Positions 1 to 64,000 of a stretch of 64,000 nt of DNA are shown here, one piece after another. Each line of letters begins with the position of its first letter. Positions within the stretch are counted from its first letter, which is position 1. Source of the DNA: Sipunculus nudus (lineage: Eukaryota > Annelida > Sipuncula > Golfingiida > Sipunculidae); the NCBI GenBank assembly GCA_026874595.1, contig CM049317.1:50914618-50978617 (forward strand). Reading direction: 5' to 3'. Made by a program: the position numbers and the translations under genes. Under the pieces are notes generated by a model. It searched no databases and was not told the DNA's origin. It saw nothing but the letters and a program-made list of their open reading frames with translations.

Positions 1-1500
1 AAGTTTCAAAACAGTTTAAAAGGCATGATTTTGCTAATAAACATCTTCATACTACCGAGTCTGTGGCAGCTACGCTTTCAGAGACATAGATTTAGCGAGC
101 CGCACTGGTGTTCACTTTATGACTAGTGAAAAAAGCTCAGAAACAAAAACTGTCGACCTAATCAAACAAATAATATATGAACAATATGCTGTTCAAGCGC
201 CACCTGAACAAAAACACACGTGCACCAGGAACTGGTTTGGTTTCTATGGCTTTGTTTGATTGGTCAAATTCTCGAACTCCTCCTTTCAATGCTAAACGTT
301 GGTCTTGAACTAGTACCAGGCATGTTCAGACAGCCGCTAAAACACGTTTACGCGAGTCATTTGATTTGTTCAGAGGCCAAATAGAGGCGAGTTTGTCTAA
401 ATGAATCAAGGCATGTGAAAGCGTATCCACCACAGACTTGGTAGTATAAAGATGATATTGAAATCCAAATTTTCATAGATGTTAGTCCATTGACTATTAC
501 CTCATCTATTGATGTTCCAGCCGGTTTGTAAGTACGTCGACTGCCTATTGACAGCCTTGGGTTGGTTAGGAAAAATCAGACGATGTTTTTGTAATCGGGT
601 GTATGTTTACCTTAGTGCACACCAAAACTATTTTGGTGGCGACATCTACATTTTGGCCATAATGCGGATTTTTTTGTGTTTAGGACTCAGGGAACATGTT
701 ACCCTTATGCTCATTGTTGAATGTTATGTATAGCTTACCATCAATGAGGAATGCGGACCATCGTCTTCTAGATGCCTATATCCTGATAAAACTATGAAGC
801 AAAACACATAAGTGAAGGTATCTTAATTTAACATATCTGACAGTTTTTAAATTGTGCATTAAACATTCAACATATTTTTTTAATCAGGGTTAAATGGGAC
901 TATCATATAAATTTGTTCTGGATTTCTACATCTTTAGCATTCTTATTTTTTGTTCATTTTTAGTATTTCCAGGTGTAAATGTATTCAAACTTGATATTTT
1001 TAATACAGTTATTAGATTGAATCATGTTACGGAACCTAATATCAACAGATCACGTAGTCATGAAGAACATAAACCCCACGATGGAGAAGGGGAAAAAATC
1101 AGATTCTGTAACACTAGGCAGCTTGAAATGCCTAAGGGAATGAATAAAGAAGTCAGTGGTCTTCTGTCAACAAATAATTATAATTTGTTCTTAAAACAAC
1201 CCTTACATTACAATACACTACATCGATACAATTACACAGTACAACAACAGTATAACAGCAAATCAATACGATCACACAGCATGATAAACAAATTGCACAG
1301 TAACTGGATACCACCACTGTCACAGCGACAAGTCCTTTAAAATCCATAAGCCGGATGACCAGTTCATACAAATCTTCTCAGAGAATAACAGTCCTATGCA
1401 AAGCTCTTGTAACAATCCCGAAAGTAAACTGGAGACAGGCAGCACTAAATTGTATGGAGTTTATAGAATCCCTGAAATTACTTGAATTATCGGATAGGTC
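1..1500. other. No gene supported
   Basis: AT-rich sequence with chance ORFs. A 148-codon frame (894-1340) has a hydrophobic start but then a low-complexity Asn/Tyr/Ser/His tail; I do not accept it. From 1170 to 1660 the plus strand is notably AC-rich, which suggests an antisense repeat such as an LTR. Confidence 0.5.
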
Positions 1501-1576
1501 CCACAACTGACTAACGTTTTTCTGTGTCCGCTGGAATATTTCTCTCACCTCTCCTCTCGGCTCTAAAACACAGCCC

Positions 1577-1613
1577 CTATATATAGCTTCTCATCTCAAA
1601 CCGAGAACATTCC
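1577..1613 (-). promoter_or_regulatory. TATA box with upstream heat-shock-element-like motif
   Basis: On the minus strand, GGAATGTTC (1613-1605, with a further GAAAT just upstream) resembles an inverted GAA/TTC heat-shock element. About 20 bp downstream is CTATATATAG (1586-1577), followed by a purine-rich leader. No coding sequence was found downstream to about 900, so it may drive a non-coding or repeat transcript, for instance an LTR. Motif-only call. Confidence 0.3.
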
Positions 1614-1737
1614 ATTTCCTGAACAACCTAAAGAACAATACATAATACACAGTACACACGCATTACAGGAAACATCTAGAACAAGAATGCTGTGAATGCT
1701 ACATGTCAGGGTTCACACGTGAGCCGGTCCAGAGAGT

Positions 1738-1762
1738 CGGCCCGGCCCGGCCCGGCCCGGCC
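1738..1762. repeat. CCCGG pentanucleotide repeat, five units
   Basis: CGGCC repeated five times in an otherwise AT-rich region. The G-rich strand has spaced GG/GGG runs, so local secondary structure is possible. Confidence 0.85.
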
Positions 1763-3079
1763 AGGCGATGCTGTCATGGCAACGAGCTATGCGTGCTACA
1801 CGAACCAAATGTCAACAACACATGGAACATCCCTGCACATAGACATCTGTAACAACCATCTTCAATGTGCATCATCCTCACACATATTCTTGTTAAAACA
1901 CACAACATGTAAACAATAATGATCTGACTTATTCTTTGGCATTGTTGCAGTGACATTGGGAAATGGACTGAATTTTGCTTCAAGCATGCACTAATTGACT
2001 AGGCTATTTCTTAGTCCTTGTAATTCCGCTGATTGTCGATGTTTTCTTACACTGAGCATATTTATTGCGTTTAATGCACATGATCACATTTGATTTCTCC
2101 CAGAAACGTAGAGAAAAAGTTAATTATGTGCAATTTAATGTTAAGAGTATAAACAAGAATGTGTGGAAAGGTGATTGAACTTCGCATATCTTGTCGAATA
2201 AATAATAAGACGAGCTTTGAAAGCTGGATGTTACATTCAAACGAGCAAAGTTGTTTAACTTCCTATTGACAGGGAGACCCAAACATTATCTCATATAATA
2301 TTATTATGATAAGATATAATTTACATTAATAACGACATAAACCTGCCTTTTTAGACTAATCTGAACAAGTTAACCTATCGCAATTTACAAGCTTGTTTTA
2401 GACATGTGAGTCGCCCGGAGGGGGTTACGGTTCTCAAAACCCCACTCTGGCTCCATTCACGGGCTAGTTACACAATAAAAAGAAAAAAGTTCTGGCAATG
2501 TAAAAGATTTCTAATGGGCAGCTTTAAGTCTTCCGACCTTGAATTTACATTTATAACGTAAAATGAGCCTGATGTAAGCCCAGTCTCAAACCAAGGAAAA
2601 TATATTGCTGAGCGATGGAAAATAAATGCCTGCGCAGGGCACTAACGCTAAGCCTTCATCCGTCGCGGCGGTAATTTGGCGGGGGTCTTTTACGATATTT
2701 TACGATGGCGTGCTCCCGATCATCTCCTAGAGGCTGGTGTTCCGTTTTGGGCGGCAACCAGGCGTTACTAATGGCCGAACTACGTTTGTGCCCGTGCATC
2801 GGGGTCTTTAGTTGTCCCACAGCTTGAAGTAGATGTATGGTAATGCAGCCCTGTGATGTTGGGACAGGAAACATGGTTTTAACGTTTGACAGTGATTGAC
2901 AAGCATCTTGAGAGATATGCCACCACAGCTGGCGACAAAAAATTTATTGTCAGAGCTGCCTCCAAAAGCTAAATATTCTGATCTAATTACTTCAAGGAAA
3001 ACATGCTGACAGTAATTTCTGTGGTTATATACACTTCTTTTTTCTATCTTCGAAGATACTATACTTTTGGCTCCGTCGT

Positions 3080-3265
3080 CACCAGAGAACTATGACTTAG
3101 TTATTGTATTACATGTTCTAGTAGAAAGTAAAACTAGATGATTGTTTTGATAACTGTACATTTATATGGGGTATCATGTTTAGATATAAGCGTGAAAGCT
3201 TTGGTTAGAGAGCACTCGTGTCTCGTTTAATGTTAATTTCAGTACAGTTTGATTCCGTCGGAGCC
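3080..3265 (+). repeat. Truncated LTR-like repeat (partner at 13.36-13.56 kb, opposite strand)
   Basis: Nearly the same order of blocks as the reverse complement of 13360-13556: CCAGAGAACT, GACTTAGTTATTGTAT, AGATGATTGTTTTGATAA, CATTTATATGG, GAGAGCAC, TGTTAATTTCAGTACAG, GTCGGA.CC. Similarity stops sharply at about 3265. Together with the partner's position it looks like the 5' part of a longer LTR. Confidence 0.6.
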
Positions 3266-3334
3266 GTCTCTATTTGGTCGTCTCTATAGTAACGAGTGTT
3301 TGTTGTTGTAGATTTTAAAGGATTTAGTGATCTT

Positions 3335-3672
3335 TTCAAACGCATGCGTTTGCCGCGCGGCCAGTCCTTTTCAGTGTGAGCGTTTTGTATGCGGCAATCG
3401 CATTCCCTCCTGACAAAGCTGAACGGAATTAAACATACAAGTACGGGAAAACCCCACATGTGACGTCATTAAGGCGGAATTCGAATGCGTCTGCCGCGCG
3501 GCAAACTCAGAAATCCAGCACTGCTGGATTCCAAAACTGACGCGTGCGTTTGCCGCGCGGCAATCGCATACATGGAAATAGAACATGACTTATTAACTGG
3601 TTGGATATTCGCCCAGCGGCAACCGCTCGGCAATCGCTTGGAAAACGCGTACATGGAAAAGCACCCTAACAC
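3335..3672 (+). repeat. Cluster of palindromic GC-rich motifs (TTGCCGCGCGGCAA)
   Basis: The motif GCGTTTGCCGCGCGG recurs at 3341-3360, 3484-3504 (one change), 3541-3565 and, diverged, at 3610-3640. The third copy contains TTGCCGCGCGGCAA (3550-3563), a perfect 14-bp palindrome. GGCAATCGCAT and ACATGGAAA follow three of them. The cluster ends ACATGGAAAAGCACCCTAAC, similar to the right end of the 18.03-kb MITE (AATGGAAAAGGGCCTAAC), so it may be a related element. Several short overlapping ORFs here are GC artefacts. Confidence 0.6.
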
Positions 3673-3849
3673 TTGTTTAGTTTGGATGTCTCAGGGTTTT
3701 ATCTCTGGAAACGTGTCAATATTAGAATCGTTCACATCTTTAGTGGTGCGAAACCCGTGTCTGTTTGTCCGTTTGCTTTTTATCTTCTTGACAAGATATC
3801 TCAGATAGGTGTACAGACGTGGCAAGATTATTATGAGTCAACAGTAGTA

Positions 3850-4322
3850 ATGTAGGACTGATGTGGACTCGAGTCCACAATTTTATGGCCTCGGACTCTG
3901 AATGGACTCGGACTCGACCGTACTAGACCCGGACTTCTACTCGGTCTCGGAGGCAGGGACTCGAGATACCTGTTCCCAAGTCCAGTACAAAAATCTGTCA
4001 CGTATTTGAAAGAGTTGAATTCATGTGAAATTACTAAAAACATTTTAACAATAATAAATATAATATACAGTACTAATTAGCTCTGTATTGAAATGCATGA
4101 TTTAATTAAACTTTCAAGTAAAAATCATGTTCTGAACTAACATATAATTCACATGATAATCCAAAATCTTGATTTTTCATATTTTTCTTCATGAGGAGAC
4201 TTTTTTTGTTAACTTGGATTCGGGAACCAAACGCCTGGATTCGAAGTTTGACTTGGACTCTAACATCAATGACCTAGACTCGGACATTTAGTTGGACTTT
4301 TATCGTGTGGGCAAGACTATAT
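3850..4322 (+). mobile_element. hAT-like MITE with GGACTCG subterminal repeats, copy 1
   Basis: Left end TGTAGGACTGATGTGGACTC is followed by many GGACTCG and GACTCGAG words; the middle is AT-rich. The right end again has GACTTGGACTC, CTAGACTCGGACA and AAGTCCAACT on one or the other strand, finishing near TGTGGGCAAGACTA. The left end matches the right end of the 24.5-kb element in inverse orientation (GATGTG..GACTCGAGTCC). Confidence 0.55.
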
Positions 4323-4329
4323 CACTATC

Positions 4330-5500
4330 AATTATTATTCTGAATGGTCCGCTTGCTGATCCGGTTCCGTATCACCTAAATGTCTAAATCTGTCAGTCAA
4401 TTTACACCTGTGACTGAAGCGCCATTTTAGCCCTCTGACATTAAACAGTGAACGACCAGTGTACAGGCGTTAGAGTGCATCTATATCCTTTAACGAGGAC
4501 TGCCCTGTTAGTATATATGAGGATGCTAATATTTCCGTTATTTCTGACGCCGCCGCAAGGCCTACAAGTACATTTTCACTTGACATATACCAGCCCAATC
4601 GTTAGCTTTTCTTAGAAACTTTCTGACAACACCTGACCAAGTGAATTTCCATTTTAACTCCGCATCATGATAAATCTCTCGGCATGTTTGTTGATTTTCT
4701 GCCCTTATGAATACAAGCATGGCTGGCACGGGTCACTGGACGACAGTCAAATTGTACACGATACAAGAATGGACGCGTTACATAAAGACGGATTTTCAGT
4801 TTGGTTTGTGATTACACATGTATCCTTTTGTGTTAATTCATCATCCGTGGCTTAATGTTAAGATTATTGGCTGTTAACCACGATATCAATGCAACGGGAT
4901 ATATGATCGTTGCAGTACATTCTCCCGTATGGCTTGTATCAGGACACAAGTTTGGCTTAGCAGCCCTATATAAATGCCCACTGAGTCGTATATATTCACG
5001 GCTACTGTGACTGGCGCTGTGCTTGTAGGGGACTCTGGTACTATTTTGAAGAAGATTGGTTGCTGCAAAATGGAACTTGTGGCCTCCGATTGATAACTAC
5101 GGGTCTGTGCGAATTTTACAAACACCTCAACACGCAACTGTCGATGTCATGTCAACATTTGTCAGAAGAGCCAATCAGAATCTTAAGAAAGTTTGCATAA
5201 TTAAAAACCCTCAGTTACTGTTTTTACTGTGTGACATTCTGCTGACATTCTTTCGTGTTTCCAAAACACGAGTGCATGAATATAACAGGTGAAGGTGTCA
5301 AGTTCTGTCTGTATATGGACTTTGAAAAACAAACATGGTCGAAACCATATTTGTCACACGATAGAACGCGTGTGCAGATATAGAAAAAAAAACTTGAAAC
5401 TTGCTTTTGATGAGAGAGGCGATGTTGGACTTATTGTGCACAAACGGCCGTTACAAATAATTATGAGGTTTAGACAATGTTTGATACCCTACCTCCAGAG
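4330..5500. other. No feature recognised
   Basis: Unique-looking intergenic sequence with ORFs under 85 codons and no family signature. Confidence 0.6.
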
Positions 5501-5510
5501 GTTATCATGC

Positions 5511-5575
5511 TTAAAGGGGCTCAATCACCTACCTGACATATAAAAACTGAAGGTTATCTCTTTGAGCTTTAAAAG
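5511..5575. mobile_element. Possible miniature remnant of the TTAA MITE
   Basis: TTAAAGGGGCTCAATCACC at 5511-5529 matches the right inverted repeat of the 10.7-kb MITE. About 45 bp later, GAGCTTTAAAAG gives a weak inverted partner. It could be an internally deleted copy or a solo end. Confidence 0.4.
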
Positions 5576-6172
5576 AAGGTTCAGAAAACATGGATATCAC
5601 CGCACGCAGGCTGCTTGTTTTGTTTATTGTATGTAGGGGTCCGCCAAAAAAATCTAAACAAATTCAAAAAGGACATCTGGCAGCAAGTCAGATAAGCCAA
5701 AGCCTTGCGAATAGCGTTTTTGAAATCTTCTTGCTTCATTCATCCCCTCAAACTAGAAATTTAAATTCTAACAAATACACACCAAAATGTAATCGATTCT
5801 ATATTGACCCATTCCCGAAATGCCCAGAAAAGTTAATTCCATTCATTATTGCGTGAGTTATGCTGTGCATACACGCACACACCTTCACACACATACACGG
5901 GAATGTACGCTTACCGTCCTGGCCGATGCAAAAATATTTCTCTTTTATTTGCCAGTGACATACAACCATTATCTCGTAAGATTATGGTATCATAAGATAA
6001 AATGTGCATTTCATAATTTGAAATATCAATTAGTGTAAAAGTATGGGCACAGTTAAGTGGGCTACTTCTCAATGGTAATCTAGCATTTGGCCGGGGTTCC
6101 ACCTTCCCTCTATAACTAGACAAAATATCAGATTTTGTAACCAGTGACATAGAGTACATTCCTGTCTACTTC

Positions 6173-6175
<3 letters not shown>

Positions 6176-6229
<54 letters not shown>
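6176..6229. repeat. (AT)n microsatellite
   Basis: Uninterrupted AT dinucleotides over about 54 bp. Confidence 0.98.
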
Positions 6230-6233
<4 letters not shown>

Positions 6234-6239
6234 TAGTAT

Positions 6240-7980
6240 GTCTCATATGATTGTTGAAGAAAATATGATCAAGATCAGGGGTGAGTAGTTCCAATGCATA
6301 CCACAAAATCCCACTCTTGATCCGCGCCTACTTAAGAGCTCTGTCACATAGTGATATGGTATGTCGTAAAAATTTCATTGGTGACCTTTGGTGTATTGCG
6401 CTCGGTTCAGCTTGTGTCATCATCCGTATGTATCCACCCTTGCAATTTACTAAGCAGGCAACAAAAGGGATAAAAAATTCGGGTGAACTTTGATGTTGCT
6501 GTTATGATAACCCGTTCGAGCGCAAGCATTTAAAAGGTTCCTTTGATCTCACGATGAAACTCAATCCGTCTCTTGCACACAATAACGAATCACACGCGTA
6601 GAAAAAGGAATCCTTTATTTGTAGTCTACAAACAAACTGATCAATGGAGGAAAGAGTATTTGTGGTGGATCTGTGATGTAGTGGAATGATTCTAGGCTTG
6701 GCAGGCCAGTAAAGGTTACGTAGGGCGGCGTGACTGCCTGCAAAAAGGCTTCCTGCTCGCCATGCTTGGCCCTTTCGCAATCTTAGCTCTACGTGTGAAG
6801 TTTAGGATCATGTTTAAATAATGCAATGTAGAGAAACCAAAGTTTTTTTGTCGGCTCTGTAAAGATCAAAGGCATTTCCCTAACAGCTTCTCACTACGTC
6901 AAGAAACATTAAGTTCATATTTCAATGCTCTTACAACTCTTCAAAAAGAATGTTAATAGTCTAGGTTTACTTTGGCTGTAAATTTGTCTGACTCTTCACA
7001 AGTTTCCAAGTTCTGACCTGTCTAATGATTTATTTTCAAACGTTGGTTGATTCAAAATTAAATTTTAGTTTTATATGAGACTTTATTTATTGAAAATTTA
7101 TATGAACCATTCTGTAAGAAAATTTATATATTTTTTTTATTAATGGAAAGTGTAGGATGTCCAGGATTCCTTTATGCAAAAAAAAGTCGGTAACTTGCTC
7201 ACTTGGATATAATTTATGATCATTTTTCTTGCATACAGAAACAGGTTAAAAGCGGTACTTTGCCTTTTTGCCATATGTAAATTTGCTAAAATCAATGCAT
7301 TAATGATGACTTACAGTGCCGAGACAGTTATTTGGCATATAAACTGTTCAGCAGCATTCGAAAGGACAGTCATTAGAGGGCCTATTTTAAGACATCATGG
7401 TGGAGGTTATGAATATTTCTATATATAATTCATGAATTATACATAGTAACTTACTCTAAAATTGACTAATAATATCATCACATGAAGTTAAATAGTGGCT
7501 CCTTTATGCAGTGTCACAAAACGGTGGGATAGGTTGTTTTTGGTCTATGATTTACATTCAGGCGAAATACTTAATTATAAAAAGAAGCCTTATATCATTA
7601 TCATAGTGTCGTTTTTTTTATTACTGTAGCTGGGTGAACATATACATATATATAGATATATATACTTTATGTGGTGATTCAGAACATACGTAAGTTAAGA
7701 TAATAGCACTTATTTAGCGATATGTATTAAACATCCGATCCATAAAACATGTTACTGAATATGAAAATTTGAGCAAATTGAGAAAAAGCATCGAGTCAGT
7801 GACTGGTCAAACATACAAATTTTAAGAATAATCCTTTTGACATCCTCATACTGCTAAACCCACGACAGCTGCGCTGTTCACAGACCTTTAACTGTATGTC
7901 TGTCGAGAGAATATAGCCGAAAGTTGTTGACGACATTTGTTTTAGGCAAGTAATGGAAAAAGGAAGAAGGGCAATTTTTT
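6240..7980. other. No gene supported
   Basis: AT-rich intergenic sequence; a short TATATAGATATATA run lies near 7650. ORFs are under 95 codons with no recognisable motif. Confidence 0.6.
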
Positions 7981-7995
7981 GCGATATCGCGTTGA

Positions 7996-8068
7996 AATTA
8001 TTAATTTATTAATTATTATTATATATATTATATATATAATAATAATATATTAATTATTATATATATAT

Positions 8069-8127
<59 letters not shown>
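7996..8127. repeat. AT-only low-complexity tract
   Basis: About 130 bp of TAATTATTA and (TA)n with internal self-complementarity. Confidence 0.95.
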
Positions 8128-8129
<2 letters not shown>

Positions 8130-9530
8130 ATGACTGGTTTTTAATTTTATAACTTTGGCGTCATACAGTAAAACCTGTTCTGTTCTTTACTTATTTTTAC
8201 AATACCGCTTTGGATTACCGCAGTTAAATAAGAAGCAAGTTCCAAGACAAGTAACTCATAAGCAGAGTTGCTCCAGTATGAAGAAAATACAAAGGGCATC
8301 GTTTCGTATTTATTCTGCTGGAGCACCGCTGTATCCCCTCCATTATTTTGTACGCCGTCTTCGGTATTTGGTCTGACAAAAATATACCTTTTCCCCTTTA
8401 TAGGAAGAATAGCGAAATAATATCACGATGAACATCGACAATATAGTATTCGATATCGTCTATGAATTTGAATATATCTTTCTTTTTATTATGATCATAT
8501 TGCTTTACATAGCCAGACATGCCCGATTGTCCTTTTGGAATACAATATAACACGGACGCCAGTCTAAAGTACGAGATTTTATAAAGTTTTACTTCCATTA
8601 TAAAATTATAAACATGCCCCTTTTGGATTATATCCGTTTTCTTCGGAATGAAATCTTCCACAGTTCATTACCAGTTTCGTTTTTTTTTGGTTGCCATTGG
8701 TAATGAAGAACATCAAAAGCAATGATTATATATATATGTATATATATTTGTATACATATGTATACATATACTTATTTTGGTTAAACTTAATGTTAATTAG
8801 ATATTTGATACATATTTCAGATACGTGAATTATGTGATATAGGGTGATACGCACATTTATTAATACATTGTAAAATACCCACCGACAAATAAAGAATCCT
8901 TACTTTATCCGCAAACGAAGACGGCGATGGTTTTATGATCGCTCGGTCGTATGTGCGTATATGTGTAGGTCTGTGTGTGTCCGGGCCACATCTTCGACAG
9001 TTTTGGAAAAATTCCAATCGAATGTTGTTGAACTATGGGCCACGGGTGAAAGAAAAACAGTTGTAATGTTTGGATGGATCGGTGGATTGGGTATGCGGAT
9101 CTGAATCGAGATCTGTCCAAATATGTCCGTTGTAGCTAACTGTTTCGCATAAATAAAACTGATCAATGCTTCAAAGCTCCATTGCCCACTCCCTCATTTT
9201 TTCACTTAAATCAATGGAGACCTTTTAGAGATATGTTGCGGAGATTAATGTTACGTTCATGGGTATCCTTAACGTTCAAAGTGGGTAATCAACGATGTCT
9301 CGTCGTAAAGGTGACATTCGCGTCATAGAAGTTTTGTGTTATGACAATGACATCGTAATGACGTCTCACGGTCCTGACATGCTGCTGTTTGCTGGCTTTA
9401 AAACCTTGGAGGGAGGTTCTGGGTCGTGTGGCTCACAGCCAACAAGCAACCACCCCTACGCCGCCCAACGCATCGCAAGAGGATTTTTTTTTAAATATTA
9501 TAATTAAACTGAGGAACTCGTTCGTCTCAT
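8130..9530. other. No gene supported
   Basis: Three overlapping minus-strand frames at 8817-9166 cover one stretch and look like chance. A short TATATATGTATATAT run is at 8730-8770. Confidence 0.55.
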
Positions 9531-9532
9531 TC

Positions 9533-9535
<3 letters not shown>

Positions 9536-9564
<29 letters not shown>
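9536..9564. repeat. (AT)n microsatellite
   Basis: ATATAT run passing into TACATACATATAT. Confidence 0.95.
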
Positions 9565-9568
<4 letters not shown>

Positions 9569-9589
9569 CATATATTTATATGGAATGGC

Positions 9590-9800
9590 CTAGCCTTTGC
9601 TAATGGATGGCGTGGCTTCTTTCTGGCTACACACCTCAGGCTTTCTACTGAAGCCTGGAGGGTATCAGGCTCAGAACAGTCCCCTCCCCCCTGGCGCCAG
9701 ATCGGCCCTCTGGCATAATGGCCAGATCACCTGAGTCGTGTTTGTCACGGCTACCTCCCCCGTGACGTCATTAATGCATCACGCAATCAGTCAGTCAGAG
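9590..9800. other. GC-richer block of unknown nature, repeat-like
   Basis: Contains CCTGGCGCCAG, CTCAGGCTTTCTACTGAAGC and short inverted words (GGCCAGATC...). Base composition differs from both sides, and it abuts a microsatellite, as inserted elements often do. No partner in this window and no ORF of note. Confidence 0.3.
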
Positions 9801-10666
9801 CCTGCACAAACTGACAGATATACACTATAGGTTTTTACAAAACAAAATCTTCAAACGTGCATGATGATCTCTTTTACGTTAAGGGTCGATATCACCAAAT
9901 GTTTTCAATGAATTCCAGTGAGCCACTGTGGAATGTTGGGATATGATAGATTAGTTCTGAGGTGGGTCTGGATGCGAAGACAGGTGTTGATGTAGGTATG
10001 CGCTCTGTAAGTGATTTCTATTTTATATTGTAATTATATTGGTCATATAGAATGTAATACTGCTAATGAAATTAGCATTTTGAAATAAATGAATGATATA
10101 CTGTTTGCAAGCACCAATTTGTATGTTTATTAGAGAAAATGATGACTATTATAAGGGTTTTATAAAACGTTTTAAAGTGTGTTAAAATAAGCTGCACCAA
10201 GTCTGGCGCTGTCATTACGTATTCTAATGTAAGTTCTACATGTGCAACACACTAATCAAAATCTTTAAAAAAAATGGCGTGACATTAAAGTGTAGGGGCT
10301 GAGCCATTTATCAAATATAGAGAATTCCTGGAACCGTGATGAGCTTGTATTCTGAAGAAAGACGAGTCTGAGGAACAGCTTGCGTCTCGACGTCACGAGA
10401 CGTGGTCCCTGTTACAAAAGACTCATTTCGATATATATACCAACGTACCTGTCTGCCCTACTAAAAGGCCTCTGTCTTCATATAGCTTCATGGGCCAAGC
10501 AACATCTACGCAGACAGTCGCACAAGGGAAGATTTAAGATGAATATTTAACCAGATTAAGCTAGAGAAAGACTAAGCTGTATCTCGGCAAAGAATACATG
10601 CAGTCTCTGGTTGCTTCCTACTTTGCGCTGCGTTGTTCCAAGTCCTACCTCACAATCCACATATGC

Positions 10667-11155
10667 TTAAAGGGACATAATCAGGAGCAATTTTATGCCT
10701 ATTCCTTCACATTAACAATTCAATTTTGCTCTATACAAAAGTTTCCCAACAAAACCACCAAAGCAGTACCTCGCATAACAAGGCGGTTTAAAACCTTGTT
10801 ATGGCTTTGTGTGTTGATAAAAACACAGTCCACGTGTTTTTGTTTACCATAACCAGGCCGCGTGACCGGAGGTCCGATTGTGAGCGGCAGCACGCGGTGT
10901 TTCAACCAGCGGGAACATATATTACATATTTTGGACCAAGTGAGCCAGGGCATCTCTTGATTGACACGTGTTGTGGCTCCGCGTTCAAATGCGCTTTGTT
11001 TATGTTGACACCTGTGATCGCGCCCTGTCCACTGTTTTTAACACTCGTCTACAAGAGTAAGTAAAATTGTGCCAGGTACAGATTTATTTTTAAAGGGAAG
11101 AAGCTATATTTCGTGTTAATCCAACATGTTTTATAGGTGATTTGGCCCCTTTAAA
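10667..11155 (+). mobile_element. TTAA-flanked MITE, copy A (intact ends)
   Basis: About 489 bp, flanked by TTAA on both sides. Terminal inverted repeats: left AGGGACATAATCAGG, right (reverse strand) AGGGGCCAAATCACC. The interior matches the 42.65-kb copy over its whole length (CTATACAAAAGTTTCC, AGGCCGCGTGACCGGAGGTC, CTGTGATCGCGCCCTGTCCA, TTTCGTGTTAAT). TTAA targets with AGGG-type ends point to the piggyBac / Kolobok-T2 range of DNA transposons. There is no transposase; short ORFs here are spurious. Confidence 0.8.
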
Positions 11156-11329
11156 TCTATTTATTCACCTTCCTTTTCCAAAGCATTTATATGATTTCTG
11201 GCTGACCTTGCGTACATATAAATGCACTCTATAGGTAATTTCTATTAAAATTGTTCTTATATTAGAGCTCGGTTGTCTGCAAGCTGTTAGTTAGCCATAC
11301 GGACAAAACAAAGAAATAAAAAACAATCA

Positions 11330-11614
11330 CCTAAGGGTGTTAGTTGCATATGTCAGGAGGTTGAAAGTTTACTAGTTGCAAAACACCCATTGCAAAACTC
11401 TTGTTCATCTGACTTGACGCCAGATGTCCTTGTTAAATGTATTTGAATTATATTGGTCCGCCCTACATGTTATAAACACGTCTACATGAACAAACCGAAG
11501 AACCTGTGTGCCGTGGGATAAGTGTTTTGTGGCCTTTTTTTATCAAAGGTTTAAGGAAATATCTTAAGTTAATAGACGCAAGTAATTCTGATAGGCCCCC
11601 TTAACAAATTGTGA
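11330..11614 (+). repeat. Dispersed repeat, copy 1 (partner at 54.74-55.02 kb)
   Basis: About 285 bp aligning with 54740-55016 in the same orientation. Shared blocks include TTGCAAAACTC against CTGCAAAGCTA, CGCCAGATGTCCTTG against CGCCAGAAGACCTGG, GAAGAACCTGTGTGC against GAACAACCTGTGGGC, and the end TAGGCCCCCTTAA. The TTAA-adjacent end suggests another TTAA-targeting MITE family. Left end not defined. Confidence 0.7.
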
Positions 11615-11835
11615 ACAGACAGGTGTAAACAAACAGGTAATCATGGTTCGAGGTGGATTTGGGCGATGAAATTTTCAGAACTTTCAAAACACATTTATGG
11701 ATTTTATTTTCACATGGAAATGTGAAGACAGCGTTAGACCCTTTACATCGTAAGGAACCTGTGCTACATTTTGTATGAATACCTCTGATTCACCATTGAG
11801 CATAGTGTCACACCACTACAGATGTTAACGACCTT

Positions 11836-11934
11836 CTAAAGCCTACATACACACTTGATAACGAACTCTTGCAGGGCATCGTCCTTGTACCCTAACGCTT
11901 GTCCACATTCGATAATAGACTTCACAGACTCCAT
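11836..11934 (-). pseudogene. Possible start of a retroelement gag, or a first coding exon
   Basis: ATG at 11934-11932 has a textbook context (GCCGTTACCATGG). The 32-codon frame reads MESVKSIIECGQALGYKDD then ALQEFVIKC before TAG at 11838-11836. The pattern 'G..LGY..D.LQEFV' is like the N-terminus of gag proteins of invertebrate Gypsy-type elements. The upstream 1.6 kb on this strand begins with an LTR-like repeat (13556), which fits. Alternatively AA|GTGTGT near codon 27 is a splice donor and this is a first exon of a host gene. A longer frame up to 12171 uses no better start. Low confidence either way. Confidence 0.35.
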
Positions 11935-12174
11935 GGTAACGGCTAAACTAACCGACCATTCAAGCGAACCGTATAACATAAACAAAAATCGTAAACGTAA
12001 AATACGTAAACCGTAAACGCTATCAAAGTGAACAGGTGGTACCCTTACAATTATACCTGGGTTGCACCGAAGATCAAAAGACTCACGAACGGACGGATGA
12101 ACATCTAGTATGTGATAATGAAGTCTGAGTACACGAATAAAAAGGAAACACTTATTGTCGTGTGACGTCACTCA

Positions 12175-13340
12175 ACAAATCGCTGCAAGTCAAGGTAATT
12201 AAAATAGACTAAACCACTGTTAAATCTCTACTCTTGTCTGAGTAATTATCAAACGTATAATAGTAATTAATCATACCACTGAGTTACTATTAAGCATAAA
12301 ACGGTAGTTTACCATATCAAAGTATTAACCTGCATTAACCCTACGTGAAATGTGTATATTTCAAGTCTCAGCACTAACTCTCAATTTCAGATATTACAAA
12401 ACATTAAACAATTCAAAGAACTTATGTCAGTAAAATGTCACTAAATACTCAGGAAACAAAGTGTCTGACAGGATGATAGCTCTCAAACGGCTAAATCAAT
12501 CCTGAAATCACACTCGCCGTTATATGACACACCACTTAAGATGTGAACGACCAGGTTCTTTTAAAAGTCAAACGAACTGGCTGAAACACACATACGTATA
12601 TTCACATAAGTAAACTTAATTAGACATATGTTAACAAAACAATCAAAATATTAAAGAAAGCGTTATATATTGGAAAGAGGCGCTCTATATGTACATGCAC
12701 TGATGATTACTAACGACCAATAATCAACAAAGAAACAAGCGCCAAGTCTGTTAGACACCACATAGAGCAGTCCCTTTGTCTACACCTTCCTGATTACATG
12801 ACCATCGCGCAAACGTGTGATCGGAATGTTGCACTAGTCATTTCTCTGCTTCCTCGCGCTGTGTACATAGTACAATCAGTCCACTCACAGTAACACGGAG
12901 CCCCGAACACCAACAGTCCTTCGCTGGAGTATACTTGTTTACCTCTCGAGGTACAGTTCACGCAACACGCACAGACTATCCTATCTGGACTTAGAATCAA
13001 TGTCTTTAACAGCTGATGTCTCCTGGAATCACACTGTTTTAGGTAGCAGAATATGCTTCAACACAGCGATATCCATTACGCCTATAGTTATGCGTTTTAT
13101 AAAGTTCTCGGTCTGTTCCTCGAAGCGCTAACAACAGGTATAATCGCCAGATTACCAGTCCGTTGGCAAAATGTAATACTCGCTCTATAAACCATTACAG
13201 AGAAATCACCGTTGCCTTCCTCGGCATCGACTATCTACGCTTATAATCATCATATCTCAGCTGTATAGACTCTTGATGAACGCAATCCTGCCCCTGGACT
13301 GCAGGTATCGTCATGCTATACCATCCTGGCACGCTGGTCT
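12175..13340. other. Body of the possible LTR / 5' region on the minus strand
   Basis: Plus strand is AC-rich, and the stretch lies between the LTR-like start (13556) and the gag-like ATG (11934). TGACGTCA-like words occur near 12161. I found no primer-binding site, polyadenylation signal or second LTR. Confidence 0.3.
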
Positions 13341-13359
13341 ATCAAATGTGTCGAACGGA

Positions 13360-13556
13360 CACGGATCCGACGTTTTAAGCTGTACTGAAATTAACATCAA
13401 ACGAGACACATGTGCTCTCTAACTTAGGCTCTCTCGCTAATATCTGAACAGGATACTCCATATAAATGCACACTGTATTATCAAAACAATCATCTGGTTA
13501 TACTCCCTTCTTGAATATACAATATACAATAACTAAGTCACAGTTCTCTGGTTACA
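13360..13556 (-). repeat. LTR-like repeat, longer copy
   Basis: Read on the minus strand, it begins TGTAACCAGAGAACTGTGAC (13555 downwards) and shares about 190 bp with 3080-3265. A TGTAAC start suits an LTR beginning. On the same strand 1.4 kb downstream is a short gag-like start (11934). I could not fix the LTR end or a primer-binding site, so the LTR reading stays tentative. Confidence 0.5.
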
Positions 13557-13569
13557 CATGGATGGTCGG

Positions 13570-16500
13570 GCTAGTATATCTTGCATAAGTTTGGACTTGC
13601 GCAATTGAATTCTTCAGTTTATATATTTATTAGTAATTCTAAGCCAGTCATTCCTCTTAATTCGCATGCAGGGTTTTCTTATGTGAAACAAATAAGTCAT
13701 ACGGACCAGCTTTTGGTGGTTTGTAAAAAAGGTAAATAAATGTACTATCTGTACATGATGATTTAATAAATTTTGATGGTTAAGATACAGAACATGAAAC
13801 CAAGTACAGAAAACCATCAGACCATACAAAATATGTTCTACGGATTCACCGCTCCTGTTTTTGATAGATTAATTTTATTGCATCTTGCAAATGAAGACAA
13901 GTTCCATGGTTTTGCTGCTTATTTGTGCTCTGGCATGAAAGCCTTCTTAAAGGTAAGGAAAATGGACTAAATTTGGTGTTTAACATATACACCGTCTCCG
14001 AAAATGAAATATTGGTTTCGTATTTTCTTGACAAGCTCGAAAAATAACACGTATTGTGTCGCGACCGGTAAAGAAATTAATGCCCCGCTCCCATCTTATT
14101 TTTCGTTCCCAGGTACATTACCAATACATTTTTATATGACCTTACCATTTTTTAATTCGTCAAGAGATTAAAATTTTATAGGATACTGTGATCCAATTGC
14201 TGGTTGTTGACCACGCTCTTTACAATGCGCTTTACCTATAGGCCTACTACCTATATCGTAAGCGCTGTTTGTTTTGACCTTGTATCCTGAATCGCTACAC
14301 CAGAGAGCACTGTATTTTTGTCCAATCAGATGAGACCCTGTGCTGGAAGACACGACCTCTATGGTTGGTTGGTGTGGTCACATGATTAATAAATAGCAAT
14401 TATAAATGTGTCGGCAGTTTTATTTTAGGGGTTGAAGAGGCCACTGTGTATAAGCTAGACCACAAACCGATTCCATAAATATTTGTGGTCCTCTTAACTG
14501 CGTGTAAACAATGACAACGCCCGATATGCGACACACAACTGGTGCGACAAGGTATCTGCATAAATATAAGGCCAAGTTGCCAGCAAGACGGTTTACCAGC
14601 CAAGTGAGGAAATACACGGAGCAACTTTTGTTACATTTGTTTTGAGAGACAGCTCATCGCCCCGGCAACCGTTTGAACAGGCCACAGTCTGTACGTGGAA
14701 CAGCTCAGAGAGAATGGCCCGACACGTGGTTTGCACTGCTCCATTGGCTCCGTGCACACCTCGCAGGCTGGTTTTCGTTTTGCTGGCAAACGAATACATG
14801 GCTACGCTAACAGAGTCATAATGTCATAATCGAATCGGTCGGTGTTGCAAAAACGCAGAGGGAGAAATTAAAATACGACTTTTTTTTACTAAGAGTAACC
14901 ACTTGAGTGCACTTGAAGCGCACATGAAGCGCAGCTTTGGACGGAGCCATGATGCCTGTCGAGTTTTTGTTAACTGGCATTTGGTTGGCTGCCAGACAAC
15001 ACCACCTGGTGTCTAAGTGTATCATAAACGGCCAAACCAGGCAGCGGGAAAATCAGTAGCTTCTTAAGATTTCCGCTGCCTCGGGAGCGTATTTGTTGAC
15101 AGTATATAGTATCAGTTTGTGAACAGCTTCTCAAATGGAACCCCTAAATATTCAGAATTGATCTGAAATAGATGGGACATTACGCAACAGCAACCTTTTA
15201 TAAAAAAATCGTATGTTAAACAGAACTTAGGCCACCCCTTTCTGAGATTCTTACGGCCAGACAACAGTCAGGCGCACAAGGTAAACCTACATTTATTAAC
15301 TAGAAATATGCATTCTCAGGAATGCAGGACTCCACAACCCGTCTTTTCATTCTCCCCTTGACCTATACTCCCATTGAGTATAGGTCAAGGTCACTAAAAC
15401 CTGGAGGAGTTATCTGTGGATATATGGAGCTAATTACTAAAGACGACATCTTGTGAGGTAGAGACATGCTGTGCATTGATTATGAGGAAACTCTCCGTCT
15501 CTCTTTCTCTCCCTCTCACATACACACACACACTCTTTATAACTATATGTTATTTATTTATTTTGGGCAATTTCATCCGAGAAGTGCCGAAACGAAACTG
15601 ACCATTAATAGAATACCTAAAAAGCTTATTTTGATCCATTTTTCACAATCTTGAAATATTCTAATCAAACCATCGGACACTCTGCCAGTAGTTTAAACTA
15701 AAATGCTAACTATTTTTTTTTCAGGTAAAGCACGTGATTCATCGCTACTGTTTGCCACTATGGTATTAAAAAATGACAGAAAGCGAGTGCTACCACAAGT
15801 GCTGTCAAGTAGTCCCAAACCGAAATGGAACTCTGCAGATGTACATACTTAGCTTAAGTATTAGATAACTCAGCATAAACAAATGCAGGCGGTAACCTCC
15901 ATCAAAGAATTTTTTGTAAAAATCATTTAAAAATGTTTGATCTATATAACGTCATTTTTAAACTGACATATTAAGCGCTCATAAGTGATAAAGTGCCACC
16001 TGATTTAAGTACTTGTAAAACATTCAACAAATTTAATATATGTATATAATTTAATATATGTATCTTCACGGGCATAAAATATGAAAAGCTTTCCCTGCAT
16101 TGCATCCGTGTTTGCCAAGAGAAGTTTCAAGCAAGCACTAACGAAAACCTGTCAAAATAGGAAGTTAATGGTTATGATTAAGATGAATATATTACTACTA
16201 TTACTCTATCTTACAGGAAAAATAAGATTTAATTAAATAAAACATTATTTATGGAGATTTTTAAAACAGGTAAACTTAGGAGACAAAATGTTGGTTCAAG
16301 GTGATTAAATAAACCATGGTGGCTAGCGGAATTTTGACTTATTTATCGACTGTATGGGATCATAAATTCCGTGAAAATCTGAGGCAAGTGAAACCCCCTT
16401 TTCAAAGCTCTGATGAAGAACCTGTCAGCACAGTGGATGGACGGAGGGATCCAAGTTATCTTAATGTGACCTTATACCTAGTTAATTAATATGAGTGCCT

Positions 16501-16570
16501 CAGCTTCGACAGCTTTTAGTGAAGCAGGAATGGCAGGATTACTCAGGTGATCCCGGGATTACCGATTTAC
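13570..16570. other. No gene supported; GC-richer stretch at 14.6-15.06 kb
   Basis: Ordinary intergenic sequence. From 14600 to 15060 it is less AT-rich with CCCGG and CACGTG words and could be a conserved non-coding or regulatory stretch; two short minus frames there have no signature. The hairpin at 15356 lies downstream. Confidence 0.45.
15356..15390. repeat. Perfect 15-bp stem hairpin, 5-base loop
   Basis: CCTTGACCTATACTC, then CCATT, then GAGTATAGGTCAAGG. The right arm runs into TCAAGGTCA, the extended half-site of monomeric nuclear receptors (NR5A/ERR type). Confidence 0.85.
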
Positions 16571-16575
16571 TGAAA

Positions 16576-16900
16576 GGGTTATTCATCTTTTGCATAGGTT
16601 TTTGTATAGATAGCATAAAGAAAAAGACTGCTGATTCAATTTCTTAAAAAATGTTCCACCAGAAAAATATAGATTTCTTTCTTTCCAACTTAAACAATTT
16701 TAAGTGTAATTAAACACAGTTATTTTTACACTTGGCTTTTTAACATAAAAGGGGTATTCGTCTTTTTGAGGTTTTCTAAATGATAGCACAAAGAAAAAGA
16801 CTATTAATTAAATTCCTAAACATATTCCACCAGAAAAAATACAGTTATTCCAACTTTGGTAAAGTTAAGTTTAATTATAAACTGTCACATTGACAACTTA
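16576..16900 (+). repeat. Tandem duplication, 175-bp unit, two copies
   Basis: GGGTTATTCATCTTTT at 16576 and GGGGTATTCGTCTTTT at 16751 start two units. Both contain AGCA.AAAGAAAAAGACT and TTCCACCAGAAAAA. Divergence is about 15-20 per cent by eye. Confidence 0.8.
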
Positions 16901-17358
16901 CCTCACTGTTTACCTAAAGCCACTGTTTTCTTGTGGCATTTGACGCAATTAGACGCATCCAGTGTTCAAAGAAGTTTCCTTCATAATATGCTTTCCATGG
17001 TTATCGAAGAAAAAAACCGAGGCCTGTCTATATTAATATTACAACGTCCGCTTTTTATTTAAAGTTACAATTGTTATCTTCATTTAACTTGATTTATAGA
17101 AGTATTTAAAATGAAATGTTATGTTGAAGTACACTGTACTCCTCTGGTCACAATCACAATTTCTTTGGTTACTGGGCGGTTTTCAGCTTTACTAAACAAT
17201 ATTTCCAATGAGCTTTTCTGACAAGTTCTGACAGATAATTCAAAAGAGCTTGTAAACTGAGGCAACAATTCAGATAACAGTAAAACAACTATAGCCACGT
17301 TTAAAAAAGTTCAGTGCTTTGCTTGGATAATACCGGTTTCCAGTTTTATTTCTTTTGA

Positions 17359-17640
17359 TGCATTTATCTTGAGGAATATCGGAATAACATATCGGAATTG
17401 ATATTTTCTTATTTTGATTATCTTATGTTTTTGTTTAAGATGTCATACTTACAAGCAATCTTGCAGAAATATAAATTCAATCTTTAAGTGCTATCCTGGG
17501 TTTTAGTTTTCTTTTAGTTCGCTGCATTTATCTTGAGGGATATCGGAATAATGATATGTTGGTGATTTCCTTTTTAGTTTATCTTATACTTCTATAAGAC
17601 ATCATACTAAAATGCAGTCGTCCAGAAAAACATATTTACA
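17359..17640 (+). repeat. Tandem duplication, 164-bp unit, two copies
   Basis: TGCATTTATCTTGAGG is followed by ATATCGGAATAA at 17359 and again at 17523; later parts (TTATCTTAT, AAGA.ATCATACT) also align. Similar in style to the neighbouring 16.58-kb duplication but unrelated in sequence. Confidence 0.75.
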
Positions 17641-18028
17641 AAATTGTTCCCAATTATAAACATATTTGTAATAAGTAGACAAGGACCACCTAAAAAAGTA
17701 AATATGAAATTGTTCAGTACAGAATAAAAAACAACAATAAGTCATGTTTTTTGCATAGCACTTTATGTACATACGTAAACAGACAACCTTATCGCAAGCA
17801 CGTCATTGAACACATAGATGTAAATATAATTATATTATATAAAATTACGTCCACTACGTGGTTTGTTTAGTAAAGCCTGACGCATATTTACAGAACACAT
17901 AGGGGTGTCCCATATTGACACTCTTTATTTCCACGTTATGTATGTAAACACACGACAGTAAGGCATCCCTCTTACGATTTTGTGACATTAAGTAAACAAT
18001 TACGATTGTCTTGGTCTGCTCGCCTTGT

Positions 18029-18208
18029 CTAAGGTCCGTTTTCCATGATCGAAAAAATCGCTCCAGTGTAAACCATGTTTCACGTTTCCACGATCACGTT
18101 TCCGCGCGTAAGTTATACCCGGGCGGAAAATAAATTGCACGATGTGTGATTTTTGCGCGCGCCGAAAAAAATACGCGCGAGGAAACGCGATAATGGAAAA
18201 GGGCCTAA
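18029..18208. mobile_element. 180-bp hairpin MITE, GC-rich centre
   Basis: Left end TCTAAGGTCCGTTTTCCATG followed by ATCG; right end CGATAATGGAAAAGGGCCTA. Read on opposite strands these give a terminal inverted repeat of about 22 bp with few mismatches. The centre has CGCGCG-rich words (GCGCGCGCCG, ACGCGCGAGG) that stand out in AT-rich surroundings. Confidence 0.65.
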
Positions 18209-18471
18209 CGCTGACTGAATACTGAAGTCACATAATTATTTGTAAAGAATATAACAGGTTGCTAGATGCATTCACTATTAAGGACTTGATCAAGGATTTT
18301 TTTGTGGTAAAGCCAACAAAACATGCTTTAAACAGAAAACGTGAATTAAAAGTAAAATAATACAGCAACAATTTACTTATAATTTAATATTGACAATGAA
18401 ATGATTTGTTTTACCAGGGTTGGAATTAGAAAACAATGAATATGTTTAAGGTTTTAGGAGGGCGGTTGCAA

Positions 18472-18497
18472 CCCCCCCCCCCCCCACCCCCACCCCC
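18472..18497. repeat. Poly-C tract
   Basis: C-run with two A interruptions. Long C/G homopolymers also occur at 20775-20789, 38551-38567, 47331-47341, 48881-48903 and 50167-50177; their exact lengths are prone to sequencing error. Confidence 0.9.
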
Positions 18498-19113
18498 GCG
18501 CCCGGCAAACTCTTGTTCAATGCGATTTTTGGCTAGCTAATACGGCTTGAATGTGTATTTTAATTCCACACTTAGTGAACAAAATGCTGACAAAACAATT
18601 CAACAGGACAGCATTATCCTGTGCAGTTTCAAAACAATTGCAACGTGTCTTTATAATTAATTCCAGCAGCTCGTTTTGTAGGAAATTAGTAGTTAGCGTG
18701 ATTTAAAATAGTAGAGATAATTTTTTTCCCAAATACCAAACAATAACACATAAAATCTGGGATAGTCTCGGTATTTCATTTAAGCGAGTCCATTTCATAT
18801 TCTTCATAAGAAAATTGCTACAATAAATAGTTCAACTCAGGACAGATTGCTGGCTTAAGATTCAACTTTATGGCACACTATGGTGTAAAAAAAAAGTTAT
18901 CTGCACTAAGTCCAATGAATGAGGCTTAAGTCTGGGTGATTCACGGGTAGTTCCAGGAACATCAATTCATCCCCGGAATGAAGAGACACACCATATTGTG
19001 AGGGATCACGAGTCGTTATTCGCGGATGACAAACCTGTGATAGGCCCTTCATAAGGGATGGTTCCTGATCAAATAAAACCAACAGAGGCTGATTGTAAAC
19101 CGGAGATACAAGG

Positions 19114-20319
19114 CTAAATTAGGTTTTGCTCCTCGGCCGCTCGACCATTGACTTTCTCAGTATCTCCGGTATTAAACGTGGTCATGGTTGTCTTCGTGTT
19201 GTGAGGGCCTGTCGGTACGTGGCCGGCTGAACCGTGGGATACTGAATGTTTTCTGTCATTGCGAACAACAGTCTGCCCGTCAGCAATACTGTAGCCTTTA
19301 CTTTGATATTCTCTATACTCCCTGTACGACCGGCAGAAAACCTCCATAAAGGTTTGCCGGAAAATCAGACTCCAGGCACAATAGACAATAAAGTTTATGC
19401 CACTGTTCACAGCTAAAAGCACGTCCGTAATTTCCCGTATACCTTTGACTAAGTTCTTCTCGTCATAAAAGCCAAATCCTAGAAAAGTGGACATGATGGC
19501 ATCGGGGGTAACACAGATAAAGTACAGAATGACTACCGTGACCAGCATTAATGTGATTCTGTTTCTTGCTGATATGGTCTTCCCCTTCACTCGTTGTCGA
19601 CGAAGAGCTCGGATTATACAAGCGTTAAAGAAAATCAACACTAGTAACGGAATGACCGACCGTACCAGGTTTATCGACCAGGAAAATATTTTGGCGTATG
19701 TCTCATTTAGCCATAGATCCGTTATTTGAATGGTGGGTATAGTTTTATTCTGCACCGGATCCCATTCCAACACGGTTTTGTATCTGAATAAGGAAGGCAG
19801 CGCCACAAGCCCCATACCTAAAAACACGAACACTGACACCAACCGCGCTCGTGGTATTGTACACATTTCTTTAGCTTTGGTCGGGTGGCACACGGAGATA
19901 TACCTCTCTACAGCCACAGAAACTGTCAACCATGACGTCGCACAGACCGCCATGTTTAATACATAATGGCTTACCGGGTAAACGTATCCCATCATTTGGG
20001 ATGCAATGTCCGGTCTCTTTTCACGGATGATGATGCATACGCAATATAAGGCATCATTGAGTAGTTTAATCGAATCTCCTACTGCTAAGGCTGACAGAAA
20101 CACATTTGTCGACGTCAGCATTTTCTTTCGTGATAACACAATTAAAGAAAGCATATTTCCTGATAAGCCAATGATAATGATGATTGGGAATACCACCACC
20201 CCCGTGATAAACTGGGACATTTCGAAAAATTCTTTGTATCCATCATCGTCATCATCAGGTGTCCCGGATGTTAGAATCGTCTGTAGTGTTGATAACGGCT
20301 CTTGTGTGGACACATTCAT
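19114..20319 (-). CDS. Class A (rhodopsin-like) neuropeptide-type GPCR, FMRFamide-receptor-like
   Basis: Intronless 401-residue seven-transmembrane receptor, presumably on the plasma membrane and coupled to heterotrimeric G proteins. Helices lie near residues 37-62, 71-97, 113-137, 158-177, 211-236, 255-279 and 296-318. Class A landmarks are GN in TM1 (N55), LAVGD in TM2 (D82), ERY at 138-140, P224 in TM5, FICVTP in TM6 (P272) and NFIVY in TM7, where NPxxY has Phe for Pro (309-313). N-glycosylation sequons are at N2, N191 and N205; an acidic PDDDDD run lies in the N-terminus. Oddities: the position of the conserved TM3 cysteine is Tyr114 and the second extracellular loop has no cysteine, so the usual disulfide is missing; TM4 lacks the usual Trp. 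The phrase WLTVSVAVERYISVCHP with NSGINF in TM7 resembles invertebrate FMRFamide-receptor-like proteins; the ligand is unknown. The open frame reaches 20361 only through a TTG. The ATG at 20340 has a weak context; the ATG at 20319 has A at -3 and lies 9 bases inside a likely exon, so I chose it. Stop is TAG at 19114-19116. Confidence 0.9.
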   Translation of the reverse strand: MNVSTQEPLSTLQTILTSGTPDDDDDGYKEFFEMSQFITGVVVFPIIIIIGLSGNMLSLIVLSRKKMLTSTNVFLSALAVGDSIKLLNDALYCVCIIIREKRPDIASQMMGYVYPVSHYVLNMAVCATSWLTVSVAVERYISVCHPTKAKEMCTIPRARLVSVFVFLGMGLVALPSLFRYKTVLEWDPVQNKTIPTIQITDLWLNETYAKIFSWSINLVRSVIPLLVLIFFNACIIRALRRQRVKGKTISARNRITLMLVTVVILYFICVTPDAIMSTFLGFGFYDEKNLVKGIREITDVLLAVNSGINFIVYCAWSLIFRQTFMEVFCRSYREYREYQSKGYSIADGQTVVRNDRKHSVSHGSAGHVPTGPHNTKTTMTTFNTGDTEKVNGRAAEEQNLI

Positions 20320-20327
20320 GGTTAACT

Positions 20328-20350
20328 CCTGCAAAGACATGAAAATTAAA
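20328..20350 (-). other. Predicted 3' splice acceptor of the GPCR coding exon
   Basis: Read on the minus strand, a pyrimidine-rich run (TTTTCATGTCTTTGCAG) ends in AG at 20330-20329, and the putative exon starts at 20328, nine bases before the ATG at 20319. This is the usual layout of a receptor with its coding region in one exon and a 5' UTR intron. It also argues that the upstream ATG (20340) and TTG (20361) are intronic. The donor exon is not identified. Confidence 0.55.
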
Positions 20351-21439
20351 TAAATATTCAAATTTTATGGTAGATAAACTATATGCAGTATATTCCGTAA
20401 CCACTAATGTTTTACAGATGCAGCTTTTGAAAATCAAAATATTAACTTATACCTACGGATTTAAACAATATACATATTTTACGTGACAAAAAATAAAAGA
20501 AAATCCATTGCAAATATTTACGCGCATGCGTTTTAACTGCAAACACGTAAATTGGGCTGAATACCTTATGGAACTAGTATGGGGTACACTTTTCTACTGT
20601 AGTATGAACACGACGTGTATTCAATACCACATGTTGAATTCAGTATCATTTTGTATCAGTATTCGACGCCGGTGTAGTGTGAAAAAAATGTTGATTTAAA
20701 CAGTTTTGAAGATTAACGCTATAACAACATAATTATGATTAAAATTCAGGGGCAGACTGCAGGGGCGTCAAAATGGGGGGGGGGGGGGGATTTATATACC
20801 CCTATCTTTTAGCAGGGGGGATGTAACCACCAACCCTAACCCATCAGCCAATTTTAAGGTAATAATTGTTTCATATTAGAAATTGAATATAATAAAAATT
20901 AGAATAAAAGTCTTTAATTCAATTTCTTAGTTTCCTATGAAATGTAACATATCTAAATTTGGTTAAAATTTAACATATACATGAAACATAATATATATGC
21001 TTAACTGGTATATTTTTTTGTGTCACACAGAAAATACAAGTTATATACATATTTTTGTATATATATATACACACACGCATATATATAATTGACACCACTG
21101 AGTGCGTGTATGCAACGTTAAATATTTGCTTAATTCCATCTCGGATATAGATAATCACCATTTCGGTCAGGTAATAGTGCTTCTGAGACCTAAGGTGCAC
21201 TTTGGACTCCATACCTTCTCATTAAGGTAAAACACACATAAATCCCGTACCACACACCAAATGCCCTCTTTCCCTTTGCCGACGACTGTGTCACCTTCAC
21301 AGACAAACCAATGTTTTCAAACTTCCAAAACACCTTAACCTAATCTGTGTCAAGGTCTTGAGAGTACAACAAGTGAGTGATGTAGATTTAAGTGTTAGAA
21401 TTTAATCGACGACACAGTAGATAGCTCCAAACGCTGAAT

Positions 21440-23040
21440 GGTAAAATCACCATAGTACCTCAAACTAGAAATGATTTTTACAAATATCTCTCAGACATTG
21501 GCTCTAAAAGACCAAGGATATAGTCATCACATCTTTCACGCTACGCTGATGAGCCTTCCTTAGGAAATAAATTTAATGATTTCTTCACTGGAAAGATCAA
21601 ACAGATTCGACCAGGATTACATGGCTTGTGTTAACACACTCTCCAGCATCCCTCAGGTGACAGAGGACTCTGTTATCAAACTTATTCGTTCGAGTACATC
21701 AAAATCTTGTTATCTTGACCCAATTCCATCGGATGTTTTGAAAAAATGTGAAAATTCACTTGTTAAGCCAATAACGAAAATTATAAACAGCTCTATAAGT
21801 AGCGGTGTACTACGTAGCTACCTAGCAGTCTTAAAGAGGCGGTAGTAAAACCTTAACTGAACTAAGACTCTCCTCTAACCCCTTACCTCCTATTATTTGT
21901 AGTCATAAATTAGATTATCATATATATGCAGATGAAAAACAGATATATATACATATATATATATACATATTTCAGGGAACCAGATGTGTCTCAGACACGA
22001 GCAGTAAATCTTGTGCAGGCATGTGTAGCAGTAATGAAAGAGTAAATGAGAATTATATATCTTAAACTTGATGAGGAGAAAACTGAAGAAATGGTCATTT
22101 CAAGGAAGTCATATGCGACAGGTTATTCGATAAACATAGGTGGTCATGACATTGCACCTGCTTTCTCTGTGCGTGATCTTGGAGTTATTCTAGATTCGTC
22201 TGTGTTGATTGATAAGCACATAAATTACATGTGTAAGGTTGCTTTTTACATGATGAGAAATATTAGTAAAATTCGGCGCTGCTTGTCATTTGATGCTGTA
22301 AAGAAACTAGTCCATTTGTGGTTGCCAGTATGTTAGATTACTACAATAGCTTGGTGTCCTTCAGTAGCAACGTGATAAGAAATAGTATATCTGTGATTGT
22401 GCTGCCAGGGTTATCACTGGATTAAGCCGTAGGGAATACATTACCAGTAAAACGAATAGTCTTCACTAGTTTCCAGTGAAAGCACGGAATATGATATTTT
22501 ATTATTGGTCTTCAAATCACTACATGGCCTTGCACCAGATTATTTCCAAAATATTCTGGAGGTATATACCCTTGTGCGAAACTAGCGAACTATCCACAGT
22601 ATTACAGTTATAATATCTAGAGCCAGGCTGATTTACTATGAGGATAAAGGGTTTACTTACAGTGCACAGTATTATTGAATAGATAGCCTTCACATTTAAG
22701 ATCTCAAACAAATTTTAATGTTTTTAAGAAGATAATAAAGACTTTTCTTTTAAAGTGTGCTTATGTGCTGTTATATGTGCCATCGCATGTTTTGTGTAGT
22801 TTTACAGTCATTTATAGGACTTACACGTAAAGTTGATATGCATATAAGCAATATTTAAGGAATTTTTTAGTTTCCCATATATAGATATGTAGTTGAATAC
22901 GCAGGCATGTTATTACTGGCACAATTTTAATTATATTTTCAAGGTTTTACTTGATTTTATTGTAAAGCGCAATGAGCAATTGTATGTTTCGGTATGGCGC
23001 TATATAAATTGATATTATTATTACATTATAATATTATAGA
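21440..23040 (+). mobile_element. Degenerate non-LTR retrotransposon, L2/CR1 group (Jockey superfamily)
   Basis: Remnant of a LINE in plus orientation. The 5' part retains a piece preceding the reverse transcriptase (NKFNDFFTGKIKQIR, about 21570-21615). RT blocks follow in several frames, then a 3' UTR ending near 22990-23020 with AAGCGCAATGAGCA and GGCGCTATATAAATT. That ending is typical of L2-type elements and leads directly into an ATT-type microsatellite. No endonuclease domain is visible upstream, so the copy is 5'-truncated, as is usual for LINEs. There is an internal deletion between about 21840 and 21915, several frameshifts and stops; it cannot be active. Assignment to L2 rather than CR1 is by overall look and tail. 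Confidence 0.82.
21560..22575 (+). pseudogene. Reverse transcriptase pseudogene of the LINE
   Basis: Broken RT of the element at 21440-23040. Frame 1 (21576-21845) holds the block SSTSKSCYLDPIPSDVLKK followed by PITKIINSSISSGV, the early finger/palm region of L2/CR1 RTs. Around 21925-21950 the sequence reads YHIYADEKQIYI. The catalytic YADD is thus YADE here, a second reason for inactivity. The next segment (22046-22336) carries LKLDEEKTE, SVRDLGVILDSS and KHINYMCKVAFYMMRNISKIRR, the conserved C-terminal region. After a shift, DYYNSLVSF (about 22336) and EYDILLLVFKSLHGLAPDYF (about 22491-22550) match the usual 'CNSLLYG' and 'KHLHGLAP' regions. At least three frameshifts and one large deletion are present. 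Confidence 0.85.
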
Positions 23041-23375
23041 TTCTTATTCTGAAAAAAAATATATATATCATTGTTATTGCTTCTTATTCTTATTATGGTC
23101 ATGATAATTATCATTATCATTCTTATTATTAGCATTATTATCTGACATCTATATTAGGATCAATATTATTATTATTGTTATTATTAGCATTATTAGCATT
23201 TTTATTAGCATTTCTGTTACCATTTTTATTTACAATAACATTAACATTAGCATTGAATTACCATAATCATTGTCGAAATTATCATTATTAGCACAAGCGT
23301 TATAAGCATTATTATTAATGGTATTATTAGAGTTGGCATTACCATTAGCAATAACATTAGCATTCTTATATACTG
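23041..23375 (+). repeat. Imperfect ATT / ATTAGC simple repeat continuing the LINE tail
   Basis: About 330 bases of degenerate ATT-based repeats, passing from TTATTCTTATTATT to repeated TTAGCATT and ATTACCATTAGC units. It starts where the L2-like 3' end stops. The simplest reading is an expanded and diversified LINE tail. Confidence 0.7.
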
Positions 23376-23823
23376 CCTAACAGTTTATTATGATTCCTGG
23401 CGGAAGATGTGCTTTCAAACCTTTAAAGTGAATGGTCGGATTGCGTGTGGACCGTTTGGAAGAGCGAAATATATAAATGACGCGCAGTACGTAATTCTGT
23501 TATAAAACCAGTATGGAAAATGGTGTGCCATCCCTCCCTACGTCAAGTTTTATGTGACATGGCTCTTTAAACGTGTACGGGGCTGAGTGCTGGCGTGGGT
23601 TGAATAAGAACCTCATGATGCTGGCTGTGTTTCAAGGAATACCACTAACACATTACATATGCACATCCATTTCAGTTAGCAGCAATAATTTCAAAGGAGT
23701 CAAATTATTATGTGCAGGAAGTCACGCAAACAGCTAAAGCCTGGCCCGCATATTAACAATTCATTCTCAGCTGTGTTTTTCGCGGCTTTCATATAACAGG
23801 TGAAAAATAGCTCAATTGAAACG

Positions 23824-23907
23824 ATGGAGAGAGACAGAGACAGGCACGGAGAAAGAGACAGAAAGAGAGAGAGATACCAGAAAGACGAGAGACACACACA
23901 CAGACAA

Positions 23908-23940
<33 letters not shown>

Positions 23941-23948
23941 GAGAGAAC
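23824..23948. repeat. (GA)n/(CT)n microsatellite
   Basis: Interrupted GA tract (with ACAGA and CACACA words). Long Ser/Leu-rich and Glu/Arg-rich ORFs here are translated microsatellite. Confidence 0.95.
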
Positions 23949-24524
23949 AGGGAGATAAGACAAAGTTTACTGACACGATTTTGAAGCCCATAAGTTTCCA
24001 CTCTTCCTAAATATGTGTGTTTGAAAATAATCCGTAATTTTTCAGATACATCTTTACATGTCCCAAATTTATACCTTGATAACGGACCGCGCCTAAAATC
24101 CTTCAAAGGATACGGTACTGCTGAACAGACACCTTATTCACATGTTTATTTTGTTATGAAGAAATGTTGTCGATTGGATGCAGCCAAAAATTGACATACA
24201 TGTATCTAATAATCATCTCTGCTTGATATACGGGGGATTAATACATATACACCGCAAGTTCGTAACATTATTGTATTATAAATATATAAAGTCACTTAAT
24301 TTTTCAAGCAATGGCCTGTCCGTTTGCAGACCAAGACACATTTTTATATTGGAATTAATAAGTTTCATCTAAAAAAACTTGGTTAAAATATCGTTTTGTG
24401 ATGAAGTGATAAAATGTGATCTTAACAAAGTCGTTTGTACTTCTAACGCCAGATGGTCTTGATTGACCATTGCTATACGTTTTACCGTAAATACGGTGTA
24501 ATTTCCGTATTTTATTCCGGTGAT

Positions 24525-25013
24525 GTGGCCAAGTCCACACCATCCGAGTCTGAGATTATGTCTGAGTCTAAGCCAGATTTCGAGATTTCGAGTCCTTGAA
24601 ATTCTACTCGATTTCCGCCTTTTTCGAGACTGAGTCCGAACCACTTAGAGCGCGAGGCCGAGACCAAGTAAATCTTCTTATTAAAAGAAATCTTAAGTCC
24701 AAGTCCGAGTCTATTACAAATATCTTTATCAAAAGAAAACTTATGTCCAATTCCGAAGCCAATGCAAATCTCCTTATAAAAAAAATCTTAGGTGCAAGGC
24801 CAAGGCCAATGCAGGTTTCCTTATCAAAGGAAATCTTAAGTCCAAGTCCAAGACCAATGCAAATCTCCTTATCAAAAGAAATCTCAAGTCCAAGTCCGAG
24901 GCCAATGCAAGTCTCCTTATCAAAAGAAATCTCAAGTCCAAGTCCGAGCCCAATGCAAATCTTATCAAACGAACTTTTAAGTCCGATACTGGACTCGAGT
25001 CACACATCTCTAG
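24525..25013 (-). mobile_element. hAT-like MITE with GGACTCG repeats, copy 2, carrying a minisatellite
   Basis: The right end read on the minus strand is TAGAGATGTGTGACTCGAGT, like the left end of the 3.85-kb element. The left end near 24529 reads GGTGATGTGGCCAAGTCCAC. Between the ends, GAGTCTGAG, GTCCGAG and AAGTCCAAG words recur, and these seeded a 48-bp tandem array (24660-24975). Confidence 0.5.
24660..24975 (+). repeat. 48-bp minisatellite, open in one frame (16-residue repeat)
   Basis: CCAATGCA words start at 24759, 24806, 24854, 24902 and 24950, giving a period of 47-48 bp; older, more diverged units extend to about 24660. Because 48 is divisible by three, a 182-codon frame (24596-25144) stays open and repeats PRPMQVSLSKEISSPS. 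The minus strand also stays open for 77 codons. I regard the ORF as a by-product of the array. Confidence 0.85.
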
Positions 25014-25525
25014 TTATTTCTATTGGAAATTTATTGTCATTGGATAACATTTTTTTCAAGGTATCGGAATTCACAAAGTTAATGACATCATTGCATATTG
25101 AGCTGGAGCTAATACTGACTCTCAGGTTGATTCCAAGAGAATAAACTTTAGAAAATAAAAAAAAAGACTCTGCAAAATGTCCTAATGAGACTTTTATTAT
25201 GCATTTCAAATATCAGCAACATCAAGCACATTCAGGATAAATCTTCATCGAATGAATAAAGAGACAGTTGTCACTATAAATTAATCTTCTTGGCATTAAC
25301 CTGCATTTAATTTTCACTAGCACATTTTGATGGTTGTTCGTTGTCAGTATCGCTATGTTTTCATATCAAGCTAATACAATAAGCATAATTGTTTGTTAGT
25401 GCCGTCAGCTTATGAGGATTTAAATTGTTTTATGTAATCAATTTTGTAAGAATAACCTTGCGTTGTCACATTCTTTCATTATGGCTCTAACAAGACATTG
25501 ATGCTCAATACCAAGTCAGATAAGG

Positions 25526-25555
25526 ATATATATATATGTGTGTGTGTGTGTGTGT
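25526..25555. repeat. (TA)n(TG)n compound microsatellite
   Basis: TATATATATATA followed by TG repeats; an AT-rich self-complementary stretch (25565-25625) follows. Confidence 0.95.
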
Positions 25556-25714
25556 AAATGTTAAACATAATATATATTATATATCATATTTATGATATCT
25601 TATATATAATATATAATGTATATAAAATACATGTGCCTGTACTCATTAACTCTCTTTGATCATTGGGGATCATTGAACTGGGAAGTGATGTCGGAAATTT
25701 AATATCGTATCATT

Positions 25715-25780
25715 GTTCTAAGTACCATATCGTGTCGCAGTTGTAAGTATCGTATCGTATCGCAGTTTTAAGTACCATAT
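25715..25780 (+). repeat. 25-bp tandem repeat with TATCG words
   Basis: TAAGTA..ATATCGTGTCGCAGTTG and TAAGTATCGTATCGTATCGC follow each other with period 25, with a third partial unit. The TATCGTATCGCAG words resemble the subterminal repeats at 30.24 and 38.83 kb. Confidence 0.7.
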
Positions 25781-26974
25781 TTGATCATCGTATGATCGTG
25801 AAATAGTATCAACGTGTTTGCCGGCTGTAACAGCAGTTAAGGAGTAAATGGTCATATCAGCAGTCCGACATCTCTTCATTCCTGCTTTGGAACCCTGTAG
25901 CTTCCACAAAATGTTCTACACAAGCAAATTAAGGAATGTAAGAAATTATATTTGTTCTAAAGTGTTATACTTAACTTTAAAACTTTTAGTTACAATCGAT
26001 AAGAAAGAAGTGTCTGGATATGACTTTCCCTACCGTCAAAATAATATACGTAACCACAAGAACCGTTCTCAGAGGGTTATGTGAGGAATATAATTGAGGC
26101 TAAGGTTTTTACAAAAATAGAGTATGAATATAAGAAGAAAATGAGTGCAATAAATAGGTTTCATTCTCGCCCTCAATGACACAGGTCAAAACTTAAAAGA
26201 AGTTATGTCTGGTTTATAGAGAGGGGTCTGTGCGAAGCTAACACGGACTTGTCTTTTGCAAATGATAAACTTCTGCAACCGACGAATATTTTTATTGAAT
26301 CATATTTATTTAAAGTTTACAAAATGGCAGACCTGCCACTGCCGTTTCTTTAATGCTTATTGAAGACTTAGTTAAGTCCTTTTCTTGAAAGCAAAAGGTC
26401 ATAACTTATAAAGTAATGGGAAAGATGTCAACACCTAATGGGCGACTAAAACATTTCTGTTTGACTAATGCATTTAACCCTTTGGAGTAGCTCTTTCATG
26501 TTTTATAAACAACATAACAAAAACAGAATTATAATATATTCGTAGAACTAAAGTCAAACAGTTATTACAGAATAACAAAAACTTCAGGTGCATTGAATTA
26601 AATAAATTTCACGTAATGATGTTAAAATGATTGGTAAAACAGTCACATGGATTGAACGACCAGTTAAAATAGCTAATGCGAGGCACTCTACATGGCTCGG
26701 CTGACGGTGTTCTGTAGTTTACAAAGTATTTACTAAAGTTCTAGTGTTTTTTTTTTTATAAAAGGAAACACAAATGAAATGCTTTCAATGGAACCTCGTC
26801 AACAGTGCTGTATTCAAGGCCGTAGTACTCCAAGTGAATTACTTTAGTGCCAGTGAATTACTTCAGAAGTTACCCTTCCATCAACGTGATTAATAGCGTG
26901 AATACAAGTAAATTGCTGAAAAAGAAGAAATCATTCGTTAAATATGTATCAACATTTATGAAAAGCAAGAGATT

Positions 26975-27108
26975 TGGGACCGTAAAGGTCCTTAATTTCG
27001 GCTCCGCGATCGCCAGTTCCTCCAACTGGCAGCCATACTAAAGGATGGACGGGAAGACGGGCGGACAAGGCGATCACTATAGGGCTCCGATTTTAAGCGG
27101 CGCCCTAA
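26975..27108 (+). mobile_element. Third copy of the hairpin-terminated element end, without tandem core
   Basis: Holds GGACGGGAAGACGGGCGGAC, then AAGGCGATCACTATAG, then a terminal hairpin (27080-27089 with 27098-27107, nine of ten pairs) including the final CTAA. The order matches the ends at 31905 and 51110, but the stem sequence differs completely (GGGCTCCG against CTCAGCTGACT). Two more hairpins lie just upstream: GGACC/GGTCC (26977-26981, 26987-26991) and GCCAGTT/AACTGGC (27012-27018, 27024-27030). Confidence 0.6.
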
Positions 27109-27109
27109 T

Positions 27110-30100
27110 GAGCAATAGTATTACAAATCGTGTCTTAGTTATGTAGGTATAATTTGTACACTGAAGCACTGTAAGATTTCAGATTAATTCAAGTTACACC
27201 CCCGACACACAAACACTACAATCTTAATGAGAAATTTACTTTACATATACGTTCTGCATTGAGGTATGGTAGTACATACGTATATTGGCGTATCGGTGAA
27301 ATATGTTTGATGTTTGCAAGAGCGTATTTTCTTTTTGTTCAAAACGTTATGTCCCAAAAATTATTGCCCATTAAATGGAATATGAAATATTTAGAAATAC
27401 TAGATAAATCCTCCATGGTATATTGATGTTATAATACTAGTATTTTTGATATTATTAACAAAGTAACATTCATCTGTATTTCATATCTATCCTGTAAACC
27501 TACAGTGAATCCTGCATCACAGTCAACAGATGATGGTTAACAGCAGTGATATGGAAGCAGTAAATTACAAAAGTGAAGCGGGTGACTCTTCCTACCCTTT
27601 TCTGCTCCGCCAGATACTAAAGGAATGGTGCTATTTTGAATTCTCCGTGGTAATTTGATAAATCACCAAAGATAACGTGACCCTAAAACAAACACTTTCA
27701 TCTTTACTTTCCTTAGAACTGAATAGATTAGGGTAAGATAACCACATTTGAAACAGACAGAGAAGCAATGATATTTTCATTATCTCAAGATCACAGATCT
27801 TCTCCAGTGATTTCCAATTAAATGTTTTGCTAAGAATATCACAACGTGATCATCTTCATGTTATTTACGCAACGATCTCCGATAGAATATAAAGGCGCGT
27901 GTTCTATATGGAAGCCAAAACAATAAGAAAAAAATGCAAATTACGCGACTTTTGATCGCCCACTAATCATTATGTACATAATGTACAAAGTTGAAAACGG
28001 AGGCCCAGCAAGCGATATGGTTAATAGGGCACATTAAATCCCCACATTCTTCATTTGCATCGCAAGTATAAAAGAAGTTTTGTTTTTCCTTGCCTGACAT
28101 AACGAGAATCTACCAAAAAGTGGTCATTAACCGAACTGAGTGACGCACTCGGGCGCAATCGAAGCACTAACTGGTCCTCCAGTCCATTGGTCAGACAAAA
28201 CTTATCAAGAGGCTCTTTAGAAAAAGAGCGCGACGGACGGACAGGTGGACGAATGCTTGCTATGGTATTGTAGACCGACAATCCGGGCAAATGGGCACAG
28301 AAGTTAGGAGCCAGACCTTTGCTAACTGAAAATCTAATTAAAAAAAGTGCTTGTTCATGTGATTTATGTTTCATCTGTGTTCATAAAATGGTTTATGTAA
28401 TTGTTGTGTTGAAACATGCTTCTTTTGTTATTCGCAAGACGTCAGCTCTGTTTTTATTTGCTTGATCAGGTTCTGAAAATCACGTTTATGTGGGCATTAT
28501 TCAGTACAACTACAAGTTTTTTACTGGCTCAGAGTAAAACAGAAGTGCCAATATTATTATTTCTATAGGATATTTCTTTTTTCGAATGGAGGCTAAGATC
28601 CGGGTAGGGGAATTAAATACCTGAATTTTTCATTTTGGATCGTTAACAACACATATCGGGTTCAATCATTTTGGACTCTAGCAGTTTGTCTCATTGCATC
28701 TTTTTGGGACAATAAATAAAAGGAAAAAATTCTACAATAATCGTCCACGGATGATTATTATAACAAGGAGGTACATGAATTCACTAGCTTCAACTTTCGG
28801 CTTAGAAATTTGTCTAATACCTGATCTGAAACATTTCTGGTGCACAGTAAATGCTACAACATACCTAACTGCAGAGTTCGATGCACAGGTTGTTGAGAAT
28901 TGTGTCCTGCAATGTGGTGTGGTCGTGTAGTGTTAATCATGGAACGGTATATTTGTCGGTATTCTATTTAAACCGGAAGCTCGCGTCCCCCGGGTGACAC
29001 GTGCCGGCCAGCCTGGCAACCCTAAAGCACGTGCTTACTGCGTGTTCGCCGCGTGGCGAAGCAGACGGCGCTGTTGGGTACGGAAAAAAGTCCAGCTGTT
29101 ATTAGAAAATCAGAATGCTTTGATTTCTCTGGCGCCATCTTCTTATTTCCTTTGTCTGCAGATCAGGCGAACACATGCGTAAACCATTATAATACCTAAG
29201 GTGGATTTTCACTTTTAATCCAGACGGCTGAGTCACACTGGGGTCAATACCTTTGTACCAGATAAATGAGAAACAAGAAAAGGTATTCTGAACTAATTTA
29301 AGACTTTTTTTTCAGATCTTTTTATGGACTATTTCAGTAAACCCTGCACATATGACGCACACACATGGGTGTTGTCTCATACCACAAATCTTCTGAAAAA
29401 TCCGTTATTTATTTGGCGTAAAATCAAGCAATCGAACGAACTAAGACAATACTGTATATTACCAGCTTCCTAACGGAAGCATAAATACGTTCACAGGGGA
29501 AGGGCGTAACTTAGTTGCACTACATAGCGCAAAATCACCCAGTTCGAAGCTCATCCTTGTCTTACAGGCAAAATATTGAAATCTCATTATTTATTTATTA
29601 CAAGATTCTGCGGAGTAGCCTGTACCAGAGGAACACTTCTGTTGTATGCAGGGCCCTGTTCCAGGTATAAAATACAAGAAATTTATGATAAACATGACAA
29701 TAAAATTAAAATAAAAGTTACCATACAAATGTAAATTACATACTAAGACTGTTAAACTTATACAAAATGGCAGATTATTATTTCAAATCATTGGTTATCA
29801 TGTAAATTTTGATACTAAGAGGGATAAGATAGCAAAAAGCAAACGGGTTTGCTAGGTAAAATAACTTGTAGAGTACATGAAGCTAAGATACCGTTGCAAG
29901 ACTGGTGAAGTATAATTACGATACTTTTTCTTAAACACTGCAAATTCAGGAACACTTGATGTTTAGGGGAAGGATACAGTTAGTGTTATTGGTTGGGGGT
30001 ATTGAATATTGGTGCGTGTCTTTAGTCATAGCGAACGTATCAAACAAACACGAAATGGCTAAACCAGGTATTCTTTTCATGCATTACAACAGACAAAATG

Positions 30101-30200
30101 TAAAAATATCGCTTTTTTAATTGATTTTTAAGAAGGTTTTTTCCCCAGTGCAGCTATCTGCAGCTATACTTGTTATAACATCAAGACAGGATTATTCCTG
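27110..30200. other. No gene supported
   Basis: Intergenic. At 28230-28295, GACGGACGGACAGGTGGACG, then GCTATGG and ATTGT/ACAAT arms could be a very degenerate further end of the hairpin family. GC-rich 28980-29090 contains TTCGCC/GGCGAA inverted words. ORFs have no signature. Confidence 0.45.
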
Positions 30201-30219
30201 GTCCCGTTTTTTTAAATAA

Positions 30220-30310
30220 CTAGGGGTGTGCTATTTTATTGATGTATCGGTATACTGCGATACGTTGATTCGGATATTACGTATTGCGATAGTTAACAAA
30301 TATCGAATTG
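30220..30310 (+). mobile_element. hAT-like element end
   Basis: CTAGGGGTGTGCTATTTTA then GTATCGGTATACTGCGATAC and ACGTATTGCGATAGTT: a TAGGGGTGTG end with GCGATA subterminal repeats. A possible opposite end lies near 32230-32265 (CGTATTGCGATACGC, then ATAGGGG). If so, the tandem-core element at 30.5-31.9 kb is nested inside it. Confidence 0.45.
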
Positions 30311-30499
30311 TTTAAATATTTCTTTTTAAACGTGCCTAAAACAGGTTTAAAAAAAAACAAGTGACCCATGGGTCCTGACGCTCAGCTTCCGAAGAGATTC
30401 GAAAAAGGAAATTTTATCATCTGAATGGTAGTATATACCCATTCAACTGAAGGATCAAACAGATTAACCAACAGGCCAAGAATGTGTCTGTATTTATAT

Positions 30500-31905
30500 A
30501 TCTCAAAAATAGAGAAAAAATGCGTAAAAAATACAGGTGGCTCCACCAGTCTGCAAAAACACATGGTCAATATCCATGCAAAGAATCATGGTGATCTCTG
30601 CATTAGTTGTTCAGATACTTCAGCTTATGTATCAAATTTTCCATTATTCTGAGGGATACTTCCGAGTCCAATAGCTTGAAGGATATCGGTAACAGAGACC
30701 TAATTTCAGGTTTCCACAGACACTTTTCATGGGTCTCCTTGCATTACAAGAATGTAGAATCTAGGTCCAGTTGTTACGATTTTTACCCTGTTGACAGATA
30801 ACAACATCTTTAAAGGTCTCAAAAAAGAGAAAAAAAATTGCAAAAATTTGAAAAAAAATAGAGGTGGCGCACCCAGTCTGCAGAAACTGATGGAACACCT
30901 CATGATCAATATGTATGCCAAAAATCATGAGCATCAGTGTTGTAGTTATTGAGATACTGCAGTTTTTGTATCAAATTTTCCATTATTCATGGGGGTATTT
31001 TGGAGCCATACAACTTAAAGGATATAGGTAACAGAGAACTGATTTCAGGTTTCCATGGAAACTTTCCATGGGTCTCCCTGTGTGTCAAGAATGAAGATTC
31101 TTGGTCCAGTTGTTATGATTTGTGCCCTGTCAACAGATGTTCATATCTTTAAAGGTCTCAAAATTGAGAAAAAAATCGTAAAAACACCCGAACAAATACA
31201 GATGGTGCCACCAGTCTGCAGAAACTGATGAAACACTCAATGGTCAGTATCCATGCAAACAATTATGATGATCTCTGCATTAGTTGTTCAGATACTTCAG
31301 CTTTTGTATCAAATTTTCCATTATTCTGAGCTGTACTTTGGAGTGCCATAGCTCATAGGATATGGGTAACAGAGACCTAATTTCAAGTTTCCATGGAGAC
31401 TTTTCATGGGTCATGTGTCAAGAATGAAGATTCTTGGTCCAGTCTTTACGATTTGTGACCTGTTAAAAGATGTTCTATTTTTAAAGGTCTCAAAAATATA
31501 GAAAAAAATTGTAAAAAATCGAAAAATACAGATGGCGCCACCAGTCTGCAGGAACTGATGGAACATCTAATGATCAATATATATGCCAAAAATCATGACC
31601 ATCATATCAGTCTAGTAGTTAATGAGATATTGAAGTTTTTGTATGATTTTTTTTTACTTTTCTGGGGGGGGGGGTACTTTGGGGCCCCATAGCTCAAAGG
31701 ATATGGGTAACAGAGACCTAATTTCTGGTTTCCAAGGAGATTTTTCACGGAACTCTCAGAATGCCAAGCAACAAGGTTCTAGGTCCAGCGGTTACGATTT
31801 GTGCCTTGTTAACGGACAGACGGCCGGATGGCCGGATGGCCGGACGGACAACGGACAAAGAGTGATCGCTATAGCTCAGATGACTTACAGTCAGCTGAGC
31901 TAAAA
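30500..31905 (+). mobile_element. Tandem-core element with hairpin 3' terminus (Helentron/HINE- or pearl-like), about 335-bp units
   Basis: Four imperfect direct repeats. Anchors are CAGTCTGCA at 30547, 30874, 31212 and 31542 (spacings 327, 338, 330) and AACAGAGA at 30691, 31030, 31368 and 31709 (339, 338, 341). Each unit contains poly-A-rich 'AAAATAGAGAAAAAA', 'CCACCAGTCTGCAGAAACTG', 'ACCTAATTTCAGGTTTCCA' and 'GTTACGATTTGTGCCCTGTT'. The last unit runs into a GGCCGGAT minisatellite (31820-31850), the block GTGATCGCTATAG and a 13-bp stem hairpin (31873-31885 with 31889-31901, loop TAC, one mismatch), then TAA. Short ORFs inside are shadows of the repeat. No transposase or Rep-helicase coding is visible, so the copy is non-autonomous. 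Family name is inferred from architecture. Confidence 0.75.
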
Positions 31906-32289
31906 ATTGTTTCTTTTGCAAATTCAGATATCAGCATGGGCTGCGATTAATGACAGGCTTTAAGTAAAAGCCGTCACCGTGTCTTCAGTCGTTCAGTAGG
32001 AAATGTTATACCTGATTGGCCTGATATACCATAGACCAAAGGCCCGTCATAAGAAATTCGCCTGTCTGCACGAAAATTTATTCCCATACATAAAAAAAGA
32101 ACTGAACACGGTCATAATAATTGATCATTCATAATCATTCTCTCGTAGCATCATATGATTACTGCATTAAAATCAACATTATACAAGGACTACATACCCA
32201 TTGCCTTTAAATTCAATACAATAAAAATATTGAAATCCGTATTGCGATACGCTACCACATATAGGGGATTACAGGCGATTATCCAAGGG

Positions 32290-32452
32290 TTAACCAGGCT
32301 CGGTGGGAACCTCCTAACTCGTTTGTTAGGTACAATTCATTAAGTGTACAGAGCGCTTACCCTGGATTAGGGCCGACCATGAAAAAATAACACCGCCTCG
32401 GCTGAGATGCGAACTCACGACGTCCTAGACCTGAGCCCTCTACCCCTAGACA
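32290..32452 (-). mobile_element. tRNA-derived SINE, copy 1
   Basis: On the minus strand the element starts with a tRNA-like head: GGGGTAGAGGGCTCAGG (box A region) and GAGTTCGCATCTC (box B, 32404-32416). A body follows with CATGGTCGGCCCTAATCC and GGTAAGCGCTCTG. The body is shared with the copies at 33485 and 60435, which fixes the family. Transcription would be by RNA polymerase III. No LINE-like tail was recognised. Confidence 0.75.
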
Positions 32453-33484
32453 ACATTAAAACATGATCACATTGAAAGCCTTAGGTATTTTACATACATA
32501 TCACATAATTGTCTGTAGAAACATTTCGTTGAGTGACTCGGTGGAGAAAATGAAAGAACACCGCTGCAAAGGTGACTAGTTGACTTTTTCATTTTTTTAT
32601 TTGTACCATTGTGGCCTCGACTTAACATCCTCCCGTTATATGCAACCAGATATCTGAATCGGCATATGTGGTAGCTGGTATATATAAATCAATATGAGGT
32701 CTTTCATAGGTTATCTCTTGGACTCATTTATTCTACTTATTCAGCTCTGCACGGTGCAAGATGACGGTAATAACATCGCGGCTGTTCATTATTTGCTTTA
32801 ATTAAGCAAAAACAGGACTTATATATTACAGAATTTATGCAGGGGATCCAAGAGACACTATGAGCAGAGAGAATATACAGACTCCTGAGTCTTAAATTAA
32901 TGTCTTAAACCGGGTGGTTGTCGTAAATGTATACCTAAAACGATACTTAATCATGGCATTTTCTGAGCTGCTACGCGTTTCATGACCTGTAAAACCAATT
33001 TTATCTGAACATAGCAAAGCTGCACGCTACGATGCGTCTTTCAAGAATACTAAGTCTTCTTTGATGTTAAGTAGCGTCTGAGAGTGGATGACGCCATAAA
33101 GACAGAGCCGGGTTACACTATGAAACTATCTTGTCAACTGGAAAGTAAAACCACGGCTCATGTCATTATCATCGACTTGGATACATGCATTCGGGCTTAA
33201 AGAAAACCAAAATGTTCCTGAATGATATGCTTTAAATAACTATTAATAATCCCTCTTAACATAAACTTAATTTAGTCTCTCTTTTTTATTGTTGGAGTTT
33301 TACGCCTCTATTGTTTTAACGCTAGCTCAGATAAGTATATGTACATTTGCAGAATTCAGGTTCGCACTACGTGACGGGGCGTTTTCACACGCTGCCTCTC
33401 ATGTTATATCCTGATGTAAACCAGGGCAGGTGACTACTGAATCTTGGGCCAATGGGTTGGTAATCGTCCCAATAGTTGGTTCAT

Positions 33485-33651
33485 CTCAGCAAGGATCCCC
33501 AAAAGGTGCCTTCCGAATAAGCTTGCAGAACGCTTACCCTCGGAATTGCGGGGGGGGGATGGGTTGGTCGACCATGAAAAATGTGAGATTCAAGAAAACG
33601 ATCTCCCGGCTTAAGTCCTGTGCTTTACCCCTGAGCCACAGAAGCCGGTAA
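33485..33651 (-). mobile_element. tRNA-derived SINE, copy 2
   Basis: Minus strand. Best-preserved box A of the three copies: TGGCTCAGGGGTAAAGC (around 33622-33638), with a weak box B (TCTTGAATCTC, near 33585-33598). The body CATGGTCGACC is followed by a GC-poor spacer with a C-run, then AGGGTAAGCGTTCTG. An ORF running through it is an artefact of the SINE. Confidence 0.75.
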
Positions 33652-34547
33652 TGTTAGTCAGTTCGGCGCTTAGGGCACACTAAAATTAATTTATTAAATG
33701 TTTCTATGTACCCGAGGTACAGTATATGGGATTTCGCTAGCTTGCCAAGAAATATGCAAATATATACAAAACATGACCTTCAGTTCTTGAAATTGTATTA
33801 ATGCTCTTGAACTTGAATGTTACTGGCCAAGAAAGAATGCAAACATGGTTCGGATCATTAAAATACTTTAAAAACAATAATACCTTTTAAGCCATTGACC
33901 ATATTTACATTATATATAGTAGTCAAACCAAACAGGAACTATTGTGCAGTAAATAGAAAAAGTGCATGAAAGGTTGAAAGCCTTGTGGAACATTAAATTA
34001 ATAATTTATGTTCCGAGACATTAAATACTGTTTAACCCTTCTCATTAACACGTAGATAGAAGTAATATTGCTGAATATTGATGTGTCTGTATCCCATAAA
34101 GTATCATCTTTAAAACGGATAGTTTTGTACATTGTAAAACTTTTGCCAAATGGTACACATACATTTTAAATTGTCTGGTATTATAAACTTTAATATTTAC
34201 TGAAAATAAATTGTTAAATAGAAAAAGTGGAAGACTTATGTTAAACTTATACTGCTTATATTAAATATAAATAATTGGTTACTCAAGAATATTCAATAAT
34301 CGAAATAATACATCCGATTGTGTTCTATCAGGTGCTGAGATGAGATATTCTTACAGCTCTTTTAAGTTTAATTAACATAGCCAGATTTTACTTTTAACAG
34401 ATTCCCAAACTTCAATACAATGGGTTAGGTATGGAAATATGAAACTAAAATATAATGAAACCATGCATGGAATTGATAACACTTCACGGGATTTGCACAA
34501 GTCTCCTAATCCTCCTAAACATTAAATTTAGACATTTTTCTTAAAGG

Positions 34548-34549
<2 letters not shown>

Positions 34550-34602
<53 letters not shown>
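34550..34602. repeat. (TA)n(TG)n compound microsatellite
   Basis: About 30 bp TA then about 20 bp TG. A (HT)n(YI)n ORF on the minus strand is its translation. Confidence 0.97.
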
Positions 34603-34917
34603 AAGAGGAGTAAAAGACTGATACTTAATATAAATCATAAAAGATCGTGTATGTTTGAAGACTACATTTATAAAGAATAACCAATCTTTCAAATTATCTA
34701 CTCGTATTGAAAAATAATCTAAACTCGGTCCATGTTTCTTTTGGTCCACTTCTAATTAAAATGATGCGCAAATGTTATCTGATATAATTGATTTGAATAT
34801 TATGTTAGTTACATTGTGTAAACTTTTAATATGGTGAGATAGCAAAAATGGAACCCTCGCGAAACAATGAGAACACGGAACTCGCTAAATATTAATTACG
34901 CGTTATGAAGCAGACCA

Positions 34918-34919
<2 letters not shown>

Positions 34920-34984
<65 letters not shown>
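34920..34984. repeat. (TA)n(GA)n compound microsatellite
   Basis: TA repeats changing abruptly to GA repeats. Confidence 0.97.
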
Positions 34985-34988
<4 letters not shown>

Positions 34989-36034
34989 TGACACACACGA
35001 ATCCAACAAAACTCCTGAAATTTAAGAACAACAGGTGTTTTGAAGAACCATAATTTTAGAGTGAAAAAAATTACTTAATGTGACAATATGATAGTTAAGG
35101 GCAGATAATGCCTAAAGCAACCCTAGATTTATGGCTGTCAGGATTAGAAAGAACTATCAGTGTATACCAACATATACCGCAAGATATTATTTCAGGTAAA
35201 TCAATTGGAAGCTTGATAGAGCGACTAGCACAAAGAAAACACTTTTGTTCCATCTACAAATGCCCAAGGCGAAAGACATCAGAGAGATCCCATTAGACGA
35301 GCTTTGCAACGTTATCTTTTGAGTAACACCGAGATCAAGTCGGAACTGTTTATACATAAGTACCCTCTTAAGCGTGTCTACTTCTCACCCCGGCGGAGTA
35401 TTGCTTAACTGACATACCTTAGGTGCAGCTACTTGTATCCGTAACTTATAGGTCTTTCTATAATCCTTTATCCAGGACCAAAGAATTTGTTAACTCCAGT
35501 TTATCGGCGGGTTCTTGGTTCCACTTACTTCTGTCAGTAATGGATAAAAGGCACGGCGAACACCTGAGGGTATAGTTTGGCAGTGATATAGAAGCCAGAT
35601 AGTTGAGTATCCAACAGACTCCGTATTCCAGGAAGCAATAATAATAACAAACAAGAGCAGGAGCGGATTTTGTGATGATATCTTGGGAGTGACTCAATCC
35701 CTCATTTGTTTATCCAATGCTCATCACTCTGGCTGGCTGTTTAATTATATACAGTCAGTCCCACGCTTTATGTCCACGGACCGTTTCGATAATATTTTCA
35801 TAGATTCCATACTATGTATCCAAATGTAGCCGTCAGCTCACTTAATATACAGTCTATTCATATCAATTTGCGTAGAATCCCCAGTCTTTTATTGCTAAAT
35901 GTTTAATGGTCGCTCTATAGCATATATACCAGCAACGTCCTAGAAGTCACGGAAATTATTTTAACAAAGCACGTGACGTACAGATACTTATTATATAAAT
36001 ACTGTCAGCACGATCTAAACACAGAGCCTCGATA

Positions 36035-36069
36035 GTTCATCATCGGTGGTGATTTGTCAGATGATGAAC
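36035..36069. repeat. 10-bp perfect inverted repeat, 15-base loop
   Basis: GTTCATCATC (36035-36044) and GATGATGAAC (36060-36069). It lies about 40 bp downstream of a TATATAAAT and a CACGTG word; a promoter here is possible but unsupported. Confidence 0.6.
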
Positions 36070-36816
36070 TCTGGATCCAACAGCGCAAGTCGTACTAGGT
36101 CGTGTTTTCCAGGTTTGCTCGCATTAGCTTTGGAGGGCTGCGGGTAACAGCCACCCATTGGCCAGGCAAATGGCACTCGAGTTCCCTGAAAATCCAGTCT
36201 CTGGGCAGTCAGGCCGCGAATTTTGTGCAATGCTAACGTCTGCTGCAGCGGTTTTAGAATGTAGCAGACTGCCTATGGATTGGCATTAGACTGGAGGGCT
36301 CATTTGTCTATGACATGGTGATTGAGGTTGTTTGCCTTCACACTGGACGCTAGCACTGAAACAATCCACAGCTTGCCTTCCCATGCACACACTATATAAA
36401 AGAAATTCTTCCCAAACCCTATTTGTTAAAGATATTTTTGTGGAACTTTTGAATACTCTTAAAGTGCTCTAATAGCGTCTTCATATGGCCTCAAATGCCA
36501 TCTTATCAAATGAATGTTTTAACAATGAGGTCTATAATTGGTGCTCATTTGAAGAATTCTCCTGGCGGTCATGGCCATCTGCCCGTTCCGTTTACATGTC
36601 TTCATGTATCTTTCATAGTATTATAAAAAGTGTCTGTTGATCTCTATTAGAGTTACACTTAGTGTTTCAGCAAAAAAAAAAAAAAATGAGAAATCCAATT
36701 TTACAGTTTTATATTAAACGAACGACTGTTCCCACGGTCTCTCGCTCATTCTATTCATTTTATAATGAAAACATTATAATTTACCTAAAATGTTTCAATG
36801 GTTATGAATAAACATT

Positions 36817-36820
<4 letters not shown>

Positions 36821-36866
<46 letters not shown>

Positions 36867-36993
36867 AGTATATATATATATATAAATATATATATAATAT
36901 ATATATAAATATATATATAATATATATATAATAAATATATATATATATCTATATATGTATATAGATATGTATATGATGCATATGATGTGTATG

Positions 36994-37046
<53 letters not shown>
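36821..37046. repeat. Long AT microsatellite complex
   Basis: About 225 bp of TA repeats broken by TAAATA, a GATGCATATGATGTG duplication (36973-37000) and ATAGATATG. The longest simple repeat in the window. Confidence 0.97.
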
Positions 37047-37048
<2 letters not shown>

Positions 37049-38811
37049 CGTGTTAGTGCAAATGGAACATAATAACGCCTAATCTACCCGGAATTTCTAT
37101 ATAATACAAACAATTAAAATCATTCATATGTATATATATTGACAAACCTAGCCACACCAAGGTACTGAAATATTAAATCTGTTGTCCTGAGGATTCACTG
37201 TGCTTTACAGTCAGAGTGCAAGGAATCTCCTCCAGATGTCGCAGAGGCGAGGTCGTGCTAGCGTTTACACGTTCACCAATGCCTGATTTAAGATAGTCAG
37301 GCTGCTTGCTCTATAACCCAACCCATCGCCTCATTCGCTGCTCCCTTATCCGGTCAATCTGCTATTTCAGCCTTGTCAGAATTCTTATGTCTATAATATT
37401 AGTGGAGACAAACAATAGCTTGAATATCAACATTTCCTCACGAGGCAAAATCCATGTCTTTCTACAGAGAATCTTTTTGCCTCCGCCAGAAGGGTATGCA
37501 TTCATCCCAATTCGTGTGTGTTTGTTAACTCACACGATTATAAGTGGAAGCTAATGCATTTTTAGGGCTTTTCGGGAATGGGCAAATGAAGAAAAGATTA
37601 GATTTTGGTTTGGATTGGACACATAGCCCGGATTCAGAAACGTCATCAAGGAATGTATTAATGTACAATCACTTATGCACGAAAGAATCTATACTATGTT
37701 CCAAATACGTGAATGCAAACATGGTTTGGGAGCATCTCACAATAAGGAGCTCTAAGATGGTGGAGGCTTGCATTCCTTAACATGCAGACTTCCATTTTAA
37801 CTCTTATGGTGACATTTCAAATACAGGATAGGACGTTACTTTGCGGTTTAGGTGTTGGATTACCTTGTCTAATCACATCAGGGACTCAAAATATGCGGGA
37901 TGGAAAATCCTGAAAAGGGTTATACGCCTTAATATGTCTTCCCAATCGGTCAGGTCTTCCAGATTCTTCCGAGCACAAAGCATATTATCTTGAAACGCTG
38001 AAATCGTTTAACGATGACATTATTATCTATGGTTACCTTTATCGTATTTCAATAGAAACTGTGATGGAAATTTATCATTTACAATATTAACATTTCACAC
38101 AAATAGTAAGCATATATACACTTATCATTGTATTACAGAATAGATATATATGACATTTAATAACGCAGATTAAAATATATAATTATATTATTAAATCTTT
38201 CTGATTTGAAACATTTAACATTTTAATTAAAAACTGCAGCTTGCTAACTTGCTATTTTATTATGCATCTAATAAAGGCCTAGCATTTGGAAATCAATTAT
38301 ATCACGAATTCTTCAAAACAATTTAGGTCCCTATTTTATGTTAAACTCTCCAGTTGTACATGCTATAACGTTATTTTGATTGATTGTTTCCCTCACTCAC
38401 TTATGATCTTAAAGGTTTGATAAGGTTAAGTCTTTTATCTTAATTCATAACCCCTGGTGATCATGTGAGTAATTTACGTTAGGGGAAGAACTATTGATTT
38501 CCTGGCATCAGACAGCTCCGGATGTTCAAATATTAGCACTACATCTTCGAGGGGGGGGGGGGGGGGGTTCATTTTCATTAGGAAGGAAGACAGATTAGAA
38601 CCCTGGCTTATAGATGGTGACAATGTCCGTGAAATGTGAGTGAACGTATCCTTTTCGCTCATGACAGACGATTTATTATTGCGACTCCAGAGATTTGGTT
38701 TCGTAGGGAGAAAGTCTACAAAGTCTTACCAGTAAAAAATGAACGAAAACAGTGCACTTAGTGCCTCTCGCTGAATAAATGATGTACACAGTGTTATATG
38801 TCATATTAACC

Positions 38812-38914
38812 GTAGGGCTTGGTATTGCCTACTATTTTCGTATTGCAATATTTTTCGATAAGTATTGCGATATTTTCATTGTATTTAATGTATATTAAAT
38901 GAGCGTGTTTTCTC

Positions 38915-38962
<48 letters not shown>

Positions 38963-39172
38963 TTATATATAAACAAACTATTAATATCATTATTATTAAT
39001 CAATCTTTATCATGTTAAATATGAAAAAATAAAAATTTATTCAGATCAGATTATTTCAAACATGAAATGTGACAAATATTACTTACTAACGTACTTAGTA
39101 AAGTACTCACACTTGTCGTTACCAGAAGAAGCCTGTAAATAAATCGATATATCGATAATATCACACACGCCT
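38812..39172. mobile_element. hAT-like MITE with TATTGCGATA subterminal repeats
   Basis: Left end TAGGGCTTGGTATTGCC is followed by TCGTATTGCAATAT and AGTATTGCGATATT. The right end read on the minus strand is TAGGCGTGTGTGATATTATC then GATATATCGAT. An AT microsatellite (38917-38970) sits inside. No clear 8-bp target duplication. Confidence 0.45.
38917..38970. repeat. (AT)n microsatellite inside the 38.8-kb MITE
   Basis: AT dinucleotides with GT and TT interruptions. Confidence 0.95.
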
Positions 39173-39506
39173 ATTAATGAGTACTTAGTACCTATCGCTG
39201 TACAACCGATCATTCTCTAGTCATATATTCGGCCTGTCCTTGACGTTTTGCGAAAGTATGTGATAACAGTTCTGACGTATTATATATTGCTAAATGCCAG
39301 TGTAATCGAGGGGTTAACAATTTTTATTAGAATTGGTATCAAATGCTTCATGTATTTAATGTATACATTCGGTTCAACGTTTTGTTCATACGTTTTTTTA
39401 GCTCTGAGCTTACCTGACTTTATCATCGAACACCTATAATTCTAATATATACTATAAGTACCTACTATATATGAAACATATAGACTAAACACTTTACATA
39501 ATAATC

Positions 39507-39507
<1 letters not shown>

Positions 39508-39538
<31 letters not shown>

Positions 39539-39540
39539 GC
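39508..39540. repeat. (AT)n microsatellite
   Basis: AT run with one TTT interruption; AT-rich sequence continues to 39720. Confidence 0.9.
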
Positions 39541-39719
39541 ATATATACTAAATAAATAATCTAAATATATACTCTGTATAGTAATAATGTATATATAAAA
39601 TATATTCTGAATATATACTACATAACTTGATTTAAGAATTACTATATATATACAATATATATTAAAGTGAATTTATATGTGTTTATATACATTTATTCAT
39701 ATTCTACGTAGTTAACAAA

Positions 39720-41560
39720 GACCCGAGTTAGTATGAAAAGGTACAACATGCCATCAATTGTCAGACTTTACGCACATGATAGTTATACAATGATAGGAGT
39801 AAAGCGGGCCAAGGTGGAACCAGAGTAAATCAGTGGATGTCTTTCCAGCTAGCGGGAAATACAACAAAACACCCACTTCAAAAAGTCTCTGTGTGCAGGA
39901 AACGTTTGCTTTGGTGTATATGCCATATGGGTAAAAGTATAGCAGACAACAGCCACCCCGTCATAGGAGACAGCCATCCAAGAATACCTTGTTAATGCTT
40001 TGAAATGATTCTTCTCTGTCAAAGAAGACCGTTCCGGTATATTTTATGAGTCTGGGTGCAAAGCACTGCAGGCCAATTCCATTTTCACTCCATCTATCAA
40101 TATTAGACGGACCTGATAGTTCTTGCTCCCGAATATTCAAGTTTTTTTTGAGGGACCTCATCAGGTACAAGGCATGTTCAATTTACTTGAAAAATAGCGT
40201 CTTTTCCTTAAACAAAAGTGGTACCTGTCAAAATATTATGCTGAAATCGTTGGCTTACTCCTGTACGTTTTCTCTAAAAAAAAGTGTAGCGCGAGATAGC
40301 CCTACCCGGGCTTTAGTATTTGTATTTACTAATAAAATGCTTACAATAAAACGCGATTCCATGTACTGATAGACATAACTCAGTGCCAGCTCTTATCTCT
40401 AAAGCCCTGTAAAGTCCGTATGGTGAATCCCTTATATTAGCATACAAGGGCGTCACAAGGCTCTTTGGGGACTTGAAGATTCTCAAGCATTTACAAATCG
40501 GGCCGTCACGCCTCATGTGACTTTCATCGTTACTATGAGAACGCCAACACCGTTCCCATACGCAACAGACAGCTCGACCCGCTTGGTAACATTCGCAATG
40601 AAATCAAGCCCTCAGGTAGTCCATACATGGACCTTCGTATCATATGATAAATCTCTGATGTACGAACATTACGGTCCATGGGCCAAACATAAGTGCATTG
40701 TAGACACTATCGCAACAATTTTGTAACAAGTCCAGTTAAATCCCCTCTGCTGAGATGATAGGAGCAGCTGACAGCATTTGTGTGAACCCGTGTATTGGTT
40801 CCCTAAGACAAGCCACTCTCAAGTTGTCAACATGCGAGTCGTCGTGATCGTTTTAGCAAGTGGGCACATGTATTACATTTTGACTGCGTTCATACCATAT
40901 ACACCTGAATTTCTTACGCTGACTGGCTGAGCCAGGGTTTGATAGGCCTTCATTTTGTTTAAACAGACCCGATTTGAAAATCGATGGTCTGATAAACGTT
41001 AACACTGAAGTTGAGGGTTATAGTATTTGTGGTGATCGTCTCGCGGAACTCAACATAGGTAGGCGAGGGCCTAAATATTTAAATAGATTAAATGGGGATA
41101 TTAGTGGCCAACTGGAAGCTCGCAATAGGCGATGACTGAATGAACCATGTTAGTTATGAGATTCTTGGAAAGACCACCAATTACTGCTGGAAAAGACCTT
41201 AGTTCCTCGAGGCGATGATGTGTGGCGCTGACCGTCCCATAAACAGTGGGGTTTACCAGTCGATGAAATAGTCGGCCAGAGAACCTAAGTTTATTTTAGT
41301 TAAATAATTTGCCGCGAGTTGGCAGTTCCTGTTCTAAGCTTTGTGACACAGCAAAGTAAGTTTGATGGCTCTGTTAGTAGGAGGAATGTTTTGACCATTG
41401 CATCGACTGGGGCAGTATAAGCGCGAGATCATTGCGCCAACATAAACCGGCTTTCCGTTTTCTTTTCAGGCGTACCGGTATTTCACAACCGTGTACGTTC
41501 ATGTTCAGACTACCCCTTCTTTGTTGCCTGTCGCGCATGCGCAAAATTGAAATAAAAATT
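39720..41560. other. No gene supported
   Basis: Less AT-rich than its surroundings. The two overlapping frames at 40046-40369 and 39961-40170 are on opposite strands, with no domain recognised. Confidence 0.5.
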
Positions 41561-41571
41561 CTGAGACCATA

Positions 41572-41675
41572 TGATGGGAAAGTTTTTCAGGCAAACTGTT
41601 GCATAAAGCAATACTGAAATGATATTGTGAAAGAATACGCATAATATAATATTGCTCCTGGTTGTGTCCTTTTAA
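41572..41675 (-). mobile_element. Truncated copy C of the TTAA MITE
   Basis: On the minus strand, TTAAAAGGACACAACCAGG then AGCAATATTATATTATGCG and GCTTTATGCAACAGTTTGCC match the left end of copy A (TTAAAGGGACATAATCAGG). Homology fades after about 100 bp, so this is a solo end. Confidence 0.65.
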
Positions 41676-42652
41676 AAAAATCAGCCGGTGTCCTGTTTGG
41701 CACACTCTCCTGAAAGAGGATTAAAAAGTTCAAAGTGTCGTCCTGGTCTGTTGGTAAACAGATAGATGGTTGATACCTTTGTTAAGAAGAGCCTGACCAG
41801 TTGGCTCAACCTCCTTCCTCAGGCGGTAAAGATGATGATTAAATTAATCATGCGAAAAGATAGATATGTTCTTTCTGAATTCCACCACTTTGCTGTTTAA
41901 TCCATCACCTGAAAACAAAAACTTATCTACATTTCCGCACAGATGTTAATGCTTACAAATATAATTCTACAAACAGATAATACTTCTGATTACATTCCGA
42001 TATGATCAGGATTTTTTAAAGGTAGAAGATATTCAGTACAAAACCTTTGCATTTGGTGCAAAACAATATTTCCCTCGAAATTATAAGCATAATTTATTAC
42101 ATATACAGGAGAGTACAAGTGAATATGCATGCGCCTTTTGAATGAACCATCGCACCGCCACGCTATTAAAAGAGAGACAGCTATTAAGGCAAAATGCGAT
42201 TGTAATATATTGGAAAAGTTTGCAATAATCCACATATTATTTTTATTATTGGGGAATGTTACTAATTGTGGTCATGTTGTCATTCATTCATGAATTTGAG
42301 ATGACACTTTTCCCATTTAGAAAGATGTCAGCGCAATATACGTGAAAAAAAATCATTGAGCATTATCTGAAAAGGTTATTCAATTAAATTTCTTCATATG
42401 TTAGCTACGATCTTTATTAACAGTAGGAAATTATCAAACGGTATCGAATTAACAATATCTAAAACCGTTATGAGATAAACCTCATCACTTGTAACGGTGT
42501 AAATTAAAAACAAGTTTTTTTTGTTGCTGTTACAAAAGCGATGAGAGCAAACACTGGAATTGTCACCGTGATGAAATTTATCGTGATGGGGTGCCCTACA
42601 CAAATTACGATTTCTTATTTAAGTGAACGAAAGAGCCAAGGGCTAAACATTT

Positions 42653-43147
42653 GATTTAAGGAGCCTATTCTTTCACAGATCAGTTCACTTTTGCTTTATA
42701 CAAAAGCTTCCAGGCAAAATCATTCCAGCACACGGTCTCAGTGCCTCTCTTGTATGTGTAACACCTTGTTATGGGTTTCATGTTAGTAAACAAATTCTTC
42801 GTGTGTCCGTTTACACTAACACTGAGTAACAAGGCCGCGTGAGCGGAGGTCCTATTCTGCGCATTCCAAACAAAGAGTAGTCAAAACTAGTACATACATG
42901 GACCTTCATGCCCTCTGATATTTTTCTTGTGGATGGACATTAAGGTCCATCGGCCGAATGTAAATACATATACACGTGCTGTGTGGACGACTGTGATCGA
43001 GCCCTATCCACTGATGTAACACTCGTGTACAGGAGTGAGCCAACGGTTTCAAGGCAATAAATTTGCAGGTACCACTTTATTACAAAGAGAAGACGTTATT
43101 TTTCGTGTTAATTCAACATGGTTTATAGGTGATTAGGCCCTTTTAAA
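42653..43147 (+). mobile_element. TTAA-flanked MITE, copy B
   Basis: Same orientation as copy A, and alignable through most of its length: GCTTTATACAAAAGCTTCC, AACAAGGCCGCGTGAGCGGA, GACTGTGATCGAGCCCTATC, TTTATAGGTGATTAGGCCC. The left end has a small deletion after TTAAGGAGC. The right inverted repeat is well kept. Middle part is diverged, so the insertion is old. Confidence 0.8.
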
Positions 43148-43280
43148 CATACTGTCAAAGCTATTTTCCATCGATCGATGCTTGAGGTAAAATATCCCAC
43201 TCTTTGAGGTTTATAAGTTTTTCTCTTGCCTCGCGACCTTTAATACATCATTATCAGATTATTTTCTCTCTACCTTTTCT

Positions 43281-43495
43281 CTTTAAAAAAATATTATTTC
43301 GGGCTTCCTTTACAAAATAAAAGTCCATGTCTTTTTGCAAAAAAACATTCCTTAATTGTGCCCTTTAAATATAATAACCCTTGTGTCATTTACGAAATAA
43401 TATTCCGTTTGTCCTTTACAAAATAAAATTCCTTGCGTCCTTTACAAATAATTCCCTGTACCCTTCACAAAATAATATTACGTATGTCCTTTACG
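43281..43495 (+). repeat. 26-bp tandem repeat, about 8 units
   Basis: The unit TTTACAAAATAATATTCC plus GT.TGTCC repeats with period 26 (one unit of 23). The clearest units run from 43381 to 43490. Confidence 0.75.
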
Positions 43496-44466
43496 GCCAC
43501 CCTGGTGGCTGGCATTTGCCACTGACAAGTTAGGATGAAGTTCACTGCTGTGGTTAAAGTGTCTATATATCTCAGGTCGTGGTAACGCTCTTCCGTAAGG
43601 GACGTAAGACTGCGCCCGTTTATTAAACCGGAGAAAAAATTCGATGCTCACTAATTTATAATATGACGTTGTCGCCAGATGGCGCTAATGCTATTCTTCA
43701 TATGTTAATTCACATTGACCTGTGTCTTAATTGGCCAGGGTAACAGGCCTCCGCTCTCCCGTGCTAATTCTTTACATGAGTCAATGCAAAATTATTATTT
43801 CTCATTAACCTATGAAAAACGAAATTAATAATGCTGAAATTAATTCGCACGGTCGATCAGGTGTGAATCACAGTTGGTAAGTATTTTTTATAAAGTAATT
43901 GACATTTAATGTAGAACGCAAAAGCATGTGTACACAAAGAAAAAGCTGTCATCGACCAATATATTTGGCAGATGGGCCGAACCTTTTCTTTGATACCGGC
44001 GGGGTGGGAAGAACTAGTTGTATTCAGATTAATATATGTAAGCGCTCTGATGTTAATGTGGAGCCGGTTTCGGTTACCCACACATCTTCGGATGACAGCC
44101 GACACGATGTACTGGCTACCAGAGAAACAGATGAATACGGCTGATCGCTCCGAGAAAAATGTCGACGAGACGCTGTCAAATTTCTGTCTTTTTATCAGAC
44201 GTTCGGATTGTTCACTGTCAAATTATGAAACTGTATGTGCAATAAAGATTCCAACGTGAACTCACCGACTAGTCATAAAATGTATTGTCGTATTTATAAC
44301 ATCGTGCCTAATTAAACACAGCAGTGCCCAGTGCATGGCTGATTGTACGGGCTACTCTTGTAATAACTGTAATACATTGATTTATAGTTCCATTAAAGTA
44401 CAAAATATGCATCATTTCAGTAAATGATTGAGGCTGACAGTTGTTACTTTATATGATAATGATATT

Positions 44467-44586
44467 GCTTCTTCTGCTACTGCTGCTGCTACTACTACTA
44501 CTACCACTACTACTATACTACTACAAGTATAAGTAGTACTTTTTATTACAATAATAATAATAATAATATTTATAATAATAATAACG
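44467..44586. repeat. Trinucleotide repeats (CTT/CTG/CTA, then AAT)
   Basis: CTTCTTCTG, CTGCTGCTG, (CTA)n, and after a gap (AAT)n. A valine-rich minus-strand ORF (44412-44624) is its translation. Confidence 0.93.
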
Positions 44587-44599
44587 GTGGTAATAGTAA

Positions 44600-47150
44600 C
44601 ATTGATATTGATGATAAAGACCAACCCATCAAGGCTACCTCTATTACCACCGATATTACAAATACTACTGGTAATAATGAAAAATATAATAATAATTTTA
44701 CTTAAAATTAAATTTAAATTATCATTAACATTATTAATAATTATACAGAATCAGTTCGTCCAAAAGGCACTAGGTATCTAGAAAAGAATATTGCCCAAAC
44801 AAGACACCAATACATATGTGATATGCTTCCATTTAATTGCATTTAATCCATCACTTGTGTCGACATCTCACGGTAGAATTTAGTATTACTGAGGCACGTA
44901 GGTAATGGGGAGTTCAGTATAAGTATATAGACATAAAGTGCATTTGAAATTCTTAGGCTAGTCATAAAAACCTATGCGGTCAGGAACCATATGGCCTCCC
45001 ACAGTTTGGTGGGGAACAATTTGGCAGTCTTTTTTTGTATATACGTCTGTGTGTACACGGGAACTGCTGTAAAAAATGAATGTTAAGTGGGTCTTAGCCA
45101 AGGATTTTAGAGAAAGAAGAGAACTTGGAGGGAATGTACGTCCGAACAAAAGTCCCAGTGCGATGCTCTCTTCGGCCGTCTGAGCTGTTTTCTGTCACTG
45201 TTGAACTGAATGATTTAATCAGAATTAACATATAGCGGGTTGTTTCTACTCAAAACCTCTTATATTAATTTTTGTCTATATATTGAGCTTCCTTTTTTAA
45301 CGTAATAATTCTGGCAACTTGCTTCTGTCTGGATATGAGCTGGCATCTATCACAAGAAGAACCAGACACGTACTTAAATTATAATTTTATTGACATCGTC
45401 CTTGATATCAAACGATAAACAATCAGTATCGTTTATTTTTCTTCACTTTACCTTTTAATTTCTAACCTTCATTATGTATAAGGTAATTATTATTAAATTC
45501 ACTATGTATAATCCAGGGGAGATGTCATAAGGAGGAGACGGCGGTGGTTCAGGGCTTAGCTATATGTGGGATCGCTGCTTCTATAGAATGAAATGAGGTA
45601 ACATTGGTGCGTTTCCACTTCACTCCCATACAGTGATAAAACTGTAACATATTTGGAAAGGGACATATTTGAAAATACGCTCCCTGCTTTTTTTTTAAAA
45701 GAATGTGAGGTTTCAAAAATGGTAAGTTTGTTGGAGGTAGATTACTGGCAGAACTAAAAATCTGCATTCTAATGAATGCAAGCCTCCGCCATTCACTTAT
45801 AAGGCAAATATTGGCAGGTCCATTACTGCATAAGTGACTCTACATTTGTGAATATTCTATGATGACGCTCCTGGATCGGATCCTCACTAAAATCTAATTC
45901 ATTTTCCATTGGCACATTCCAGAAATGGCCTGACAATTTGCTGAGATTCCGATCATGACTGCGTGAGTTATATTGTGAACAAACACACATACACACACAA
46001 ACACAAAAACGGATATGAATACACAACCTCTTGGTGGAGCCAAATATAAACACTCCCCATATAGTTATGCAAGTAATGCGGCCAGAATTATATGTTTTGC
46101 CAGAATAATTGTAAGTGTATCAGTCAAATTAACCAAAAGCACACTGTATTTCCATAAGAATATTAAATTAAGTAAAAGGGCATTGTAATGTTACTGTAAT
46201 TATATTATAGTGTAAGAAGATTATAATCATATTACAGTTTGAATTTAAGAAGTTCTATAAAAATTATCTGGCGCAAGTCTAAGCAAACAACGCCGTGGTC
46301 TAAAGAAGCAACAAGTAATTTAGTTTAAAGCAAATTAACCAATATAATGCAAATGGCTATTAAATTTATAAAACATTTAGTGATTTGGAACCAACTGAAA
46401 GACACTGAATGGTCGAGCGGAACGAGCGGAAGATAATTCCGAATCTTTAGGCATAAATCATGATTTGATGGAAGGTGATGTTTATCTAGTTATGTGCATC
46501 CGTAAAACAACGGTTGTTGTTTTAAAAAGCTAACCTGTCAGATTATAATAAGTGGATAAGTGACGGATTTCTTCTCGGGCAAAACAACGCTGGTCTTTAT
46601 GAAGTTTCCGACTGGCCTAGCGCGGGTAATTCAATTACCCTTGGTGAAGACAAAAACCAGCCATTAGGATCTAGTGACTCGAATAATCCGGCGTAGCGAT
46701 TTCGGATTACGCCGGGTTCAGATTACCCCCGGTTCAGATTACCAGGGGTGTAATCTTTCCCCCTACAATTTCAGATCGCCTACGCAAAACAGTTGTCTAT
46801 ATATATTTATTCGTGATATCTATTGTTTTTGTATCTATTTTCCCCCAAAATCTTGAGTTATGTCATTAAAATAATATCATTATAAATATTTTTTTGTTCC
46901 TGGATTTTAGCTTCAAATCTTTATATTAGTTAATTAATAAATCATAAGTTAAAGGCATCATAATGTATCATTCAGCTACAATATTTAATGTAAATTAATA
47001 ATGTATCATTTAGCTATATTTTTTATCAATATTAACCCCGGGCGTTAATATGAAATCTATTTCAGATAACCGGAGGGGGGGGGTAACCTTAAACGGGGAC
47101 AGTTTAAAGTCTTTACACCGGACTAGCCATCCATATTCAACTCAGAGCGG
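44600..47150. other. No gene; short repeats only
   Basis: GGGTAATT/AATTACCC palindrome at 46624-46640, and CGGTTCAGATTAC repeats at 46704-46742. Two ATAATGTATCATT words (46958, 47000) hint at another eroded repeat. No accepted ORF. Confidence 0.5.
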
Positions 47151-47154
47151 GATT

Positions 47155-47376
47155 ACAAGACACACGGAGTAGATGAAGCGTGGGCGCAGGGAGGCGGGCG
47201 TCCCCTCTTTTACGCCAAAATTAATTTTGCGCATTGTGCTATTTTCTTCCATGTACATGCTAGAAATACTGATAAAGTTTACTAGCACATGGATGTACAC
47301 TTTTTAACCTGTGCCGGGAGGCTGAGCTCTCCCCCCCCCCCACCCCTTTCTAAGAATCTGTATCCGCCCCTGGTTT
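47155..47376 (-). mobile_element. Probable hAT-like MITE end (CAGGGGCGGATACAG) with G-run
   Basis: On the minus strand the end reads CAGGGGCGGATACAGATTC, then a G-run (47331-47341 as C on plus). CAGGGGCGGAT is a common hAT-type terminus in invertebrate genomes (recalled, not searched). The other end is not clear; GGGCGCAGGGAGGCGGGCG near 47185 is a candidate. Confidence 0.4.
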
Positions 47377-47399
47377 AGCAGGAACAATATAGATAACTA

Positions 47400-50130
47400 A
47401 TGTCTTTGTCAGGCTGCCAAAATTAACTGAACCTATTTGAGACGTTATCCCACCAAGAAAATTATATTTCATTCTACTTCCGTGACTAATTCACCTTATT
47501 ATGGCTCGTCGACTGCATTTACAGCTCTGACAATCTAGTTATGTGAAATACGATTCAGCTGGGAGATTTGTAGTCAAGTGCCGCTACATATAATCGAAAT
47601 AAGAAGTCCGTTGTATTTAAAGTTGTTAGGTTTTAAGTTAAATTTATTCATTGTTTTGTCGGATGAGTTTCACCGTCTCGTGTACAAAGCTAAATTGAAA
47701 TATTTATAACCCTGTATCTGCATCTAATTATGAAGTTTTGTCATTTCAAAAATCAATATAAAGAACAATGTTTTATAATTCATTGAAACCAATGTCAAAT
47801 AAAAATCTCTTTTACCGACCAAACAGCTTATTGATATTCATAACAAAGAAACTCCCACTAGTCCACATGTCCTTTTCTCAGATAAGCGATGACGACATGA
47901 ACAGTCCAATCAGAGTTCGATCTAACATGAGCCGCTAGGGTTTTCTCGACCGGCCAGAGCCTTGAATGGCGGGGAAGACCGATTTGATTTCCGTCCGTGT
48001 CAGCTGCTGATTTTACGCATTTATAAGTGACTGAAACGAGTTGATTCTGTGTCAGTCAGAGGTAATTCTGTGTCATTTAGGCCAGTTCTATGTGCATGCA
48101 AAAGCTAGGTTGGTGCAATTCTGTCGTTAGGTCGCAAATAAATACTTGATCCTGCTGGTCGCTGAGGGCCATCTGGCAGTAATTTCATACCTTAATTTAC
48201 TCTCTTTAACTATTACAGTGGTATCTATTCAATTAATAAACAGTTGGGTTTGTCCTAGACCATCGATACCTACTTCCGCTATGATTTAAACTTCCAAAGT
48301 CGGCACACGAATCGTTGGTGGGCTCTTCTAGGACAAGTTTGTTTTCTTTTGTTTAATTCCTATAAAGCTGCATAATTAAATTTTTAATATTCCCCAATAA
48401 GATGCTCATATATCTTTTGTGCTTTAAGGTCCCCCACGCACATCACGCTTTTTCATGAGGCACCTTTGGGATTTTCTTGGATTTTGAGCTCACTTGCCTG
48501 TTAAGCCCATGGTCAGAGCGCATGTCCTGTCCAAAGAGCGTTTTTGTGCACTTGCGGGTCCACTTTAATCCCGATCGGTCTCCATATCCATTATAACGTC
48601 TCCAAAGGAAGTTTACTCTCTCGAAAGGAAGTAAAGATTTTTTAACCGAAATTTTAATTGATTGAGCTCTCAATGCGAAGGCTTTTCAGTTTGGTCAACA
48701 CTGGGGACTGAGACCAGTCACGTGGCCACCGTTTGAAAAACCTTTTTATGGGTTGCAAGTATGTTGATTTCTATACATTCACACGAATATTTCCACGATA
48801 TCCATTGTTTTAAAACAGGTCATTTCATGTGTTTCTTTTTACGTTTGTTCAAAAAGCCCTTTGACTTAAATACCATTCCTGGGGGGGGGAGGGGGGGGGG
48901 GGGTTCACACATATATTTTTTAGGTCCGCTGTCTGTAAAACATGTAAAACAAGATAACATATTCCCAGTACAACCTAAAAAATTTTAGGGATTCTATTAA
49001 CAAACTATATTCTGTAATCCCTAACATTCTAAATTATGTAGTCGGAGCCCACAAACCTCCACCAGAATCTGCTTTAATATAAGTAATGTGTTCACGTTTA
49101 TCCGTTTCATGTATGAACTCCGTCAAGCTTCACTTACACATGTTTACCTTGCGAATTGAGGAACAAATACATACGAATGGGCGGCTTCCACACGGGTATA
49201 TAAGAGAAATTATATTTTGATGATTATGATTACCCCCAAACCTTAATGGGCTTCTGATTACCCTAACCTTGAACAAATGTTAATCAAAAACCGTACTTAA
49301 CTTTTTTGTGTTAATTTGCTTAGAGGGAAAGCAACGAACCAAGATTTAAGCTGTTTCCATGCCACAGACTTGCACCGAAAGGAATTAACCTACCTTTTAT
49401 CTGGGAGAGTTACCAGTTTTACTATTATACTTGCTATTTCTATGACAATCTGCAAAGCTCAGGACAAGCTCATACAATACATTTGGAACATACTTCTTAT
49501 AATACATGTCTTTTCACTTTGGCAGCTGTTCGATTTCGGGTGCAGGAGTCTTCAACGCCTTACATGTGTCTGTTAACATGCCTCAACTGACAACTAAAAA
49601 CATCGCTTTTCGTGATTTCCTCATTGCTTAATTTTTTTACAAAACATCTTTCATAAACTTTCACCTGGCTATAGTCATATAATTTCTTCAAATTATTTTA
49701 GCAGTAGATGGCTTCTATAAACAACCATTATATCTATTATTTCGTCATCACTTCAGCAATGATGATGTCATACCCATGTTGTTTATCTCACTAAATATTC
49801 CTACACCCTATACATAGCTAAAGTCTTTTTCCAATACATATTTGTATATGTAATTTCTTGAATAGCACAATTTGCCATTATTTGCTAATATTATAAGGGG
49901 AGTTGTAAATAAACCACATTACATCAAATGGCCCATAGGCCATGACGCTCAGCTGAATATAACTGGTTGCTCATGTTTTTTATCAATGATATATATCGTA
50001 TGTGAGAATAGCCTATGGCTAATGTTATTATGTTATAAAACTGACAATAAAAATATGTTTTTTTTATATTCTGTACTTTGGCATTTATTATAATAATTTA
50101 GTGACTTATAACTAAGAATTAAGTATATTA
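47400..50130. other. No gene supported
   Basis: Intergenic. Contains the G-run at 48881-48903. The frame at 49316-49576 has a hydrophobic middle but no start context or family signature. Confidence 0.5.
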
Positions 50131-50139
50131 AGTAATTAA

Positions 50140-51110
50140 TTTCAGGACTCAAGTAGACTTTCCAAGCCCCCCCCCCCTGTATTTTACAAAGGAACGTTCA
50201 GAGGAAAATGGATAATACCATGTGTAACCTGTCTGGTGCTCAAAATCCCGTTTCTGGTCCTTAGCTCACAGAATACAGGTCACCGTGACCTTATTTCATG
50301 TTTCAAAGGAGATTTTCCAAAGATCTCCCTGGATGTTATGTTACGAGAGTCCAGGCCTAATGGATACAATGTGCGCCCTGTCTGACTGCTAAAAAACATG
50401 CTTCTAGACAATAGCTTGCAGAATATAGGCCACATTACCTAATATTAAATGTCAAAGAAGATTTGCCTAGGACCAATACCTAATACATACAGTTTTTACC
50501 CATCTGATATTCAAGGTGCTCAAATCATGCTTTTGGCCTGTAACTTGCAGGTTTCCAATGGGATTTGCCAAGATCTCTCTGGATGTTGTGTTAGAAGATT
50601 ATAGGGCTTAATAATACAATATGTGCCCTATCTGATTGTATTTGACATGTATAATAAGAATTAAGAAACCTAATTACAGGATTCAAATGAGACTTGTTCA
50701 GGAGCTCCCTGGTTTTACAGAAGAAGGTTCCAAGGAAAAAAATAGATACAATTTGTATCCTGTCTGTCTTGGTGTCAGATTCATATTTTTGGCTCATAGC
50801 TCACATAGTATAGCATACTGGGTCACCATGACCTAATTTCAGGTTTCAAAAGAGATTTGCCTGGAACCTTCCTGGATGTTGTGGCAGAAGATTCCCCGAC
50901 TGACTGTCTGGGTGCTGCAAATCATGTTATCGGTCCATCAGTTGCAGAATACAGATTCCCAAGACCTAATTTCAGGTATCCATGGGGATTTGCCCAGGAC
51001 CTTCATAGGGTTTCTAGGTCTAACGGTTACGATTTGTGCCGGAGAAACGAATGGACGACGGGCAAAGGGTAATCGCTTTAGCTTAGCTGACTAAAAGTCA
51101 GCTGAGCTAA
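50140..51110 (+). mobile_element. Tandem-core element with the same hairpin 3' terminus, about 130-160-bp units
   Basis: About six degenerate repeats of 130-160 bp. Each carries variants of ACCTAATTTCAGG, GGAGATTTGCC, CTCCCTGGATGTTGTG and TACAATGTGCGCCCTGTCTG; unit anchors fall near 50300, 50440, 50545, 50673, 50832 and 50965. The end (51020-51110) matches the end of the element at 31905: GGTTACGATTTGTGCC, a GGACGACGGGCAAAGGG block, then a hairpin (51080-51092 with 51096-51108, loop AAA, 13 bp with one G-T wobble) and AAA. The core differs in period from the 30.5-kb copy but shares word-level motifs with it. No coding capacity. Confidence 0.75.
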
Positions 51111-52683
51111 AAAGAGCTCGCGAAGAGCTCAGGATTAAAATATGCGACATTCAGTCCCTACCAGCTCAATACAAAATTGTTTATCTTAGAGAACCGTGGA
51201 TTTTCCATGGCTGCACCTAGTTATCTATTATTATACGATTTCAAGGACCTGTACTTGTTCCTTGACCTTTCACAAAACCAAGTTTAATTTAAGTGCACCC
51301 TTTTAAGGACATCACCAGGAGAAATGACACAACTGACAAACACATTTGCGGGAAAGAATTAAAAAAACTCCACCCAAGCAGCCCATGACCTTTGATAAAT
51401 ATGAAGAAGCTTCGAATGATTACTGATCTACCTTCAGTATAATATTTTATTCCCCGGCCACGCAGATACCGAGCCCCAGTCATACGTGATAATGACACGT
51501 TATATCAATGGTGATATGGCTTACACTCTTATTTAATAGTTAATGCAGTAGTTTCATTTCAGCCCTGCCCTCAGTGTTCTAAGTAACGCAACGCCCCGAC
51601 TGAAATAGACATGCATCACATGGTGTTACGTCACAATGCTCTTTGACGTACCGCCTGGGAATAAAACTGACAACAACAAAAAAAAAGATACTGAATGGAG
51701 GTACCGGTGCGTATGCGCTTTTGAAGTTTTTTACTCGAGTATTTTTGTAAACATTGGGTGAACATAATTGGTGTTAAAACAATGGGTGGCCGTTTCAGAA
51801 AAAAAATATGCAGAGGATTTTTGCTTTTTGCTTTCGCATTTGCCTTCCTCTATACGGAACATGCGGGACAGTTATTTTATATAATTACAAAATTGTATGA
51901 TTTGTAGGGCGTTGACGGACAAACAAACAACATGGAACTGACTAACAGGTTTATCGAATCGCATATTCAGCAAGTAGAAAACAGCGGTCAGCCCAAAACT
52001 ATCAGACTTTATAAAATGAGTCCTGTTTAGCATAGAACCACAGCCATACATATGACGTCATTCAAGGGATATTCATTGGACTTTACAATGCTGTTAGCAA
52101 AGGAATATTTTATTTAAAATGGCCCATTATAAAGAAAACAGTGTGACTGCAAAACTGAAGGGCCTATTTATTTTTGGATCCGGCTACTTATATCGCGACT
52201 TGCCACTGACATCTAGCTCTAAAACATATTTATTTTTACAACAACATTCTCAGTGACAGACAAATGAATTTTTAATAGGACGACACACATATAGCGAAAC
52301 CCCGAGGGGGCAGAGGTGAGGAACGAAACAAAAAAATTCCAATGGTGTAGAAAAATGAAGCTGTAATCTCGAGTAGTTTTGGCGCTGTTTTCCGCGTTAA
52401 GGGTGTATTCTATTTTAATGATTTTTATGGACTGAACAAAGGGCCGCACTTACTTACCGAAAATACATCCCTGATCACTGCTATACCTACAGGAAATCCG
52501 AGCCTTATACAGGTACAACCAAAAAGGTGATCTGGAGGTGAACCTAATCTTAAGAGATTCGAAATAATGTTTACCATTCCTTTTAATAATTGTCTAAAGG
52601 ATAATTTCTCCGGGCATTGATGAACAAAAGAAGACAGGAATGTGCATGTACAATATATATAAGGTAAGCTGAATTAATGTTTT

Positions 52684-52769
52684 GTAGAGGTGCGGAACGG
52701 AGGTCTAAAATTTTGTCTGGACCGGACCGCTTATCCGTGGACCGGACCGGTCCGGACCGCTCTACACAA
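52684..52769. mobile_element. 86-bp miniature element with GGACCGGACCG repeats
   Basis: Left end GTAGAGGTGCGGAACGG; right end on the minus strand GTAGAGCGGTCCGGACCGG. Between them GGACCGGACCG occurs twice. CCGGACCGGTCCGG (52742-52755) is a perfect palindrome. It resembles a pair of hAT-type ends with almost no interior. Confidence 0.5.
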
Positions 52770-54118
52770 TTTTGAAAGGCTTAAGATTAACAGATGCATT
52801 TATGGATTTAGGTTCAAACTACAAATCTTGTTATGAACGAGATTCAATTAACCCCTCCAAGAAAAGATTATTTAACTACCAAATGGTATTCGAAGTTACT
52901 GGTAACTGCAAGAGTTTAATTATTTACGTTTATTATTTTATATTGTTGTTCTCTAAGTAACAGTAAAGGGTCATTATTTTGTTATTAATTGACGATTGAA
53001 GTGATATAATAAGCGTTAGAATTAATGTTCCTTGCTGTGTTGACCAATGCTGATACTTTTCCTCTGTATCACTGTGTATCATAGTATAATAATAACAATT
53101 AATATGCTATAGATACATTAAATACACAGGCACACTCTGTGTATTAAATAATTATCATTTGATTAATATTTTCTATTTTTTTATCAAATCAAACTTAAAT
53201 CACTACATCACTTTTCAGTTAATGTGAACCGGCATTCATCATCACCTAGAAAACTCTTTGAATCAGCTTGCAAATTTTGGTTTATATTCTGACCATCATG
53301 TCCCGCACAGTAACACTAAATATTCCACACTTGTCACTAAAAAATCAAATCACAGATCATGCGATTCACATATAGATTGTAATAATACATGTAATGAAAA
53401 TAACATATGCAATTAGAATGAAACTACACGGTCGGAATACACTGGTTTAGTGTTGTTCTCAGCAATAATGTTAGATTTCATTCACAAGATTTCATTCCCC
53501 CCTCCCCCCATTCCTCCTTCCCGCCCCGACCAGTTGACCGAAGTTGTTTTTAAAAAGTCTGATTCAAATCGCTTTGTAATTACGCAAATGTTTATTTATC
53601 TGCGCACCAAAGATGATCACGTCACCTTTTTTGGCGTATCTTCGTGAATTAAGATATTACACACAGCAAAATGTGTGCAAAATCGTGTAAAAATTTATTT
53701 TTTTTTTCAAAAGTATAACTGAACAAAATATATCAATATTTGATGTGAAGTTGCTGACGAGTTTCTCTCTTGAGATTATTTCAAACAAGAACTCACCCGC
53801 CGGTCGATATCGTCCAATCCAATATTGACTACGTCCGTTGTCTGCTCAAACGGTGATCTTTAAGACTGAATGTTTTTGCTCTTCTCGACATTTCTCGGGC
53901 CCCCTTTTACCTGGATCTGCCGCTATTTCCAATTACACATAAGAAAGGACAAGCCCTTACTGACATTTCCCATATTGAAGCCGTAGGCGTGAAGGGCAAA
54001 ACTTGCATGAGTCCACATTTTTCCCTCCGACGATTCAGCAACAATAGTGTTAAGGGCGATATAACCATAGGAGACACGGCTGGGGTTCTTGCCTGGACCT
54101 GTGAGTCGCTTCTTCCAT

Positions 54119-54178
54119 CACATCTTTTACCAAAAGAAACTAAATTGTCACATCTTTTGCCTAAAGAAACTAATTGTT
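54119..54178 (+). repeat. 30-bp duplication
   Basis: CACATCTTTTACCAAAAGAA at 54119 and CACATCTTTTGCCTAAAGAA at 54149, each followed by ACTAA. In one frame it reads SHLLPKETKL then SHLLPKETNC; I see no gene around it. Confidence 0.7.
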
Positions 54179-54249
54179 TATATCCCCGGAATATAAAGTG
54201 GTAAAAAATATGTTTTTTTTTTGCCTTAATGAACTATCTTTTATGGTAT

Positions 54250-54345
54250 TTTTTTGGCATATGGCAGTGTGATGCTAAGGACTCGACACCTGTTTTCGCA
54301 AGGTTTTAGGTTCGATTCCCGGTCGGACTTTGTTTTAAGCCAGCC
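54250..54345 (+). mobile_element. tRNA-like fragment, probable SINE head of a different family
   Basis: A strong box B (GGTTCGATTCC, about 54309-54319) is preceded by GTGATGCTAAGGACTCGACACC and TTCGCAAGGTTTTA. The order resembles the anticodon-to-T-arm part of a tRNA-derived SINE head. The T stem pairs poorly and there is no complementary acceptor stem, so it is not a functional tRNA gene. Confidence 0.5.
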
Positions 54346-54739
54346 TCCCTTGTCTTAACTTCACGGTGTTACCTCTTCACCCAGAAGTAAATCCGCAATG
54401 GACACGAGCCGCAGGTAGATGATAGAATGGATAACTTTATCGCCTAATTTAAGGTTTGCTTCAGAATAAGCTTGAGAAAGGATTAATAATATTGGTGACG
54501 AATACGTAAAGAGGATCAGGTATGAAAGTATATAGTTCGATAAAACATCGTGACATCAGGCATTAAACCCAGCATAAAGCGAGCTTCTCACCAGTCTTTT
54601 GTGTAGAATGTCTTTAGTGAACTGAATATAATTTCGAACAGTTCTTATAACGCCTCTATGTCGGATGTGAGAGCTGGTATACCTACATGCCGTTAGTAAA
54701 CACGGTACACTCTATAATGTTGACAAGCTGGAAAAAAAC

Positions 54740-55016
54740 TATTGGTTGCGTAGGTGCGAAAGTTGTAAGGTCACTAGATGCGAATCGCCCTCTGCAAAGC
54801 TATGGTTCCTCTGACCTACCGCCAGAAGACCTGGTTGCATGTGTTTGGATTATACAGGCGGCTGCACATTTTATAACAACGTGTATATAAACAATATGAA
54901 CAACCTGTGGGCGTTATGAGCAGCGTTTTCTGGCCTATCTTTTTTATAAAGTTTTAAGATATTATCTGTAGTTTACTGAGGTCAGATATCGGAAGTTAGG
55001 CCCCCTTAAAATTAAT
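54740..55016 (+). repeat. Dispersed repeat, copy 2 (partner at 11.33-11.61 kb)
   Basis: Matches 11330-11614 without large gaps; the right end is GTTAGGCCCCCTTAA. The 67-codon ORF that overlaps its left half (54687-54890) lies mostly in the repeat and is not a gene. Confidence 0.7.
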
Positions 55017-55019
55017 TCT

Positions 55020-58000
55020 TATTTGTATCAAATGTACATTTTGAAACAACAATATTATCTAATTTATAATTCAAGTTGATTCCTAAACTAAGAAAATTAA
55101 CACTTTCTCAAGATTTCAATCCTTTGGATTAATCAGTATATGTTTTACCAAACCAAGGATTTTTGTATGCCATTTCTTTGAAATGGTTTGGGGATTTTTT
55201 TTTTTTTTTTCAAGATAGCGTCTGGATAAAGAATGGCGGAAAACCAAACATAAGAACGCTCTAAGTTTGTTCATGAAAGAATACATCCCCTAAAGTGGTA
55301 TATAAAGGCATTTAAACAAAGGATCTTATGTTATAGTTAATATGCGGTGTACGTAACATTAGCGGGGTCAAGAAATAATAATACAGTGATACTGTAATAC
55401 CGGGTATACGATTTAATCCACTAAGAGACAATCAATGTGTACTTCTGCCATTACAGTGATGATTATTAAACAAGCAGCTACTAATGAGATAGGAACGATC
55501 TGCTTAGTGAATGTCGTATTTATTCGTACCCGTAACAACCCGACTCAGTAGGCCATCGGATAATTGGGCTTGTAAGCCTGATCGAGTCGGGATACTAGTA
55601 ATATGGAGGAATGTTTCGCAGTGGTCTTGCATCTGGTTGCATTCATATTGTGGTAAACGGCCCATGATCTAAATATTATGCTAAGAATGGTGAATAAACA
55701 CAGTAGAATATATGTGAGCTCGCAACCCAAACTGAAACACCGTCTCCATGGACACGGGTCATTTCCTGTGTCGCCTGCAAGTTGCTTGCGTCTTGTAACC
55801 CGTGCAAGCCATGCTTGTGTTCATGCGGTCATAAATTCAACAAACATGCCGAGGGGTTTACCAATGTGCTGGGTTAAACAGGAATTTGTCTAGCTCATAT
55901 TTGGTATTATTAGAAAGTACACAAAAAATGCTAACGAATGGTCTGGTATTTGTTGATTGACAGTGTACCTGTAGCCCATGAAGCGTTGTCAGAAATGACG
56001 AAAATATTTGCATCTTCATAAGGCCTTATAATGCGATCCTTAGACGTAGATGTCATGGCACTCTGGCGCCAGTAATCTGCTTTAATGGCAGAGGGTCAAT
56101 ATGACGCTAATTTATTCGGCATCTAACAATCCAAACAGAAATTCAACTTCATAACAGCAGATCGAGACAGGCACTGAACTGCGTTCATCACATGTCGGAA
56201 TGGTGTCGGAATGGAATCAAACTGAGCGGTAACTGAATCCAACTTAGCAGACCAGCCTCGGAAACAATGACATCAGAGAGAAACTAAAAATTACTTTTTA
56301 CCGAGAGGTCCTTCACGGAGTATTGGAAAATCAATGCCTTAAACACCCCATGCTAAGACCCGTCTTTGAAGTCCGAAGTGTTTGAGTTAATAAATATCCC
56401 TGGCCGACTTTGCGGTCTCTGTTTGTAGCGACCGTGACTGGTACAGATTTAGCACAGACAGTACACCCGAATTGTAAATCACACCCTCTAAGCCAGCTTG
56501 AGGATAAATATCGCACTGAGGATAAACCCAAAACATGCTCTAAATTGATCTTCTCTAACATGTAGCAATTATATCAGTGCGATGTATCCATGCCATAAGC
56601 GACAGGAAGTGGGCTAACCTTTTTATTTGTCAAATGCACCCCTATTTAGCCCTCGGCATTGTAATGACTTACCGTCAAATACGTTAAAGGAGAAATGTTC
56701 GCGTTGACCCAGTCTACAAAAATTAGTATCGAGCTACAGATGACATGTTGTGACGCCTGAAATATTGTTGGTAATATTATCACCCTTTACACTACCCTAA
56801 TACAAGCGTAATATGTTGCAAATACGAACATTTTTAGTCAGAAGAAGTGGTAATTATGCGTAGAATGGTCGTGCCACGGATATGTTCGTTTAAAAATGGA
56901 GCGGGTTCGAAATTGTCTTGACTCCAACATGTGACAAACAAAACACGCAAGGAACGAATAATTTATTACCGATACAAACATGGATAAGGGAAAAAATAAG
57001 AAGAGCAAAGGGATGGTCGATCTTAGGCTATCATACAATGTGCCAATTACGTGGCTCAGCAACACCTTTTGAATATATTGTTCATTGGACTTTCAAGAGA
57101 CACATTGAAAATCCGATAATTTAAGCCTACAAGTAGATATCTCTATCTATGTCATGTTTAGGACCTGTCATTCTCTATTAGTATCCTCAGTCTACAATTC
57201 TTACTAACCTTGAATTGCAAATGCAAGGATAGGGAGGCGAAATACATAAATGGTGTCAGAAGTGGGACTCCAATGTACCATTCTTCAGTTACTAAACCCA
57301 GAAACAAAGTTGTTGGATACATGAATATATGCTTCACACTAAATGAGTGTACACGTGGATATATAAATGAGAACATGGCCTCAAAATGTGAGCTTTGTAG
57401 TATGTATTTTTATATTTAAAAAAAATGAACACTTTGAAGAAGGTCGATTATCAAAGGTAGTAGCTTTCCAGATGGCAAGAGATAAAATACATATCCCACT
57501 TGATGTATATGTGAGTGGAAACGTGTAACTTTTCGCTAATTTTTAGCCATTAGTTTGGACGTCAGGAAGAACTTGCACAGTCCCAGGCCACCCATACATT
57601 TAGTAAACCATGACTCAAAAGGTTACCCCGTTTGAAACTTCCGAGTTGGCATATGACTAGCGTACTTTAGAAATTTCCCAAAGGGTCTCACTACAGAAGA
57701 ACTTTTTCTTTAAAGTGTTTTCGGCTAGGAATTCATTCGGTAATAAGACATATACCGTTACTGTTACAAGACCAATCTCCGTGGTATTGTTCTACTAAGG
57801 CAGAGAAATGACTCTGCCAGAATCCAATCTAACTGAAACAAGATGGCTGCGAAGTCTTATCCACGGGCTAAATGAGGGCATTTATTTTGTCTCACCCCAG
57901 GTTCGAGGTCCAAGGTTAAGCCGGCACTGTTTATATGTAAAATGCTTTCATTATTTGCTCGGAGCCATTCCTCTGAGTAAGTTTTTTTTTTTCTAAAAAA

Positions 58001-59970
58001 ATATTAAAAGGATATCAGTTGGCCGGGCAATACTTTTAATGTGTGCTAAAACAATATTTACTGCAAATAAGTGCAGAGGAGCAGAGAACGCGGCGGTACT
58101 ACATTGATATTTCTCAGCTTTACAAGTTAAGAGTTAATCACATTGCATTATATAAAAGACAGTGGGATTGGTCAGTGTAATGTTATGAACTATTCTATTA
58201 TACAATTATATACAAATAAGATATATCAATCACAATAAAAATGGTAAAGATATTCAGTGTAGACCCCTTTTCAAATATTTCGTGTTTACGTAGTAGAAAA
58301 ACATGTATGGATTTGTGTACCATAGTATAATATCTTGTAAATACTTCTTTATATTACTTGTTATTTATTATTCCACAACATCAACATTTTAACGTAGTGC
58401 GTCTTACATTGGTATGCAGAAGGGTCGCCTTGCATAATGAAGTGACGCCTTGTAGTTTGTCTTTGCTCAATGTTTTCTTTACCTATTCCTTAAATATCTT
58501 ACTTGCTGCAAGTTAAAACCATCGGTCAACCTACTGCATACCCTGGTCCTCAGCAGCAAAAGACTTCTCTTCTTTTAATTCTTCTATTTTCATGAACAGG
58601 ACACTACCCTCTTGCTTGTGGTATAACAACTATCGTAGCAAGGTTAAGAAAAAAAATTAACAAGTTGTTTCACGTACTCTAAGATAAAATAAGAGTGTGT
58701 TCAGACTTTATACTTCTCTAACTCGATCGTGAACAACACTTTGAACAATACGAATATGAACAACAATTAATTCAACCTATTTCCAATTTTCCATTAATAT
58801 CTTTTAAAGTAGTTCATTACTAAGGACTTAGGTTTGAAAAAAAAATAGTAGTTATTTTGTGGTGCATGCGTATTCTGAGAACTATACCATATAGTTCTCA
58901 GAAGTTCTATAAAGTTCTTATATTCCAAGAACAAATATTACATATTCTTGCATATATATACTCTAGAACATTAAATGTACATGTGTCTACAGTAAATAAA
59001 CGTATTCAAAATAGCTGAAAATGTCAGCTTTCAAAGAAAATTTTCCCAGGAAAACTAACGTGTGTAAGAATAAACTAGTTTCTACACAGAATACTTTGTG
59101 AATGGTGCTGTGTCTCGTCCACGGGGGATACAGTTATAAAACGAATCAGTCTACATATTTCACTGGAGGCCCCGTGTGGTATGTTCTATATGGAGTGCCG
59201 CATCTTCTATTAGACAGCGGCTGACTGATATGTTTAAGGTAGGCGTTATTAAGGCTTGTCCCTGTCAACAGGCAAAATTTCGTCGCCGGCGATGACCTTT
59301 GTCGCAACTGCTTAATACTCAGTGGAATCTAGTTATCAGCTTCTTGAGTTATTTCTACAGACGGATCCATGCTATTTATGTGACGAATAAGCCAGACTTT
59401 GTTTTATGTCATTCGTCTCGTGTAATTAAGTGTGATCAGAGATGAAGACGTTTCTGATGTTTTGGAGCATCCAAACCTATAGTCTTGATGTTCTGTTTAA
59501 CATTCAAACATTATAAGTAGAGTTTAAATAAATGAAATGTTCTTGAAAAGTACGCTTCCTATAAGGTGAAAATTCCAATGATTGTAAATTTATCTTAATC
59601 TTTTTTTGTGGAGGTAACCGCATCATTTTGTATGTTGTCTCTTTTTTTCTTAATCTAAATATGTAAATATGCAGAGTCCCATTCCGGTTCGTAAACTACT
59701 GTGTTTATTGTTTATCCTGGTGTCACCCAGACACGGCGTCTAACGCACCTCCTAACGTCTAACGCGGGTCCTGTGTGTATAATACCCCACTGGTGGGTTA
59801 AACACCGAGGAAACCTCACAAACACAGTAATCTTTGGATGATACATGGCTCTAAGTACGCTCTGAACACAGCTCGTGACCTCCCGGTGACCTCCCACTCA
59901 CACGCAGTGAGAAATGGAAGGATTCTTTAGGTTTGGCAAGCTGCAAAACACCCAGTCAGTTTGCGTTGGG
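55020..59970. other. No gene supported
   Basis: Five kilobases with only short chance ORFs. One perfect hairpin (58873) and a T-run at about 55197-55210 are the only structures I picked out. Confidence 0.5.
58873..58903. repeat. Perfect 14-bp stem hairpin, 3-base loop
   Basis: TTCTGAGAACTATA, CCA, TATAGTTCTCAGAA. Further AGTTCT and AAGTTCTTA words follow to 58935. Confidence 0.85.
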
Positions 59971-59980
59971 AAAGATAAAA

Positions 59981-60130
59981 TCTGATTGGCTCAGCGTGTA
60001 AACAAAGATGACTGCGCCGTGCGGATCGAGTAAAAGAAATCTGATTGGCTCAGCGTGTAAACACAGATGACTGCGCCGTGCGGATCGAGTAAAAGAAATC
60101 TGATTGGCTCAGCGTGTAAACAAACTCGTG
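59981..60130 (+). repeat. 59-bp tandem repeat with CCAAT-box and forkhead-like motifs, 2.5 copies
   Basis: TCTGATTGGCTCAGCG occurs at 59981, 60040 and 60099, a strict 59-bp period; the two full units are almost identical. Each unit holds ATTGG (inverted CCAAT) and GTGTAAACA, which fits the forkhead consensus GTAAACA, then GACTGCGCCGTGCGGATCG. Overlapping ORFs on the minus strand follow from the repeat and are not genes. Confidence 0.9.
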
Positions 60131-60434
60131 CTCGTACGGCACTACAGGAGAAGAAATATGCATACAGTGGGGAATAACTGACCTCACCAGCAAGTTGATA
60201 TAGAGACTGTCTTCGTATGTACGTATTCCAACGAGGGAGGAAAAAGTCCGTGTTACCAAGCACTTTCGACCACAGTGCAAATCGACCGGCACCTCGAAGA
60301 TCATCCGATTGTGCTGGTGATACCTGCAATGTGATGGTTGAATATAACGCAGAGGGAATTTCACAGAAACAGGAGGAGCAACCGCGGTTTGTTGCAGCGG
60401 TTATTGAAGAGAATAGTTGAGCATAACGTTAACC

Positions 60435-60612
60435 GCTGCTAATGGAGCGTTATAGGCTCAGGGGCACAGCTAGCCTTCCTTTGAGCCTGCAGAGCGCTCA
60501 AACTAGATTGGGATCGACCATGTAATATCTAACCGCACCTTGGTTAAGATTTGAACTTACGATCTCTCTGCTTTGAGCCCTGTGCTCTCCCACTTGACAA
60601 CAGAAGTCGGTT
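60435..60612 (-). mobile_element. tRNA-derived SINE, copy 3
   Basis: Minus strand. Head has GTGGGAGAGCACAGGGCTC (box A region, about 60573-60592) and AAGTTCAAATCTT (box B, about 60546-60558). The body has CATGGTCGATCCCAATC and TTGAGCGCTCTGCAGG, matching copies 1 and 2. The distal part (60435-60490) has an inverted CCTGAGCC/GGCTCAAA-like run. Confidence 0.75.
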
Positions 60613-60619
60613 TTCATGA

Positions 60620-63600
60620 ATCCTTTTTTATAGTATAAATATAATTAAATTTTATGATATTGCAAAATGTGAGTATGGATTATTGCTGGATTTTAAATGA
60701 GAACAATGTACAATGTAGATGGTTTTTACATATGAGAGAGTTTAAGATGTAAAAGATTCAGATTGAAATGGACCTTTTCCATCAACATCAGGATTTTAGG
60801 CACGTTTTTATGTTGTGTTCGGGACCATTGAGCAATTCATCTTAGGTTTTGTCAAGTGAATTTAAATAAACATTAAAGACTCCAGTAGGAACCTAGATGT
60901 TATTGATAAGAAAAGTTTATTCCGCCGATTCATTTGAGATATAACAAAACATGATATAACAGACCCGAACACATATTATTATTAGTTGCCGACAGGTGTC
61001 GCTCGTGAGATGGGACGTTATTCCCGCGATGTTTTATTCCCGTCCTTTTAAAAAAGAAATGTACCGTTAAGGTGTGGCAAAGTTACCAAAGAAAAACGAC
61101 GAGCAAGATTTCCCTACCAAAAAAAAAACATAAAAAAGTAGTACACCCGGAAGGTGCAGGACCACACTGTTTATTTTGCTGCTTTTAAATCTGATGAGAA
61201 ACCGTGCTGAAGCTATTACTTCAAGTTAGAAGAAGAAATGAAATTGCAGTCAGCATTTTGGAGTACTCGAAGGGCCGGGGAATCCGAACTTTCTGATTGT
61301 TGAATAATTGAGAAGGAATCGTCAAGTCACAAAAGTTTTTCATTACTTTAAGACAGCGAAAGGTGAGGCCCTGGAGAGCTGGTGAAAGCGGGGGTCGTAA
61401 TCCGACGCATTACTGCCGATGTCCCGTTGGCTCGGGTTTTCTAATGGCTTGGGGCAGCGCGCTATCCTGCAGGAAAAATTACCTTCCAGCTAGTTGGTTA
61501 CCCATCGTAAATGGACTGTTTCTTGTCTTTTGCTACGGGTTATTCCGCGTGCACTGTGCCTCAAAAGGAAGCAATCTTCCACGGTGCAGAGCAACCAAAA
61601 AGAATGTTTCCAACTCTCTGGAACGTCAGCTTATAATTTGACCCTAATACAGGAGACGCCTGTCAACCCTTGCAGTGCCTTTATCGGTTCTAAGGAAAAG
61701 AATCCACTATAGGCTCAAGTATATTCCCGCACAAATCTGTTCAAATTAAGTAATCTTTAGCTGAAAAAGGAAATGTCACCTCGTGTTATTTAGTAATCTG
61801 CTAAATTATCTTATGTTACAGATACATAAAAAACGTACATAATACTGTTCTCGAAAAAAATCAGTTTCGGAGTTTTCTTGATTAAAAAAAAAGAAAAAGA
61901 CATTGTTTCTTCTTACCTTTCGAGAACAACTTTTAGTACCTTTCCTACAGATTTTCTGCTATAGAATTGATTACGATATCGAGGAATCTGCACTTTGCAA
62001 AAATGCCTTTTGGGGTTCTGGTGTAATCACTGTAAAACTGACATATAGAAACGACTGATTTAATTAATTATAAACATAAATTGGTAAATTTTGTTCCTTC
62101 ATAATGGTCTTCAGATCCCCACATTAAATATTTATCCAAAGGATCCGTCAGGAAAGATAACGTTTGAGTATGAGTCAAATCAATAAATACGTCCTCTCAG
62201 AAGGCTCAGTGTGTACAACTATACATAGGCTTTGTTTATTGATAAAAGTTGATGGGGATAATATAGGAGAGTACCGACAGAAGCCTGAACACAAAATAAG
62301 GAACACCGCTCAAATTAACAAGACGCCGCCTACCTTTCGACATTCAGGACAAAATTCTATTCCAAGAATATCATTTTTTTTTTGGCTCCCTTCATGAAAT
62401 ACTAAATCTATGAAATACATTTATATAAACATATGAACATCGTTGCTCAGTTTTTAGCGCTATATTATTCATAAATTACATAACTAGTTTTTAACATTCA
62501 GAAACATGGGGTAATATTTATGCCAGTTCAATCAGACAGTAAACACATGTCATGCATAAATTATCTCAATATCAGATGCATGATAAAAATAATATTGAGA
62601 TAAATATTACATCACTGTAAACTGATTGACGGACTTGTCTCCAAATTTAACGATTTTGCTTTTAGCCAATGAAGAACTAAAGGGTCCCCTCACCCTTAAA
62701 CATGGCTCATGAGATATATGATTTAATATTAACGTTTAACAGAAATGGTCTGTTTATAAAAGACGGAATCTGCTGCTTTTACAACTCATAGGAAATCTAC
62801 AGTCATGTGACTCGACAATATATTACGTTTACAACATTAGTTGCATCGCTCGAGCACCGAAATCGTAACCGTCTTTTTAAAACCCGTTTTCTTCTTTTAT
62901 TTTTATTTGTTGTTGATTCAATGATTACAGTGGTATCACTTACAAGTTAAAGAATAGAGTTTCCATGAAAATTAAATTTTTAGATCTATGAAAAAATATA
63001 TACATCATAATTATGGGTTCGGTAAACTTAACATTTAAAGATAAGTGAATTAATACTTGTCACTAATACGTTCATACAAAATATGAATGGTTATTGTATA
63101 CAATAATAATCTCTATTACGCATTTTGATATCTTTTTTTGATTTGAGTCCAACTGTTGTGCATATTGCTTTAAGACGGAAATTGTAAAATGCAAATATAT
63201 CACGTATACTGCCCTTTTTTCTACTGGCAATTCTTGATTTTCAATTTCAGACAACCCTGCAGCTACTTCCGTGTAATATAAGTATGACCTATATTTTGTA
63301 AACTTTTGCTCAGTAATCAAACAGATTAAACACGTTTTGGTGATATATTGATCATATATAAACCAACCCCTCATTTAAACAGACCAGAAACTTATACGAT
63401 CATGCCTGATACGCTAATTGATTTCTAAAAAATAAGAAAAAAAAAACGAAAAAAAAAACACGTTGATTTATGTACAACACACACCTCATAGATTAATTTA
63501 ATACATGAATATACCCAAAACATACGTCGAAACTGAAACCTATCTGCCATTTTCTTTGCATGCAATCAGACATACTTGACAAAAAGTCTGGTTTCTCTTG

Positions 63601-64000
63601 CCGTAAAGTGGGAAACACCTGCCGTCAAACGGCGCGGAGGCCTCCCTTACTGCAACATTCATGGCGTTCATGTCGTTAAAGCAGCCTTCACCGTACCCTG
63701 GACTGAATTCCTCTTTATTTATTGGCACAATCAACGTGTTACACGATCATTTATGGTAATCTTTGTTAGAAACATTACGAACAAGTCTGGAAAAAAGGAC
63801 TTTTTGAAAAATGAAGTATCCACAGTTAACGTTATAGATTATTAAACCATTTCCTCGGTCATACTTCCGGTGGTTATGAACTAAGTATAAAAAGGGTTCT
63901 CCTTCGACATTTTCTTGTAAAATGTCTATTAGGGTCATATTCTGAGTGTTGGCAAAGGTGGCCTTAGATATTTTCTATAGTGTGTACCGATTAAACGAGT
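60620..64000. other. No gene supported
   Basis: AT-rich intergenic. TTATCTCAATAT/ATATTGAGATAA inverted words at 62563-62604. ORFs of 92, 100 and 89 codons have no recognisable domain. The window ends without an obvious boundary. Confidence 0.5.

Follow-up and report, generated by a model that had tools for sequence, protein, structure and literature searches.

Within a window of 64,000 nucleotides of the Sipunculus nudus genome (contig CM049317.1), hairpins bordered by CTAA occur at 27.1, 31.9 and 51.1 kb, raising the question of which kind of mobile element they delimit, in which direction it is to be read, and which enzyme might move it. We consider it very probable that each hairpin marks the 5' end of a non-autonomous Helitron2/Helentron-type element on the minus strand (HINEs of the bivalve pearl/Cg_HINE kind; elements A, B and C), with a Helentron Rep-helicase as the likely mobiliser of the B/C type.

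Orientation and anatomy of the three elements

All three hairpins with CTAA were present where an earlier note had placed them. That note had ascribed to the ends at 27108, 31905 and 51110 a common succession of GGAC-rich stretch, GATC.CT.TAG block, hairpin and CTAA; hairpins and CTAA were indeed found at each, but the block at 51.1 kb reads AATCGCTTTAG, and the GGAC stretch is weak at this end. The stem irregularities it listed were recovered, with 9 of 10 pairs formed at 27.1 kb, 13 of 14 at 31.9 kb (a single C.T mismatch on the minus strand), and a G.T pair at 51.1 kb which exists on the plus strand only, its minus-strand counterpart being a mismatched C.A. As single-stranded DNA of the minus strand, all three ends folded more stably than dinucleotide shuffles, with z values of –2.73, –3.75 and –5.17 at 27.1, 31.9 and 51.1 kb, respectively.

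A second set of signals is located at the left side of each element as seen on the plus strand, where a short hairpin adjoins the terminal repeat in inverted form (Table 1). The coordinates given earlier leave out these far termini of B (30358–30386) and C (49925–49956), while their starting point, 26975, falls at the 3' hairpin of element A. On the minus strand, the order of features is T-rich flank, TTAG, ATIR within a hairpin, CTATAGYGATC-like block, GTCC microsatellite, repeats (in B and C), subterminal 3' ATIR, 3' hairpin, and end; the GGAC stretch is the GTCC microsatellite of the left flank. The hairpin noticed earlier is the 5' hairpin, and the orientation had been read backwards. Because the elements lie on the minus strand and start here, CTAA is their 5' TTAG as seen from the opposite strand and not, as had been proposed, the CTRR of a 3' terminus; the actual 3' ends read CACTTG in B and CATTTG in C. 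The corrected orientation is relevant to any search model that is to be derived from these termini.

Table 1. Coordinates of elements A, B and C and of their parts in the window
Feature	Position	Strand	Remarks
Element A, minimal HINE, about 143 bp	26965..27107 (3' limit approximate)	–	both termini, without central repeats; halves each match separate genomic copies
A 5' hairpin and 5' ATIR	27080..27107	–	TAGGGCGCCG cttaaaat CGGAGCCCTA
A 3' ATIR	26994..27007	–	GCGGAGCCGAAATT
A 3' hairpin	26977..26991	–	GGACC tttac GGTCC
Element B, HINE, 1545 bp	30358..31902	–	
B 5' hairpin and 5' ATIR	31872..31902	–	14-bp stem, C.T mismatch at pair 9, TTTT before
B conserved block and GTCC microsatellite	31814..31871	–	block TAGCGATCAC
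B central tandem repeats	30563..31813	–	period 339, 3.7 copies
B 3' ATIR	30376..30386	–	GCTGAGCGTCA
B 3' hairpin	30363..30374	–	palindrome GACCCATGGGTC; element end ..TCACTTG at 30358
Element C, HINE, 1185 bp	49925..51109	–	
C 5' hairpin and 5' ATIR	51079..51109	–	C.A mismatch at pair 6
C central diverged repeats	50283..51004	–	spacing 133–231; 46-nt segment common to B's repeats
C 3' ATIR	49943..49956	–	TCAGCTGAGCGTCA
C 3' hairpin	49930..49941	–	GGCCTATGGGCC

Several traits of HINEs were recognised in A, B and C, namely a 5' ATIR with a complementary inverted repeat (forming the 5' hairpin), a second, subterminal repeat near the 3' end with a palindrome behind it, and the absence of any frame of at least 150 aa, consistent with the lack of coding capacity of such elements. 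Paired ATIRs, one at either end, were found in A, B and C as well as in another family, A'. The longest end-to-end inverted matches in the window copies are about 7–11 bp with at most one mismatch, as compared to the HINE criterion of a subTIR of at least 11 bp that is identical within the family. Folded alone, the 3' hairpins of A and B (z values of –0.47 and –0.16) were no better than shuffles, and that of C gave a z value of –2.34.

Elsewhere in the window, an uninterrupted frame of 415 aa (19117–20361, minus strand) matches rhodopsin-type GPCRs (PF00001, E 2.8e-25), and a 48-bp tandem repeat (24658–24984, plus strand) lies within an open frame of 190 aa without a Pfam match.

Genomic copies, stem variation and insertion sites

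Searching the genome (1.43 Gb, 153 contigs) with the pattern TTTTTAG-N22..28-CTATAGYGATCRC, which allows any stem, returned 3,298 + 3,339 = 6,637 places, and the reversed pattern 0 + 0. A second pattern, for stems not starting with TAGC, occurred at 533 + 564 = 1,097 places that partly overlap with the first set (control, 1 + 1). The recurrence of the 5' pattern is not due to chance. The best 40 of 2,360 candidates scored with a B query matched at 99–100%; among the best 40 of 218 scored with an A query, each match except the window copy spans either the 5' or the 3' half of A. A pattern scan of IMG/VR for related ends gave 0 matches. Some loci are compound. In L044, a second 5' end at 2202 (reverse strand) belongs to a B-type element nested in the T-run of another B-type element's central repeat; L007 contains three 3' hairpin units in tandem near 1430–1560; and C.A-type 5' ends recurring on the same strand at intervals of about 497 bp (G000:C3:28445697, 28446194 and 28446690) suggest a tandem array of short elements.

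The earlier note had taken pairing maintained while the stem sequence changes as a sign of selection on structure. B and C have the left arm in common, so that the comparison essentially involves two independent stem sequences rather than three. When the first ten and last ten bases are compared, the arms pair at 9 of 10 positions if both come from the same group, be it the A type (A, A') or B/C, versus 4–6 of 10 when arms of the two groups are crossed; pairing thus outlives sequence change between the groups. Within the B family, however, the arms vary independently, which the note itself had named as an observation that would speak against its claim: among 37 variants read by hand from the matches listed for the 5' pattern (two of which share one hairpin and differ in the block), two-sided changes did not restore a single pair, as expected of decaying non-coding copies. 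Since B copies decay without compensation, the argument for a selected structure rests on the between-group comparison and on one A'-type copy (C1:413121), in which a double change from C-G to T-A, recognised by eye, keeps pair 9.

The stems are frequently imperfect. Among 28 A' ends, pair 7 is C.T in 23, C.A in three, and T.T and G.T in one each, and a Watson-Crick pair in none; this set excludes a false match (L027, the 29th row) as well as L080, L087 and L088, which were not detected among 16 further A'-type ends. In the B family, the C.T form is the commonest stem among the matches listed for the 5' pattern, and in four variants read by hand a bulged T replaces the mismatch. Genome-wide, the bulged-T form of the B stem occurs at 636 places, the C.A form at 254, and the perfect form at 94 (92 distinct, two being counted on both strands), indicating that perfect B stems are outnumbered by imperfect ones, while ruling out a strict rule that a perfect stem never occurs. 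Helentron Rep and the TnpA proteins of IS200/IS605 and TnpA-REP systems are HUH nucleases. By analogy with TnpA, which reads stem irregularities, a mid-stem mismatch (C.T, C.A) or bulged T might be read by the Helentron Rep and the 5' hairpin be kept imperfect by selection, but we regard this as rather doubtful, because descent alone explains much of the imperfection and the 94 perfect stems likewise count against it. The likeness to IS200/IS605 and TnpA-REP, whose nucleases recognise folded single strands, is meant as an analogy and not as a claim of homology. In the pertinent part of one account of the E. coli REP sequences, a bulge in the stem is needed, and the members of a second REP group are perfect palindromes (PMC8266576).

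With respect to the target, TTTT precedes 31 of the 32 B-type 5' ends detected in the fetched loci, with sequences diverging beyond it, a count that is biased because the query itself contained TTTT. T precedes TAGGG in 26 of the 28 detected A' ends, for which the query ended one base out. To obtain empty sites, the flanks of 19 candidate rows with both ends (six B-type, thirteen A'-type) were joined; readable empty sites resulted for L050 and L019 only, the L017 rows being left aside as uninterpretable. For L050, a B copy of 990 bp, the junction is spanned by 15 BLAST places, 14 of which are distinct (L007 and L014 overlap). These paralogous sites, with 76–81% identity, show a contiguous T-run in 13 of the 14 distinct places and none in the fourteenth. 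The filled site CCATTTT/element/TTGCA compares with an empty site such as CCATTTTTGCA, indicating insertion without target duplication beyond one T which the T-run leaves ambiguous. Empty sites lacking a duplication, as anticipated in the earlier note for a rolling-circle element, are hence represented by this one well-aligned B copy; L019 (A') shows no duplication either, at poorer alignment. For the flanks of the B copy in the window, no empty site was found among the fetched loci. The flank and the HINE 3' end of L050 both recur about 1.9 kb away within that locus, which points to a local duplication; both of its own BLAST places are included in the above count.

A candidate Rep-helicase partner

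The Rep profile PF14214 gave 143 matches among the best 150 scored in the genome. For eight Rep-helicase (RepHel) copies, the 3' side was read at the predicted place. The copy at C17:35630192, which has an uninterrupted frame of 2342 aa, carries TGTCAGCTGAGCATCATGACCCATGGGTCACTTG followed by TTTTT. Two copies picked by their match to the same part of the Rep profile (58–191), C5:42912065 and C10:71600289, carry an end of the TGTCAGCTGAGCATCATGACCCATGGGTCACTTG type at the distance predicted from C17, with one change in it in C10; measured from where the Rep match begins, GCTGAGC lies 5146 bp (C17), 5140 bp (C5) and 5148 bp (C10) downstream. In all three, the sequence is homologous up to the boundary TGTCAGCTGAGCATCATGACCCATGGGTCACTTG/TTT, and the flanks diverge directly after it. 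The ends of HINEs B and C are identical to this RepHel 3' end in 27–32 of 34 nucleotides. In the other five of the eight 3' regions, neither a B nor an A 3' end occurred within the 2.4–2.8 kb read. In the C17 frame, the last 593 aa gave matches to PIF1 helicase (PDB 7otj, E 1.4e-17; Pfam PIF1 at its cut-off) and, beyond PIF1, to Exo_endo_phos with an E value of 8e-5 and 22.9 bits, which is under the Pfam cut-off of 24.5. The C10 copy (L101, reverse strand, 594 and 639) has two such 3' ends in tandem, the diverged one lying 45 bp beyond the other.

Based on the common 3' terminus, the Rep-helicase family is likely to be the Helentron partner of the B/C-type elements. An autonomous Rep/helicase copy with the same end, as called for in the earlier note, is thus matched at the 3' side in three of eight loci, whereas some 4.4 kb of sequence upstream of the C17 frame, which contain other repeats, yielded no 5' end of the partner; nor did comparison by eye of HINE 5' ends with RepHel places, among the matches listed, reveal one in the right place and orientation. 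No partner was found for families A and A'. A repeat starting near TTGTATCCGCCAAAACAG adjoins or sits inside L019, L023 (about 1252), L014 and L098, one of these places being on the 5' side of the C17 RepHel copy. Since the RepHel 3' end is common to HINEs whose 5' ends have many near-identical copies (99–100% in the best 40 of 2,360), the question of the partner is directly testable.

HINE ends are very common and nest in repeats, so that the RepHel genes might owe this 3' sequence to an old HINE insertion instead of having a terminus in common with the HINEs. We consider this quite unlikely, given that three copies have the end at 5140–5148 bp from Rep, with homologous sequence before and unrelated sequence directly after it, and that no HINE 5' end was detected in the C17 stretch carrying that end (L097, 893 bp before it). 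Still less probable are canonical-like Helitron 3' termini on the plus strand, consisting of a hairpin and CTRR as the earlier note had read them: although a hairpin does come before CTAA on that strand, the other end of each element, to the left, has the subterminal ATIR and second hairpin, the conserved edge is TTTT/TAG on the minus strand, and three RepHel genes end, in the same sense, with the sequence found at the other terminus. MITEs derived from a cut-and-paste TIR transposon, suggested by inverted repeats at both ends and by the first description of pearl elements as MITEs (PMC7492417), were rejected as highly improbable, considering that the repeats are asymmetric (terminal at the 5' end, subterminal at the 3' end), that the empty sites of one copy lack a TSD beyond one ambiguous T, and that a RepHel gene has the 3' end in common.

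If the RepHel family is the partner, a Helentron Rep-helicase would mobilise B/C-type elements by recognising their folded single-stranded ends. The nick would fall in the T-run and be followed by rolling-circle copying, and start and stop would be marked by the 5' ATIR, pairing either within its hairpin or with the ATIR of the 3' end.

Comparison with known systems

The layout of the elements, their insertion into T-runs, and RepHel genes with a matching 3' end support the assignment to rolling-circle transposons of the Helentron/HINE type, which the earlier note had suggested. They do not conform to canonical Helitrons (Helitron1, with 5'-TC, CTRR-3' and insertion at A/T), starting with TTAG after T, ending with CACTTG (B) or CATTTG (C), and having a T-run as target. 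Helitron2 elements (Bao and Jurka 2013; FoHeli) are described as having a terminal 5' ATIR in a hairpin and a subterminal 3' ATIR upstream of a 3' hairpin, with insertion after TTTT in some and a compensatory change between two relatives (PMC3627910, PMC5148889). A, B and C have the same order of ATIRs and hairpins; the CTATAGYGATC block by the 5' hairpin, however, is conserved here and is not part of the Helitron2 descriptions in the portions of these two papers drawn upon for the comparison. Helentrons are characterised by subTIRs, a 3' stem loop, a TT target, a RepHel protein with endonuclease, and HINE derivatives with common ends (Thomas et al. 2014, PMC4067079, in the part relevant here). 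The present elements resemble them in subTIRs, 3' stem loop and T target; their candidate RepHel partner, which has a matching 3' end, departs from the description in that its endonuclease match is below the curated cut-off and no 5' end of it was seen.

In layout and order, the elements also correspond to the bivalve Cg_HINE/Pearl elements (CvA, DTC84, MgE) as these are described. In these, the left flank comprises a subTIR, a complementary inverted repeat and a microsatellite, which is GTCY-like in several elements; central satellite-like repeats are followed by a right flank with subTIR and palindrome, and insertion occurs into oligo-T without TSD (PMC7492417). According to the corresponding part of that study, Cg_HINEs could not be related to any autonomous Helentron, and a second oyster study, as far as its pertinent section goes, came upon no autonomous copy and concluded that there is no activity (PMC7992393), so that both leave open what moves the abundant HINE/Helitron-like elements of bivalves. 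The kind of element itself is known; what is new here is the frequent imperfection of the stem and the link to Rep-helicase. Whereas Cg_HINE is without an assigned autonomous relative (PMC7492417, same part), in the Sipunculus nudus genome a RepHel gene was identified whose 3' end matches.
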